Source: Sabellastarte sp. h YS-2021
Lineage: Eukaryota; Annelida; Polychaeta; Sabellida; Sabellidae
NCBI GenBank assembly: GCA_964017235.1
Contig: OZ024929.1
Coordinates: 110,717,793-110,781,792 of the forward strand
Reading direction: 5' to 3'
Length of the DNA stretch: 64,000 nt
Part shown: piece by piece, positions 1 through 64,000 of the stretch
How the letters are laid out: every line of letters begins with the position of its first letter
How positions within the stretch are numbered: position 1 is the first letter of the stretch
Translations under genes and position numbers: made by a program
Notes under the pieces: model-generated
The model's input: only the letters and a program-made list of their open reading frames with translations
Databases searched by the model: none
What the model was told of the DNA's origin: nothing

Positions 1-313
1 ACTACAATAGTACAGAAAATATAGTCCCTAAAAGGAACTGATATGTCAGCTTACTGTGTAAAGCATTGTAGCAATTCCTTTCTTTGAGTCAGTAATGGTG
101 GGACCGTCAAAACCGGTTACTGGGGCTATGAAACGAACGAAATCCGGTATTTTGTATGCTTGTTAATGTGCAGTAAAATTTTTCGCACAACGTACATGAG
201 GCGGAACTTGCAACTGGTAATGGCTTTCACGTGAAATTATTAAGTACGTAAACATGATTTTTGCCCAATATAAAGTAAAATTGTGATATATTTTACAAAA
301 TGTGTATACTTTT
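1..313. other. non-coding, no recognised feature
   Basis: AT-rich sequence without a convincing open frame, repeat unit or RNA gene. It is probably intronic or flanking sequence of the ECPAS gene that continues downstream. The first recognisable structure is the hairpin starting near 314. Confidence 0.5.
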
Positions 314-344
314 TACCTCACAGCCCTTAAGGGCTGTCGGGGTA
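314..344 (+). repeat. 5' terminal hairpin of family P
   Basis: An imperfect palindrome (TACCTCACAGCCC / GGGCTGTCGGGGTA, centre TTAA). One arm recurs alone at the right end (2118-2130), giving an asymmetric terminal inverted repeat. A decayed version lies at 48957-48980. Confidence 0.7.
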
Positions 345-544
345 TTGTTTTCACCCATGGTGTCCGGGTGGGCGGACTGCGGGAAAAAGTTTGTCCTGTC
401 TATATCTCGGGAACCATAAGGTGTAGGAAGTTGATACTTGGTAGGGACATTAGCTAGGGGTTGTAGGTGTGCAACATCATGGTGTGACCTTGATTTGACC
501 TTTGACCTTGCCGTAGTGACCATTGTTATGTCTATAGCTCGCTT

Positions 545-1655
545 GGTATTGCATTTGGGACTAATAGCTCTATAAGTAAGCGAGTAATAGCCATTTAGGT
601 ACTTTATTCGCTATTTTCAATACTACTTCTGAGTAATTTGCTTATATCTCAGAAACCGTTACAGATAGAGCAATCTTGAGCAAATTTTTGACCCAAAGGG
701 TAATAGAAGATTATCCTGGGTAAAAATGAAAAATTTAAATTTTCGCAACTTATGGCGGCCATCTTGGATTTTAGCGGAAAATAAAAAAGTGTAAATATCT
801 CGGAAACGGTCAAAATTTTTGAGTGCCAGGATATCCCCCGAGTTGACTGGCGAGTTTTCCCAAAAAATCGTTTTCCTGCTATTTTTGGCAGCCATCTTTA
901 ATTTCTGCGTAAAACGTAAAAACGCATTTATCTCGGCAACAGTGTGAGATACAGCGATTTCGTCGAATTTTTGACCACCAGGGTATCAGAAGAGTCAACT
1001 GGTGACTTTCCCCAAAATTTATTTTACCGCCATTTTTGGTGGCCATCTTGAATTTCTGCGTAAAATACAAAAATGTATTTCGTTGAAATTTTTGATCGCT
1101 AGGGTATCTTAAGAGTTGACTGGCGACTTTTTCCAAAAATCGTTTTCCCGCCATTTTTGGCGGCCATCTTGACTTTCTGCGTAAAATGTAAAAACACATT
1201 CATCTCGGAAACGATGCAAGATAGAGCGATTTCGTCGAAATTTTTGACCCCCAGGGTATCAGTAGAGTCAACTGTCGACTTTTCCCATAAATCGTTTTCC
1301 CCGCCATATTTGGCGGCCATCTTGAATTTCTGCGTAAAACGCAAAAATGCATTTATCTCGGAAACGGTGCGAAATAGAGCAATTTCGTCAAAATTTTTGA
1401 CCCCCCGGATATCAGCAGAGTCAACTGGTGACTTCCCCAAAAATTGTTTTCCTTCCATTTTTGGAGGCTATCTTGAATTTCTGCGTAAAATCCAAAAATG
1501 TACTTATCTCAGAAACCTTGCATTTTTGGATAAATGGAAAAACATATTAAACACAGGAAGATAGTCATTTTGACAAAGTCATCAATGCACATTGGGACGC
1601 TTTGTTGATGCTGTGCAAAAACAATATCTTTTTCTCTTGTGAAGCAATACTCTGG
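545..1655 (+). mobile_element. Family A element, left-incomplete, nested in family P
   Basis: The right end carries GGGACGCTT (1594-1602), an imperfect hairpin (TTGTTGATGC / GCAAAAACAA), ATATCTTTTTCTC, and a terminal box GAAGCAATACTCTGG followed by TT. This matches the ends at 32511-32571 and 42632-42670. The interior is about five degenerate monomers of roughly 165-170 bp (650-1530). Each has a TATCTCGGAAAC box, GAGCGATTTCGTCGAA and GGCGGCCATCTTGAATTTC. The left hairpin of the family is not visible, so the start is approximate. Short open frames on both strands follow the repeat period and are not genes. Confidence 0.55.
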
Positions 1656-2153
1656 TTTAAGATTAATATTAATATTGTATATTTACATTTTCATCTTTTC
1701 ATAAATTGACTTATAGCCTTTCCAAGCATCGTGGGTGGACATTACACATGATAATGTGTTTTCCTGTATGCAATCCACCTATTTCCCTATTGTTCCACAT
1801 TCTCTTTTTACAGGGCTTCCTATTTCTAGTTATTATATGCACTTTTACATTATTGTGCTATTTCCATTGACAGCTATTCTCCAATTAATAAATTTTACAG
1901 CTTTACATTTTTTAGTTTGCTGATTAATGCTGTCGTCTTGCTATTGAATTGCCTTGTTTTAGTACATTATCTTCACATACATTTTCTTTCTCTTAGATGT
2001 TATTTTCTCTACTTCAACATTATTTGGAGTTTTTTATAACTGACACTGCTCTGAAAGCATCCAGATCTTTTACTGTTTCACCACTTCTATATCTCATGGT
2101 GTTGAAAACTTTTCCCCGGGCTGTGGGGTACGGGCATCTCTGATGCTATTTTT

Positions 2154-2805
2154 GCCGTTTTGATGAAATATCAGCCATTAGGTGGTCCAAAATGATGATG
2201 TTTTCAATTACCGGTTCCGAAATATTCTTTGCGAATTTTGTTATTTTTGCCAGAAACGATAAAAAAACTGCATAACGGTTTATCGTTCACAACACTACGA
2301 GTCAGTTATATTTGTATTTAATCTTTGAATCTGTGTGAATCAGTCTTAATGTATAGAAAATTTAGTAGCCCTGGTATATGAGAATGCAGTGCAGCTGATG
2401 CAATATAGCAGTTTACCCTGTTCAGAGGAAAGGATTTTTGTTGTTGTGTTTGAAATTTGACTTTGCAGGCTTAAAAAGTTAAAATTTATGTCTTTAAGAA
2501 CAGTACTGTGATCTACTTTGAACTAATTTTTGATGAAATATCTGCACACTCCTATGTGGATAATGGCATTCAACACACCTGGTTTAGTATTTGGTAAATG
2601 ATGGAAAGGATATGTAAACTTGATTATGGTTCATGAATACTGACACAACATACACACCAGGTATATTTTGGTAAAATATATACATGTAAACAGTAATATC
2701 AACAGCTGAATTACCTGTCAGTTACTTTTGGAAAAAAATTCTTCCAGACAGAAATGACACAGCTGACTATATTGAGTATTTACTTTGTTCACTTATGTTT
2801 GTTAG
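2154..2805. other. intron, no recognised feature
   Basis: AT-rich non-coding sequence between the family P element and the ECPAS exon. It ends in a T/G-rich stretch leading to the splice acceptor TTTGTTAG at 2798-2805. I see no repeat or RNA gene. Confidence 0.5.
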
Positions 2806-2903
2806 ATGGAGCTGAATCATCTGAGAAGACAAGTGGGGTTTGGCAAGATGTGTGGCTTGATATGACTCCAGGAACAGAAGCAGGGATCAGATTGTATTTA
2901 CAG
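2806..2903 (+). CDS. ECPAS: ECPAS/ECM29 proteasome adaptor, internal exon
   Basis: A 98-bp exon encodes about 32 residues, including VWQDVWLDMTPGTEAG and the end IRLYLQ. ECM29 is a large HEAT-repeat protein that binds the 26S proteasome, bridging core and regulatory particle and linking it to membranes and motors. The peptide matches a conserved stretch of metazoan ECM29 in which a VW..VW...PG...GIRLYLQ segment is followed by an ALESQ-W segment. That following segment begins the exon at 25599. The acceptor is TTTGTTAG before 2806 and the donor is CAG|GTTGGT. The exon starts inside an Asp codon (phase 1) and ends in phase 0. Identification depends on recalled family conservation, but the phase-correct join to the next exon supports it strongly. 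Confidence 0.82.
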
Positions 2904-3705
2904 GTTGGTTACCTTACCTTCCTCTCTCCTTTGGGTATCCACGATAGCGCCATACTGCAATACTGATTTTCATTCATTCTCAGAACAGTCAAGTTGCCTT
3001 CAGTTTATTATGAATACTTATTTAAATGAGTTGCTGTGGGTTTTGTCAGAACTATGTTTAAATGTACAGCACACAGAAGCAGGAGTCATGTAGTGTTTAC
3101 TGATTAGTTGGCATATTCATGTGTGGGTCGGTGTTACTGTAGAATTCTATCATTAGAAATATGGTTACTACATGTACGGGTGGTTGGCTCAGGTTAAATT
3201 TAAAGGTCAGTACACAAGGGATTACTTTAGATGTTGTGTATGAGTGTGTCTGGCTAATAACCACACAGACAAAAAGTCAGGATCAGACCATCGAAAAGGA
3301 AATACAGATTATTTTTGAGAGTATTATAATTGCTGGGCATTCTCAGATTCTTGTCAGTGCCACATGATTATTGAGAATGTTTAACTGTGTATGAGTAGAA
3401 GGGCTGGTCATGTGGTAGATGGAAAAGAGGGATAGACTGTATGTAACATTTAATGCATGTGGTCACTGCGGATGTCTTACTGTAAGTATAACTGACTTTA
3501 ATACCATATAACCTAAGAATTGTTTGGATCATTTTGAAGGGTTTATAATCTCAAACCATGGTAAAAACATCTTCAAGGGTTTTTCTGTTAAAATTTATCC
3601 TATTATCTGGCATTTCACACAAAAACGTCAGAAGCTTTCAATGTAAACCCCACCCAAGCTGTCATATATTAGATAAAATTGTAAGCAAGCAGTTAATGAT
3701 AAATA
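2904..3705. other. start of the large ECPAS intron
   Basis: The donor GTTGGT is at 2904. The rest is AT-rich intron with no recognisable repeat or gene until the DIRS end at 3706. The intron runs to 25598 (about 22.7 kb) and contains the DIRS element 1 and Harbinger insertions. Confidence 0.6.
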
Positions 3706-3898
3706 GATTTTATTGCGTTAATACATCCTATCCAATGGACAATTGCTTTACCGGTCGGCACGACCGGTCCCGCCAAACGCCAGAAAAAGACGTCCTGTAT
3801 ATAATACCGGCAGGACCGGTCAGGAGAGTGCATTCGCCAGGTGGCGCATCGTACTTCCTCTTCCTGTCTAGACAACATGACGTCATAGCATCTTTTTC
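3706..3898 (+). repeat. DIRS left terminal inverted repeat
   Basis: The repeat begins ATTTTATTGCG and contains CCTATCCAATGGACAATTGC. It continues with ACCGGT-rich sequence and a TGTATATAATACC stretch that could be a TATA-type core promoter. Its reverse complement forms the outer right end near 9715-9893. Fragments related to it occur at 38982-39050 and 54859-54940, so this family has left partial copies elsewhere in the window. Confidence 0.75.
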
Positions 3899-4013
3899 GT
3901 TTGGCGCGTGGAGAGTGAAGACGTGTTTTCAACGACAAGGAATTTTTGGTTTTATACCGAACTCAACTGCTTTATGTCATCTTTGAAGTAGTTTAGAAGT
4001 ATTATCTACAACT

Positions 4014-5941
4014 ATGTCATCACCAGGACAAAGAAGAGGTTCATGCGGCCACGCTATGGCTGGGTTCGACACCCACTCCAAGTGTGCACGGTGTAGGGAC
4101 AAAGGGCTAGGCGACGACCCCTGCGTCCTGAAGAAGGAATACGTAATCTGTAAAGGGTTTACCCCTGAGCAGACCCTTCAGTTGGCTACACCAACCTACA
4201 GGGACAGAAAAGAGAAGAAGACGACCACCCATTCTACGACCTCATCCACCCCCACTCTCGTGGACCCAGCACACGTTAGCGTACTGGGTAAAGTGGAAAA
4301 GGTCAAGGCTGTGCAGTCGACCCCTACCAAGAAGACGAAACGTAGTGAGTCTCCCAAGCCGTCTGCCAGCAAGAAGAGATCTTCAAGCAGTAGACCATCA
4401 ACTGAAGATCTTAAACAACTGGACGATAAGTGGGCAGAGAGGTTTTCCAGACTTGAGGCGATGTTATTGGCCAAGACCTTCACAGTGCCGGTTGAACCGG
4501 TTGTGAAGCCAGCTTCAGATGTGACTCCCACTCAGAAGCCATTTTTGACCCTGGTGCCTCCACCAGCAGTCTACCTGTGGAGAACAGTCTGCCAGTAGAG
4601 AAATCCGGTCCCTGCCTTGACCAGGCTACCGGTATTGCTGTAGAGGAGATGCAGACTGCCACCCAGCCCCTTGGGGCTCCCGGTGCAGGGATAGCAACCC
4701 AGCCTATTCAGGCCCCCGGTTCGTTCCCAGAGGTTCAGCCCACTGGTGAAGTAGATCTGAGTGCAGCCTCTGACAGTGAAGCTGACCATTGCAGCGAAAC
4801 CGGTTCCCTGGATGGTGACATCCACCGGGACCGGTCAGCAGACCAGGATGCCTCCAGAGATGACCCTGAGACTGAACCCACTGAGGAGGCTAACTACAGG
4901 GAAACCATGAGGGGTGTGAGAAGTTTCATGAACTGGCACAGGGTTCCTGAGTTCAAAACTGTGTTCTCTACTGCAGATGACAACCCTTTTGCCAGTACAT
5001 GTGTCCAGCCAACCGGTAAAGTCAGTGTGAAACTTCCTGTGGACGACTGGTTGTGCAGGAAGATGTCCAGTCTTAACCTCACAATCAAAGAAGGCTACCC
5101 CACCAGAAACACTGACAACACTGGCCTCCTCAGGGATCAGTTCATCAAAAACCCTAGACCTTCTAGATGGTATGGGATGCATGCTGAAAAAGACAGTTAG
5201 AGTTCTGCAGTTCGTATCTGGTCACCGGATCGGGCTAAACTCAACCACTCTTTCAGCAGGGTTGCCAGAAGAAATTTGCCTTCTGCTCCACGAGCCTTCA
5301 GTCAGGATCTCCTCAGACGCTTGGAGAGGGCAGCTCGTGAACAGACAATAATGTGCAACCAGGCTGCTGGTTTGTCAAGGTGTTTGACCAGGGTTCAAAA
5401 CTCTATGAACTCTCAGTTAAAAACCCTGCGTCTGGACAGTAAGGGGAAGTCATCTGAGAAGGTGAAGCAAGCTGTTAGTGAACTGGAGTATTTGACCACT
5501 TTCAACCGGTCAGTATCTCAAGCAATGGCCAGGACTATGCAAGATCTTTCAGAAGCAGTTTTTATCAACATGGCCAACTTCACCCTTGCTCGCAGGGATA
5601 GTTACCTGGACTATTTACATGCTGGGGTGAAGCAAGATACTGTGCACGCCTTGAGAACGTCTCCAGTTCATCTGAATGCTTTATTCCCAGACCAGCTTAT
5701 AGCAAAAACTGAAGAGGAAGTCGGTAAGAGTGAGGAGAGGCGTTCTTCCGGTACTTCACACCGACAACAAGGTCGCGTTCACCCATATGCAGCAAGTGAC
5801 AAGTCGACTAGCCATCACACCGACCAGAAGAACGTCCCTGTTTGGAAACAAATCAAAGACAAGCAGCAAGCAAGGAGAGGTCATGGCAAAGCCTCCACAT
5901 TCTCCCAGAAGCCGGCTAAGGGGTCCAAGTCTCATAAATGA
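4014..5941 (+). pseudogene. DIRS gag-like ORF1, frameshifted and interrupted
   Basis: The start ATG follows the terminal repeat and opens on MSSPGQRRGSCGHAM. A Cys/His cluster (CGHAM...HSKCARCRDKGLGDDPC, residues about 11-36) suggests a small zinc-binding unit as in DIRS gag proteins. A Ser/Thr/Lys-rich middle and a C-terminal region with an FSQDLLRRLERAAREQ segment follow, with a basic tail. The frame is lost at a T run near 4543-4547, and the protein continues in another frame. A TAG at 5198-5200 interrupts it where the second element reads Asp. The 3' end overlaps the RT frame. The product probably packages the RNA. Nothing beyond composition and position shows the function. Confidence 0.7.
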
Positions 5942-8261
5942 CAATTACTGTGTAAATTCTGTGACCGGTCAGATGAACTCTGTATGTGTTACCGGTCAGG
6001 GAGACTTGGACTCAGTACCTGTGGCAGCAGAGAACAGCAAAGTGACTTTAAATGTAGACTCTCATGTTGCAAATGCTCATATTGTCACCGGGTTGCCGCA
6101 AAGGAAAGGCGTAAATCCCAATGCATGTCAATTATACACAAAAATAAAATATGTGAAAGATGTTTTTTGTGTAGGTCACTTGCGTTCTGTAAATCTTGTC
6201 ACCAATGCCCAACATGCTGTTTTAGATCCTCCTGTAGGGGCGAGGTTAAACCAGTGTTGGGAGAAATGGGAAACCCTGGGTTCAAGTCCAAAAGTGGTAA
6301 ACATACTGAGGGAGGGTTACACGCTCCCCTTCCGGTTCAGACCCCACTTGACAAGGTCACCGGCTGTAAAAAGCAACTACCACAATCCAACCAAACAGTC
6401 CTTTCTTTTAGAGGCACTGTATCAGCTGATAAACAAGAATGCAGTCGAACCGGTGGAAAATCAAAACTCACTGGGGTTTTACAACCGGCTATTTTTGGTA
6501 CCCAAACCCAACAACCGGTGGAGACCGATCCTAGACCTAAGCACCTTGAACACCTTTTTAAACACAGGGTCGTTCAAGATGGAGACCCCAGAGACAATAA
6601 GAACCTCCCTACAGGCAGGGGAGTGGGTCACATCCATAGATTTCAAAGACACATACTTCCACATACCAATTCACAGTCAGTCCAGGAAGTACATGCGTTT
6701 TCACCTCCAGGGTCGGTCCTACCAGTTCAAAGCCCTTCCCTTTGGACTGTCCACAGCCCCCATGGAGTTCACAGTGGTGGCCAAAGAGGTCAAACTCATG
6801 GCACTTCAGAAGGGTATAAGGATCCACCAGTACCTAGACGACTGGCTGGTGAGAGCCTCTACCCACGACACCTGTCTCCAGCATACTCAAACCCTAGTCA
6901 CACTGTGCCAGGAACTAGGGTGGCTGGTGAACAGGGAAAAGTCAGAACTGGTCCCACAGCAGGTCTTCAACTTCGTAGGTTACCAGTTCGACCTGAAGGA
7001 GGGCAGGGTCAGACCAACAGAGGAACGTTGGCAGACCTTGACAGACAAGATCAGATCAATACTGTCGGATCCAGTGTGCCCGGTCCAAAAATTCATGTCC
7101 CTCATAGGTCTACTCACAGCAACAGAAAAACAAGTCCACTTAGGGCGACTACACATGAGACCCATACAATGGCACTTGAAAAACAAGAGGGTCCCAGAAT
7201 CACTAGAAAAGGTGATCCCTGTTCCCAAATCCCTCCACCCTCATCTAAGGTGGTGGCTGGAGGAAGGCAATGTGCTACTAGGTCAACCATTACACCCTCT
7301 AAAACATGCTCTGCAAATATTTACAGACGCATCAAAAGAAGGGTGGGGCGCTCACTTAGATGAGCACACTGCAAGGGGAACTTGGTCCCTACCAGAGAGC
7401 AAGTTGCACATAAACCACTTGGAGCTGAAAGCAGTATTTCTAGCTCTAAAGGAGTTTCGAACCCTCGTCCTCAACAAGACAGTGTTGATAGCTACAGACA
7501 ACACAACAGTGGTGGCCTATATCAACAAAGAGGGGGGGATGAAATCGGGCTCCCTGTGTGCCCTACTGTGGAGAATACTGTCCTGGTGTACCAGGCAGCA
7601 AGTAACTCTCAGGGCACGTCACATCCCCGGCCGGCTGAACGTGATAGCAGACAAGCTAATCAGGCTTGGCCAGACCATTCAAACAGAGTGGTCACTTCAT
7701 CCAGAAGTGTTCCAAGCTGTATGCTCCAGGTGGCACCAGCCACAAGTGGACCTGTTTGCCACCAGGTTCAACAACAAACTGCCACAGTTTGTATCACCGG
7801 TACCAGACCCCCAGGCTTGGGCAGTGGATGCACTCAGCCTCTCCTGGGAGGACCTGGACCCATACGCCTTCCCACCGGCAGCCATCTTGGGCAAAGTGGT
7901 GGAGAAGCTCCAGGACTACCCCTGCAACAGAATAATTCTGATTGCTCCAGGGTGGCCCAACATGCCCTGGTTTTGGGACCTGGTAGCAATGTCAAGCCAG
8001 ATTCCACTGTGTCTGCCCAGTATACCCAACCTAGTGTCTCAGCCATTCAACCAGGTCGTTCACAGGAACCTGTCGAATCTGAACCTGCATGCCTGGCTCC
8101 TAGAGCCTCAGCAATCAAGGAGCAAGGCTTCTTTGAGGCAGTGGCAGCACGAATTGAGGCTCCTCAAAGAGGATCAACCAGATCTGTCTATGAGGCAAAG
8201 TGGACCATTTTTACAAAGTGGTGCCTCAGTAATCAGGTGGACTTCAGGGCACCACCTCTGA
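5730..8261 (+). CDS. DIRS reverse transcriptase-RNase H polyprotein
   Basis: An open frame of 843 codons overlaps gag by about 210 bases in another frame, so the true start is unclear and may need frameshifting or reinitiation. RT motifs run from LVPKPNNRWRPILDLS (about residue 250) through SIDFKDTYFHIPI and the active site YLDDWL (about residue 365). RNase H follows with FTDASKEGWGAHL, HLELKAV and ATDNTTVVAYIN. A C-terminal region, QVDLFATRFNNKLPQFVSPV, is typical of DIRS pol proteins and is sometimes described as methyltransferase-like. The frame appears uninterrupted, making this the best-preserved gene of the element. The end overlaps the recombinase frame. Confidence 0.85.
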   Translation: MRRGVLPVLHTDNKVAFTHMQQVTSRLAITPTRRTSLFGNKSKTSSKQGEVMAKPPHSPRSRLRGPSLINDNYCVNSVTGQMNSVCVTGQGDLDSVPVAAENSKVTLNVDSHVANAHIVTGLPQRKGVNPNACQLYTKIKYVKDVFCVGHLRSVNLVTNAQHAVLDPPVGARLNQCWEKWETLGSSPKVVNILREGYTLPFRFRPHLTRSPAVKSNYHNPTKQSFLLEALYQLINKNAVEPVENQNSLGFYNRLFLVPKPNNRWRPILDLSTLNTFLNTGSFKMETPETIRTSLQAGEWVTSIDFKDTYFHIPIHSQSRKYMRFHLQGRSYQFKALPFGLSTAPMEFTVVAKEVKLMALQKGIRIHQYLDDWLVRASTHDTCLQHTQTLVTLCQELGWLVNREKSELVPQQVFNFVGYQFDLKEGRVRPTEERWQTLTDKIRSILSDPVCPVQKFMSLIGLLTATEKQVHLGRLHMRPIQWHLKNKRVPESLEKVIPVPKSLHPHLRWWLEEGNVLLGQPLHPLKHALQIFTDASKEGWGAHLDEHTARGTWSLPESKLHINHLELKAVFLALKEFRTLVLNKTVLIATDNTTVVAYINKEGGMKSGSLCALLWRILSWCTRQQVTLRARHIPGRLNVIADKLIRLGQTIQTEWSLHPEVFQAVCSRWHQPQVDLFATRFNNKLPQFVSPVPDPQAWAVDALSLSWEDLDPYAFPPAAILGKVVEKLQDYPCNRIILIAPGWPNMPWFWDLVAMSSQIPLCLPSIPNLVSQPFNQVVHRNLSNLNLHAWLLEPQQSRSKASLRQWQHELRLLKEDQPDLSMRQSGPFLQSGASVIRWTSGHHL

Positions 8262-9175
8262 AAGCCATTGCTGACTTCCTCCTGCACTTGTTTCAGGACA
8301 AGAAGTTACAACCAGGCACTATTGATGGCTACAGATCAGCCATTGCTGACAAACTGGGCAATTCCACCATTAATGTCAGCAAAGATGAGAATCTCACTCG
8401 TCTCCTGGATAGTTTCCATAGAGACAGACCTAAGGGCAGGAGGGGCATCCCCTCCTGGAACCTTTCCCTGGTTCTACACCAGCTCACAAAGGCTCCCTTT
8501 GAACCCCTAAAAGAGGCCTCCTTGAAACATCTAACTTTCAAGACTGTTTTCTTGCTGGCCTTAGGTTCAGGTAAACGCAGGAGTGAGATCCATGCTTGGT
8601 TACATAAGAACATCAGACACCAGTCGGACTGGTCTAAGGTGTCTTTGTACCCCTCACCCAGCTTCCTATCCAAGAACCAGCTGGCTAAGGAAGGTCCAGA
8701 TAGTGTGGCTCCAGTGGTCATTCCAGCCCTGGCACCATCTCTGGATAGGTCACTCAAGGGTGACAGGTCCCTATGTCCAGTTAGAGCCCTCCGCTAATAC
8801 TTGGACAGGACTGCAGATCTCAGGCAGAATAAGGAGTTAGTCTTTGTCTCCTTCAAGAAGGGTTTTGACAAAGACATCTCACCTGCCACCATCTCCTCAT
8901 GGATCAAACAGACTGTGATTCTGTGCTATGAGCTCTCTGACCAGGAGGCCCTCACCTTACATCAGGTTAAAGCCCATGATGTTAGGGCCTTTGCTGCCTC
9001 TAAGGCTTTCCAATCAGGGATCTCCTTAGATCAGATCTTGTCAGCCTGCCACTGGAAATCTCACAACACCTTCACCCAATTCTATTTGAAGGATGTTGCC
9101 TGGGCTGACTCAGAGCTTTTCCACCTGGGACCTGTAGTGGCTGCCCAGCAGGTGCACCACCAGGCTCAGAAGTGA
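8050..9175 (+). pseudogene. DIRS tyrosine recombinase, one nonsense codon
   Basis: This frame overlaps the end of RT in a different frame. It encodes a tyrosine recombinase that would join the circular DNA intermediate to target DNA without target-site duplication. Residues compatible with the R-H-R-Y set are visible: Arg in LALGSGKRRSEIHA, His and Arg in KAHDVRAFAASKAF, and Tyr in THTQ-like NTFTQFYLKDVAW near the C-terminus. An N-terminal SAM-like part precedes it (VYEAKWTIFTKWC). A TAA at 8795-8797 splits the protein where the second element has a Tyr codon. The start coordinate is approximate. Stop at 9173-9175. Confidence 0.78.
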
Positions 9176-9559
9176 GGAGATATTGTATATATGTAAATAT
9201 GTACATATTATAAATGTTAGATATGTACATAATGTAAATATGTTGAATGTACATATATTTTTAAAAAAAAACACAAAAAAAACAACTGTGACTTGCTTCC
9301 CTTGGGAAGTTTATTTCTTCTGGGACTGAACTCAGCCCCTCTCTCTCTATCTTTCCCTTCTCAAACCAACTCTGGAAGGAAAGAAAATGGGGGGGGGGGG
9401 CAACGTCGGTAGACTCCCGGTTAACCGGTGAGTTGGTGGCCGACCTTGACCTGTCAGGGTTCTCTGACCCTAGGTCAAATGGACCTGTACTATTTTGTTT
9501 TGTTATGAGTTCACATAAGTCCCTAGCTGCTTACCCGCCTACCAAGCGGTAGTTATTCA
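9176..9559 (+). other. DIRS 3' untranslated region
   Basis: After the recombinase stop come TATGTAAATATG-type AT repeats, an A-rich tract near 9260-9285, CTTGCTTCCCTTGGGAAG, and a poly-G tract at about 9390. The same order occurs after the recombinase of element 2 (48172-48495), so this is element sequence rather than host DNA. No further frame is seen. Confidence 0.6.
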
Positions 9560-9937
9560 GCAATTGTCCATTGGATAGGATGTATTAACGCAATAAAATT
9601 GCAAATTTAATAAGTAAATTAAATTTTTATAAGTTAATACCCTATCCAATGGACAGGCAAGGCCCACCCAACCGGCCCCGCTATCAGCTTACTAGGGGTC
9701 TTACTAGGACTAGACACGAAAAAGATGCTATGACGTCATGTTGTCTAGACAGGAAGAGGAAGTATGATGCGTCACCTGGCGAATGCACTCTCCTGACCGA
9801 TCCTGCCGGTATTATATACAGGACGTCTTTTTCTGGCGTTTGGCGGGACCGGTCGCGCCGACCGGTAAAGCAATTGTCCATTGGATAGGGTATTAACTTA
9901 CAAAAATTTAATTTACTTATTAAATTTGCAAAATTAA
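9560..9937 (-). repeat. DIRS right end: internal complementary region plus inverted terminal repeat
   Basis: 9560-9599 is the reverse complement of the first 40 bases of the element. Next is a foldback unit (9597-9935). Its outer arms, TTGCAAATTTAATAAG and the complement, are about 55 bp. Its interior (about 9715-9893) is the reverse complement of the left terminal repeat, including GACGTCATGTTGTCTAGAC. The same compound structure, slightly deleted, closes element 2 (48496-48776). It is therefore part of the element and not a chance neighbour. Confidence 0.7.
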
Positions 9938-10479
9938 GAGTAACAACTATTAACAAGGCTGAAAATTGTTTTGATCTATATGCACAAGCTGCAAAGCTAT
10001 CAGAGGCACTAGTAGAGCACTAGCATTTATGAAAGTCTGGTAAAAATAAGAAATTCTGTGTCAGATACATCCCACACCTGGCCTACAACTCAGATTGTCA
10101 TCCATCCAAGTACTAACGTAGCCCATTGCTGCTCAACTTCAGTGATGAGACGGATACTCATTATGCTATGCTACAATTCATGAAAGTCTGATTACCATAA
10201 AAAGGAAGACAGAATAGAAGACATTTCAGAACAAAAAGTTGAAATAAATACTTCAAAGGATTAATTATATCCACCGATCTGGTGCTGCAGTTAGAGAGAT
10301 TTTCGACTTTAGCACTCTCAGGGGGAAACTGGAGCAGCTAGGCTTCACCAAATTTGCATAACATCTTCATTGGGAGATGAGCTTCCCTGCAATTGAAATT
10401 AGTATCATTCTGAAAATCAAGAAGGCTGCCCTGGGCATTTCTTTGAAAATTATTTACTTTTTTCAACTGGATGGTTCTC
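9938..10479. other. intron sequence with a 5S-like insert
   Basis: AT-rich sequence with no open frame of note. The one recognisable piece is the 5S rRNA-like stretch annotated separately at 10066-10174. Confidence 0.5.
10066..10174 (-). pseudogene. 5S rRNA-derived sequence (pseudogene or SINE3-like)
   Basis: On the + strand, CCATCCAAGTACTAACG followed about 30 bases later by GATGAGACGGATACTC and TATGCTATGCTAC is the reverse complement of a diverged 5S rRNA. It covers the region of the internal promoter and the conserved GTACTTGGATGG segment. Many substitutions rule out a functional 5S gene. It could be an isolated 5S pseudogene or the head of a 5S-derived SINE on the minus strand. I see no clear tail or target-site duplication. 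Confidence 0.6.
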
Positions 10480-10860
10480 ATAACTAGACAGTTGTATCTC
10501 TTCGTAGGTGATATGTATAATAGATATATATATATATGTCCTCTACAAGCATACAGAGATTTGACCTTGAAGTTCTTCATTCCTATATCTCCCTTATTGG
10601 TCGTAGAAGTTTGGTATCTCAAGCCAGCCTATAGGAAATCATGGGCTGGGAATCTTCTCATGTGGTCAGATTTGACCTTGGGCCCCTTCTTCAAGGTCAA
10701 ATGAGGATACCATACGTAAAAGTGCTGATAACATGCTTATTATTGATCCTAGAGGTTTGCAATGTGAAACTAACCAAAAGGAAAACATGGGCTGGGAGTC
10801 TTCTAATTAAGCGGCCCATCAGGAGCACTTATTTGTTTTCACGTAAGTTTGACTGATCGC
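10480..10860 (+). repeat. About 146-bp satellite monomers (type GGTCAGATTTGACC), fragment
   Basis: About two monomers with the box CTATATCTCCCTTATTGG, then ATAGGAAATCATGGGCTGGG, GTGGTCAGATTTGACCTTGG and CTTCAAGGTCAAATGAGGAT. The same monomers occur at 19980-20610, 26330-26740, 28280-28400 and 53540-54540. The preceding stretch (10515-10580) resembles the leader of family V at 27180-27245. Confidence 0.7.
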
Positions 10861-10935
10861 TGCCGCTGCAGGATTATGGTCTCCCTTCTTGGACTTTTAA
10901 ATTTTTCTTTCCTTCTTATCTTTCTTTAAAACTAT

Positions 10936-10982
10936 AGGGGCAGAAAAAATTTTTGGCATACTTTGCGGAAACCGTATGCCCC
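10936..10982 (+). repeat. hairpin-bearing element end, cut by the Harbinger insertion
   Basis: GGCATAC (10955-10961) pairs with GTATGCC (10974-10980), and an outer AGGGGCA (10936) pairs with TGCCCCT at the boundary. This looks like the X/X' terminal hairpin of the satellite-bearing elements in this window. The Harbinger transposon is inserted at its right edge, duplicating CCC. Confidence 0.45.
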
Positions 10983-11420
10983 TGTTCCACCAAAAGATTA
11001 AGCCCCGATCCTGTCGGCGACCCTTAATCGTGGACAGTCGGTGGAAAAATAACAAAAATGGGCGGGAATACTAGGTCGGTACTGAAGTCTGGGATTAAGA
11101 ACAGATCGTCCCCAGGACGCCTCAGGCGGCCGCAGACAGTCCCCGACTGGTCTGGGACTAAGAACTGACTAAGCCAGTTTTCTGGTCGGTTTCAACCACG
11201 ATCCTGTCGCACACAAACCGACTGGGTCCCAGGACGCCTCAGGCCTCCTGGGACTAAGCCCCGACTAACCCACGATTAAGTCCCGGCGTCCTCAGGCCTC
11301 CTCAGTCTTCCCCAGACCAGGATCCCCGATTATTGTTTTGCAAATTTGCTGGATTTTCTGGGTATATATATATATAAAATTCGCGATCTAATCACCATTG
11401 CTTTTCTAGGAACACAGCAG
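10983..11420 (+). promoter_or_regulatory. Harbinger left TIR and subterminal motif cluster
   Basis: GC-rich subterminal DNA with repeated words CTGGGACTAAG or CTGGGATTAAG (near 11090, 11152 and 11247) and CCAGGACGCCTCAGGC (twice). The same words in both orientations fill 22410-23020 at the other end. Such clusters are plausible transposase or Myb-protein binding sites. TATATATATATAAAA near 11364 may be the transposase promoter TATA. Confidence 0.55.
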
Positions 11421-11434
11421 GATGTCACCTTTTA

Positions 11435-12730
11435 ATGGAAGACAGATTCAACAACAACTTAGGTTTTTTTTTGGTTTTTATTCAGTTACAAATAATCATG
11501 TATTTCCATTTTTTATGTCAAGCACAGCAACCACCACCACCACCACCAGCACCACCAGCACCCATACAGAGACCTAGAAGAAGGCACAACATGTGGGTCA
11601 GGCCATGGCTACTGCAGAGAGAGGAGAGGGGGGCCTACCACAACATTATGGCTGATCTGTATGCCACAAACATTCCAGGATTCACCAACTACATGAGGAT
11701 GACCCCAGAATTCTTTGAAATGATGAAGACCAGACTGGAACCACGTCTAGCCAGGCAGGCCACCAACTACAGAGCTCCTGTCAGTGTTGGGGAGAAGTTA
11801 GCCCTCACCATCAGATATCTGGCCACTGGAGAGTCCTACACATCATTATCCTGTCAGTTCAGGGTTGGCAGATCCACCATTTCCAAGTTTCTACCAGAGG
11901 TCTGCAGGGCCATCCAGGATGAGTTCACCAGAGAGTACCTCAAATGTCCCACTACTCCAGATGAGTGGAAAGAAGTGGAAAGGGAATTCAGGATCAGGTG
12001 GAATGTTCCACATGCCCTGGGAGCCCTGGATGGCAAGCATGTGGCCCTGAAGAAACCCAAGAACTCTTGAGCCCTCTACCACAACTACAAGGGGTTCTTT
12101 TCCATTGTCATGTTGGCCCTGGTAGATGGACAGTACAAGTTCAGATGGGTGGATGTGGGTACAGCTGGATCTTGCTCAGATGCCCAGATATTTAATGCCT
12201 CCCAGCTGAAGAGGAGGATTGAAGATGGCAGGATAGGCTTCCCTGACCCAGCTCCTATAACACAGGGTGGTAGAGATGTCCCCTACTTCATCCTGGCAGA
12301 TGATGCCTTTGCCCTGAAGACCTGGCTCATGAAACCCTATGGCAGAAGGCTGTTAACAAGAGAGGAAAGGATTGCCAACTATAGAATATCAAGGGGCAGG
12401 AGAGTTGTTGAGAACGCTTTTGGCATCCTGGTTTCAAGATTTAGAGTCATGAGGACCACCATTGAACTACCCCCAGAAACAGTTAGAGAAGTGGTCATGA
12501 CCTGTGTGGTTCTGCACAACATACTCAGAAGCCAGTATCAAGGTCAACCTGCTGGTCAGCAGCCTGAGGAGGATGATGATGATGTGCCTGGTGATTGTGG
12601 ATTGATTGGTGGTACTGCTGGTGGTGGCCAAGACAGAAACCCTGCTAGAGAGGCCAAAAGACAGAGGGATTACCTGAAGGACTACTTCAATAATGAGGGA
12701 GCAGTGGCCTGGCAAGATGGCAGAATATAA
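11435..12730 (+). pseudogene. HARBI1-like DDE transposase with one in-frame stop
   Basis: About 430 codons in a single frame, broken only by TGA at 12068-12070, where a Gly codon would be expected after KPKNS. It is a DDE_Tnp_4/HARBI1-type nuclease that cuts and reinserts the transposon with its Myb-like partner. Visible motifs are ALDGKHVALKKP (first catalytic Asp), WVDVGTAGSCSDAQIF (second Asp) and GRRVVENAFGILVSRFRVM (Glu). An upstream helix-turn-helix-like region includes FRVGRSTISKFLPEV. The N-terminus is unsure: an ATG at 11422 opens another frame reading QIQQQL, and a 60-base T-rich segment with GT...AG ends (about 11462-11522) may be a small intron leading into a proline-rich stretch. 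Confidence 0.82.
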
Positions 12731-13057
12731 GTCCTGTTGCAGTAAACAGTCCTTTTCAGGACTAACTATAACAGTCCTTTTCAGGACTAACAAACAGTCC
12801 TTTTCAGGACTACCAAATATTCCAAAAACAATTAATCAGCTATGCTTGCTACAGACGGACAAACCCCATGCCAAACATAACTTGTACAGACGGACAAACA
12901 GACAAACCCCATGCCAAACATAACTTGTACAGATGGACAAACAGACAAACCTCATGCCAAACATAACTTTTTCAGATAGACAAACAGACAACCACAACTT
13001 ACTCAATTAAATTTTTATATATTTTGAAATGCACATCCTAATTTCACCAATTTTTTT
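12731..13057 (+). repeat. short tandem repeats after the transposase gene
   Basis: Three copies of ACAGTCCTTTTCAGGACTA (12738-12812), each a small hairpin (AGTCCT/AGGACT). Then three copies of a roughly 45-50-base unit containing CAAACCCCATGCCAAACATA and GTACAGACGGACAAACAG (12845-12985). The GGACTAA word resembles the subterminal motif of the transposon. Confidence 0.65.
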
Positions 13058-13090
13058 ATCTCCCGCCGGGCTTTAGCCCGGGAGGGAGAT
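13058..13090 (+). repeat. 5' terminal hairpin of family B
   Basis: A GC-rich near-perfect palindrome with the CCGGGC-TTTA-GCCCGG core. The inverted single arm at 17602-17611 defines an asymmetric terminal repeat pair. Confidence 0.75.
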
Positions 13091-13299
13091 TATGAAATGA
13101 TGTCTGTGTGTGCGTGCGTGCGTGCGAGTGTGCGTTAGTTAGTCACGCAGATTTCTCCAAAACTGCTACAACTACAGATTTTTTGTAAATTAATTGTCCC
13201 AATGAATTTTTATGCCCTTGAAAAAATTTTTGGTTTTATTGACTTAGGCCTAAAGATAAGTGAGTAATAGCAATCTTAGCTACTTTGAGTAAAGGGCTC

Positions 13300-15290
13300 A
13301 TAACTCAAAAACTATTGCAGTGACAACTTTTTCTTCAAATATGTTGTTCAGCTACTTTGTCCTTAGCTATAAGATGGTACATAGTTTGGGGTCCCATTGC
13401 ATGCCATAAGTGAGTAATAGCTATTTTCTCATTTGTAGCTAAATAACGGAAGAAGTAAATGTCAAATATCTTCAAAAGTATTGAAGTTAGGGAAATCTTT
13501 TCAAATATGTTGTCCATCTTCTTTTTGGTAAGCTATGACATAGTAAAGTTTCAGACCTGTTGCACCTTGGATAGCTGAGTAATAGCTACTTTGAAATTCT
13601 GACTGGTGAGTAAAGCGATTGTAACTCCAAAACTATTGCAGTTAGAGTATTTTCCTAAAATATGTTGTTCAGCTACTTTGTCCTTAGCTATAAGATGGTA
13701 CATAGTTTGGGGTTCTATTGCATGCCATAAGTGAGTAATAGCTATTTTCTCATTTGTAGCTAAATAACAGAAGAAGTAAATGTCAAATATCTTCAAAAGT
13801 ATTAAAGTTAGGGAAATCTTTTCAAATATGTTGTCCATCTACTTTTTGGTAAGCTATGACATAGTAAAGTTTCAGACCTGTTGCACCTTGGATAGCTGAG
13901 TAATAGCTACTTTGAAATTCTGACTGTTGAGTAAAGCCATTGTAACTCCAAAACTATTGCAGTTGCAGTATTTTCCTAAAATATGTTGTTCAGCTACTTT
14001 GATCTTAGCTATAAGATTGTACATAGTTTGGGGTTCTATTGCTTGACATTAGTGAGTAATAGCTATTTTCTCATTTGTAGCTAAATAACAGAAGAAGTAA
14101 ATGTCAAATATCTTCAAAAGTATTGAAGTTAGGGAAATCTTTTCAAATATATTGTCCATCTACTTTTTGGTAAGGTATAACATAGTAAAGTTTCAGACCT
14201 GTTGCACCTTGGATAGCTGAGTTATAGCTACTTTGAAATTCTGAGTGTTGAGTAAAGCCATTGTAACTCCAAAACTATTGCAGTTAGAGTATTTTCCTAA
14301 AATATGTTGTTCAGCTACTTTGTCCTTAGCTATAAGAGGGTACATAGTTTGGGGTTCTATTGCATGCCATAAGTGAGTAATAGCTATTTTGTTATTTGTA
14401 GCAAAATCATGACATAAGTAGATGTCAAATATCTTCAAAAGTATTAAAGTTAGGGAATTCTTTTCAAATATGTTATCCATCTACTTTTTCATAAGCTATC
14501 ACATAGTAAAGTTTCGGATCTGTTGCACATTGGATAGCTGAGTAATAGCTACTTTGAAATTCTACAGTTGAGTAAATCCATTGTAACTCCAAAACTATTG
14601 CAGTTACAATATTTTCGTAAAATATGTTGTTCACCTACTTTGTCCTTAGCTATAAGCTGGCATGTAGTTTGGGGTTCTATTGCATGCCATAAGTGAGTAA
14701 TAGCTATTTTCTTATTAGTAGCAAAATAATGACATAAGTAAATGTCAAATATCTTCAGAAGTATTAAAGTTACGGAATTATTTTCAAATATGTCATTCAT
14801 CTACTTTTTTGTAAGCTATCACATAGTAAAGTTTCAGACCTGTTGCACATTGCATAGCTAAGTAATAGCTACTTTGAAATTGTGACTGTTGAGTAAATTC
14901 ATTGTAACTCCAAAACTATTGCAGTTACAGCTTTTTCTTCAAATATGTTGTTCAGCTACTTTGTCCTTAACTATAAGATGGTATATATCTTGGGGTTGTA
15001 TTGGATGGCATAAGTGAGTAATAGCTATTTTCTTATTTGTAGCAAAATAACAACATAAGTAAATGTCAAATATCTTCAAAAGTATTAAAGTTAGGGAAAT
15101 ATTTTCAAATATGTTATTCATCTAGTTTTTGATAACCTATCACATAGTAAAGTTTCAGACCTGTTGCACATTGGATAGCCGAGTAATACCTACTTTGAAA
15201 TTGTGACTGCAGGGTAAATGCATATAGTTTGGGGTTCTATTGCATGCCATAAGTGAGTAATAGCTATTTTCTTATTTGTGGCAAAATGAT
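13300..15290 (+). repeat. tandem array, 321-bp higher-order unit of two ~160-bp monomers
   Basis: GCTACTTTGTCCTTAGC recurs at about 13351, 13672, 13993, 14313, 14633 and 14954, a spacing of 320-321. Within each unit two related halves can be seen, one with TCTTCAAAAGTATTGAAG and one with TAACTCCAAAACTATTGCAG. This is therefore a dimeric higher-order repeat. The last copies (after 15120) are degenerate. Short minus-strand frames here only reflect the period. Confidence 0.9.
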
Positions 15291-17500
15291 GACATAATTT
15301 TTCTCAAATAACTGCTTCATCTACTTTTGGGAGAGCTTTCACATGGTGAAGTTTCAGACCCGTAGCTAATTATTCACCTACTCAAAATGAGTAAATGATA
15401 ATTATCTCTAAAAGTATTGCGGATATCCAATTTTTATCAAATAACTCATTCATCTACTTTTGGGAGAGCTTTCACATGGTGAAGTTCCAGACCCGTAGCT
15501 AATTACTCACCTACTCAAAATGAGTAAATGATAATTATCCCTAAAAGTATTGGGGATATCCAATTTTTCTTAAATAACTCATTCACCTACTTTTGGAAGA
15601 GCTTTAACTTGGTGAAGTTTCAGACCCGTAGCTAATTATTCACCTACTCAAAATGAGTAAATTCTAATTATCCCTAAAAGTATTGTGGATATCCAATTTT
15701 TATCAAATTACTCGTTCATCTACTTTTGGGAGAGCTTTCACATGGTGAAGTTCCAGACCCGTAGCTAATTACTCACCTACTCAAAATGAGTAAATGTGAA
15801 TTATCTGTAAAAGTATTGCAGATATCCAATTTTTCTCAAATAACTCATTCACCTACTTTTGGGAGAGCTTTTACTTGGTGAGGTTTCAGACCCGTAGCTA
15901 ATTATTCACTTACTCAAAATGAGTAAATGTGAATTATCTCTAAAAGTATTGGGGATATCCAATTTTTCTCAAATAACTCATTCACCTACTTTTGGAAGAG
16001 CTTTCACTTGGTGAAGTTTCAGATCCGTAGCTAATTATTCACCTACTCAAAATGAGTAAATGCTAATTATCTCTAAAAGTATTGTGGATATCCAATTTTT
16101 ATCAAATTACTCGTTCATCTACTTTTTGGAGAGCTTTCACATGGTGAAGTTCCAGACCCGTAGCTAATTACTCACCTACTCAAAATGAGTAAATGTGAAT
16201 TATCTGTAAAAGTATTGCAGATATCCAATTTTTCTCAAATAACTCATTCACCTACTTTTGGGAGAGCTTTTACTTGGTGAGGTTTCAGACCCGTAGCTAA
16301 TTATTCACCTATTCAAAATGAGTAAATGTGAATTATCTCTAAAAGTATTGGGGATATCCAATTTTTCTTAAATAAGTCATTCACCTACTTTTGGAAGAGC
16401 TTTCACTTGAAGTTTCAGACTCGTAGCTAATTATTCACCTACTCAAAATGAGTAAATGCTAATTATCTCTAAAAGTATTGTGGATATCCAATTTTTATCA
16501 AATTACTCGTTCATCTACTTTTGGGAGAGCTTTCACATGGTGAAGTTCCAGACCCGTAGCTAATTACTCACCTGCTCAAAGTGAGTAAATGTGAATTATC
16601 TGTAAAAGTATTGCAGATATCCAATTTTTCTTAAATAACTCATTCACCTGCTTTTGGGAGAGCTTTTACTTGGTCAGGTTTCAGATCCGTAGCTAATTAT
16701 TCACCTACTCAAAATGACTAAATGTGAATTATCTCTAAAAGTATTGCGGATATCCAATTTTTATCAAATATCTCATTCATCTACTTTTGGGAGGGCTTTC
16801 ACATGGTGAAGTTCCAGACCCGTAGCTAATTACTCACGTACTGAAAATGAGTAAATGTGAATTATCTCTAAAAGTATTGCAGATAGCCAATTTTTATCAA
16901 ATAACTCATTCACCTACTTTTGGGAGAGCTTTCACTTGGTGAATTTTCAGAGCCGTAGCTAATTATTCACCTACTCAAAATGAGTAAATGCTAATTATCT
17001 CTAAAAGTATTGCGGGTATCCAATTTTTATCAAATTACTCGTTCATCTACTTTTGGGAGAGCTTTCACATGGTGAAGTTCCAGACCCGTAGCTAATTACT
17101 CACCTAATCAAAATGAGTAAATGTGAATTATCTGTAAAAGTATTGCAGATAGCCAATTTTTCTCAAATAACTCATTCACCTACTTTTGGGAGAGCTTTCA
17201 CTTGGTGAAGTTTCACACCCGTAGTTAATTATTCACCTACTCAAAATGAGTAAATGCGAATTATCTCTACAAGTATTGCAGATAGCCAGTATTTCTGAAA
17301 TAACTCCTTCACATACATTTTGGAGAGCTTTCAATTAGTGAATTTTCAGATCTGTAGCTAATTACTCACCTACTCAAAATGAATAACTGCCTGTTATCAC
17401 TAAAAGTATTGCAGATAGCCAATATTTCTCAAATAACTCTTTCACCTACATTTTGGAGAGCTTTCACATGCTAAATTTTTTAAATAATTTTTAATGCATT
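15291..17500 (+). repeat. tandem array, 133-bp monomer
   Basis: About 16 copies. CTACTTTTGG starts at 15321, 15453, 15587 and 15720, about 133 apart. Each monomer contains TTATCTCTAAAAGTATTGC, CTCAAATAACTCATTCA, AGAGCTTTCAC, CAGACCCGTAGCTAATTA and the small palindrome TACTCAAAATGAGTA. The same monomer fills 29800-32060 and 40980-42180. Confidence 0.9.
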
Positions 17501-17639
17501 AAAATTCATGAAATCATGCGCTAAATCAATTATAACTTGAAAAGTATTACATTTAGAGCACCTTGTTAAAATATGTTATCTTTAGTACATCTAATTTATA
17601 TGGCGGGAGATAAATGCATGCATCAGAATGCTTGTTTTT

Positions 17640-18059
17640 CATGGGTTGGAAATTTATTTGTAGCAGAAATGTTTTTATGGAAATCTTCAATTTTAAATCT
17701 TCACTTCTAATCACAAACATGTGGAAAATATAACCATGGAACTAGTTTTGTTTTCAATAATGGGGGATTGTGTTTGCAAAATAGTTTGTCAGTTCGTTGA
17801 CATGGGTTCTGTTTACTTTTGGATTTGTGTGTTTCTTGGTTGGTGGTTACTGGGGTTGGGTTTGTTTTTTGTAGTTGGGTGTTAGGTTTGATACTGGGTT
17901 TGTTATTTGGGGGTTATGTTTGGTATTGGGTTTGTCTGTTTGTGGGTTGGTAAGTATGTAATAATGCCTTTTAACTCTAGGGAAGATGTAAGTGTTCGAC
18001 TTTTCAAATACAGATTTTAAATTATCCCATGGATTTTTTATCTAAAAATGGGCTGATTA
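17640..18059. other. G/T-rich spacer, no gene seen
   Basis: Sequence rich in TTGGGTTTG and GGTTGGT words, probably low-complexity. No repeat boundary or open frame with coding character is visible. Confidence 0.45.
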
Positions 18060-18534
18060 ATGGCCATATTGGGAGTTATTTTTAATTTTTTTTTATGTGG
18101 CCTTTTTTGTTATGTGTTGTACCATAGGTTATTTATTTCATGTTTGGGGTGGTGTGGGTGTTGGACTTTAATTTTTATGTCATCACTCTGCGGCGTGGGC
18201 GTATGCGTACGCGTGAACAACTTCTTTTCCAAAACTACAAGGCCTAGAGACATGCTGTTTTTTTTAAAAGATACCTTATCTATCGAGGATGAAAACTTGT
18301 TCAAGGCATGCAAATCTGTCTGTTCGTCTGTTTGCTAGAGACATTACAAGGGGGGTAATCCCACCAAAAGTGTGAAAATTTCAACTTTTTATCACAATTT
18401 TCTCAGTGACTATTGCAGGGATTTCTCTCATATCTTGCATATATGTACTAGGCCAGAGGTAGATTCTCTTGTGTGAGTATGAGACCTGGATCTGTCTTAC
18501 TTTTTTTTTAATAAATTTTTTTAATAATTTTTAA

Positions 18535-19850
18535 TGCATTAAAATTCATGAAATCATGCACTAAATCACTTATAACTTCAAAAGTGTTGCATTTACAGCA
18601 TTTTGTGAAAATATGTTGTTCAGCTACTTTTTTCATAGCTACAATATGGTGAGTAACTTGGGTGTCTGTCTCAATAGCTAAGTGAGTAATAGCTACTTTT
18701 GGGCTTTTCAGTAACTTCCATTATGAGTAAAATCACTTGTAACTTAAAAACTATTGCATTTAGAGAATTTTGTATAAATATGTTATTCAGCTACTTTTGG
18801 GCCAGCTATAACATAGTGAAATTTCAGACCTGTAGCTCATGGCATAGCTGAGTAATAGCTACTTTTAGGTTATCACTGTTGAGTAAATCACTTATAACTT
18901 GAAAACTATTGCATTTAGAGAATTTTGTATAAATATGTTATTCAGCTACTTTTGGGTCAGCTATAACATAGTAAAATTTCAGACCTGTAGCTCATGGCAT
19001 AGCTGAGTAATAGCTACTTTTAGGTTATCACTGTTGAGTAAATCACTTATAACTTGAAAAGTGTTGCATTTAGAGCATTTTGTTAAAATATGTTATTCAG
19101 CTACTTTTTTCATAGCTACAATATGGTGAGTAAGTTGGGTGTCTGTCTCAATAGCTAAGTGAGTAATAGCTACTTTTGGGCTTTTCAGTAACTTCCATCA
19201 TGAGTAAAATCACTTGTAACTTAAAAACTATTGCATTTAGAGAATTTTGTATAAATATGTTATTGAGCTACTTTTGGGCCAGCTATAACATAGTGAAATT
19301 ATAGACCTATAGCTCATGGCACAACTGAGCAATAGCTATTCTCAGGTACTGACTGTTGAGTAAATCAGCTATAACTTGAAAAATATTGCATTTGGAGTAT
19401 TTTGTTAAAATATATTGTTCACCTACTTTTGGGTCAGCTATAACATAGTGAAATTACAGACCTATAGCTCATGGCATAGCGGAGCAATAGCTATTTTCAG
19501 GTTCTCACTATTGAGTAAATCAGTTGTAGCTTGAAAACTATTGCATTTACAGTAGTTTGCTTAAATATGTTGTTCACCTACTTTTGGGTTAGCTATAACA
19601 TAGTAAAATTTCAGACATGTAGCTCATTGCATAGCTGAGTAATAGTTCCTGTGAGGTTCTCACTGTTGAGTAAATCAGTTGTAACTTGAAAACTATTACA
19701 TTTAGAGTAATTTGTTAAATATGTTATTCACAGAATTTTTGGTCAGCTATAACATAGTGAAATTGCAGACCTCTATGTCATGGCATAGCTGAGCAATAGC
19801 TACTTTCAGGTTCTCACTGTTGAGTAAATCATTGTATCCACTGGATAGCC
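18535..19850 (+). repeat. tandem array, ~160-bp monomer (type TATTCAGCTACTTTTGG)
   Basis: About eight copies, each with CTTATAACTTGAAAACTATTGC, TTTGTTAAAATATGTTATTC, AGCTATAACATAGTGAAATT and GAGTAATAGCTACTTTT words. A two-monomer alternation is visible, with GGTGAGTAACTTGGGTG in every other copy near its start. Related monomers occur at 24790-24960, 54660-54850 and 63780-64000. Confidence 0.85.
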
Positions 19851-19979
19851 GCAGTGTGTAGAAAGAGATTTCACCATTACTGCTCTGATGAAAAAAAATA
19901 TTATAGCTAGCTTTCTTAAGTTTGCAGTATATATTAATAACCATAAAATGTTGTCTGGGAATATTTTAGGCCTCATTTT

Positions 19980-20615
19980 GAGAAACAAGATGGCCGCCAC
20001 AGGTGTTTTTTGTCAGTCATGAAAAGTGCTTATATCTCCCTTATTATCGATCCTAGAGGTTTGGGATGATAAACCAACATGTAGGAAATCATGGGGTGGG
20101 AATCTTTTGGTGTGGTCAGATTTGACCTTCAATGACCCCTCCTTCAAGGTCAAACAAGGATAGCCAAACTTAAAAGTGCTTATAACTCGCTTATTATTGG
20201 TCCCAGAGGTTTGGGATGGTAAACAGACAGGAAATCATGGGCTGTGAATCTGTTGATATGGTCCGATTTGACCTTGGAACCCTCCTTCAAGGTCAAATGA
20301 GGATAGCGAAAATTGAAAGTGCCTACAACTCGCTTATTATTGGTGACAGAGATTTGGGATGGTAAACCATCCCACAGGAAATCATTGGCTCGGAATCTTT
20401 TGGTATGGTCAAATTTGACCTTTGGACCCCTCTTTCAAGGTCAAATGAGGACAGCCAAGCTTAAAAGTGCTTATAACTCATTTATAATTGGTCCTAGAGG
20501 TTTGGAATGGTAAACCATAGGAAATCATGGGCTGGGAATGTATTTGTGTGGTTAGATTTGACCTTGGACCCCTTCTTCAAGGTCGAACGAGGATATTGCA
20601 TTTGTAGTATTTCTT
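19980..20615 (+). repeat. tandem array, ~146-bp monomer
   Basis: About four copies with CTTATATCTCCCTTATTATC or CTTATAACTCGCTTATTATT, GGTCCTAGAGGTTTGGGAT, AGGAAATCATGGGCTGGG and TTTGACCTTGG...CTTCAAGGTCAAA. The inner TTTGACCTTG/CAAGGTCAAA pair can fold into a stem. Confidence 0.85.
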
Positions 20616-20890
20616 TAAATATGTTTTAACCTATTTTTTACACTTAAACAATTACCTTGTTATTTTCCTTCATAATACCATTTACAGGGCACAACTTTTT
20701 TATCCTTTTCTTCTGTCAGCTTCGGAATTTCTTTCGAACTTGCTGTTCAGTTACCATTTACTGTATTTCTGTACAGCCCTTTTCCTGATAATTATTCTGT
20801 CCTCTAATCACCTTCATAAATCAAAAACACTCAGTCAGCTGACACAGTGCCCGTTCATGGGCACTCTGCTCTTGTTTTTTTCTTGTGATA

Positions 20891-21017
20891 AGTATTTGTA
20901 CTGAACTTTTTTGTTTTGGGAGGGGAATTGGAATAACTTGCAGCTAAATAATTGTTTTTGGAAGATTTGGTGGCCCTGAAAAGGGCCTGGTAGGTCAAAG
21001 ACCCGCCCTGACTGGAT
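20891..21017. other. Harbinger 3' flank of the MADF gene
   Basis: Short AT-rich stretch after the satellite block, leading to the stop of the minus-strand MADF gene. GGCCCTGAAAAGGGCC near 20970 is a small palindrome. Confidence 0.4.
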
Positions 21018-21019
21018 GG

Positions 21020-22234
21020 CTACTGAGGAGGCTGCTGCTGCTGTTGAGGCGGTGCTGAAGTGGTGATAGTAAAGAGCTGCTGCTGCGGTTGTTGCTGCTG
21101 CTGCTGAGGCTGCTCGACGATCTGTGTTGATGTCAGATCTGGTATCTGGCTTAAGATTCCACTCAGATTGTGTCTGCTCCCTTCGTCCTGTACAGTTAGG
21201 ACAGATGTCGGGTTGCTGAAGCCAATGGGGCTTGGTGTATAGTACACAAAACTACTGCTAGCTGCTGCTTGAGTGGAACTAGACGCCTGTGGAGTGGTTG
21301 TTGGCAGTAGGCTGACCCTCTGGGACTCCGTGGTAACAGTGGCTGATCTTCTGGGCAATGGCTGATGTCTACGGTTGCTCTTAATACGTTTGATGTCTCT
21401 AAATATCTTGCCCTTTAATTCTTCAAATTCTTCTTGAGTCATCTTTTCGGCCTCTGATGCCACGTAGTCAAAGAAGGGCTGCCTGTCTGACTTCTGATGC
21501 AGAAAACCTGAGATAAGTGTCCTCATCTGCTCAAAGTGTTCGAGAATCTTGGAGTCTGTAGTTGAAACGGGTGTTGATGTAATGATGGACTGACTCCTCT
21601 CCCTCAGGACACTGGACTCGAGGTGTTCTGTGTCAGTAGTTGACCCACGTGATTCGTCCTGCCTGCTGGTATTTGGACTGGCCTCAAAACCTGAACTTCT
21701 GTTGGCCCCCTTTCTTCTGATGTGGGTTTTAAGAAAACCCATCTGTTGGTAGACCCAGGACTGTCTCTTGGTCATCTCCCTCGGGGCTTGGCCAGATTGG
21801 AGCTTAGACAGCTTTCCATAACGGGTTCGCTGAGACTCGAACCAACGTCTCACATCAAAGGGCTGGAGCTTGAGTTCTGCAGATATTTCTGCCCAGAGAG
21901 CCTCTCTTCTGGTCCTGTCGTGGAAACGTGAATGTTCCTTGTCATACAGTTCTGGGTGCAGCTTTACAAATTCCACAATGGAAACTTCCTCACTGTCTGT
22001 AAAAGTGGCACATACCCTGGCTCTCTTGGCTGAAGAATGGCACTCCGGATCTTCTTCACACCTCTCTTCTTCTTCTGCCATAGCTTCCCCAATAGCTGGA
22101 CCTTCCTCAATCTCCTCCTCTCTCCTCTCAGTTCCTTCTTCTGTAGTAACTTCACTCCTCTCCTCTACTTGACTTTCCTTCTCCCTCTCATCCATCTTTT
22201 TCCTTCCTCTCTTCCCTCCTTTCTCTTTTCTCAT
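21020..22234 (-). CDS. MADF/Myb-SANT-like protein of the Harbinger transposon
   Basis: An intact frame of 404 codons on the minus strand. The N-terminus is highly charged and Glu/Arg-rich (residues 1-75). A MADF-like trihelix DNA-binding domain spans about residues 80-150, with VSIVEFVKLHPELYDKEHS, ALWAEISAEL and DVRRWFESQRTRYGKL. The C-terminal third is Ser/Thr/Gln-rich and ends in glutamine runs. In Harbinger transposons the second protein, of Myb/SANT or MADF type, binds DNA and helps bring the transposase to the nucleus and to the ends. Its position opposite a HARBI1-like gene inside the same terminal repeats supports that role. The start Met lies after TATTTTATCGACTGG on the coding strand. 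Confidence 0.8.
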   Translation of the reverse strand: MRKEKGGKRGRKKMDEREKESQVEERSEVTTEEGTERREEEIEEGPAIGEAMAEEEERCEEDPECHSSAKRARVCATFTDSEEVSIVEFVKLHPELYDKEHSRFHDRTRREALWAEISAELKLQPFDVRRWFESQRTRYGKLSKLQSGQAPREMTKRQSWVYQQMGFLKTHIRRKGANRSSGFEASPNTSRQDESRGSTTDTEHLESSVLRERSQSIITSTPVSTTDSKILEHFEQMRTLISGFLHQKSDRQPFFDYVASEAEKMTQEEFEELKGKIFRDIKRIKSNRRHQPLPRRSATVTTESQRVSLLPTTTPQASSSTQAAASSSFVYYTPSPIGFSNPTSVLTVQDEGSRHNLSGILSQIPDLTSTQIVEQPQQQQQQPQQQLFTITTSAPPQQQQQPPQ

Positions 22235-22399
22235 GATCCAGTCGATAAAATAATAAAAAAATAGTAAAATGTGTCTCCTAACTGTGAAATTTGCCTTAAG
22301 CTCAAGTGTAATATATATAAAATAAAAATTGAAAACCCCTACAAATCAGTGACACACGTCTCTCAGTAGCCAAACAGTCAGGAACAATGACAAAGTGTG

Positions 22400-23028
22400 C
22401 GCGGTCGCTTATATAGTCCCAGACCTGCTCATTGCCTTGTTTTAATTTCCGACATGCAGAAAACAGTCGGTTCTTAATCGGTTGTTAGTCCCAGGCCGCC
22501 TGGGGCGTCCTCAGACCGTCGCAGACTAAATTTGTGCTGTCCCAGGCGTCCTGGGGAGGCCGGTTTGGATCGGTTAGGGTCGGTTACCTTTAGTCGGGGC
22601 TTAGTCCCAGACCTTGATTTTTGGGTACCAGGACACCGCAGACGGTTTGAGGCTTCTGGGGACTAATGCAACCGACCCACTTTCACACGCATGAAATTCA
22701 TACGCATTACCTTTGAGTCTGGGATTAACAACCGGCCTCCTGGGACTAAGCTACGGAGGTCTGGGAATAAGGGTCGCAGGCGGCCTGGGACAACACACGA
22801 CTGTGTAAATTTGGGTCTGAGGAGGCCTGAGGACGCCTGGGACTGGACATTTTGTTGACGGCGGGAAATATGAATCGGTTATAGTCGTGAGAAATATCAA
22901 ACATGTTTGATTTTTCACACGGCCCCAACCGACAACAACCGACCCTTACAGAGGTCTGGGACTAAGCAAATATTTCAAACCGACCCCCGAAAACCCTTAA
23001 TCGGGAGCCTTAGTCGTGTGGTGGAACA
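22400..23028 (-). promoter_or_regulatory. Harbinger right subterminal motif cluster and TIR
   Basis: GC-rich region with repeated TTAGTCCCAG / CTGGGACTAA words (near 22410, 22485, 22600, 22740, 22960) and GGCGTCCTGGGG. It ends in the inverted terminal repeat at 22995-23028. It lies upstream of the MADF gene and so may also hold its promoter. Confidence 0.55.
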
Positions 23029-23031
23029 CCC

Positions 23032-24210
23032 ACATTAAGCTCTACTTAAGGTAACCTAAAGCATTTTTCAAAAACACCATGCTATAAAATTTACCAGGTA
23101 CATTCTAGACCAAATTTCACAGGTCAGAAAGGATTTTCTAATTAATCAAACCATAGATGCCTAGATGGGAGGCGTTTCATTTTCGTAAATTTTTTTTAAA
23201 TGGGTACTTCAGGTCTGTATCTCAAAAATGGTCAGGATTTCGGTGTTTTGTTGGAATAACTTACTCAGCTACTTTTTGATAATCTTTCACATGCCGAAGT
23301 TTTAGCCCTGTATCTGCAATCTTAAGGTCACCTTAATGTCAAAAAGGGGGTTTTAGCCGTCCAGTTCTCTCTTAGTTTTTCACTTTTTTCAACCAAACTT
23401 GGCATATATATTAAGATTTACCAAAGGATTATCCTGACTTTATGGTGACGTTAAACTGTTAATATAATTGCAGCTATGGCCCCCCCTAAAGTCGTAAAAT
23501 TTGGAATAAAACCATCTGGCCCCTTTCTTTTTCCACATCTATTGTATATTGACATTGAAGTAGATGAAAAGAAGATTCTTACTACCTTATGATTTAAATA
23601 TTAATGTTGTTATGGCAATCTTAAAATGTAGGCTTTTTCTGTCCTAAACTCAGTTAAAGTTTAATTTTTTAGAATAAAACTTTCACATTTATAAAGGTTG
23701 GCAGAAAGGGACATACTCATTTTATGGTCACCTTAAAGTCGCAATATGAGTGAAGTTATGGTCACCTTACAGTGAAAAAAGGAAGTTTTCAGCCTCCAGC
23801 TATCTTATTGTTTAACTGACCTCAGCTACACTTTATGCACTTATAAAGGGTGACAAAAGGGACATTCTTATTTTATATTAATTATTAATTATATTGATTA
23901 TAATTAAGGAAGATTTTGTATGACATTTCACTTAAAATTCCTGTGTTTAAGAGACGTTGGATATCTTAACATAATAAATATATACTTCTTGCTCCCAGCT
24001 CATTTATTTTAAGACTTTTTTTAAACCACACCTGGCATATGTATACTTAAAACAAAATTTCTGCTGTCTGGCAAACCTAACCTCCTAGTGTTTATGAAGT
24101 TATGGCATCTTCAAAGAAAAAAAAGAGGTATTTATCATGCACTGATGTGGTTCATAACATATTGCAGCTGATCAGTGTTCATATAATGTAAATTCCCAAT
24201 TTTTGGCACA
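23032..24210 (+). repeat. degenerate box-type repeats in ECPAS intron
   Basis: Diverged monomers with CTGTATCTCAAAAATGG (23214), TTTTTCAACCAAACTTGGCATATATA (split by mutations) and repeated TATGGTCACCTTAAAG words. They resemble the 144-bp monomers of 34-39 kb. The period is no longer clear. No gene is seen. Confidence 0.5.
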
Positions 24211-25598
24211 TTGAAAAATCACATTCTTCTGATTCCATTCTTTTTGAATTGTGGGGATATAACTTTTCCTTTTTGGAAAAAAAGCTTTAATTGATTCAAC
24301 TTTTGTTTTGCAGAAGGAGTTGATGATGTAGCTACTTGTTCACATAGACTATGTAAATTGGTCAAATGTATAGACTTGACTTCTTTCAGAATATAAAATG
24401 ACTGAAAAAAAAACTTTCTCATAAACAGTTTTTCTTGTACAGTATATTATGTATGCAGAAAGACCCCCCCCCCCCACTCCTGTTTACTGCACATAAAATG
24501 CAGGTGAGAAAAGAATTGCCTCTATATGTGGGGGTAGGGGGGTGGATGGAGGGAGAGTGTGTGTGTGTGGTATAGATGATCCATAGATACATGTGTTTGT
24601 GTGTGTGCACTTCAGTCAAACAAAAAGTAGAACATTAATGTAAAATGTGTCTCTCTTCTGTAAATGAAAGTAACTGTGAAGGTTCAATTTCACTGAGCTT
24701 TATCAAGTCTAGCTGTGTATGCTGTTCTTTCGAATGTATGTTGTTTTCTTTCACTTTCTCTCATTTCAGTTAGACTTCTAGATTTAATAAATTTTAGCTC
24801 AAGTGGGAAATGAAATCATCCTGAAAATTCCTGAAATCATGCACTAAATCACTTATAACTTGAAAAGTATTGCATTTGGAGCATTTTGTTAAAATATGTT
24901 ATTAGGCTACTTTTTCCATAGCTACAACAAGTTGAGTAACTTGTTTGGTCTTAATTGTTTGCATTATTGAAAGGTGAAATGGATCACGATCTACTGTTAT
25001 TCCTGAGCCTAAATTTTTAATTTCAATTACTAAGTCATTCATAAATATTCTAACATGTAAACTCATACTTTTCTTTCCCAATAGATCTAGTAACATTTTT
25101 CTAGCCTAGTTATTTCTTAAGATGCATTTAAGGGGCATATATTTAGGTCTGCAGAATACAAATATGCTAGATGCACACTTTCTAGGGTTAATTTCTGCAA
25201 AAGCATTTTCTTTCTAGCAGATAAATTTTACAGTTACAATTTCTGTTATGCGAACTTATAGTAAAAATGACATATACTTTTCGTAAAATATACTACTTTA
25301 CAAAACACAGTAAAGCTTACATTCTGCTTACAGTCGGATACCGCAACTACTACAGCTTTAAAAACCCCACATTTTCATCCGGGCCACTCGTTTGTGTAAG
25401 CAAAAACCTTTTTCTAGTTTTAATATATTGCATTTTTTCTGTCAATTTTGATGCTGCTAGGGAATAGTTCAGTAAGTAAATCTGTAGTCAGAGACTACAT
25501 GAAGTCATAGTTGACATTTCCGTAGTCCTTTAGTACAATCTAACATCTCTAAATGGACTTCACTGGTCACTAAGTACTTGTAACCTTATTTTTCTCAG
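24211..25598. other. intron: low-complexity tracts and one 160-bp-type monomer
   Basis: Contains a poly-C tract (near 24465), a TG repeat (near 24560) and one degenerate monomer at 24825-24950 (CACTTATAACTTGAAAAG, TTGTTAAAATATGTTATT). The sequence ends in the pyrimidine-rich acceptor TTTTTCTCAG before the ECPAS exon. No other gene is visible. Confidence 0.55.
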
Positions 25599-25778
25599 GA
25601 GCTGGTTGCCATAAGTCAGACTGCCCTTGAATCCCAGGCTTGGGCCATGAAGGGTCAAGGCGCTGCCTCCATGCAAACAATAGCCAATAAGTTGGGCAGC
25701 TCATTAGGCCCTCCACACCTGGGAGTTCTACTGCAGGCTTTGTTGGCTGGCCTACCTGGAAGAACCTGGACTGGAAAG
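25599..25778 (+). CDS. ECPAS: ECPAS/ECM29 proteasome adaptor, next exon
   Basis: A 180-bp exon (60 codons, phase 0 at both ends) with acceptor TTTTTCTCAG and donor AAAG|GTCAGC. The peptide begins ELVAISQTALESQAW, continues SSLGPPHLGVLLQALLAGL and ends PGRTWTGK. This fits the conserved ECM29 segment that directly follows the one encoded at 2806-2903, including the GRTW.GK signature. The helical HEAT-like pattern agrees with the family. The gene must continue past 25778, but no downstream exon could be recognised in the remaining 38 kb. Either the next intron is very long or later exons are too short to spot. Confidence 0.88.
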
Positions 25779-26090
25779 GTCAGCCTGTTATATATCTCAT
25801 ATATACACATACTCGCTTCTGCTGTGAATCCATTTATAATTTTGAGTTTGATGTTTGGTATCTTATACAAGCTAGCAAACTTCCATCATTGTTTGATCAG
25901 TGAATCAACACTGTACAAATCCAGTAAAAATACAGAAACTACCATAAAATTGTAAATTGAAAATACGGTTTTAGAAAAGTGTCACAATATTCTTAATAAA
26001 ATTGGAAATTTTTGTTGTATCCAAAGGATAGCATCTGGTGGATACCATGGATCACGCATGTAATCTAGAGGCTAAGGTATTATAGGTAGA
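25779..26090. other. intron, no recognised feature
   Basis: AT-rich sequence after the ECPAS donor. Open frames running through the splice site are read-through only. No repeat is seen until about 26090. Confidence 0.5.
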
Positions 26091-26745
26091 CTTCTCAAAT
26101 TTGCAGGATATATTTATAACCATAAAATCTTGCCTGGGAATATTTTTGGCCTCATTTTAAAAAAAACAAGATGGCCGCCACAGGTGGTTTTTCGACTTTC
26201 AGCAAGGAGTTTTGTTAGCCCTCTAGAGCAAAGGCTATTGAAGGTAGAGATCTCAAATTCGAAGGATATGTTCATCATTACAAAATCTTGACTGGAAATA
26301 ATTTTGGCCTCATTTTGAAAACCAAGATGGCCACTATGGGCATTTCTTTTCAGTCATGAAAAGTCCTTATATCTCCCTTATTATTGGTCCTGCAATGTGA
26401 AACCAACCTATAGGAAAACATGGGCTATGAATCTTCTTATGTAGTCAGATTTGACCTTGGGCCCCTCCTGCAAGGTCAAACAAGGATAGCCAAACTTAAA
26501 AGTTCTGTCAACTCACTTATTATTGGTCCTAGAGGTTTGTAGTGTGGAACCAACCTATTGCAAAAAATGGGCTATGAATCTTCTCATGTGGTCAGATTTG
26601 GCCTTGGACCCCTCCTTCAGGGGCAACTGAGGATAGCCAAACTGAAAAATGCTTATCACTCACTTATTATTGGTCCTAGAGGTTTGCAATGTGAAGCCAA
26701 CCTCTAGGAAATCATGTGCTAGTTAAATGTTTATATCAACCAGCA
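26090..26745 (+). repeat. ~146-bp satellite monomers with a GGCCGCCACAGG leader
   Basis: Two copies of a leader unit (TTGCCTGGGAATATTTTTGG, AAGATGGCCGCCACAGG) precede about three monomers of the GGTCAGATTTGACC type. The same leader-monomer order occurs at 53270-54540 and 19920-20610, so it is a recurring module. An AT-rich tail without a feature follows to 26900. Confidence 0.7.
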
Positions 26746-26900
26746 TACTATACTGGTTAAACCCAGTATCTTTGCTGCACAATACCAAACCAAAATAACC
26801 TTGGTCATATTTCCAAAACAAGTCAAACCAGTAAAATATCTTTTTAGGCCTGTAAAGCCTTTGGACACCAACATGGCGATGATATGATGAGATTATATTT

Positions 26901-28481
26901 GTATCCCAGGACGAAAGTCAGGGATACTTAGGATTCAGTACGGTCACGCCGCCACCACCGCCGCAGAGATTTCCTTTTGGACGCGATAACTTAAAAAAAT
27001 TTTAGTTAGAACTTTCAAATTTGGTATGTGGGTATATATGGGCAATGCCACGAATGCTGTTGTTTTTGACCTTGACCTTCAATTTCAAAGTCACTGGTGG
27101 CCTCTTAAAGGTCAGATTTTGGCCATTTTTTCACATTTTGGCCCAGTTCTCATATACAGAAAGTTAGATCATCCTATGGTTGGTATATATAATACATATA
27201 TATGTCCTCTGTAAGCATGCAGAAATTTGACCTTGAAGCTCTTCATTGAAGGTCATCCACAGAACGCCAAAGTACCTTACCGAGGTCATTTTTTTGAGGG
27301 ATATTTGGGGTTATCATGGGCTGAGAATCTTTGGGTGTGGTCAGATTTGACCTTGGGCCCCTCCTTCAAGGTTAAACGAAGATAGCCAAACTTGAAAGTG
27401 CTTATAACTTGTTAAGCGTCCCTTTAACCCCCCGACCACCCCCTTATGGGCCAAACTGGGGTCATAAATAGCTGCTTTGGAGTTTTTGCCTTATATCTCC
27501 TTTATTGTTGCTTTTATAGCTTCAGAATGTATTAAGAGGTATTGGGAAAGCATATGTGGAGAATCTAAATAGCTGGTCACTTTTATCCCCTGATCCCTCC
27601 CCCCCATGGGCCAAACTGGGGTCATAAAATAGCTGATTTCGAGTTTTTGTCTTATATCTCCTTTAATGTTGCTTTTATAGATTGAGAATGTATTAAAAAG
27701 TATTGGGAAAGCATATGTGGAGAGTCTAAGTAGCCGGTCAGTTTTACCACCCGACCCACCCCCCCTATGGGTCAAGCTGGGGTAAAAAATAGCTGTTTTG
27801 GAGTTTTTACCTGATAGCTCCTTCATTGTTGCTATTATAGCTTCGGAATGTATTAAGAGGTATTGGGAAACCATATGTGGACAGTCTAAATAGCCGGTTA
27901 GTTTTACCTCCTGACCCCCATGTATGGGTCAAACTGGAGTCATGAAATAGCTTTTGCCTTTATTGTTGCTTTTATGCTTTCACAATGTATTAAAACCTAT
28001 TGCAAAACCCTGTGGACAATCTAAATAGCAATACATACTTGCACACATGATTATATATGAAGTTATCAATACTCGTTACTGAAATGCTTTGTAGCATTTA
28101 CACAAAATTTACTAAAGTTACATCCAATGTTGTACATCCAATGTACAACACTTTCTCCAGCTTGTCTATGTCTACAACGCTTGTTTATGTTAATTAAAGA
28201 AGACCTTTGTAGGATTTTCCCTGTCATGATATCACTAAGGGGGTTGGTTTATGTAACAGTACGGTACAGCTTTGTGCATTCTTAGCTTTACAGCAGGAAA
28301 TCAATGGCTGGGAATCTTCTGGTGTGGTCAGATTTGACCTTGGGCCCCTCCTTCAAGGTCAAACGAGGATAGCCAAACTTTAAAGTGCTTATAACTCACC
28401 TATATGGCTGGAAGTACTCTGTATGTCACGCCTCAACCATGTCCCGTCCGGGGATACACTGCGTCGAGAAGCAATGTCTAG
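26901..28481 (+). mobile_element. Helitron-like satellite element, family V, copy 1
   Basis: The left hairpin is GTATCCC...GGGATAC (26901-26926). The leader contains GCCGCCACCACCGCCG and a box GCGATAACTTAAAAAAA followed by TTCAAATTTGGTATG. The right end has GGGGATAC (28450-28457) and a terminal box GAGAAGCAATGTCTAG (28467-28481) followed by TT. The core holds 146-type monomers and is split by a family A fragment (from 27412). The CTAG end box matches family A, which implies that the same machinery moved both. Confidence 0.65.
27412..28030 (+). mobile_element. family A fragment with ~161-bp monomers, nested in family V
   Basis: Starts TTAAGCGTCCCT (27412), the family A terminus without the second hairpin arm. 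Then come about three and a half monomers with CTTATATCTCCTTTATTGTTGC, GAATGTATTAAGAGGTATTGGG and ATGGGCCAAACTGGGGTCAT, spaced 161 (27491, 27652, 27813). The same core, inverted, fills 62.1-63.4 kb. The right end is unclear. Confidence 0.6.
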
Positions 28482-28792
28482 TTTTTTAAAGTTTTATATT
28501 ATACATTTACTTTTTGCACAGATGCCATGCAATATAAGCCAACGCAGTACATTTTTAACTTTAAAGAATTTTCCAACTTTTATCAGATAAGTAGATAATA
28601 TTAGTGTGTAATACTGTGTCTGATTTACGCAGAGCATAACTTCTTTATTTCAAGACCAATTAAAAAAATCACCATTATCTTTCGTTTAATTAGGTTCTGT
28701 ATCTTAGTGTATTAATTGGGTTGAACCGGGTTTCTATGTATTGCTCTTAACTGTTTATATGTTAATTGGGCCAATGTACGGCACCTCCTTTA
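28482..28792. other. unassigned sequence between two elements
   Basis: AT-rich, with no open frame, repeat or RNA gene recognised. It contains two copies of a short TTAATTGGG word. Confidence 0.45.
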
Positions 28793-29149
28793 TTAAGCGT
28801 CCCGCAAGGGACGCTTGTTTGTGTATGGGAGAGCTTCAGGCTCCGCCGGCTCCGGCGGCTCCGCATTTTGTTTTCCTTATAACTCTGTAACCGTTAGGCG
28901 GATTCTTTTCAAATTTGGCAGGTTTAGGCAGTAGCCTTGGGGGATTTTTTTGAATATGCTGCAGTGACATTTCAACCAATCAGAGAGGTCACATGACCAA
29001 AAATATCTTTTTTCGATGGGGAAGCTTGTCCGGATGATAACTTGAAAGGAATTTTATCAATTCACCTGAAACTTGGCAAATACATTCATTCTATTAAAAT
29101 CTGGAAATCATTAGATTTTGGCATTGATTGGTCAAGAAATGGCCGAGTA

Positions 29150-29795
29150 ATTAATGATTAATTAATCATTACGAATTTTCCAAATAAGGAAAACACAAAA
29201 ATGCTTATATCTCGAAAACCGTGCTAGATAGAGCGATTTCGACAAAATTTTTGACCCACAGGGTATCTCTGCAGAGTAGTTATCCCAATTTTGAAAAAAT
29301 TTTTGTCTTGCCAATAATGGCGGCCATTTTGAATTTTCGAATTTTTCGCAAAAATTGCAAAACATAAAAATGCTTATATCTCGAAAACCCTGCTAGATAG
29401 AGCGATTTCGACGAAATTTTTGACCCGCAGGGGATCCCTGCAGAGTAGCCATGCCAATTTTCAAACAAAAAATTTCTCGCAAAAAATGGCGGCCATTTTG
29501 AATTTTCGAATTTTTCGCAAAATTGCAAAACACAAAAATGCTTATATCTCGAAAACTGTGCTAGATAGAGCGATTTCGACGAAAATTTTTGACCCACAGG
29601 GTATCTATGCAGAGTAGCCATCCCAATTTTCAAAAAAAATTTGGCTTGCCAAAAATGGCGGCCATTTTGAATTTTCGAATTTTTGCGCAAAAATTGCAAA
29701 ACACAAAAATGCTAATATTTCGAAAACCGTGCTACATAGAGCGATTTCAACGAAATTTTTTATCTTCAGGGTATCTCTGCAGAGCAGCTATCCCA
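29150..29795 (+). repeat. tandem array, ~168-bp monomer (type GGCGGCCATTTTGAATTTTC)
   Basis: CTTATATCTCGAAAACC starts near 29204, 29373 and 29541 (spacing 168-169). Each monomer has TAGATAGAGCGATTTCGACG, TTTTTGACCCACAGGGTATC, GCAGAGTAGCCAT and a GGCGGCCATTTTGAATTTTC segment. Also found at 40380-40970 and 42200-42540, and in diverged form at 650-1530. Confidence 0.9.
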
Positions 29796-32070
29796 AAGAG
29801 CTTTCACTTGGTGAAGTTTCAGACCCATAGCTAATTGCTCACCTACTCAAAAAGAGTAAATGCGAATTACCTCTAAAAGTATTGCAGATGGCCAATTTTT
29901 CTCAAATAACTCATTCACCTACTTTTGGAAGAGCTTTCACATGGTGAAGTTTCAGACCCATAGCCAATTACTCACCTACTCAAAATGAGTAAATGCGAAT
30001 TATCTCTAAAAGTATTGCAGATAGCCAATTTTTCTCAAATAACTCATTCACCTACTTTTGGGAGAGCTTTCACATGGTGAAGTTTCAGACCCATAGCTAA
30101 TTATTTACCTACTCAAAATGAGTAAATGCTAATTATCTGTAAAAGTATTGCGGATACCCAATTTTTATCAAATAACTCATTCATCTACTTGTGGGAGAGC
30201 TTTCACATGGTGAAGTTTCAGACCCATAGCTAATTACTCACCTACTCAAAATGAGTAAATGTGAATTATCTCTAAAAGTATTGCAGATAGCCAATTTTTC
30301 TCAAATAACTCATTCACCTACTTTTGGGAGAGCTTTCACTTGGTGAAATTTCAGACCCATAGCTAATTACTCACCTACTCAAAATGAGTAAATGCGAATT
30401 ATCTCTAAAAGTATTGGAGATAGCCAATTTTTCTCAAATAACTCATTCACCTACTTTTGGGAGAGCTTTCACTTGGTGAAGTTTCAGACCCATAGCTAAT
30501 TACTCACCTACTCAAAATGAGTAAATGCGAATTATCTCTAAAAGTATTGCAGATAGCCAATTTTTGTCAAATTAATCATTCACCTACTTTTGGGAGAGCT
30601 TTCACTTGGTGAAGTTTCAGACCCATAGCTAATTACTCACCTACTCAAAATGAGTAAATGCGAATTATCTCTAAAAGTATTGCAGATAGCCAATTTTTCT
30701 CAAATAACTCATTCACCTACTTTTGGGAGAGCTTTCACTCTGTGAAGTTTCAGACCCATAGCTAATTACTCACCTACTCAAAATGAGTAAATGCGAATTA
30801 TCTCTAAAAGTATTGCAGATAGCCAATTTTTCTCAAATAACTCATTCACCTACTTTTGGCAGAGCTTTCACTTGGTGAAGTTTCAGACCCATAGCTAATT
30901 ACTCACCTACTGAAAATGAGTAAATGTGAATTATCTCTAAAAGTATTGCAGATAGCCAATTTTTCTCAAATAACTCATTCACCTACTTTTGGGAGAGCTT
31001 TCACTTGGTGAAGTTTCAGACCCATAGCTAATTACTCACCTACTCAAAATGAGTAAATGCGAATTATCTCTAAAAGTATTGCAGATAGCCAATTTTTCTC
31101 AAATAACTCATTCACCTACTTTTGGGAGAGCTTTCACTCTGTGAAGTTTCAGACCCATAGCTAATTACTCGCCTACTGAAAATGAGTAAATGCGAATTAT
31201 CTCTAAAAGTATTGCAGATAGCCAATTTTTCTCAAATTAATCATTCACCTACTTTTGGGAGAGCTTTCACTTGGTGAAGTTTCAGACCCATAGCTAATTA
31301 CTCACCTACTCAAAATGAGTAAATGCGAATTATCTGTAAAAGTATTGCAGATAGCCAATTTTTCTCAAATAACTCATTCACCTACTTTTGGGAGAGCTTT
31401 CACTTGGTGAAGTTTCAGACCCATAGCTAATTACTCACCTACTCAAAATGAGTAAATGCGAATTATCTCTAAAAGTATTGCAGATAGCCAATTTTTCTCA
31501 AATTAATCATTCACCTACTTTTGGGAGAGCTTTCACTTGGTGAAGTTTCAGACCCATAGCTAATTACTCGTCTACTCAAAATGAGTAAATGCGAATTATC
31601 TCTAAAAGTATTGCAGATAGCCAATTTTTCTCAAATAACTCATTCACCTACTTTTGGGAGAGCTTTCACTTGGTGAAGTTTCAGACCCATAGCTAATTAC
31701 TCACCTACTCAAAATGAGTAAATGCTAGTTATCTGTAAAAGTATTGCGGATACCCAATTTTTATAAAATACTCATTCATCTACTTGTGGGAGAGCTTTCA
31801 CATGGTGAAGTTTCAGACCCATAGCTAATTACTCACCTACTCAAAATGAGTAAATGTGAATTATCTCTAAAAGTATTGCAGATAGCCAATTTTTCTCAAA
31901 TAACTCATTCACCTACTTTTGGGAGAGCTTTCACTTGGTGAAGTTTCAGACCCATAGATAATTATTCACCTACTCAAAATGAGTAAATGTGAATTATCTC
32001 TTAATAGTATTGCAGATAGCCAATTTTTCTCAAATAACTCATTCACCTACTTTTGGAAGACCTTTCACAC
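29796..32070 (+). repeat. tandem array, 133-bp monomer
   Basis: About 17 copies, more uniform than the array at 15.3-17.5 kb. Most read CAGACCCATAGCTAATTACT where that array reads CCGTAGC. CTACTTTTGG is spaced 133 (29919, 30052 and on). Some adjacent copies are almost identical, which suggests recent expansion. Confidence 0.92.
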
Positions 32071-32571
32071 ACGAAAATGACAAATTGTGAATATCTCGGA
32101 AAAGCTATTTCTTCTGCTTTAATGCTCGGCGGGAGATACACACCACGGCAGTGGTCTTGACAAAAATTTTTGTCTCCCCAAAAATGGTGGCCATTTTGAA
32201 TTTTCAAAGTTTTTGCAAAACACAAAAATGCTTATATCTCGAAAACCGTGCTATATGGAGCGAACTCAACAAAATTTTGACCTGCTGGGTATCTCTGCAG
32301 AGTAGCCATGCCAATTTTCAAAATATTTTTGTCTCGCCAAATATAGCGGACATTTTTAATTTTTTTATTTTTTGCAAAACACAAAAATGCTTATATCTTG
32401 AAAACCGTGCTAGATAGAGCAGACTGCGCTGACTTTGGTTGCCACAACAGTATAAGGCTAGAAACGAAGCATTTTCTTAATACTTTAGCACTCACCTTTA
32501 TATCCTTTTCGGGACACTTTGTTTTTGCTATGCAAAAACATTATCTTTTTTTTTTGCGAGCGATCCTCTAG

Positions 32572-33012
32572 TTGACCTGGTTTTTCCAAGATAACCTTTG
32601 TCCACATGTAAGAAATGAAATCATTAAATATGCAAAATTATCAGAGATATAGCTGAAAGGCAGAAGGATGCAAGAAAACTGCAATAACATGATGTAATAG
32701 GAAAAACCCCATTTCCTCAATGACTAAACAACAGCTGAGATTAAATTGGATGGTACTCAATGGTTTGGTGGTTGAAGTCAAAGTTGGGGTTTTACGTCGC
32801 GTTCAACAGCCAAGTTCATATTGGGACGGGTCCTCAGTACTGCCACTTGTGGGACTCAAACCACACAGAGGTGGCAGCCCCTGAGTAGATGCCAAACTTT
32901 CTGACCAAGAATGAGGGGAGGGGGGGATTGATTCTTAACATGTTAATAATCTTCCTTGGATGATTATCATGGCCACCTGCTGCAACTGGTGGTCCAGGAT
33001 GACCCTGGACCC
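32572..33012. other. intron-like sequence with a SINE remnant
   Basis: AT-rich DNA following the family A element. The recognisable piece is the tRNA-derived SINE remnant at 32776-32910. No gene is seen. Confidence 0.5.
32776..32910 (-). mobile_element. tRNA-derived SINE remnant
   Basis: Minus-strand copy related to the better SINE at 37830-37984. It shares AAAGTTGGGGTTTTACGTC, GTTCAACAGCCA, CACTTGTGGGACTC and GATGCCAAACTTTCTGACCA. Read on its own strand, the GTTTGAGTCCCAC stretch corresponds to a mutated Pol III B box. Diverged, with no clear target duplication. Confidence 0.65.
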
Positions 33013-33131
33013 GTATTCACAAAAGGGATTAATCTCAAGTTGAGCCAAACATCGGCTCAAGTTCAGTATAAACAGCTGTAAACTTGAGAGTATTTTTGGC
33101 TCAACTTGAGTTTGATCCATTCTGTGAATAC
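33013..33131. mobile_element. foldback MITE, about 120 bp
   Basis: GTATTCACAAAAGGGATTAA and AATCTCAAGTTGAGCCAAA at the left pair with TTTGGCTCAACTTGAGTTT and GATCCATTCTGTGAATAC at the right. This gives inverted repeats of about 45 bp round a short centre. Flanks share CCCTGG (33003 and 33135), possibly a target duplication with small overhangs. No coding capacity. Confidence 0.7.
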
Positions 33132-33996
33132 CAGCCCTGGGTGACATCTGTTGGCCCCGAGTTGTCGGTGACAATAATACAGTCCTTGAATGTGGAACAG
33201 CTGTCTTACTACAGGTTTTAAATTGCTATCCAGACTGCACAAGTACATCCCAAGACATAGGGACTGACCACTCCTGATAATGTCACCTTTTATTTAATGT
33301 CCGTGAGGTTCTTCAGCCTGCCACTGGGGATATGACAGAATGACAAAGGACTGTAATTTTAAGTTAACATTTGAGCTTCTTTTGTTTGTACCTGGATCCT
33401 AACCTTGTTTTTTTTGTGTCCCAATGTTCAAGATTTTGTGTCAAAAGCATGATCTGGGTCTTTCCCAAAATTTAATCACCTCTTCCTTTGATCAGTCCCT
33501 GTCATAATAAAAACTTTCCAGAAGGACACGTTCATTAGAGTTATCAGCATATTCTGACAAACAAATTTACACATCCAAAACCTAATCTTCTTGGTGGAGG
33601 TATGTCATACCAAAATAGATAGTTGGAGTGTGATGGATTTCTTTGGGTTAAACATTTCATAAAACAGATTGTATAGATCATATTAAGATGGGGAGATGAG
33701 AAGGTGGAGGAAAGTAATACATCCTTGGTAGAAAAAAACAAACCAGAAAACAATCGGAAAACCACATGCATACTATAAATGTAGTTAGAATTTATTACTC
33801 TATAATATTAGGCATTGGCAAAAAAAAAAAAAAATGAAAAGAATATTCTTCATGCTTAAATATACTGAAGACAGACAACTTGAAGATTAAAAATAACTGA
33901 TTTTGTTCACCAATTTGCGAGGTATATTTTCATGTGTTTGTTACAATCTTTGAAACATGCGTCATTTTCAGCAAAGATTAACCATTTTTGTGTCAC
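33132..33996. other. unassigned sequence
   Basis: No coding frame with convincing character. An A tract lies near 33820. No repeat family was recognised. Confidence 0.45.
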
Positions 33997-34059
33997 CAGG
34001 ATTTATGCTGAGTGGCATATAGGGATTGCTTCGTCATCCAATTTTATGGCGTCGTCTGT

Positions 34060-37000
34060 CGTCGTCACACTTTGTATTCTGGACAGTATCTCAAAAATGG
34101 CTTGTCAGATTTAATTCAAATTTGGCAGGTGGATGTAACTGGTCCTGGGGGTGTGCTGTATGGTTTTGTGACCTTAAACTCCCACTAGTAAAATATTTAA
34201 ACTCAATTTAAGTTTTTTCGTTTCCGGACAATATCTCAAAAATGGCATGATGGATTCAATTCTAATTTGGCATGTGGTTGTAACTATTTTTGAAGGTGTG
34301 CCCTATTTTAAGGTGACCTTAAACTCCCTTATATAAAAAAATTATGTCCAGTTTACATTTTTTTTCTTTCTCCATGGAGTATACTGAAAGTAACTTCAGA
34401 AATTTCATTCAACTTTTGGAATTATATATAACTGGCCATAGGTAAGTGCCACACAATAAGGTGACCTTAAACTCCCGTTAATAACAGAATTATTTCACTT
34501 TAAGTTTGCTAACTTTTGAACAATATTTCAAGTATTGTGCAGTTCTATGCATTTCAGTTGTGGATGTAACAAACCTTGAACAGAACTTTCAAGAAAAGAT
34601 TACCTTAAACTCGCTAACATACAACAGTGCAAACAAACTTTGAGTTTAAGGTTGGGGCAGTATTTTTGGTGTTTGGAAGATATTTTATATGCTAATTAGG
34701 ACTTTTTACATCCATATTCATCATGTACATATATATCCACCAAAAATGGTCTCTTTTGTAAGGTTATAGTAAGTTGCACATACTTTTATAAACTAATGAG
34801 TTAAAGGTTGCATTAATTTGTGTCACTAACAGCTTTGATGGAAGACATACATGGTCAGAGTAGTCTTCACACTTATTTTCTCAAAAATGAATTTAAAAAA
34901 ATTAAATTCCAATTTGGCATATTGATGAAGCTTTTCCTCAAGGTGTGCCCTATTTAAGGTGACCTTAAACTCACAGTAGTAAGATACTTGTATTGATTTG
35001 AAGGTTTTTTGTTTCCAGACGGTATCTCAAAAATTTGTTGGATTCAATTCAAATTTGGCATGTGCTTGTAACTGATTTTCAAGGTGTGCCTTACTTTAAG
35101 GTGACCTTAAACGCTCATGTATTAAAAGGTTATATTGAGTTTACATTATTTTTCAATAGAGTATACTGGAAATAACTTGAGAAATTTCATTCAAATTTTG
35201 CATGTATACGTAACTGGCCACAGGTAAGTGCATGTCAATAAGGTGACCTTAACCTCCCAGTAATAACAGAATTATATTCACTTTAAGTGTGGCAATTTTT
35301 TAACAGTATTTCAAACACTGCCATTCTAAGCATCTTTCAAGTTGTGGATGTAACAAACCGTGAAGAAAAACTACAGGAAAAGATTCCCTTAAACTCCCTC
35401 ACATCTGCAAACTAATTTTGAGTTTAAGGTTGGGACAATTTTTGGTGTTTGAAAGATATTTGATGTGCTAATTAAGACTTTAATCTTTGATATTCATCAC
35501 ATACATCTGTCTACACAAGAAAAAATCTCTTCTGTAAAGTTATAGTAAATTCCTGATATTTGATAAATTTAAGAGTTTAAGGTTGCATTACCTTGGTGTC
35601 ACTAGCAGCTATGTTGGAGGACAAATATGGTCAGCGTCATTGCCACACTTCATTTTTAGAGTGTATCTCAAAAATGGCATGATAGATTAAGTTCAGATTT
35701 GGCATGTGCATGTAATTGGTCCTCAAGATGTGCCTATTTTAAGGTGATCTTAAACTCCCAGTAGTAACATATTTATATTAAGATTAAGGTTTTTCATTTC
35801 CAGACAGTATCTCAAAAAGGGGTTGATGAATTGAATTCAAATTTGGCATTTGGTTGTAACTGGCTTTCAAGGTGTGCCCTATTTTAAGGTTACCTTAAAC
35901 TCCCACTAGTAACATACTTATATTGATTTTAAGTTTTTCAGTTTCTAGATAGTATCTCGAAAATTGGTTGATGGATTCGATTCAGATTTGGCATGTGGTT
36001 GTAACTTCTATTGATGGTGTGTCCTATTTTAAGGTGGCCTTAAACTCCCAAGAATTATGTTGAGTTTAATTTTTTTATTTTTCCATAGAGTATACTGTAT
36101 AAAACTTGCGAAATTTCATTCAAATTTTGCATGTATATGTAACTGGCCTTAGATAAGTGCCATACATTAAGATGACCTTAAACTCCTAGTAATAGCACAT
36201 TGTCAGTGATGTTGTCACACTTCCATTCCAGACAGTATCTCAAAAATGACATGATGGATTAAATTCAAATTTGGCATGTGGTTGTAACTGGTATTCAAGG
36301 TATGCCCTATTTTAAGGTGACCTTAAACTCCTCTGTATAAAAGAATTATCTTGAGTTTAAGTTTTTTACTTTCCGTAGAGTATATTGAAGATAACTTAAG
36401 AAACTGCATGCAAATTTTGCTTGTATATATAACTGGCCATAGATAAGTGCCATACATTAAGGTGACCTTAAACTCCCAGTAATAACACATTGTCAGTGTC
36501 GTCACACTTCCTTTCCAGACAGTATCTCAAAAATGGCATGATGGATTAAATTCATATATGGCATGTGGATGTAACTCTTACTCAAGGTGTGCCCTGTTTT
36601 AAGGTGATCTTAAACTCCCACTAGTAACATACTTATATTGATTTTAAGTTTTTCTGTTTCCAGACAGTATTTCAAAAGTGGGTTGATGGATTCAATTCAA
36701 ATTTAGCATGTGGTTGTAACTGGTATTCAAGGTGTGTCCTATTTTAAGGTGACCATAAACTCCCATGTATAAAAGAATTATGCTGAGTTTAAGTTTTTTA
36801 ATTTTTAGTAGAGTATACTAAAGGTAACTTAAGAAATTTCATTCAAATTTTGCATGTATATATAACTGGCCATAGATAAGTGCCATACATTAAGGTGACC
36901 TTAAACTCCCAGTAATAACACATTGTCAGTGTCGTCACACTTCCTTTCCAGACAGTATCTCAAAAATGGCATGATGGATTAAATTCATATATGGCATGTG

Positions 37001-38960
37001 GATGTAACTCTTACTCAAGGTGTGCCCTGTTTTAAGGTGATCTTAAACTCCCACTACTAACATACTTATATTGATTTTAAGTTTTTCTGTTTCCAGACAG
37101 TATTTCAAAAGTGGGTTGATGGATTCAATTCAAATTTAGCATGTGGTTGTAACTGGTATTCAAGGTGTGTCCTATTTTAAGGTGACCATAAACTCCCATG
37201 TATAAAAGAATTATGCTGAGTTTAAGTTTTTTTTATTTTTAATAGAGTATACTAAAGGTAACTTAAGAAATTTCATTCAAATTTTGCATGTATATGTGAC
37301 TGGCCATAGATAAGTGCCATATATTAAGGTAACCTTAAACTCCCAGTAATAACACATTGTCAGTGTCGTCACTTCCTTTTCAGACAGTATCTCAAAAAAG
37401 GCATGATGGATGAAATTCAAATTTGGCATGTGGATGTAACTCATCCTCAAGGTATGCTCTTTTAAGGTGACTTTAAACTCCCACTAATAACATACTTATA
37501 TTGATTTTAAGTTTTTCAGTTTCCAGACAGTATCTCAAAAATTGGTTAATGGATTCAATTCAAATTTGGCATGTGGTTCTAACTGGTATTGAAGGTGTGT
37601 CCTATTTTAAGGTGACATAAAACTCCCATGTATAAAAGATTTATTTTGAGTTTAAGTTTTTTATTTTTTCATAGAGTATACTGAAGATACCACGGGAGTT
37701 TCATTCAAATTTTGCATGTATATGTAACTGGCCACAGGTAAGTGCCATAGAATAAGGTGACCTTAAATTCCCAGTAATAACAGAATTATATGCACTTTAA
37801 GTTTGGCAATTTTTCAACAGTATGTCAAAGTCAAAGTCAAAGTTGGGGTTTAACGTCCCGTTCAACAGCCAGGGTCATATTGGGACAGGTTCTCAGCATT
37901 GTCACTTGTGGGACTCGAACCCACAGAGGTGACAGCCTATGATTAGATGCCAAACTTGCTAACCAATAGGCCACCAAGGACCTCTTCAACAGTATGTCAA
38001 ACACTGTGCAATTCTAAGCATCGTTCAAGTTGTGGATGTAACAAACCGTGAACAAAACCTACAGGAAAAGATTCCCTCACTCTGCAAACTAACTCTTTGA
38101 GTTTAAGGTTGGGACAATTTTTTTGGTTTTTAAAAGATATTTGATGTGCTAATTAAGACTTTATTCTTTGATATTCATCATATATATCTGTCTGCACCAA
38201 AAAAGTTCTTTTGTAAGGTTATAGTAAATTCCTGATATTTTATAAACTTATGAGTTTAAGGTTTTTATTTCTTTTGTGTCACTAGCAGCTATGTTTGAGG
38301 ACAAGTATGGTCAGTGTCGTTGTCACACATCCTTTGCAGAGAGTATCTCAAAAATGGCATGATGGATTAAATTCCAATTTGGCATGTGCATGTAACTGGA
38401 TCTCAAGGTGTGCCCCATTTTAAGGTAACCTTAAACTCCCAGTAGTAACATACTTATTAAGGTTATTCATTTCCAGACAGTATCTCAAAAATGGGTTGAT
38501 GGATTCAAATTCAAATTTACCATGTTGTTGTAACTGGGTGTCAAGGTGTGCCCTGTTTTAAGGTGACCTTAAACCCACACATATTAAAAACTATTTGTTA
38601 AGTTTATATTTTTTTATTTTTCCATAGAGTACAGTGAAAATAAATTAAGAAATTTCATCCAAATTTTGCCATGTATATGTAACTGGCCATAGATAAGTGT
38701 CATACAGTAAAAGGTGACCTTAAACTACCAGTAATAACAGAATTATATTCACTTTAAGTTTAATAATTTTTAAACAGTATTTCAAATACTGTGCAATTCT
38801 ATGCATGTTTCAGTTGTGGATGTAACAAACCTTGAACAGATCCTTCAGGAAAAGGTTACCTTAAACTCCTTACCTTAAACTAACATTGACTCTAAGGTTG
38901 GGACAATTGTTTTGGTGTTTGGAAGATATTTGATGTGCTGAGATTTTTTCATCGATATTC
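34060..38960 (+). repeat. tandem array, ~144-bp monomers in higher-order units
   Basis: The box CAGTATCTCAAAAATGGC is followed by CAAATTTGGCATGTGG, GTAACTGG, AAGGTGTGCCCTATTTTAAG and GTGACCTTAAACTCCC. Three monomer variants alternate. One reads TTCCATAGAGTATACTG in place of the box. AGTATCTC with the GTCGTCACACTTC leader starts at 36521, 36953 and 37386, so the higher-order unit is about 433 bp (three monomers). Older parts (34-35.6 kb and after 38 kb) are more diverged and include a larger unit with AGCAGCTATGTTTGAGG. Confidence 0.85.
37830..37984 (-). mobile_element. tRNA-derived SINE with 17-bp target duplication
   Basis: Read on the minus strand, it has an A-box-like GGCCTATTGGTTAGC, a B box GGGTTCGAGTCCC about 45 bases later, and a tail CGGGACGTTAAACCCC with GACTTTGAC repeats. 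TTCAACAGTATGTCAAA occurs immediately on both sides (37813-37829 and 37985-38001), proving insertion into an existing 144-bp monomer. LINE-mediated movement is expected for this type. Confidence 0.88.
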
Positions 38961-38981
38961 ATCATGTACATATATGTAGAT

Positions 38982-39050
38982 CTTTTTCATTTGGCGCGAA
39001 GAGTGTGCAGACGTATGTTCTACAAAGAAACGGTTTTGAAGTTTTACAAT
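38982..39050 (+). mobile_element. DIRS 5' fragment
   Basis: ATCTTTTTCATTTGGCGCG and GAGTGTGCAGACGT match the left terminal region and 5' leader of DIRS element 1 (about 3890-3965), with substitutions. Only about 70 bases remain, between the family D array and a LINE remnant. Confidence 0.6.
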
Positions 39051-39052
39051 AA

Positions 39053-39985
39053 ACTCTATCATGACACACTCCTTTCCTGTTTGTCAGCTAGGTTTGGCTT
39101 TGCAGGAACTGCACTAAAATGGTTCTGATGCTATCTTCAGGATCGTTTTCAGTCAGTCAAGATTGGTTCTACTCTTTCAAATTTGTTCAAATTGAGTTTC
39201 GGAGTCCCCCACGGCTCTGTCTTAGGTCCTACTGTTCTCCCTCTACACAACACCCCTTGGTCAAGTCATCAGGAAATATACTGGAGTTAAATACCACTTT
39301 TATGCCGACGACACCCAGCTGTTTATTCACTTATCCCCTGATGATAATCTTAAGTTTCTTGACCGTCTAAAATCCTGTTTGAACGATATTCAGGTCTGAA
39401 TGTCTGAAAACAAGCTAAACCCTGATAAAACTGAATTCATAGTTTTTGGTGCCAAAGACAGATACAAGTGGCTCAGTGACTCTTTTCCTGTCAATATCCT
39501 GGGAAATTGTCTCTCTCCCACAGATGTTGCTCGCAATTTGGGTGTCCTGTTTGATGCAAAGTTTTGTTTCACCAATCACGTAAATTCTGTCATCAAATCT
39601 TGTTTTATTAGCCTCAGGGACCTTCATCGTATCAGGAGGTTTTTTCCGTTGATACATCAGTGGTGATTGCAAATGCTCTGGTCAGCAGTTGTTTGGATAA
39701 TTGCAATTCTCTATTTCGTAGTTTGTCATCCCGTAATGCTACTAGGCTCCAATATGTTCAAAATGCTCTTCCTCGGTTTGTCCCTGGTGCTTCTAAGTTC
39801 ACCCATATCACATCTAGTTTGAAGACACTTCATTGGCTACCGATCAGACAGCGAATTATCTTTAAAACCCTAGTGCTCACTACTGGTCAGCCTAAGTATT
39901 TTGCACGATATCTCTCCTTGTACAAATCAGCTGTTAATACAAGACGCTCTGACCCCAAAAATTTGTTCCTCCAGGTTCCTCATTA
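39053..39985 (+). pseudogene. CR1/L2-like non-LTR reverse transcriptase, 5'-truncated, left part
   Basis: Only the C-terminal half of RT is left, with at least two frameshifts. Motifs in order: FGFAGTALKWF, FGVPHGSVLGP (39200-39230), the catalytic FYADDTQLF (39296-39322), MSENKLNPDKTEFIVFG, LGVLFD, and the C-terminal CLDNCNSLFRSL and LHWLPIRQRIIFK. The pattern with a SENKL..KTEF box and an LHWLP box is typical of CR1, L2 and Rex1-type LINEs. The reading breaks at 39985, where a family A element is inserted, and resumes at 42671. Confidence 0.8.
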
Positions 39986-42670
39986 TTAAGCGTCCCCGCA
40001 AGGGACGCTTGTTTGTGTATGGGAGACCTTCAGGCTCCGCCGGCTCCGCATTTTGTTTTCCTTATAACTCTGTAACTGTTAGGCGGATTCTTTTCAAATT
40101 TGGCAGGTTTAGGCAGTAGCCTTGGGGAATTTTTTTGAATATGCTGCAGTGACATTTCAACCAATCAGAGAGGTCACATGACCAAAAATGTCTTTTTTTG
40201 ATGGGGAAGCTTGTCCGGATGATAACTTGAAAGGACTTTTATCAATTCACCTGAAACTTGGCGAATACATTCATTCTATTAAAATCTAAAAATAATTAGA
40301 TTTTGGCATTGATTGGTTAAGAAATGGCCGAGTAATTAATGATTAATTAATCATTATGAATTTTCCAAATAAGGAAAACACAAAAATGCTTATATCTCGA
40401 AAACCATGCTAGATAGAGTGATTTCGACGAAATATTTGACCCACAGGGTATATTTGAAGAGTAGTTATCCCAATTTTCAAAAAAATTTTGTCTCGCCAAA
40501 AATGGCGGCCATTTTGAATTTTCGAATTTTTCGCAAAAATTGCAAAACATAAAAATGCTTGTATCTCGAAAACCGTACTAGATAGAGCGATTTCGACGAA
40601 ATTTTTGACCCGCACGGTATCTCTCCAGAGTAGCCATGCCTATTTTCAAAAAAATTTTGTTTCGCCAAAAATGGCGGCCATTTTGAATTTGCGAATTTTT
40701 CGCAAAAATTGCAAAACATAAAAATGCTTATATCTCGAAAACCGTGCTAGATAGAGCGATTTCAACGAAATTTTTGACCCATAGGGTATCTCTGCAGAGT
40801 AGCCATGCCGATTTTCAAAAAAATTTTGTCTTGCCAAAAATGGCTGCCATTTTTAATTTTCGAATTTTTGCGCAAAAATTGCAAAACACAAAAATGCTAA
40901 TATCTCGAAAACCGTACTACATAGAGCGATTTCGACGAAATTTTTGATCTTCAGGGTATCTCTGCAGAGCAGCTATCCCAAAGAGCTTTCACTCAGTGAA
41001 GTTTCAGACCCATAGCTAATTATTCACCTACTCAAAATGAGTAAATGCTAATTATCTCTGAAACTATTGTGGATACCCAATTTTTATCAAATAACTCATT
41101 CATCTACTTTTGGGAGAGCTTTCACATGGTGAAGTTTCAGACCCGTAGATAATTACTCACCTACTCAAAATGAGTAAATGCGAATTACCTCTAAAAGTAT
41201 TGCAGATAGCCAATTTTTCTCAAATAACTCATTCACCTACTTTTGGGAGAGCTTTCACTCAGTGAAGTTTCAGACCCATAGCTAATTACTCACCTACTCA
41301 AAATGAGTAAATGCTAATTATCTCAAAAACTATTGCGGATACCCAATTTTTATCAAGTAACTCATTCATGTACTTTTGGAAGAGCTTTCACATGTTGAAG
41401 TTTCAGACCCGTAGATAATTACTCACCTACTCAAAATGAGTAAATGCGAATTATCTCTTAAAAGTATTGCAGATAGCCAATTTTTCTCAAATAACTCATT
41501 CATCTACTTTTGGAAGAGCTTTCACATGGTGAAGTTTCAGACCCATAGCTAATTACTCACCTACTCAAAATGAGGAAATGCAAATTATCTCTAAAAGTAT
41601 TGCAGATAGCCAATTTTTCTCAAATAACTCATTCACCTACTTTTGGGAGAGCTTTCACTTGGTGAAGTTTCAGACCCATAGCTAATTATTCACCTACTCA
41701 AAATGAGTAAATGCTAATTATCTGTAAAAGTATTGCGGATACCCAATTTTTATCAAATACTCATTCATCTACTTGTGGGAGAGCTTTCACATGGTGAAGT
41801 TTCAGACCCCTAGCTAATTACTCGCCTACTCAAAATGAGTAAATGTGAATTATCTCTAAAAGTATTGCAGATAGCCAATTTTTCTCAAATAACTCATTCA
41901 CCTACTTTTGGGAGAGCTTTCACTTGGTGAAGTTTCAGACCCACAGCTAATTATTCACCTACTCAAAATGAGTAAATGTGAATTATCTCTAAAAGTATTG
42001 CGGATACCCAATTTTTATCAAATAACTCATTCATCTACTTTTGGGAGAACTTTCACTTGATGAAGTTTCAGACCCATAGATAATTACTCACCTACTCAAA
42101 AGGAGTAAATGTGAATTATCTTTTAATAGTATTGCAGATAGCCAATTTTTCTCAAATAACTCATTCACCTACTTTTGGAAGAGCTTTCACACACGAAAAT
42201 GATAAATTGTGAATATCTCGGAAAACCTATTTCTTGTCCTTCAATGCTCGGCGGGAGATACACACCGTGGCAGTGGTCTTGTCAAAAATTTTTGTCTCCC
42301 CAAAAATGGTGGCCATTTTGAATTTTCAAAGTTTTTGCAAAACACAAAAATGCTTATATCTCGAAAACCGTACTAGATGGAGCGAACTCAACAAAATTTT
42401 TGACCTGCTGGGTATCTCTGCAGAGTTGCCATGCCAATTTTCAAAATCTTTTTGTCTCGCCAAATATAGCAGACATTTTGAATTTTCGAAATTTGCAAAA
42501 CACAAAAATGCTTATATCTTGAAAATCGTGCTAGATAGAGCAGACTGCGCTGACTTTGGTTGCCCCAACAGTATAAGGCTAGAAACGAAGCATTTTCTTA
42601 ATACTTTAGCACTCACCTTTATATCCTTTTCGGGACGCTTATCTTTTTTTTTTTGCGAGCGATCCTCTAG
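39986..42670 (+). mobile_element. Helitron-like satellite element, family A, inserted in a LINE
   Basis: The left hairpin is AAGCGTCCCC/GGGACGCTT (39988-40010), with the same leader as at 28793. The core has about four 168-bp monomers (40380-40970), about nine 133-bp monomers (40980-42180) and two 168-type monomers. The right end has GGGACGCTT (42632-42640), a T tract and GCGAGCGATCCTCTAG (42670), followed by TT. The internal 3' hairpin present at 32520 is missing here. The LINE frame is restored if the element is removed, which fixes both ends to within a few bases. Confidence 0.8.
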
Positions 42671-42835
42671 TTATTCTTCCATCTATAAATCAAGGGTCCA
42701 CTTCAACAACAGGTTCTCATATGATGAACCGAAGGTATGGAATGATCTTCCACATGACATTCGCTGTGCTCCAGATCTCTCATGTTTTAAAAGTTGACTA
42801 AAAAACTACCTATTTCAGAAATCTTTTCCACCTTA
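42671..42835 (+). pseudogene. CR1/L2-like LINE, C-terminal end and 3' part
   Basis: Continues the protein interrupted at 39985, with YKSRVHFNNRFSYDEP, KVWNDLPHDIRCAPDLSCFK and LKNYLFQKSF. This is the conserved C-terminus of CR1/L2-like proteins (LWN-LP-IR...FK..LK.YLF). One TGA splits it at about 42797. The LINE 3' untranslated region may run to about 43030, but no tail repeat is clear. Confidence 0.8.
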
Positions 42836-43039
42836 GCTTCTAACTACCGAACACCGGATTGCCTCCCTGGGTATGTCTTGGAACATGTTTAATGGCCAGA
42901 AGATTTATGGCTTACGAATTTGATGGTGTGCCTTAGAATCCGTAGATACAGAGATTAAGCACTTGGACAACTGATTTATTGATTGAATTTATATACTTTT
43001 AAGTATTCAGACATATTGCTAGTAGTTTACTGATCAACA
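42836..43039. other. probable LINE 3' flank
   Basis: No feature beyond a TTATTGATTGAATTTATA stretch near 42980, which might be the LINE tail. DIRS element 2 begins shortly after. Confidence 0.4.
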
Positions 43040-43074
43040 TGTCTTCTCCTACACAATAGAGGAACTTGTGGGCA

Positions 43075-44976
43075 TGTTATGTCTGTGTTTGATAACCACA
43101 GGAAATGTGCGCGTTGTAGAGACAAGGGAGTGGGTGACGATCCGTGTGTTAAGAAGCAGGAATTAAGATCTGCCAAGCTTTCACACCTGCGCAGTTGAAG
43201 CAGTTATCCACCCTCACATAGTCATCTTTGGATTCCCCTGCTAGTGTTACCCCTACTCTCGTGGACCCAGTTGACGTCAGTGTGCTGGGACGGGTACACA
43301 AGGAATCTGATGGTAGTTCACCTGCTGCCAGCAAGAAGAAGAGGGCTGATCATTCCCCTACCCCCAAGGCTGGCAGTAAGAAGAAATCCAGCAGCAAGGC
43401 ATGGTGTGATGATATCAAGACCTGGGTGAGAAGTGGAGTGAATGGCTCTCTAGATTGGATGCTATGCTGGTGTCCAAGATGTTTACTGTTCCTGAGAATC
43501 CTGTACAGAACCCCCCTTCAGTGGTTACCAGTGATCAGCCCTTTTTTGATCCTGGAACCTCCACCAGTGGCTTGTCCTCTGGTGTGACTGTTGGGGGCAC
43601 CGGTTCCAGTCTTGGTCAGTCCGCTGGTGAGGCTACTGTGGTGAGGGAAGCTGTCAACAAGAGTGCTACCCACCCTGTTGAGGGTCCCGACACTGATGTG
43701 AAGCAGAAGAATGCCACCCAGCCTGTTGAGGCTCCCGGTGCAGGGATGGCCACCCAGCCTATTGAGGCTCCCGGTGCTGGTCCTGATGTTCTGCCAACCA
43801 GTACCGGTATGCAACCAGTATGCAGACTTTCCTGGTTCAGACAGTGAGGAAGAGCCCCATAGTGAACCAGGATCTCCCATTGATGGAAACATCCGGGACG
43901 GTTCCCCAGACCTCACCAGGGATGAATCTACAGACCAGGAACTGTCTGAAGAGACTACTTACAGGGAGACTATCAGAGGCGTTAGGTCGTTCATGGGCTG
44001 GCATCAGATCCCTGAATTCGACATTGTGTCTTCTACAGATGACAACCCTTTTGGCGGTTCCCGAGCAAAACCCACTGGGAAGGTCTCTGTCAAGTTACCG
44101 GTGGACGACTGGCTCTGTAGAAAGATGGAGAAGCTAAACCGCACTGTTGCTGAAGGTTATCTCTCTAAGAATACCCAAACTGCTGGACTGCTCCAGGATC
44201 AGTTTGTTAAAACACCCAGGTCGTCTAGATGGTACGACATGCAGGCTGATAAAAAAGACTCTGATAGTTCTGCTGTACATCACTGGTCTCCGGAACCGGT
44301 AAAGCTGAATAATGCGTTCAGTAGGGTGGTTAGAAGTTTACCTACTGCTCCACATTCCCGGGCCTTTAGCCAGAAAATTTTGAGACGTTCGGAGAGGTCT
44401 GCCAGGGAACAGTCTATTATGTCTAATCAGACTGCAGGGTTGTCACGTTGTCTGACAAAGGTACAGGACGAGGTGTTAAAACAACTCGAGAACTTGCACT
44501 TTGTTACTGCAAAGAGCAAGTCATCAGAACGAATGCAGCAAGCTGTGGACAAGTTGGAGTATTTAACAACTTTCAACCGTTCAATTACACAAGCTATGGC
44601 TAGGACAATGCAGGATTTGTCAGAAGGTGTGTTAATTAGTGTCGCAAACTTCACTCTTGCACGTCGTGACAGTTATTTGGAATACTAGTATTTACACGTG
44701 GGTGTAAAACAGGACACAGCCACTGCTTTACCTACAGCTCCCATTCACTTGCAGTCTTTCCCGGACCGACTTCTCTTCAAACTAGAAAACTTCAACCGGA
44801 AACCGGGACGTTTTCACCCTTGTGCTTCCAATGACAGAGTTTCACAACAACCGGACTGGAAGTCATCCTTTCCAGCTTGGAAGCAAATACATGAACACCA
44901 GCAGGGAAAGAAAGGTAGTGGCAAGCCTACCTCTTTCTCAAAGAAACCAGCCAAGGGTTCAAAGCAACGTAAATGA
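43075..44976 (+). pseudogene. DIRS gag-like ORF1, multiple breaks
   Basis: Parallel to 4014-5941. The N-terminal Cys/His cluster is visible (CARCRDKGVGDDPC near 43110) but frame is lost several times before 43711. The longest frame (43711-44688) carries TYRETIRGVRSFMGWHQIPE, KVSVKLPVDDWLCRKME and FSQKILRRSERSAREQ, matching element 1. A TAG at 44686-44688 precedes YLHVGVKQDT. The terminal basic segment ends at 44976. Not functional. Confidence 0.75.
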
Positions 44977-44982
44977 CAATTA

Positions 44983-46960
44983 TTGTGTGCAGAGTGTAAC
45001 TGGGCTGAAAGACTTTGCTTGTGTAGCCAGTCAAAACAATTTGAACCCTTCACCAGTGATGGAGAAACACAGGGCTTTGTCCAACAAGAGCGAGACTGTA
45101 TTTTTATGTGTAAACTCTTTTATTGCAAATGTTCATTGTGTCACCGGGTTGCCACAAAAGAAAGTGTAAATCCCAGTTATTGTTGCAATCAAACAGAAAT
45201 AAAGCATGTGAATGACGTTTCCTGTGTAGGTCACTTGAGTTCTGTAAATACTGTCACAAATGTCCCAACTGTTGTCATAAATCCACCTGTAGGGGCAAGG
45301 CTCGAGCAATATTGGGAGAAGTGGGAGGCTCACGGTTCGAGTCCAAAAGTAGTCACAATGCTGAGGGAGGGTTACACTCTCCCCTTCCGTTTCAGACCCA
45401 ATCTAACCAGGTCACAAACTGTAATAAGCAACTATCAAAACCCACAAAGACAGTCCCACCTTCTGGAGGCACTATATCAGCTGACAAACAAAAATGCAGT
45501 CGAACTGGTGGCAAACCAAAACTCACTGGGTTTTTAAAACCGGCTATTTTTGGTACCCAAACCCAACAACCAGTGGAGACCTATCCTGGACCTGAGCACC
45601 TTCCTAAACACAGAGTCGTTCAAAATGGAGACCCCAGAGACACAGGTCACATCCATAGACTTCAAGGACGCATACTTCCAGATACCATTTCACAGTCAGT
45701 CCAGGAAGTACACGCGTTTTCACATCCAGGGTCAGTCCTACCAGTTCAAAGCCCTACCCTTTGGTTTGTCCACAGCACCTATGGAGTTCACAGTGGTGGC
45801 CAAAGAGGTCAAACTGATGGCCTTACAGAGGGGTATAAGAATCCACCAGTACCTAGACGAATGGTTGGTGAGAGCCACGCCCCACCAAACTTGTCTCCAG
45901 CATACACAGACCTTGGTAGCTCTCTGTCGAGAACTAGGGTGGCTGGTGAACGAGGAAAAGTCCGAACTGGATGCAAAACAGGTCTTCAACTTCATAGGTT
46001 ACCAGTTCGACCTCAGGGAGGGCAAGGTCAGACCCACACCAGAGTGTTGGCAGACCTTAACAGACAAGATATTGTTAATTCTGTCCAGTCCGGTGTATCC
46101 AGTCCGACAATTCATGTACCTCATAGGACTTCTGACAGCCACAGAAAAACAAGTCCACCTAGATCGACTTCACATGAGACCCATACAGTGGCACTTGAAA
46201 AACAACTGGAGGGTACCAGAATCACTAGAAAAGGTGATACCCTTTCCCAGGTCGCTCCACCCTCACTTAAAGTGGTGGCTGGAGGAAAGCAATGATCTTC
46301 CAGGTCAACCATTACATCCACTAAAACATGCTCTGCAGATATTTACAGATGCATCAAAAGAAGGGTGGGCGCTCACTTAAACGAACGGACTGCAAGGGGA
46401 ACCTGGTCAGTTCCAGAAAGCAAGTTGCACGTAAATCACTTGGAGCTAAAGGCGGTCTTTCTGGCCTTAAAAGAGTTCCAAGACCTCTGTTCAAACAATA
46501 TAGTCCAGGTAGCCACAGACAACACAACAGTGGTTGCCTATATCAACAAAGATGGGGGGATAAAGTCGGGCTCCCTGTGTGCCCTACTGTGGAGAATCCT
46601 GTCCTGGTGCACCAGGAAACAGGTAAACCTCAGAGCACGTAGCATCCCCAGCCGGCTGAACGTGAAAGCAGACAAGCTATCCAGACTAGGCCAGACCATT
46701 CAAAAAGAATGGTCCCTTCACCAAGAGGTGTTCAAGCCTATATGCTCCCGTTGGCACCAGCCACAGGTGGACCTGCTTGCCACCAGATTCAACAACAAAC
46801 TACCATAGTTTGTATCACCAGTTCCGGACCCCCAGGCATGGGCAGTGGATGCACTCAGCCTGTCATGGGAAAATCTGGACCCATATGCCTTCCCACCAGC
46901 AGCCATCTTGGTTAAAATGGTGGGGAAGTTACAGGACTACCCTTGCAACAGGACCATGCT
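44983..46960 (+). pseudogene. DIRS reverse transcriptase-RNase H, broken
   Basis: TAA at about 45538 replaces a Tyr codon just before NRLFLVPKPN. Compared with element 1, short in-frame segments are missing in the RT fingers region (after ILDLST and after METPET). The active site reads YLDEWL instead of YLDDWL. RNase H motifs follow (FTDASKEGW, then a frameshift, HLELKAV, ATDNTTVVAYIN). TAG at 46806 ends another block. The C-terminal VDALSLSWENLDPYAFPP continues to about 47150. Clearly dead. Confidence 0.8.
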
Positions 46961-47069
46961 GATTGCCCCAGGATGGCCCAACATGCCCTGGTTTTGGGAT
47001 CTAGTGTCAATGTCCAGTCAGATCCCCTTGTGTCTACCCAACCTGCCCAATCTGGTGTCTCAACCATTC

Positions 47070-48171
47070 AGCCAGACCCTGCACAGGAACTTGTCAAACC
47101 TGAACCTACATGCGTGGTTCCTAGAGCCACAACGATTAAGGAGCAGGGATTGAGGCTCCTCAAAGAGGATCAACCAGATCCGTCTATGAGGCAAAGTGGA
47201 CTATTTTTACAAAGTGGTGCCTCAGTAATCAGGTGGACTTCAGGGCACCACCTCTAAAAGCCATAGCTGACTTCCTGCTGCACTTATATCAGGACAGGAA
47301 GTTACAGCCAAGTACCATTGATGGATACAGATCAGCCATTGCTGACAAGTTGGGCAACTCCACCATTAATGTCAGCAGGGATGAGAATTTCACCCGCCTC
47401 TTGGATAGTTTCCATAGAGACAGGCCCAAGGGCAGGAGAGGTATACCAACCTGAAATGTGTCCGTGGTGTTACACCAGCTGACTAAGGCTCCCTTTGAAC
47501 CATTGAAAGAGGCCTCACTAAAACACTTGACCTTCAAGACTGTTTTTCTGCTGGCCCTGGGTTCTGGTAAACGCAGGAGTGAGATCCATGCTTGGTTTCA
47601 CAAGAACATCAGACACCAGACAGACTGGTCTAAGGTATTCTTGTACCCTTCACCCAGCTTTCTATCCAAGAATCAGCTGGCTAAGGAGGGTCCAGATAGT
47701 GTGGCTCTAGTGGTCATAGCAGCCCTGGCCCCAACTCTGGATAAGTCACTTAAGGGTGACAGGTCTTTGTGTCCAGTCAGAGCCCTTCGGTATTACTTGG
47801 ACAGGACCTCAGATATTAGGCAGAACAAGGAGTTGATCTTTGTCTCCTTCAAGAAAGGTTATGATAAAGACATCTCACCTGCCACTATCTCCTTGTGGAT
47901 TAAACAAACTGTGATCCTTTGTTATGAGCTCTCTGACCAGGAGGCCCTCACATTGCATCAGGTCAAAGCCCATGATGTTAGGGGCTTTGCTGCTTCTAAG
48001 GCCTTCCAGTCTGGGGTCTCCTTAGAGCAGATTTTGTCAGCCTGTCACTGGAAATCCCATAACACCTTCACACAATTCTATATGAAGGATGTGGCTTGGG
48101 CTGATACAAAGCTTTTTCATTTGGGGCCAGTGGTGGCTGCCCAACAGGTCCACCACCAAGCCCAAAAATGA
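47070..48171 (+). pseudogene. DIRS tyrosine recombinase, interrupted
   Basis: The C-terminal 237 codons (47458-48171) are open and carry GSGKRRSEIHAW, KAHDVRGFAASKAF and NTFTQFYMKDVAW, with the Arg, His-Arg and Tyr positions expected in the catalytic set. A TGA at about 47453 replaces the Trp codon of element 1. An N-terminal segment (the FFEAVAARIE equivalent) is deleted near 47150. The TAA of element 1 is absent here (YYLDRTSD is readable). Confidence 0.8.
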
Positions 48172-48495
48172 GGAGATATGTAGATATGTAAATATATATA
48201 TATGTACATAACCTGTACAAGTGAAAAAAAAAACAAAAAAAACTGTGTCTTGCTTCCTTTGGGAAGTTTATTTCTTATAGGACTGAACTCAACCCTCTCT
48301 TCCTATTCTCAGAGCAGGTCTGAGAAAAAGGGGGTGGGGCAACCTTGGACTTCCGGGTAACCGGTTAGTCTCAGCCGACTTTGACCCTTGAGGTCATCCG
48401 ACCCAAGGTCAAAATGGACCTGTTCCAGTTTTGTTATTTTATGAGTTCATGTATGTCCCTAGCAGCTTACCCGCCTACCAAGCGGTAGATATTCA
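48172..48495 (+). other. DIRS element 2, 3' untranslated region
   Basis: Matches 9176-9559: ATATGTAAATATATATA, an A-rich tract near 48225, CTTGCTTCCTTTGGGAAG and the GGTCA-rich stretch. No gene. Confidence 0.6.
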
Positions 48496-48776
48496 GCAAT
48501 TGTCCATTGGATAGGATGTATTAACGCAATAAAATTTTTTATAAGTTAATACCCTATCAAATGGACAGGCAAGTCCCACCCAACCGGCCCCGCTATCAGC
48601 TTATTAGGGGTCTTACTAGGACTAGACACAAAAAAGATGCGATTACATCACATTGTCTAGACAGGAAGAGGAAGTACGATGCGCCACCTGGCGAATGCAC
48701 TCTCCTGGCTGACCGGTAAAGCAATTGTCCATTGGATAGGGTATTAACTTATAAAAATTTAATTTACTTATTAAAT
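48496..48776 (-). repeat. DIRS element 2 right end (ICR plus inverted terminal repeat)
   Basis: 48496-48535 repeats GCAATTGTCCATTGG and ATGTATTAACGCAATAAAA. It is followed by TTATAAGTTAATACCCTATC and, at the far side, its complement ending TTAAATTTGCAA (about 48776). Relative to element 1, about 24 bases of the inner left arm and part of the interior are deleted. Confidence 0.7.
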
Positions 48777-48956
48777 TTGCAATTTTTCACAGAAGCAGAT
48801 GCAGAACGTCCATATTTAAAAATTTATTCACATATAAACAGGATAAAATGTAACAAAATAATATCATTTTACATTTTACTTGAATAATTTCATTTAGAAA
48901 ACAGAAACAAATGTCAAGGGGGTTCGCAGAGTATGCAAACTTAAAGTTCAAGTTTT
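48777..48956. other. short unassigned spacer
   Basis: AT-rich, no gene or recognised repeat. Confidence 0.4.
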
Positions 48957-50376
48957 TACCCCACAGCCCTTAAGGGTTAAAAATTTGTAAATCTTGTCCA
49001 GGGTATATCCCTGAAACAGTAAGGTGTAGGAAGTTGATACGTGATAGGGACATTGATTAGGGGGTGTAGGTGTGAAGCATCATGGTGTGACCTTGATTTG
49101 ACCTTTAACCTTGCCGTAGTGACCTTGACATATAAAATCTTGTCCGGGCTATATCTCGGAAAGTGTAAGATGTAGGAAGTTGATACTTGGTAGGAACATT
49201 GGTAGGGGGGTGTAGGTGTGTAACATCATTGTCTGACCTTGATTTGACCTTGCCGTAGTGACCTTGACCTTTAAAAACTTGTCCAGGCTATATCTCAGAA
49301 ACCGTACGGTGTGAGAAATTGATACTTGGAAGGGACATTGGTTAGTGTGCAACGTCATGGCATGACCTTGATTTGACCTTTGACCTTGCTGTAGTTAACT
49401 TGACTTATAGAATCTTGTCTGGGTAATATCTTGGGAACCGTAAGGTGTAGGAAGTTGATACGTAGTAGGGACATTGGTTAGGCGGTGTAGGTGTGCAACG
49501 TCATGGCGTGACCTTGATTTGACTTTTAACCTTGCTGTAGTGACCTTGACCTATAAAATCTCGTCCCGGGTATATCTTGGGAACCGTAAGGTGTAGGAAG
49601 TAAGGACATTGGCTAGGGTGTGTAGATGTAAAATGTCATGGTGTGACCTTGATTTGATCTTTGGCCTTGCCGTAGTGACCTTGACCTATAATACCTTGTG
49701 TGGACAATATTTCAGAAACCATGAAGTGTAGGAAGTTAATATTTGGTAGGGACATTGGTCGGAGGTTATATGTGTGCATCGTCATAGTGTGACCTGGATT
49801 TGACCTTTGATTGTGCATATCTGATGCTATTTTTTCTCTCTATTGGGATATCTGATACTGTTTTATCTCACTTATATCTCTATTATATCTTTTTGCTTGA
49901 ATCTTGGTTGTTGCACCTTTGGGTGTCTTTTGATCTAGATAAAGCACTGTTAAAGTCATATTAGAATTCATTAACTGTTTTTCTTTTGCAACTTCCCATT
50001 GTCACAGATGGTATATGCATCAAGTGATTCACAGGTTTTGCCCCAACTCCACAATAAAGGATGTATTGCCACATCTATGTATGGGTAATATTCAAAACAT
50101 TCAAACAATAATTCGACCATACAAATGAATATCAAAATGGGAGAAGTCTCAAAGCTTCATAAATTTTAGTTAACTGAATTGTCCTGTTTTCATACTTAAT
50201 ATTTACATGCAGTTTCTTTCTCTTAGATGTTATTTTTTCTACTTAAACATAATTTGGACACTGACACTGCTCTAAAAGTATCCCAATCTGTGTACTGTTT
50301 CACTACTTCTATATCTCATGGTGTTGAAAACTATTTCCCCAGACTGTGGATTACAGGTAGCTCTGATGCTATTTTT
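48957..50376 (+). mobile_element. Helitron-like satellite element, family P, copy 2
   Basis: The left terminus TACCCCACAGCCCTTAAGGG (48957) has a decayed second arm. The right part (50210-50376) matches copy 1 up to TCTGATGCTATTTTT. The core is about six monomers of 136-148 bp (49004-49820). An extra 3' end, GCATATCTGATGC followed by TATTTTTT (49815-49835), lies in the middle, so one P element may be inserted in another or the end duplicated. No coding sequence. Confidence 0.6.
49000..49820 (+). repeat. tandem array, ~140-bp monomer (type GTAGGAAGTTGATAC)
   Basis: TATATCTCGGAAACCG-type boxes start near 49004, 49150, 49289 and 49425. Each is followed by GGTGTAGGAAGTTGATAC, AGGGACATTGG, GTGTGCAACGTCATGG, GACCTTGATTTGACC and TTGCCGTAGTGACCTTGACC. 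The TTTGACC and TTGACC words repeat within each monomer. Confidence 0.88.
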
Positions 50377-50620
50377 CATCCTTTTCTATAGCTAAAGTCA
50401 TACAATGACTGGAAGTGATTCCCAAAGTGTATTCAGCTGAATTTGAACTGACACTTACAACGGAGTCAAATGATGTAGTCTACAAAAACATGGGCAAAAT
50501 TTCAACACTCCATACATATTTGATGTAGTGAGTACCAGTATATATTGAGTGCAGGTCAGGTCTCCGTTCAACACAAAATTATTGCAGATCATAAACTGGA
50601 ACCTTTGATCATTAAATTAG
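50377..50620. other. downstream flank of the minus-strand gene
   Basis: No repeat was recognised. The sequence is 3' to the condensation-like gene and may hold its terminator or poly(A) site, but none can be assigned. Confidence 0.4.
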
Positions 50621-52131
50621 CTAGTTCCTCAAAGCTTCCACAATGATTCCCTTTATTTCAGACACAAAGGTGTCCACCACACGCTTGGTGTGAACATTAG
50701 TAAACCAGAGAACATTCCAAAACAGTCTATTCTGAATGGTGATGAGACTGTTAGCAAAGATGGGACCCATTTTATGTTCACTGGCACCAGACACATGTCC
50801 ATTAATTCTGATCTTTGAGCTTGAATCCAGATTCAGGAATGAACCATTCCCCAAATTAGTGAAAGTCACTGGTAGTGATGGAAATCTGCCCCTGTTTATA
50901 GACCAGAGCTGTGCTCGAACATGCTTTGTCATAATCATTTCACTCAAGCACAGCTCTGTCAGGAACCAGTTTGCAGAAGTCAAACGATCTTGGTGAAGCT
51001 GATTTTTGCATTCCCAAGCTATTGCCCAAAATTCAGACTCTGCATTAACATTTATGTTACAACAGAGGATTGATATGTAGCATCCGACGGCTTCTTGAGG
51101 TATATCTGGGTGGACATTTTTCAGGCTCATTGAACAGTTCACAAGTATTTTCTGTTGTGGATCCAGCTGGGCTAGGTCCCTTGATATTGTAGGATTTCTC
51201 AAACTCCTGTACAAAGCCAAACAAAATGCAGCCTGAACAACACTTTGCACTGTAACACCATGTCTTTTACAAGCTGCAAACAACAAACTGGTTTCTTCCT
51301 TATTCAATGGAATCTGCTTTGCAGAGGTTTGTTTGTTCTTGTCCCAATCAGCAATGTCTACGTGTTCCAAGAAATCATGTTTCTGTTTGTATATCTTCAT
51401 CAGTCTAAATTCACACACTTTCCGTATCACCCAGCTGATCAACCGGGATTTTGAACATGTATGCAAACAACATTTGTCCAAAGGAGAGCTTCAGAGGGAA
51501 GTAGAAGTCAGCTGATTTTGCCAGCTGACTGGCTGGAACCACAGGATATGATTGGCTTATATTATCCCAGTCTGCTCCAAAATATTCGTACAGAAGCACC
51601 TGTAGGTCATTCAAGATCATCAGACTTGCTTTGCCATCACAAATAGAATGGTGAAAACAAAAGACAAAAGCATACTGATACTTGAAATTCATGTGATCAA
51701 TCAGATCACCTTCAACATCACTCACGAGAGTTACCCTCCAGAGTGGTCCTGTCTCAGTGTCATACTTCATCACAGAATTTTGTTCAAAACAACTAAGCCA
51801 GTCACCACCTCCCTGCATTCTAACCTCTGGTTTGGAATCCCCCATTTCAGACCAGTAGCGCCTGCCACCTTTCTCGACAATCTTCATCCGAAGCATTGGG
51901 TGTTTGTTTATGAGACACGTCACCACCTGAGACAGCTTCTTTTGTCACTATAACTTTGGATTCCAAAAATAGGACCCTCATTACCATAAGGACCTCATCC
52001 TTATGTCGGTCTTCAAGGATACTTTCCATTAATCCTAGCTCTCTGATGCAGTAATTGGGCAAGATTCCTTGTTGTCTATCATATATCGCCTGACAGCACC
52101 TCTGTAGCAAATAACCCAAAATTGCAGTCAT
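50621..52131 (-). pseudogene. condensation/alcohol acyltransferase-like protein, two frameshifts
   Basis: Three overlapping minus-strand frames join into one protein of about 480 residues of the CoA-dependent acyltransferase (condensation domain) superfamily. The N-terminal part has CIRELGLMESILEDRH and, after a frameshift near 51930-51955, INKHPMLRMKI. The middle carries the active-site motif HHSICDGKASLMILNDL (about 51610-51650). A second shift near 51415 leads to the C-terminal half, with VGCYISILCCNI and PVTFTNLGNG. The catalytic His and the Asp-Gly are intact. Family members make esters or amides from acyl-CoA or carrier-bound acids; the substrate here is unknown. No intron is seen, so it may be a retrocopy. 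Frameshifts could also be sequencing errors. Confidence 0.7.
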
Positions 52132-52946
52132 TTTCTTACTTGTTTTGCTAAATGCAGTACACTATATGAGGCTATCCTGATAGTCTAGGTAAATAAAAAG
52201 ATTGTAACTATCTATACAATATGTAACTCTCTATGTGATCCAAATTTGGGGTCATGAGCAATTTTTGACAATTAATTATGCTTATTTTCCAAAGTGTAAG
52301 GTACTAGTTAGTAGAACACTAGTGTTTGTATCCAAATTAAATGATTAACCAGTCAATATCATGCATATGTATCATTTCTCGGGTTCACATATTAACCACC
52401 TTGAACAAACACACAGTCTCAACAGTATATTTCTCCTCAGAAGTAACCAACTCTCACCTGGTACAACAAATGTAAAACTTGAAGATTAAAACTTCTTAAG
52501 ATCGATAGCACTGAATGTTGACTATTCAGTCTATTTTCTCACAAACCATGTGCAAAGTATCCCATGCAAAGAAATGACTTAAATGGTGATCTCTCTCTCT
52601 CTCTCTCTTCTGCATTAAATGCCGAATGTGATACTATTTGTTTTTTAACACATATACATGTACATGGTATTTTCCGTACCAAAACTAGCCTATTTACTGC
52701 ACAAACCAGCTTTTTATTATGAAAGATAAATTTCAAATTAACGCCTGTCTCCTTCGGCTCTTTTCACCAGTCAAGTGGCGTACATGTTGGAGCCCAACTA
52801 TGGAGTCAGCCCATCTTAAGATGGACTATAGCTTAACATAGGATCAGAAGTTGGCTAAGCCCATCTTAAGATGGGCTAGAACATATTAGGATATTTAAGT
52901 TCTTTAAATACTTCAATTTTAATTAAAGAGCCTTTGATTGTGAATT
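52132..52946. other. upstream flank: simple repeat and palindromes
   Basis: Contains a CT repeat (about 52590-52609). Two related palindromic words lie at 52805-52880 (CCCATCTTAAGATGG with AGCC/GGCT flanks), forming an inverted pair that may be a small foldback element. No gene is recognised. Confidence 0.5.
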
Positions 52947-54597
52947 GTATCCCCAGACGAAAGTTGGGGATACTTAGGATTCAGTATGGTCACGCCGCCG
53001 CAGAGATTTCCTTTCGGACGCAATAACTTAAATAAGATTTTAGTTAGACCTGTGAAATTTGGTATATGGGCAATGCCAGGAACACTATTGTTGTGTGACC
53101 TTGACCTTCGGCTTCTATGGCTGGTATATATAACACATATATATGTCCTTTGTAAGCATGCAGAAATTTGACCCTGAAGCTAGTCATTGAAGGTAATCCA
53201 CAGACCGCCAAAGTACCTCACCGAAGTACGTTTGTGGAGATATTTTCACACTTAAAGTACTATAGCTACCCTTCTCAAATTTACAGGATATATTCATAAC
53301 CATAAAATCTTGCCTGGGAATATTTTTGGCCTCATTTTTGAAAAACAATATGGCCGCCACAGGCGTTTTTTCGACTTTCAGCAAGGACTTTGTCGGCCCT
53401 CTAGAGCAAAGGGTATTATAGGTAGAAATCTCAAATTCGCAGGATATGTTCCCCATTACAAAATCTTGAGTGGGAATATTTTTGGCCTCATTTTGAAAAA
53501 CAAGATGGCCGCCACAGGCGTTTCTTTGTCAGTCATGAAAAGTGCTTATATCTTCTTATTATTATGTCAAGCCAACCTATAGGAAATCATGGGCTTGGAA
53601 TCTTTTGATGTGGTCAGATTTGATCTTTGACCCCTCCTTCAAGGTCAAACGAGGAAAGCCAAACTTAATAGTGCTTGTAACTCACTTATTATTGGTCCCA
53701 GAGGTATGGGATGGTAAACCAACGTATAAGAAATCATGAGCTGGGAATCTTTTGGTGTGGTCAGATTTGATCTTAGATCCCTCCTTCAAGGTCAAACGAG
53801 GATAGTCAAACCTAAAAGTGCTTATAACTCGCTTATTATTGGTCCTAGAGGTTCTGAATGGTAAACCAACGTATAGGAAATCATGGACTGAGAATCTTTT
53901 GGTGTGGTCAGATTTGACCTTGGACCCCTCCTTCAAGGTCAAATGAGAATAGTCAAACCTAAAAGTGCTTATAACTCGTTTATTATTGGTCCTAGAGATT
54001 TGGGATGGTAAACCAACATGTAGGAAATCATGGACTGGGAATCTTTTGGTTTGGTCAGATTGACCTTGGACCCCTCCTTCAAGGTCAAACGAGGATAGTC
54101 AAACCTAAAAGTGCTTATAACTCGTTTATTATTGGTCCTAGAGGTTTGGGATGGTAAACCAACCAATAGGAAATCAATGGCTGGGAATCTTTTGGTGTGG
54201 TCAGATTTGACCTTGGGCCCCTCCTTCAAAGTCAAATGACGATAGCAAAATCTAAAAGTGGTTATAAATTGCTTTTTCTTGGTCTTACAGGTTTGTAATG
54301 TGAAACCGTCGTGTAGGAAATCAGGGGCTGGGAATCTTTTGATGTGAACAGATTTGACCTTTGGCCCCTCCTTCAAGGTCAAAGGAGGATAGCCAAAATT
54401 AAAAGTGCTTATAACTTGCTTATTCCTGTTCCCAGAGGTCACATCAACCTATAGGAAATCATCGGCTAAGAATCTTTGACGTGGTCAGATTTCACCTTGG
54501 GCTCGTCCTTCAAGGTTAAGCGATGGTTGATTGGCTTTGGTGAGTTTTCTTTCAGGTAGATACAATTTGCCTCGGTTCTCCGATGCACTAGATCTAG
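52947..54597 (+). mobile_element. Helitron-like satellite element, family V, copy 2
   Basis: The left hairpin is GTATCCCC...GGGGATAC (52947-52973), with the same leader as at 26901 (ACGCCGCCGCAGAGATTTCC, GACGCAATAACTTAAAT). The core has two CTTGCCTGGGAATATTTTTGG leader units and then about six 146-type monomers (53540-54540). A CTAG followed by TT at 54594-54597 is a possible right end, but the internal GGGATAC repeat was not found, so the right boundary is tentative. Confidence 0.55.
53540..54545 (+). repeat. tandem array, ~146-bp monomer
   Basis: TTATAACTCGCTTATTATTG-type boxes start at about 53822, 53969 and 54114. Each is followed by GGTCCTAGAGGTTTGGGAT, AACCAACCTATAGGAAATC, GGTGTGGTCAGATTTGACC and CTCCTTCAAGGTCAAACG. 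Minus-strand open frames here reflect the period, as the monomer length keeps frames open. Confidence 0.9.
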
Positions 54598-54858
54598 TTA
54601 TTGGCTGTATAGCTTACTGGCTCGTGTTGATTATCTCTAGATGGCCTGCTGGACAGGAGATTATGTGTGGCATAGGTCCATATCTAAGTGAGTAATAGCA
54701 CTGGTAGCTGCTTTGAGTAAAGTGCTTATAACTTAAAAATGACTACATTTAGAACTTTTTGGTAAAATATGTTGTTCAGCTACTACTTCTCCATGCCTAC
54801 AAGGTGGTAACTTTTTCAGAGGTCTGTCTCAATAGCTACTTGAGCAATAGCTATTTTT
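54598..54858 (+). repeat. degenerate ~160-bp-type monomer
   Basis: AAGTGCTTATAACTTAAAAATG, TTTGGTAAAATATGTTGTTC, AGCTACT and GAGCAATAGCTATTTT words of the array at 18.5-19.8 kb, in one or one and a half copies. Confidence 0.6.
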
Positions 54859-54940
54859 ATTGCATTAATACATCTTACCTAGTGCACAGATGCGATTGTC
54901 CGGTGTCATGCCAGTCTCGCCAAGCGTTAGAAAAAAAACA
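54859..54940 (+). mobile_element. DIRS terminal-repeat fragment
   Basis: TATTGCATTAATACATC, then GCGATTGTCC...TCTCGCCAAGCG followed by an A run, parallels the left terminal repeat of DIRS element 1 (3710-3795) with many changes. A solo, decayed end. Confidence 0.5.
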
Positions 54941-55587
54941 TGAATTATGGGAGTACACATGGGAGTACACATGCATTTTGAAAATGTAAGAATTTAGAAA
55001 CTTTTTGAGAGATATAGACACTGGATGACTGAATAACTGCTATCATAGAAAAGATAAAGTAATGTAGAATAACATGATATAAATTATGATAAGGATAACT
55101 GTTTAGAATTATGATAAATGGGGCTTGTAAACCATAATTTTGTTGGTGAAAAGTCAGGAATCAATACTGGTTCATATAAACAATATTTAAGGATAATTGA
55201 ACCAAGTCTCTGCCCTGCAAGGACAATAGATTACCTAATTAACTGGAAAAGTGGTGCAAGTCAACAAGTGTAAACACTATATTTGCAGGATAATGACCAG
55301 TGAATGTCCAGGGACAAATGTCAATACTTTTTCCAGTGTGCAATCACTTGGAAAGCATTAAAACTGGAGTCTCAGAATTAGACTATTTTACATGTACTGC
55401 ATGTATTTACATGATCTGTCACTGAGGACATTTGTACCCAAAACAAATCTGGGCTTTTCTATTCACTAAAACCTATTGTTTTAATGTGTGCTTTGTCTCT
55501 GTGCAATTGATAACGTGGCTTTAACACACATCAATTAGCTGTTCAAGATTACAGAACTATATTGCTATCTAACAAATTCACATACAT
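54941..55587 (+). other. probable 5' untranslated region of the Tx1/L1-like LINE
   Basis: AT-rich sequence without repeats upstream of the ORF1 ATG. LINEs of this kind carry an internal promoter here. The 5' boundary of the element is not visible. Confidence 0.4.
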
Positions 55588-56835
55588 ATGGATTTACAAG
55601 GAGACACAAAGAAACGAACCCATAGTAATATATCAGAAATAAGCGCTTCAAGTCCACTGCTTCAACCAACTAAACTTGTAAGAATGAACACTAGTAATAT
55701 AGAAGACCAACCATCTCCAAATGATTCACTTATGGATGTTATTCATAATCCAGAAGTAAGGTTTAAAAACTTGGAGGACAAAGTGGATGAAGTTTTATCA
55801 CTTTTAAAAGTACAGACTGTCCAAACTGGACTAGATGTCCACCAACTACAAGATGAGAACAGGAAGCTTAAGTTGTGCCTACAAGAATCAGAAGGAACTG
55901 TGGCAAGATTGTCAAAGAAGGTGAGCTCTTTGGAATTAACTGTAGAAGATATGAAGATTCACCAAATGAAGCACAATTTGATATTTCACAATATCCCAGA
56001 AAAACAGGATGAGGACTGCTACACTGTAATTAATTGCTTTTTTACTGATGTGCTCAAAGTCCCAGATCATCTTTTTTTCTCCAAAAATAATTTGAGTGGT
56101 GAAGTCAGAGTTGATATTGCACACCGCATTGGGCAAAGGAAAGCAAAACCAAGACCACTGGTTGTATCTTTTGTTACAAGAAGGGGCCGTGATATTATAT
56201 TGTCCCAAGCAAAAAATTTGAAGTCCACTCCATATGCTGTTACAGAACAACTTCCCCCTTCTGTCCGTGAGCGACGTACTGCACAAATACCATCACTGAT
56301 CAAGCCAAGGAATGAAGCCAAAGCAGATGGGAAAAAACGTGACATTAGACTCATTAAAGACAAGTTGATAGTTGATTCCAAGGTTAATTCTGACTCCTTC
56401 CATAAAAGTCCTATTGACTTCACCCTCCCAGTGCAAGATTCAGTGGACATAGCAAATTTAACACATTCGACAGTGCTCTCTGAAAAAGGAAGTCTGTTCC
56501 AAGGGCACATTTACCCAATTCACTCTTTGGATCAGGGAAGCCAGGCCTTGAGGGCGATTATGCAAGATCCTGTTTTTGCAAAGAGTGATCACATTCTGTA
56601 CGCATATGAATATGTGGATGGTGATGGCCAACTTGCCTCGGGCTATTATGATGATGGGGAGTGGACTGGAAGTCAGATCCTTAGTGAAGTGCTGAGACAA
56701 CGTAATGTGAACAATGCTATCCTGATAGTGACACGTGTACATGGAGGGACAAATTTAGGAAAAGCCAGATTTGACTTAATACGCAGGGTGGCAGCAGATG
56801 CTTTGGACAAATTTACAGACCATAAAATTGAATAA
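55588..56835 (+). CDS. LINE ORF1 protein with C-terminal IMPACT/UPF0029-like domain
   Basis: Intact frame of 415 codons. Residues about 50-125 form a heptad-rich coiled coil (VDEVLSLLKVQ, LSKKVSSLELTVEDMK). An L1/Tx1 ORF1-type RNA-binding region follows: NLIFHNIPEK (about 132), VDIAHRIGQRKAKPRPLVV (about 173) and a C-terminal domain with TEQLPPSVRERR and RLIKDKLIVDSKV. Such proteins trimerise and coat the LINE RNA. The last 115 residues are unusual: YAYEYVDGDGQLASGYYDDGE, then GSQILSEVL and VTRVHGGTNLGKARFDLI. These match the YAY...DDGE...G..IL..L...RY.GG..LG pattern of the IMPACT N-terminal/YigZ domain. In IMPACT this fold regulates GCN2 and binds GCN1. Its role in a LINE is unknown. Confidence 0.85.
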   Translation: MDLQGDTKKRTHSNISEISASSPLLQPTKLVRMNTSNIEDQPSPNDSLMDVIHNPEVRFKNLEDKVDEVLSLLKVQTVQTGLDVHQLQDENRKLKLCLQESEGTVARLSKKVSSLELTVEDMKIHQMKHNLIFHNIPEKQDEDCYTVINCFFTDVLKVPDHLFFSKNNLSGEVRVDIAHRIGQRKAKPRPLVVSFVTRRGRDIILSQAKNLKSTPYAVTEQLPPSVRERRTAQIPSLIKPRNEAKADGKKRDIRLIKDKLIVDSKVNSDSFHKSPIDFTLPVQDSVDIANLTHSTVLSEKGSLFQGHIYPIHSLDQGSQALRAIMQDPVFAKSDHILYAYEYVDGDGQLASGYYDDGEWTGSQILSEVLRQRNVNNAILIVTRVHGGTNLGKARFDLIRRVAADALDKFTDHKIE

Positions 56836-57817
56836 ACTGCTATATAATTTCAAGCAAATTTAAAATAAATTTGTAAAAACTAGAGATTTAAAAAACTGAA
56901 TTTTTAAATACACTGTAAAAATCATTAAAAGTAATTCATATAGACAGCATTAATAATACATAAACTCAATAAGTTGTATTTCTGAAACACTGTGACAAGC
57001 ACTGTTGCTAAATATTGTTTCATCTCAGTCATATGTCTGCTATATTGAGACAAGCACTGTCGCTAGATATGGTGTAACCTCTGTTGACATCCGTCTAAAA
57101 TGAGATATTACTCTTTTTTATGTTATTACGAGATAATATTCCTTGTGGTTAATCTCTCTTTTTTTTTTTTTTTTTATAAACTCTTCAAAGCTACCAACTC
57201 CCAGTTAAATACTTGCTGTAGTACTACTTTACTTACTATTAGGCAATAATAAATGTGAGATACAGTACAACCACTGTTGAAGTATTACATATTGTATCAA
57301 ACCCTTATTATCAGTCCAGGTAAAGAATAGGCAGCATGTTATAGTTCTTTCCCTCTTTGAGGAAAGTAGTAGATGACTTTTTTCAATTAAATACTTTCTA
57401 AGTTGATGATTACATCTGGACTTTTTACAATAGTATCCTCTCACTTATGGAAATAATAATGGAATGTGTCATTCAAACTTTGAATCCTCATGTCTTATCG
57501 TAAATATTTTTTGTCCTAAAGTATTTGTTATTCTAACCTTGAATCCTTAAGTGTCTTGTCTCTCTGACATAACTTAAATGTTTATAAACATGCAGTTTTA
57601 TACTTTGTCAATGTATATAAGCTTTTGTTTGGTGATTGATGTGTTTTTGTTTTTTACTTTTACGTTTTGATTATTGTACATGAAAACAATTATATAAGGA
57701 AATCCTATGAAGTTATATCCCAATTTCAACTACAAAATGTTAAATGTCAGTTAAATGCTAACAAACTATGTTTTTGGACTTTGCTGTATAAATTTGTAGG
57801 GTGTGCTCTATCAAGTG
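56836..57817 (+). other. LINE inter-ORF spacer
   Basis: AT-rich, non-coding, with a poly-T tract near 57155-57175. It has two related words (GACAAGCACTGT with GCTAAATATTGTTTCATCTC or GCTAGATATGGTGTAACCTC, about 56990-57080). It is longer than in most L1 elements, where the two frames are close. It may contain a promoter or IRES for ORF2, but nothing shows this. Confidence 0.45.
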
Positions 57818-60800
57818 ATGGCTCTATCAGGAAATAATATTGTGGTGTTGTCTGCAAACTGCCAAGGTTTACAAATTTACAAAAACGACGTGATGTTTTG
57901 ATGTATTTCAAAGAAACAAATGCAAATATTGTCTGTCTGCAAGACACTCATTGGGTAGAAAAGGACATGATTAAAGTTAAAGAAATATGGGGACATGAAT
58001 GTTTTATCAGTGGGGTAAAAACTAATTCAAGGGGTGTTGCAATATTGTTAAAAAACAATTTTGAATATAAAATCAATACTTCTATTCGGGACAAAGAAGG
58101 TAACTTTGTTTGTATAAATATTGAAACATCTGTGGGTGTCTTCAATATTTTATCACTTTATGGTCCGAATACTGACAATCCAACCTTCTTCACAAAAGTT
58201 AAAGAAACCTTGATGACCGAAAAAGCGGACTATCAAATTATTGGTGGGGATTTTAATTTAGTTTTAGATCCAATAATCGATACTTATAATTACAGAAGAG
58301 TTAATAATCCTAGAGCTAGACAATGCGTTTTGGACTTGATAACTGACTTAGATCTATCAGATATTTATAGGGACACTCATCCAAATGTCAAGCGCTATTC
58401 ATGGCGGAGACGTAATCCTCTAAAACAGGCTAGACTCGATTACTTTTTGGTATCAAAGGCTCTATCAGATATATTTAAAAAATGTGACATTAAACCAGGG
58501 TATCGATCAGACCACTCTGTAATAACTTTTGAATTTGAACTTAACAAATTTGCAACAGGAAAAGGCGTTTGGAAAATGAACAACAGTTTACTTCAAAATA
58601 TCGACTACATCAATACTATAAATAATGTTATTCAGGAAGAAGTTATGAGATATGCTTTGCCAGTATATGACATAAACTTTTTGCAGAGTAACAACGGAGA
58701 CATTCATTTCAAAATTGACAATGATCTTTTTCTAGAACTTCTTTTCTTAAGGATCAGAGGGGAATCAATTAAGTTTGCCTCTGTGCTGAAAAAACGGATT
58801 AATAACAGAGAGAAGCAGTTAATTGCCAATATTGAAACACTAGAAGCAGATGAGAACTTACAAAGCACAAATTCCAACCTGTTAGCAGATAAAAAATCTG
58901 AATTACAAAATTTAAGAGAAACCAGAATTAAAGGTGAAGCAATAAGGTCGCGAGCTCAATGGCTTACTGAAGGAGAAAAACCCTCATCTTTTTTCTGTAA
59001 TTTAGAGCGGAAAAATTTTGTTGAAAAAACTATAAAAAAGTTGTATGACAATGAAGGCCATTGCATTTGTGCTCAACAAAAGATTTTGCAACAGATTGAA
59101 AAATTTTATGCAAATCTTTTTCAAAATAAGGACAAGGATCTTGTGGATACACAATTAGACAAACTTCTAGCTAAGGTAGCAATAAATAAAGTGAAACACT
59201 GTGATATGGGTTCCCTTTTAGAAGTTGGTGAGTTGGGTAAAGTATTAAAAAAAATGAAAAATAATAAATCTCCCGGGATGGACGGTATAAGCTCAGAATT
59301 TTTAAAAGTTTTTTGGGGAAAATTAAAATTTTTAGTTACTAATGCACTAAACGCATGTTTTCAAAAGGGGAAATTATCAACTACTTTACGTCAATGTATT
59401 GTAACTTTATTACCAAAGGGTAATAAAGACAGAAGTCAATTAAAGAACTGGCGGCCTATCTCTCTTTTGTGTGTAGTCTACAAACTTGCATCAGGTGCAA
59501 TTGCAGAAAGGTTAAAACAAACACTAGACAGCACCATATCAAAAACACAAACCGGTTTCATTCCAGGTAGACATTTAAGTGACAGCACAAGATTTATATA
59601 TGACATTATACAAATAGCCAATAATAATAAATCTTCAGGCCTTCTTATGTTAATAGATTTTGAAAAGGCCTTTGATTCCATTTCATGGCAGTTCCTCTAT
59701 AAAACACTTACCCTTTTTGGTTACAGTGATAGTTTCTTAGATTGGATAAAACTTTTTAATAATGATATAAAAGCTTATGTTACTCAATGTGGTATATTAT
59801 CAAATCCAATAATAATAGGGCGTGGGTGTAGACAAGGTGACCCCATAGCCCCTTATTTGTTTCTTTTGGGAGCAGAAGTTCTATCTTTGCTAATAAAAAC
59901 AAATCCTAATATTATTGGATTTATTGTCAATGGGTACGAGTTTAAACTAACACAGTTTGCAGATGACACCACCCTTATTCTTGATGGTAGTCAGCACTCC
60001 CTGCAGTCAGCCTTGAACACCATTGAAATCTTTGGAAATCTTTCTGGACTTAGAATGAACAAAGAAAAGACAAAGGTTATTTGGATAGGTAAGAAAAGAT
60101 TGTCAAAAGATAAGCTGAATGTTACAGAATGTTTGGACTGGGGTAAATCAGAGTTTAAGCTACTGGGTATTGAATTCTCAACAGATATTGATGCTATGCC
60201 AGAAATCAATTACTCTAAAGCACTAGAAAAAATTAAAATTGATATTCGCAAGTGGCAAACTAGACCATTAACACCATTGGGAAAAATAACAGTGATAAAA
60301 AGTATGTTGCTCTCAAAGCTTATAAATCTCTTTACAACACTGCCGGTTACACATAGCCTTTTGGAGAATATAAATGAAATATTTTTCCAATTCCTGTGGA
60401 ATAGGAAGCCAGACAAAATTAAACGAAATTCTCTTTGCATGAACTATTTAGATGGTGGCCTAAAAATGGTCAATATATATGACTTTGTGAAATCTTTAAA
60501 GCTTACTTGGGTCAAAAGAATATTATTTGAAACTGATTCACAATGGTGTAAATTATTGTTGACCATGTGTGTCAATATTTTAAATATGAACAACCTATTG
60601 ATGATGGGGGGTGAATGGTATAGTATTATCTCTAATAAAATCAAAAATCAATTCTGGCTAGAAACCTTTGAAAACTGGAAATTTTTTTATAGAAACCTAA
60701 GTATATCAAGTAATTATGATATAACACAGACATGTCTTTGGTACAACTTTCATATCACAAAAGAACTATTATATTTTCCTAAGTGGTTCAAAAAAGGTAT

Positions 60801-61518
60801 ATACCTAGTCGGGGACCTTCTCGATTCAAAAGGTCAATTTATTAGTTTTGAAAGTCTGAAAGAAATGTATAAATTTAGTCCAAGTATACTAGAATACTAC
60901 AGAATCAAAGCCATAGTCAAAACGTTTGTTGAAGCCAATAAAACTGAACAATTTCTCCCCTACCCAAGGCCTTCCCTACCACTCCACCTTCAGGTCATAC
61001 TAAAATCAAGCAAAGGATGTCAAATTTTTTATAAAATATTCAGAAGGGAACGCAGTCAATTGCCGAATTGTACAATAAAATGGTCAGAAAAACTAGGTAT
61101 TCACATTGATGAGCCAAAAAGTTTCTGGTCTATAGTTTTCAAGGCATGTTTCAAATCAGTTGTAGATAATCAATTAGCTTGGTTACAATATAAAATTATT
61201 TATGGTATTTTAGATACCAAACAGTACCTGTACAAAGTAAAATTGATAACAGATAACATGTGTTCATTCTGTAAAATGTATCCGGAAAGCACTCTGCATC
61301 TCTTATCTGAATGCCCATATGTGGTTGATTTGTGGACAAATGTTGAAAACTGGATCCGAAGAAAATTGAATATAAATATCAGACTTGACACGATTATGAA
61401 AATAGTAGGATATTACAATTTTGACGAGTACTATTGGCCACTAAATTTCATTCTGTTATTCAGCAAATATTATATATATCAAAACTCAAAGAAAGGAAAA
61501 TGCTTAAATATATTTTAG
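57818..61518 (+). pseudogene. LINE ORF2: AP endonuclease and reverse transcriptase, one frameshift
   Basis: The ATG at 57818 begins an endonuclease start (VVLSANCQGLQ). A one-base loss near 57872 shifts the frame, after which 1206 codons are open. Endonuclease motifs are LQDTHW, SLYGPN, IIGGDFNLVLD, RLDYFLVS and SDHSVITFE. RT motifs are NNKSPGMDGISSEFLK, NWRPISLL, TGFIPGRHLSD, LLMLIDFEKAFDSI, GRGCRQGDPIAPYLF, the catalytic QFADDTTLIL and GLRMNKEKTKVIWIG. A Cys/His unit (CSFCKMYPESTLHLLSECP) lies near the C-terminus. The enzyme nicks DNA and copies its RNA by target-primed reverse transcription. All catalytic residues I can identify are present, so only the frameshift clearly inactivates it; a sequencing error is possible. 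Confidence 0.88.
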
Positions 61519-62003
61519 TCCATGAGCCAGCATGGTTGGTCGGTACCAAATTAGGGAATAATGCTCATGGTAATTTTTGGAAAGGTATACATCTGTAGAG
61601 TTAGAAAATATATGATAGCAGTATATCAGTGGTAGCTTTATGTATGCTATCATGCTTTTCATAACACCCCCCTATAATGAATATTTCGTAAAGTATGGTA
61701 ATATGAAGTATAATGAATATATACAGATTTTTGTGAATTTGGTTAACTGACACCTCCACATTATTATTTGTTAAAATAACAATAAAGTTTAAGGCCTATT
61801 CATGCCATAGTGTTTTATATTTTACGTTGAAAACAGTGTTATTGGTGGTAATCCAAGTACATGCGTAATTTTGAGTAGAAGCAAATTCTTTAACTTTTGA
61901 CAAAAATATTGGTTGATTACTTTAGAAAATGCTTAGACAACCCTATGATACCTGAAACTACATTGGATTTGTTCAGAATTTATTTAACAATTCAAATATC
62001 TAA
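61519..62003 (+). other. LINE 3' region and flank
   Basis: AT-rich, non-coding. AATAAAG near 61780 may serve as a polyadenylation signal of the LINE. No other feature is seen before the reversed family A element. Confidence 0.45.
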
Positions 62004-63675
62004 CTAGAAGAATATTTGTGCTCACAAAAACAAAGCGTCCCCAAAGGTTAGATGCAAATAGTATAAAAGTAGAAAAATGTTTTTGAAAAAAAAAACCAGC
62101 AGCGCTGTGAGAAGAAGTGAAAGTTAAACAGACAGTGTGGAGATTTATGCATTTACATGAAAGAAAAAAATGTAAAGTTTTATTTTGTTTTCTATGGTCA
62201 TTAATACATTCTAAAGCTGTAAAAGCAATCTGACCGGCTATATAGGAATATATGGAATCCATTCTAAAGCTGTAAAAGCAATAATAAAGGAGATATAAGA
62301 CAAAAACAAAAAAAATTGCCCAGTATAAGCCCAGTTTGACCCATAATTTGGGGGAGGGGGGTAAGGGGGTAAATCTGAGTGGCTATGTATATGCTTCTGT
62401 ATATACTTTCCTATAACCTCACAATACATTCTAAAGCTGTAAAAGCAATAGTAAAAGAGATATAAGGCAAAAAGACCAAATCAGCTATTTTTATGTCCCC
62501 ATTTTGACCCATAAGGGGGAGTTTGGGGGTAAATATGACCGGATATCTAGAATCCCTGTCTATGGTTTCCTATAACCTGTCAATACATTCTAAAGCTGTA
62601 AAAGCAATACTGAAGGAGATATAAGGCCAAAAGACAAAATCTACTATTTTATTACCCTAGTTTGATCCATAGGAGGGGGTCAGGGGTAAATCTAACAGAC
62701 TATCTAGACTCTATGAATATGGTTTCCTATACCTCTCCATACATTCTAAAGCTGTAAAAGCAATGATAAAGGAGATATAAGGTAAAAACACAAAATCATC
62801 TATTTTATGACCCCAGTTTGACCCACATGTTGGGTCAGGGGATAGATGTGACCGGCTATATAGACTGTCCATATATGGTTTCTTAATACCTATTATTACA
62901 TTCTACAGCTGTAAAAGCAATACTAAAGAGATAGAAGACAAAAAGCCAAAATCTGCTATTTTATCACCCCAGTTTGACCCAAAAGGGGGATCGGGGGGTA
63001 AATCTCTTCATACATTCTAAAGTTTTAAAAGCAATAATAAAGGAGATATAAGGCAAAAGCACAAAATCTGCTATTTTATTACACCAGTTTGACCCATAAG
63101 TGGGTGCCAGGGTTTAAATTTGACTGGTTATCTAGACTCTCCATATATGGTTTCCCAATACCTCTTTATACATTCTAAAGCTGTAAAAGCAATAATAAAG
63201 TAGATATAAAGCAAAATGTCATCCGCTATTTTATGACCCCAGTTTGACCCCCTATATTGGATGGGGGTTAACTTATTTTCTAGACTCTCCACATATGGTG
63301 TCTTACTACCTCTCAATATATTTTATGGCTCTTAATACGATACTTAAGAATACAATAGGTTCGCATGATTTTTTAAGCTTTCTGGTTGGTACCTGTGAGA
63401 AAATCGCTCATTAAGAAGTTAATTTTCATCGGACCACTTCCAAAATCTAAATAGGTTTTGAAAGTATAAACATGTGTATGAAATGACAAGCCTCTGCAGT
63501 AAGTAGATTTTGCCGAATGGACTTGATAAAGACCAAAGGTCAAATTTAAGCATGTTGAAAAATTTACCCATTCTTAAGGTATATTACTGCCAAATGTGGT
63601 TAGAAAGCTTCCAATAATAAGGGAGAAATTCAAGGGAGACCATAATGTGGCGGGGGCGCTTTCAGGGACGCTTAA
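62004..63675 (-). mobile_element. Helitron-like satellite element, family A, reversed copy
   Basis: On its own strand it starts TTAAGCGTCCCT (63675) without the second hairpin arm. It ends GGGGACGCTTTG, a hairpin TTTGTG-AG-CACAAA, ATATTCTT and CTAG (62004), followed by TT. The termini match the copies at 28793 and 39986. The core is different: about eight monomers of roughly 160 bp with GCTTTTACAGCTTTAGAATG, CTTATATCTCCTTTATTATTG and TGGGTCAAACTGGGGTC, the type nested at 27412. The monomer nearest the 5' end is degenerate. Confidence 0.7.
62230..63330 (-). repeat. tandem array, ~161-bp monomer
   Basis: On the + strand CATTCTAAAGCTGTAAAAGC recurs about every 150-165 bases (62261, 62426, 62586, 62742 and on). 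Each time it is followed by AATAAAGGAGATATAAGGC and, later, CCCAGTTTGACCCATA. This is the inverse of the box TTATATCTCC and of the array at 27.4-28.0 kb. Confidence 0.88.
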
Positions 63676-63775
63676 TTATATATTCCATAAAGTCTATACT
63701 CACATCACTACAGTATTCAATGTTATCCCTACCCCTTAATAGTAAAAATGTCTTTTGGCATAATTTATAGTGTTT
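63676..63775. other. short unassigned spacer
   Basis: AT-rich, no feature recognised. Confidence 0.4.
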
Positions 63776-64000
63776 CATCCACGTCATCAATCTATGTCAC
63801 CTGACTTTGAGGTTATTACTGTTGAGTAAATAGCTTGTAATCTGAAAACTATTGTATTTACAGAATATTTTTAAATATGTTTTTCACCTACTTTTGGGTC
63901 AGCTATAACATAGTAAAATTGCAGACCTGTAGCTCATTGAAAAGCAGAGCAATAGCTACTTTGAGGTTCTTGATGTTGAGTAAATCAGTTGTAACTTAAA
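63776..64000 (+). repeat. ~160-bp-type monomers, continuing past the window
   Basis: GTTGAGTAAATAGCTTGTAA, TTTTCACCTACTTTTGGGTC, AGCTATAACATAGTAAAATT and GAGCAATAGCTACTTT words as at 18.5-19.8 kb. The array runs off the end of the window. Confidence 0.75.

What the first reader, a model, noticed from the sequence alone, without database searches (positions are those of the whole stretch)
391..64000. At least seven different satellite monomers share a TTATATCTCnnnAA box
Monomers of about 133, 140, 144, 146, 160, 161 and 168 bp look unrelated over most of their length. Each nevertheless has one copy of a similar box: TTATCTCTAAAAGTATTGC (133), TATATCTCGGGAACCG (140), AGTATCTCAAAAATGGC (144), TTATAACTCGCTTATTATT (146), TTATAACTTGAAAACTATTGC (160), TTATATCTCCTTTATTGTTGC (161), TTATATCTCGAAAACCG (168). 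Either all monomers descend from one ancestor, or the box is under constraint as a protein-binding, replication or RNA-structure element. The monomer lengths are close to nucleosomal DNA. I know of no description of such a shared box, though I cannot search.
Basis: partly seen in the sequence, partly recalled or inferred. Interest (0 to 1): 0.85.

Follow-up and report, generated by a model that had tools for sequence, protein, structure and literature searches.

The report
Shared core of transposon-borne satellite repeats
Satellite repeats that look unrelated in this large animal genome share a short stretch of DNA, very probably because they began as repeated blocks near the front end of rolling-circle transposons (Helentrons), including some that still carry the Rep gene; what the shared stretch does is not known.

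Summary
The box is real, but drawn too narrow and its families over-counted. Seventeen arrays collapse to six families; the 133 and 155-160 bp monomers are homologous. The box is the left edge of a core of about 56 bp that stays in register and fades to background. In 200 kb of another chromosome, not used for training, the profile scores 181 hits against 4 in reversed sequence.

The arrays sit in Helentron-like elements: palindromic left end, first core usually 65-110 bp inside, fixed orientation. Two Rep-encoding Helentron families, 28% identical in the protein stretch compared, also carry core-bearing repeats between left end and genes; one (H2) carries the window's 140-bp family in the same left-end context. 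So the box most likely marks repeats of common Helentron origin.

Constraint on individual copies is not supported: within families the box varies about as much as the rest. RNA structure, a CENP-B box and coding were tested and not supported. A Rep-binding or origin-like role is possible but untested. Helentron-borne satellites, and motifs shared by dissimilar satellites, are published; I found no description of this core or its link to Rep-encoding elements in the papers searched.

The parts
313..2153 (+). Element related to Helentron H2: palindromic left end CACAGCCCTTAAGGGCTG (from about 313), first core (F6 type) at 399, an F1-like unit near 533 (by eye), F2 units and arrays 643-1516, H2-like internal sequence 1910-2153; right end not resolved (a GGGACGCTT at 1594 may belong to another element)
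   Evidence: 84% identity of 306-521 to H2 over 216 bp and matches of 1910-2153 to H2
13056..17613 (+). Element with left end TTATCTCCCGCC palindrome at 13056, first core at 13148, 321-bp (2 x 160) F1 array 13301-15209, 133-bp F1 array 15296-17470, inverted copy of the left-end motif at 17613 read as right end
18562..19836 (+). F1 array, 155/477-bp period
20022..20595 (+). F3 array, 143-bp period
26391..26711 (+). F3 array, 147-bp period
27412..27952 (+). F4 array (160 bp) behind a left-end motif TTAAGCGTCCC at 27412 that directly follows the first half of an F3 core (GCTTATAACTTG)
   Evidence: (core 78 bp inside)
28793..32573 (+). Type A non-autonomous Helentron-like element: left palindrome AAGCGTCCC-GCAA-GGGACGCTT, core unit at 28876, a weaker second unit near 29036 (by eye), F2 array 29190-29796, F1 133-bp array 29797-32068, F2 units at 32231 and 32390, right end from 32511 with hairpin GTTTTTGC-TAT-GCAAAAAC
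39986..42672 (+). Second copy of the type A element; core unit at 40061, F2 array 40375-40981, F1 array 40982-42191; its right end lacks the hairpin
34014..38600 (+). F5 (144-145 bp) repeats behind a left-end motif GGCATATAGGGATTG at 34014 and a GTC-rich stretch; arrays 34077-34363 and 35644-37804, further copies to about 38600; limits approximate
   Evidence: H1 Helentron repeats match F5 over 55-59 bp
48962..50378 (+). F6 (135-140 bp) element, relative of Helentron H2: left-end motif at 48962, array about 49006-49810, H2-like internal sequence 50085-50378; right end not resolved
52945..54516 (+). Left-end motif TTGTATCCC...GGGATAC at 52945, core at 53020, F3 array 53572-54516
62041..63675 (-). 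F4 element on the minus strand: left end TTAAGCGTCCC at 63675, weak first core at 63632, array 62356-63005 with further units to about 63250, subterminal GGGACGCTT at 62041

Best explanation
The box is the left edge of a core of about 56 bp in direct repeats that belong to the 5' side of Helentron rolling-circle transposons. Shown here: Rep-encoding Helentrons of two families carry core-bearing tandem repeats between the palindromic left end and their genes, on the Rep strand; non-autonomous elements in the window have the same layout; repeat number differs between near-identical copies (6 cores against 7). Inferred: the monomers descend from one ancestral repeat near the left end; units are amplified inside elements, diverge, and are amplified again, so each element lineage ends with its own satellite while the core fades last. 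Inferred and weaker (about one in three): the core is a cis-acting site that working elements need, such as a Rep or host-protein binding site near the replication start (iteron-like), or a 5' regulatory site; dead copies then drift freely, which would fit similarity between families without slow change within them.
For: Held-out enrichment 181 against 4 and 58 against 0. Similarity confined to 0-56 bp in register. Fixed orientation (140 against 2) and unit register across junctions. Element anatomy: left palindromes, right subterminal repeat and hairpin, common terminus. Left-end segments found without the box: 12 of 21 have a core of at least 10 bits on the inward strand (6 of the 12 are type A copies), 2 on the other strand, random segments 14.7%. 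H1: Rep, PIF1 and endonuclease match, 6 and 7 cores on the Rep strand from +106, repeats match F5 (E 1e-5 to 4e-5 against a small family database). H2: seven F6-type cores, 84% identity of left end and first unit to window 306-521, DUF6570, OTU and Rep.
Against: Within families the box is not clearly slower than the rest. F5 alone is not significant. H1 against H2: the 32-bp core alone is not significant (p 0.275) and H1 core against nine unit types gives p up to 0.05 in 4 of 9. A third H1 copy has no core on the Rep strand upstream. Of 12 left ends chosen by eye, 5 failed or were marginal. The H1 array contains a second, internal copy of the left-end motif, so its history may be nested. No type A, F1, F2, F3 or F4 Rep-encoding partner was found; only H1 and H2 were examined.
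Confidence: 0.8

Rival explanations
1. Iteron-like cis site (functional form of the best explanation): the core is bound by Helentron Rep or a host factor near the start of rolling-circle replication, and repeats are kept because they load or titrate it.
For: First core 65-110 bp inside the left end in 15 of 17 tabulated ends of several unrelated left-end sequences (list made from ends where a core was seen, one placed by eye). Core-bearing repeats on the Rep strand in H1 and H2. Sharp left edge of the shared segment.
Against: No binding data. No clear slow-down of the box within families. The core is degenerate between H1 and H2.
Confidence: 0.3
2. Descent only: the core is simply the part of the ancestral repeat that has faded last, with no present function.
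For: Box ranks near the middle of the monomer within families. Graded fading on the right side (0.44, 0.33, 0.28).
Against: Neutral fading should not leave one 56-bp segment at 0.33-0.44 identity and the rest at background, with a sharp left edge. The longer 29-bp window ranks 1 of 93 in F6 and 17 of 94 in F3, and the 33-bp window 8 of 159 in F4 and 18 of 169 in F2.
Confidence: 0.35
3. Independent capture: unrelated satellites taken up by Helentrons converged on the box because it binds a host protein.
For: Monomers are at background similarity outside the core; capture of filler DNA by such elements is proposed in PMC7492417 (Discussion part 1).
Against: In-register similarity continues to +56, unit register is kept across junctions, and the core is present in repeats of Rep-encoding elements. 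Ten of eleven other tandem-repeat groups of the sample do not pass.
Confidence: 0.08
4. Rearrangement motif: the box promotes junctions between monomers, as proposed for Box 1 of root-knot nematode satellites.
For: Two type A ends lie inside an F3 core (window 27412 and L014 4466). Nematode precedent (PMC3694981, abstract and one section).
Against: The F2 to F1 junction at 29796/29797 lies about 85 bp after one core and 67 bp before the next. PMC5139131 passages report no statistical support for a link of junctions and motifs in BIV160 and Cg170.
Confidence: 0.1
5. Chance: the box is AT-rich noise.
For: Width-12 and width-17 motif searches are weak (8 and 2 of 60 shuffles as good); F5 alone is not significant.
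Against: 181 against 4 in held-out sequence; 58 against 0; 29,638 exact copies of one form against 0 for the reversed word.
Confidence: 0.01

Closest known systems
Cg_HINE elements and their central repeats CL1-CL13 of Crassostrea gigas (PMC7492417; passages, Discussion part 1 of 2)
   Same: Non-autonomous Helentrons with left and right modules, microsatellite, 140-180 bp central repeats in fixed orientation; CL1, CL2, CL10, CL13 and CL4 monomers share two short conserved segments although the rest is dissimilar.
   Different: The paper could not relate the elements to autonomous Helentrons; here one satellite family (F6) is tied to a Rep-encoding element. Whether the shared oyster segments are this core could not be checked (figures and supplements not held).
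Helentrons and HINEs / DINE-1 (PMC4067079; passages)
   Same: Palindromic subterminal repeats, 3' palindrome, microsatellite and tandem repeats, Rep/helicase with C-terminal endonuclease, OTU protein.
   Different: No core shared by the tandem repeats of different families is described in the passages read.
BIV160 / Cg170 satellite family of bivalves (PMC5139131; passages)
   Same: Divergent monomers that share two well-conserved motifs, linked to Helitron-type elements.
   Different: BIV160 and Cg170 are 64.6% similar overall; the families here are at background outside the core.
Box 1 of Meloidogyne satellites (PMC3694981; abstract and one section)
   Same: A 17-bp box conserved in satellites that are only 32-64% identical.
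   Different: CENP-B-box-like and located at some monomer junctions; the core here does not match the CENP-B box (3-5 of 9 essential bases) and is tied to Helentron left ends.

Membership tests
HINE (non-autonomous Helentron), type A element | Palindromic subterminal repeat 2-4 nt from the 5' end | tested here: met
   TT-AAGCGTCCC...GGGACGCTT; full palindrome in 6 of 9 left-end matches
HINE (non-autonomous Helentron), type A element | Subterminal repeat 38-60 bp and palindrome 8-35 bp from the 3' end | tested here: met
   Six right ends with a common terminus CTCTAGTT: subterminal repeat exact in 5 of 6, hairpin in 5 of 6; distances of about 54 and 34 bp counted from the printed L003 end
HINE (non-autonomous Helentron), type A element | Insertion at T-rich sites without target duplication | tested here: inconclusive
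   Left flanks end in A/T-rich letters in 8 of 9 rows, one ends in TTG; empty sites were not compared
HINE (non-autonomous Helentron) | Tandem repeats in one fixed orientation to the ends | tested here: met
   Cores inward from the left end in 12 of 21 segments against 2 on the other strand, both read as right ends; neighbouring cores same strand 140 against 2
Helentron, element H1 | Rep and PIF1-type helicase in one open frame | tested here: met
   PF14214 93 bits, PF05970 97.8 bits in L037:1-4266
Helentron, element H1 | C-terminal endonuclease domain | tested here: inconclusive
   PF03372 at the C-terminus, E 1.2e-4, 22.4 bits against a cut-off of 24.5
Helentron, element H1 | Matching subterminal repeat and palindrome at the 3' end | tested here: inconclusive
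   CAACCCGCC at L037 4924, 658 bp after the open frame; no hairpin identified in the printed region
Helentron, element H2 | Rep domain, with OTU accessory protein | tested here: met
   PF14214 119.1 bits; OTU 24.2 bits against a cut-off of 23.3, and DUF6570
Helentron, element H2 | Helicase and C-terminal endonuclease | not tested
BIV160 / Cg170 satellite family | The two conserved monomer motifs | not testable with these tools
   Motifs are in figures and supplements that were not available
CENP-B box | nTTCGnnnnAnnCGGGn, 9 essential bases (pattern recalled) | tested here: not met
   Best match 3-5 of 9 in six cores; 5-7 of 9 anywhere in the monomers

The most novel reading that the evidence does not exclude
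The core is a cis-acting initiation site of Helentron rolling-circle transposition, read by Rep or a host factor. A large part of this genome's satellite DNA would then be amplified origin-proximal transposon DNA, and each satellite family would be born when an element lineage duplicates its own left-end repeat. That would give a testable rule for where new satellites come from.
Probability: 0.25. Interest if true: 0.75.

Novelty: new variant of a known kind. Interest (0 to 1): 0.52.

Why it matters
The oyster paper read here weighs two origins for Helentron-borne tandem repeats: captured filler DNA, or the element's own sequence. Finding the core in repeats of Rep-encoding elements of two families and in satellites of non-autonomous ones favours the second. 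It ties one satellite family (F6) to a Rep-encoding relative, a kind of link that paper left unresolved. It also gives a defined segment of about 56 bp that can be tested for protein binding.

Tried and rejected
Coding relic: the reverse complement of the core reads like a peptide end (for example LPNLKRIRLTVTEL* and LPRINFLHLTVSEI*), but conservation has no three-base period (0.44, 0.49, 0.42 by codon position); rejected. RNA structure: z -1.6 to +1.4; the only Rfam match in the window is a histone stem-loop outside the repeats. CENP-B box: not met. Pattern scans of viral contigs: four, 0 hits; prokaryote contigs: one, 0 hits. Six box strings in papers: 0 papers. A loose scan with a hand-made matrix was uninformative: 1675 hits against 1317-1406 in Markov controls. 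In one search the F1_155 query returned no copies; F3 and F4 left only 2 representatives each, and two F2 consensus monomers showed no core. In one search, of the ten other tandem repeats that do not pass, the nearest had 16 and 93 of 1000 shuffles as good. Of 12 left ends picked by eye, f, h and k failed (931, 418, 1413 of 2000) and i and l were marginal (72, 75). No Rep or helicase frame was recognised by eye among the 33 long open frames of the fetched pool outside the window.
Full report
What was claimed.

The arrays. TRF lists them. Consensus monomers of 17 arrays with period 121-169 or 321 fall into six families by whole-monomer similarity: F1 (133, 155, 321), F2 (121, 153, 169), F3 (143-147), F4 (156-160), F5 (145), F6 (135). 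Between families only short, weak matches remain (E 0.004 or worse); I did not check where each of them lies, and two are on opposite strands.

Is the box real? Blind motif search finds it in 6 of 6 families at width 25, beyond all 60 shuffles; widths 12 and 17 are weak. The window lies in a genome of 1,785,957,881 bases in 647 contigs. I fetched 20 stretches of 10 kb from contig C1, one every 4 Mb from 5 to 81 Mb. A profile trained only on the window gives 181 hits in these 200 kb and 4 in the reversed sequence; 15 of 20 stretches have hits, 145 hits lie in tandem arrays of period 100-500, and such arrays (of any kind) cover 15.6% of the sample. Four 5-kb stretches on other contigs give 58 against 0. 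Scaled from C1 alone this would be of the order of 1.6 million cores (inference). Specificity: the sample has 11 further tandem-repeat groups; one (period 351, L012, here F7) passes (0 of 1000 shuffles), ten do not, the nearest at 16 of 1000.

Extent. With 13 unit types lined up on the box (78 pairs), in-register identity is 0.44 over 0-32 bp, 0.38 over 10-32, 0.33 over 32-56, 0.28 and 0.26 further down, 0.28 (66 pairs) and 0.25 (28 pairs) upstream, against 0.26-0.27 off register. Pairs are not independent; five units are left-end units lined up by eye and two (F7, H1) were found with the profile, so the first 10 columns in particular are favoured by choice. A gapped test on 12 units agrees in tendency: p up to 0.05 in 19 of 66 pairs for the core, 10 downstream, 7 upstream.

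Constraint within families. This result goes against the constraint reading. In window copies the 17-bp box ranks 16/133, 58/155, 27/321, 17/169, 88/147, 53/159, 64/143 and 53/146 among windows of its monomer, and a 33-bp window 94/133, 94/155, 71/321, 18/169, 67/147, 8/159, 69/143 and 35/146 (low end columns come partly from truncated copies). Among representatives under 80% identity the box ranks 37/92, 53/128, 70/106, 64/118, 74/102 and 27/105, and a 29-bp window 59/80, 41/116, 17/94, 41/106, 74/90 and 1/93 for F1 to F6. Among array consensus monomers of F1, F2 and F5 a 12-bp box ranks 33/154, 34/140 and 54/145 and the 32-bp core 62/154, 49/140 and 86/145. So the box is at most somewhat above average.

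Setting. The best defined element (type A) is 28793-32573, with a copy at 39986-42672: left palindrome AAGCGTCCC-GCAA-GGGACGCTT, a core unit of its own sequence (a second, weaker one by eye), an F2 array, an F1 array, F2 units, and a right end with subterminal repeat, hairpin GTTTTTGC-TAT-GCAAAAAC and common terminus. In the window plus fetched pieces I count nine left-end matches (six with the full palindrome) and six right ends (hairpin in five, exact subterminal repeat in five). This fits the published HINE description (PMC4067079 passages). Left-end motifs written without the box match 21 segments: 12 have a core of at least 10 bits on the inward strand (six are type A copies, two of these in loci fetched by a box match), 2 on the other strand, which I read as right ends; inward exceeds outward in 14 of 21; random segments reach 10 bits in 14.7%. 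The first core lies 65-110 bp inside in 15 of 17 tabulated ends; that list holds copies, one end placed by eye, and leaves out ends where no core was seen (for example window 26015, L017 4508, L019 5803, L020 8060). Neighbouring cores agree in strand 140 to 2. Across changes of monomer type, or next to unclassified hits, the 45 spacings of 60-400 bp are 139-176 bp (21) or 225-373 bp (24), with none between; several are copies of one junction.

Rep-encoding Helentrons. PF14214 has 24 matches in this genome and none in 14 control genomes. H1 (C3, near 168.67 Mb) has Rep and PIF1 helicase in one frame and a C-terminal endonuclease match just under its cut-off. Two copies, 98.5-98.6% identical over their two longest aligned stretches, have a left end TAGG(C/T)GGGTTG...CAACCCGCCTA, a GTCY microsatellite, and 6 or 7 cores on the Rep strand, 164-221 bp apart, the first at +106; a second, internal copy of the left-end motif lies in the array. 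In the first 900 bp of one copy 1 of 500 shuffles reaches the best core score. H1 repeats match F5 over 55-59 bp at 75-76% (E 1e-5 to 4e-5 in a database of ten monomers). A third copy (L039, C11) has no core on the Rep strand in the 8 kb read; a DIRS-like frame (my reading) lies at its far end. H2 (C3, near 189.22 Mb) has another left end, TACCCCACAGCCC-GTAA-GGGCTGTCGGGGTA, seven F6-type cores on the Rep strand, the first about 86 bp inside, then DUF6570, OTU and Rep. Its left end and first unit are 84% identical over 216 bp to window 306-521, and sequence after its array matches window 50085-50378 and 1910-2153 at 68-82%. H1 and H2 are 28% identical over 228 aligned residues of the DUF6570 region; their 5' DNA gives no significant blastn match (best E 0.074) and their 32-bp cores alone are not significant (p 0.275), while their repeats agree at 57% over 56 bp in register (no separate p value). 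H1's core against nine unit types gives p up to 0.05 in four (F2, F5, F6, F7).

Reading. Shown: the box marks direct repeats on the 5' side of Helentron elements, including Rep-encoding ones of two families. Inferred: one ancestral left-end repeat, repeatedly amplified and diverged, gave the satellites. Open: what the core does. A Rep- or origin-related cis site is the function I rank first, at about one in three; descent without function is an equal rival.

Known or new. Satellites inside Helentrons, fixed array orientation, and short motifs shared by dissimilar satellites are published (PMC7492417, PMC5139131, PMC3694981; what I read of each is given under Closest known systems; PMC8268682, PMC11136912 and PMC12628747 were seen as passages). 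In the searches I found no description of this core or of its presence in Rep-encoding elements. Most listed papers were seen as titles and abstract starts only, and oyster monomer sequences could not be read, so this speaks only for what I searched.

Noticed in passing
window 49006-49810 (F6) and 20022-20595, 53572-54516 (F3): The arrays are rich in nuclear-receptor-like half sites: TCAAGGTCA 11 times and TGACCTTGA 14 times in the window (about 0.24 expected for TCAAGGTCA from base composition), and TGACCTTTGACCT twice. Repetition inflates the counts.
   Followed up: partly
window 53969-54442 (-) and L014: The 147-bp F3 monomer is 3 x 49 and reads as an open frame of 49-residue repeats on the minus strand (157 aa in the window, 218 aa in L014). 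Probably chance.
   Followed up: no
window 5842-9795 and 44877-48707: Two DIRS-like retroelement copies, 81% identical over about 4 kb; the name is from my reading of the frames.
   Followed up: no
window 2810-2900 and 25600-25780 (+): Two short stretches that read like exons of a host gene; ECM29/ECPAS is my guess from recall, not tested.
   Followed up: no
window 20947-20992 (-): Histone 3' UTR stem-loop, 37.8 bits against a gathering score of 34, next to a MADF-domain frame at 21020-22234 (-).
   Followed up: no
window 50621-51926 (-): Acyltransferase-like gene: AATase match in one frame, condensation/PapA_C matches below cut-off in the other.
   Followed up: no
window 27412 and L014 4466: Two type A element ends lie inside an F3 core, so these elements may insert into each other's repeats.
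   Followed up: partly
L038 4127-4764: Dense palindromic TATAAACGTTTATA repeats between the F6 array and the genes of Helentron H2.
   Followed up: no
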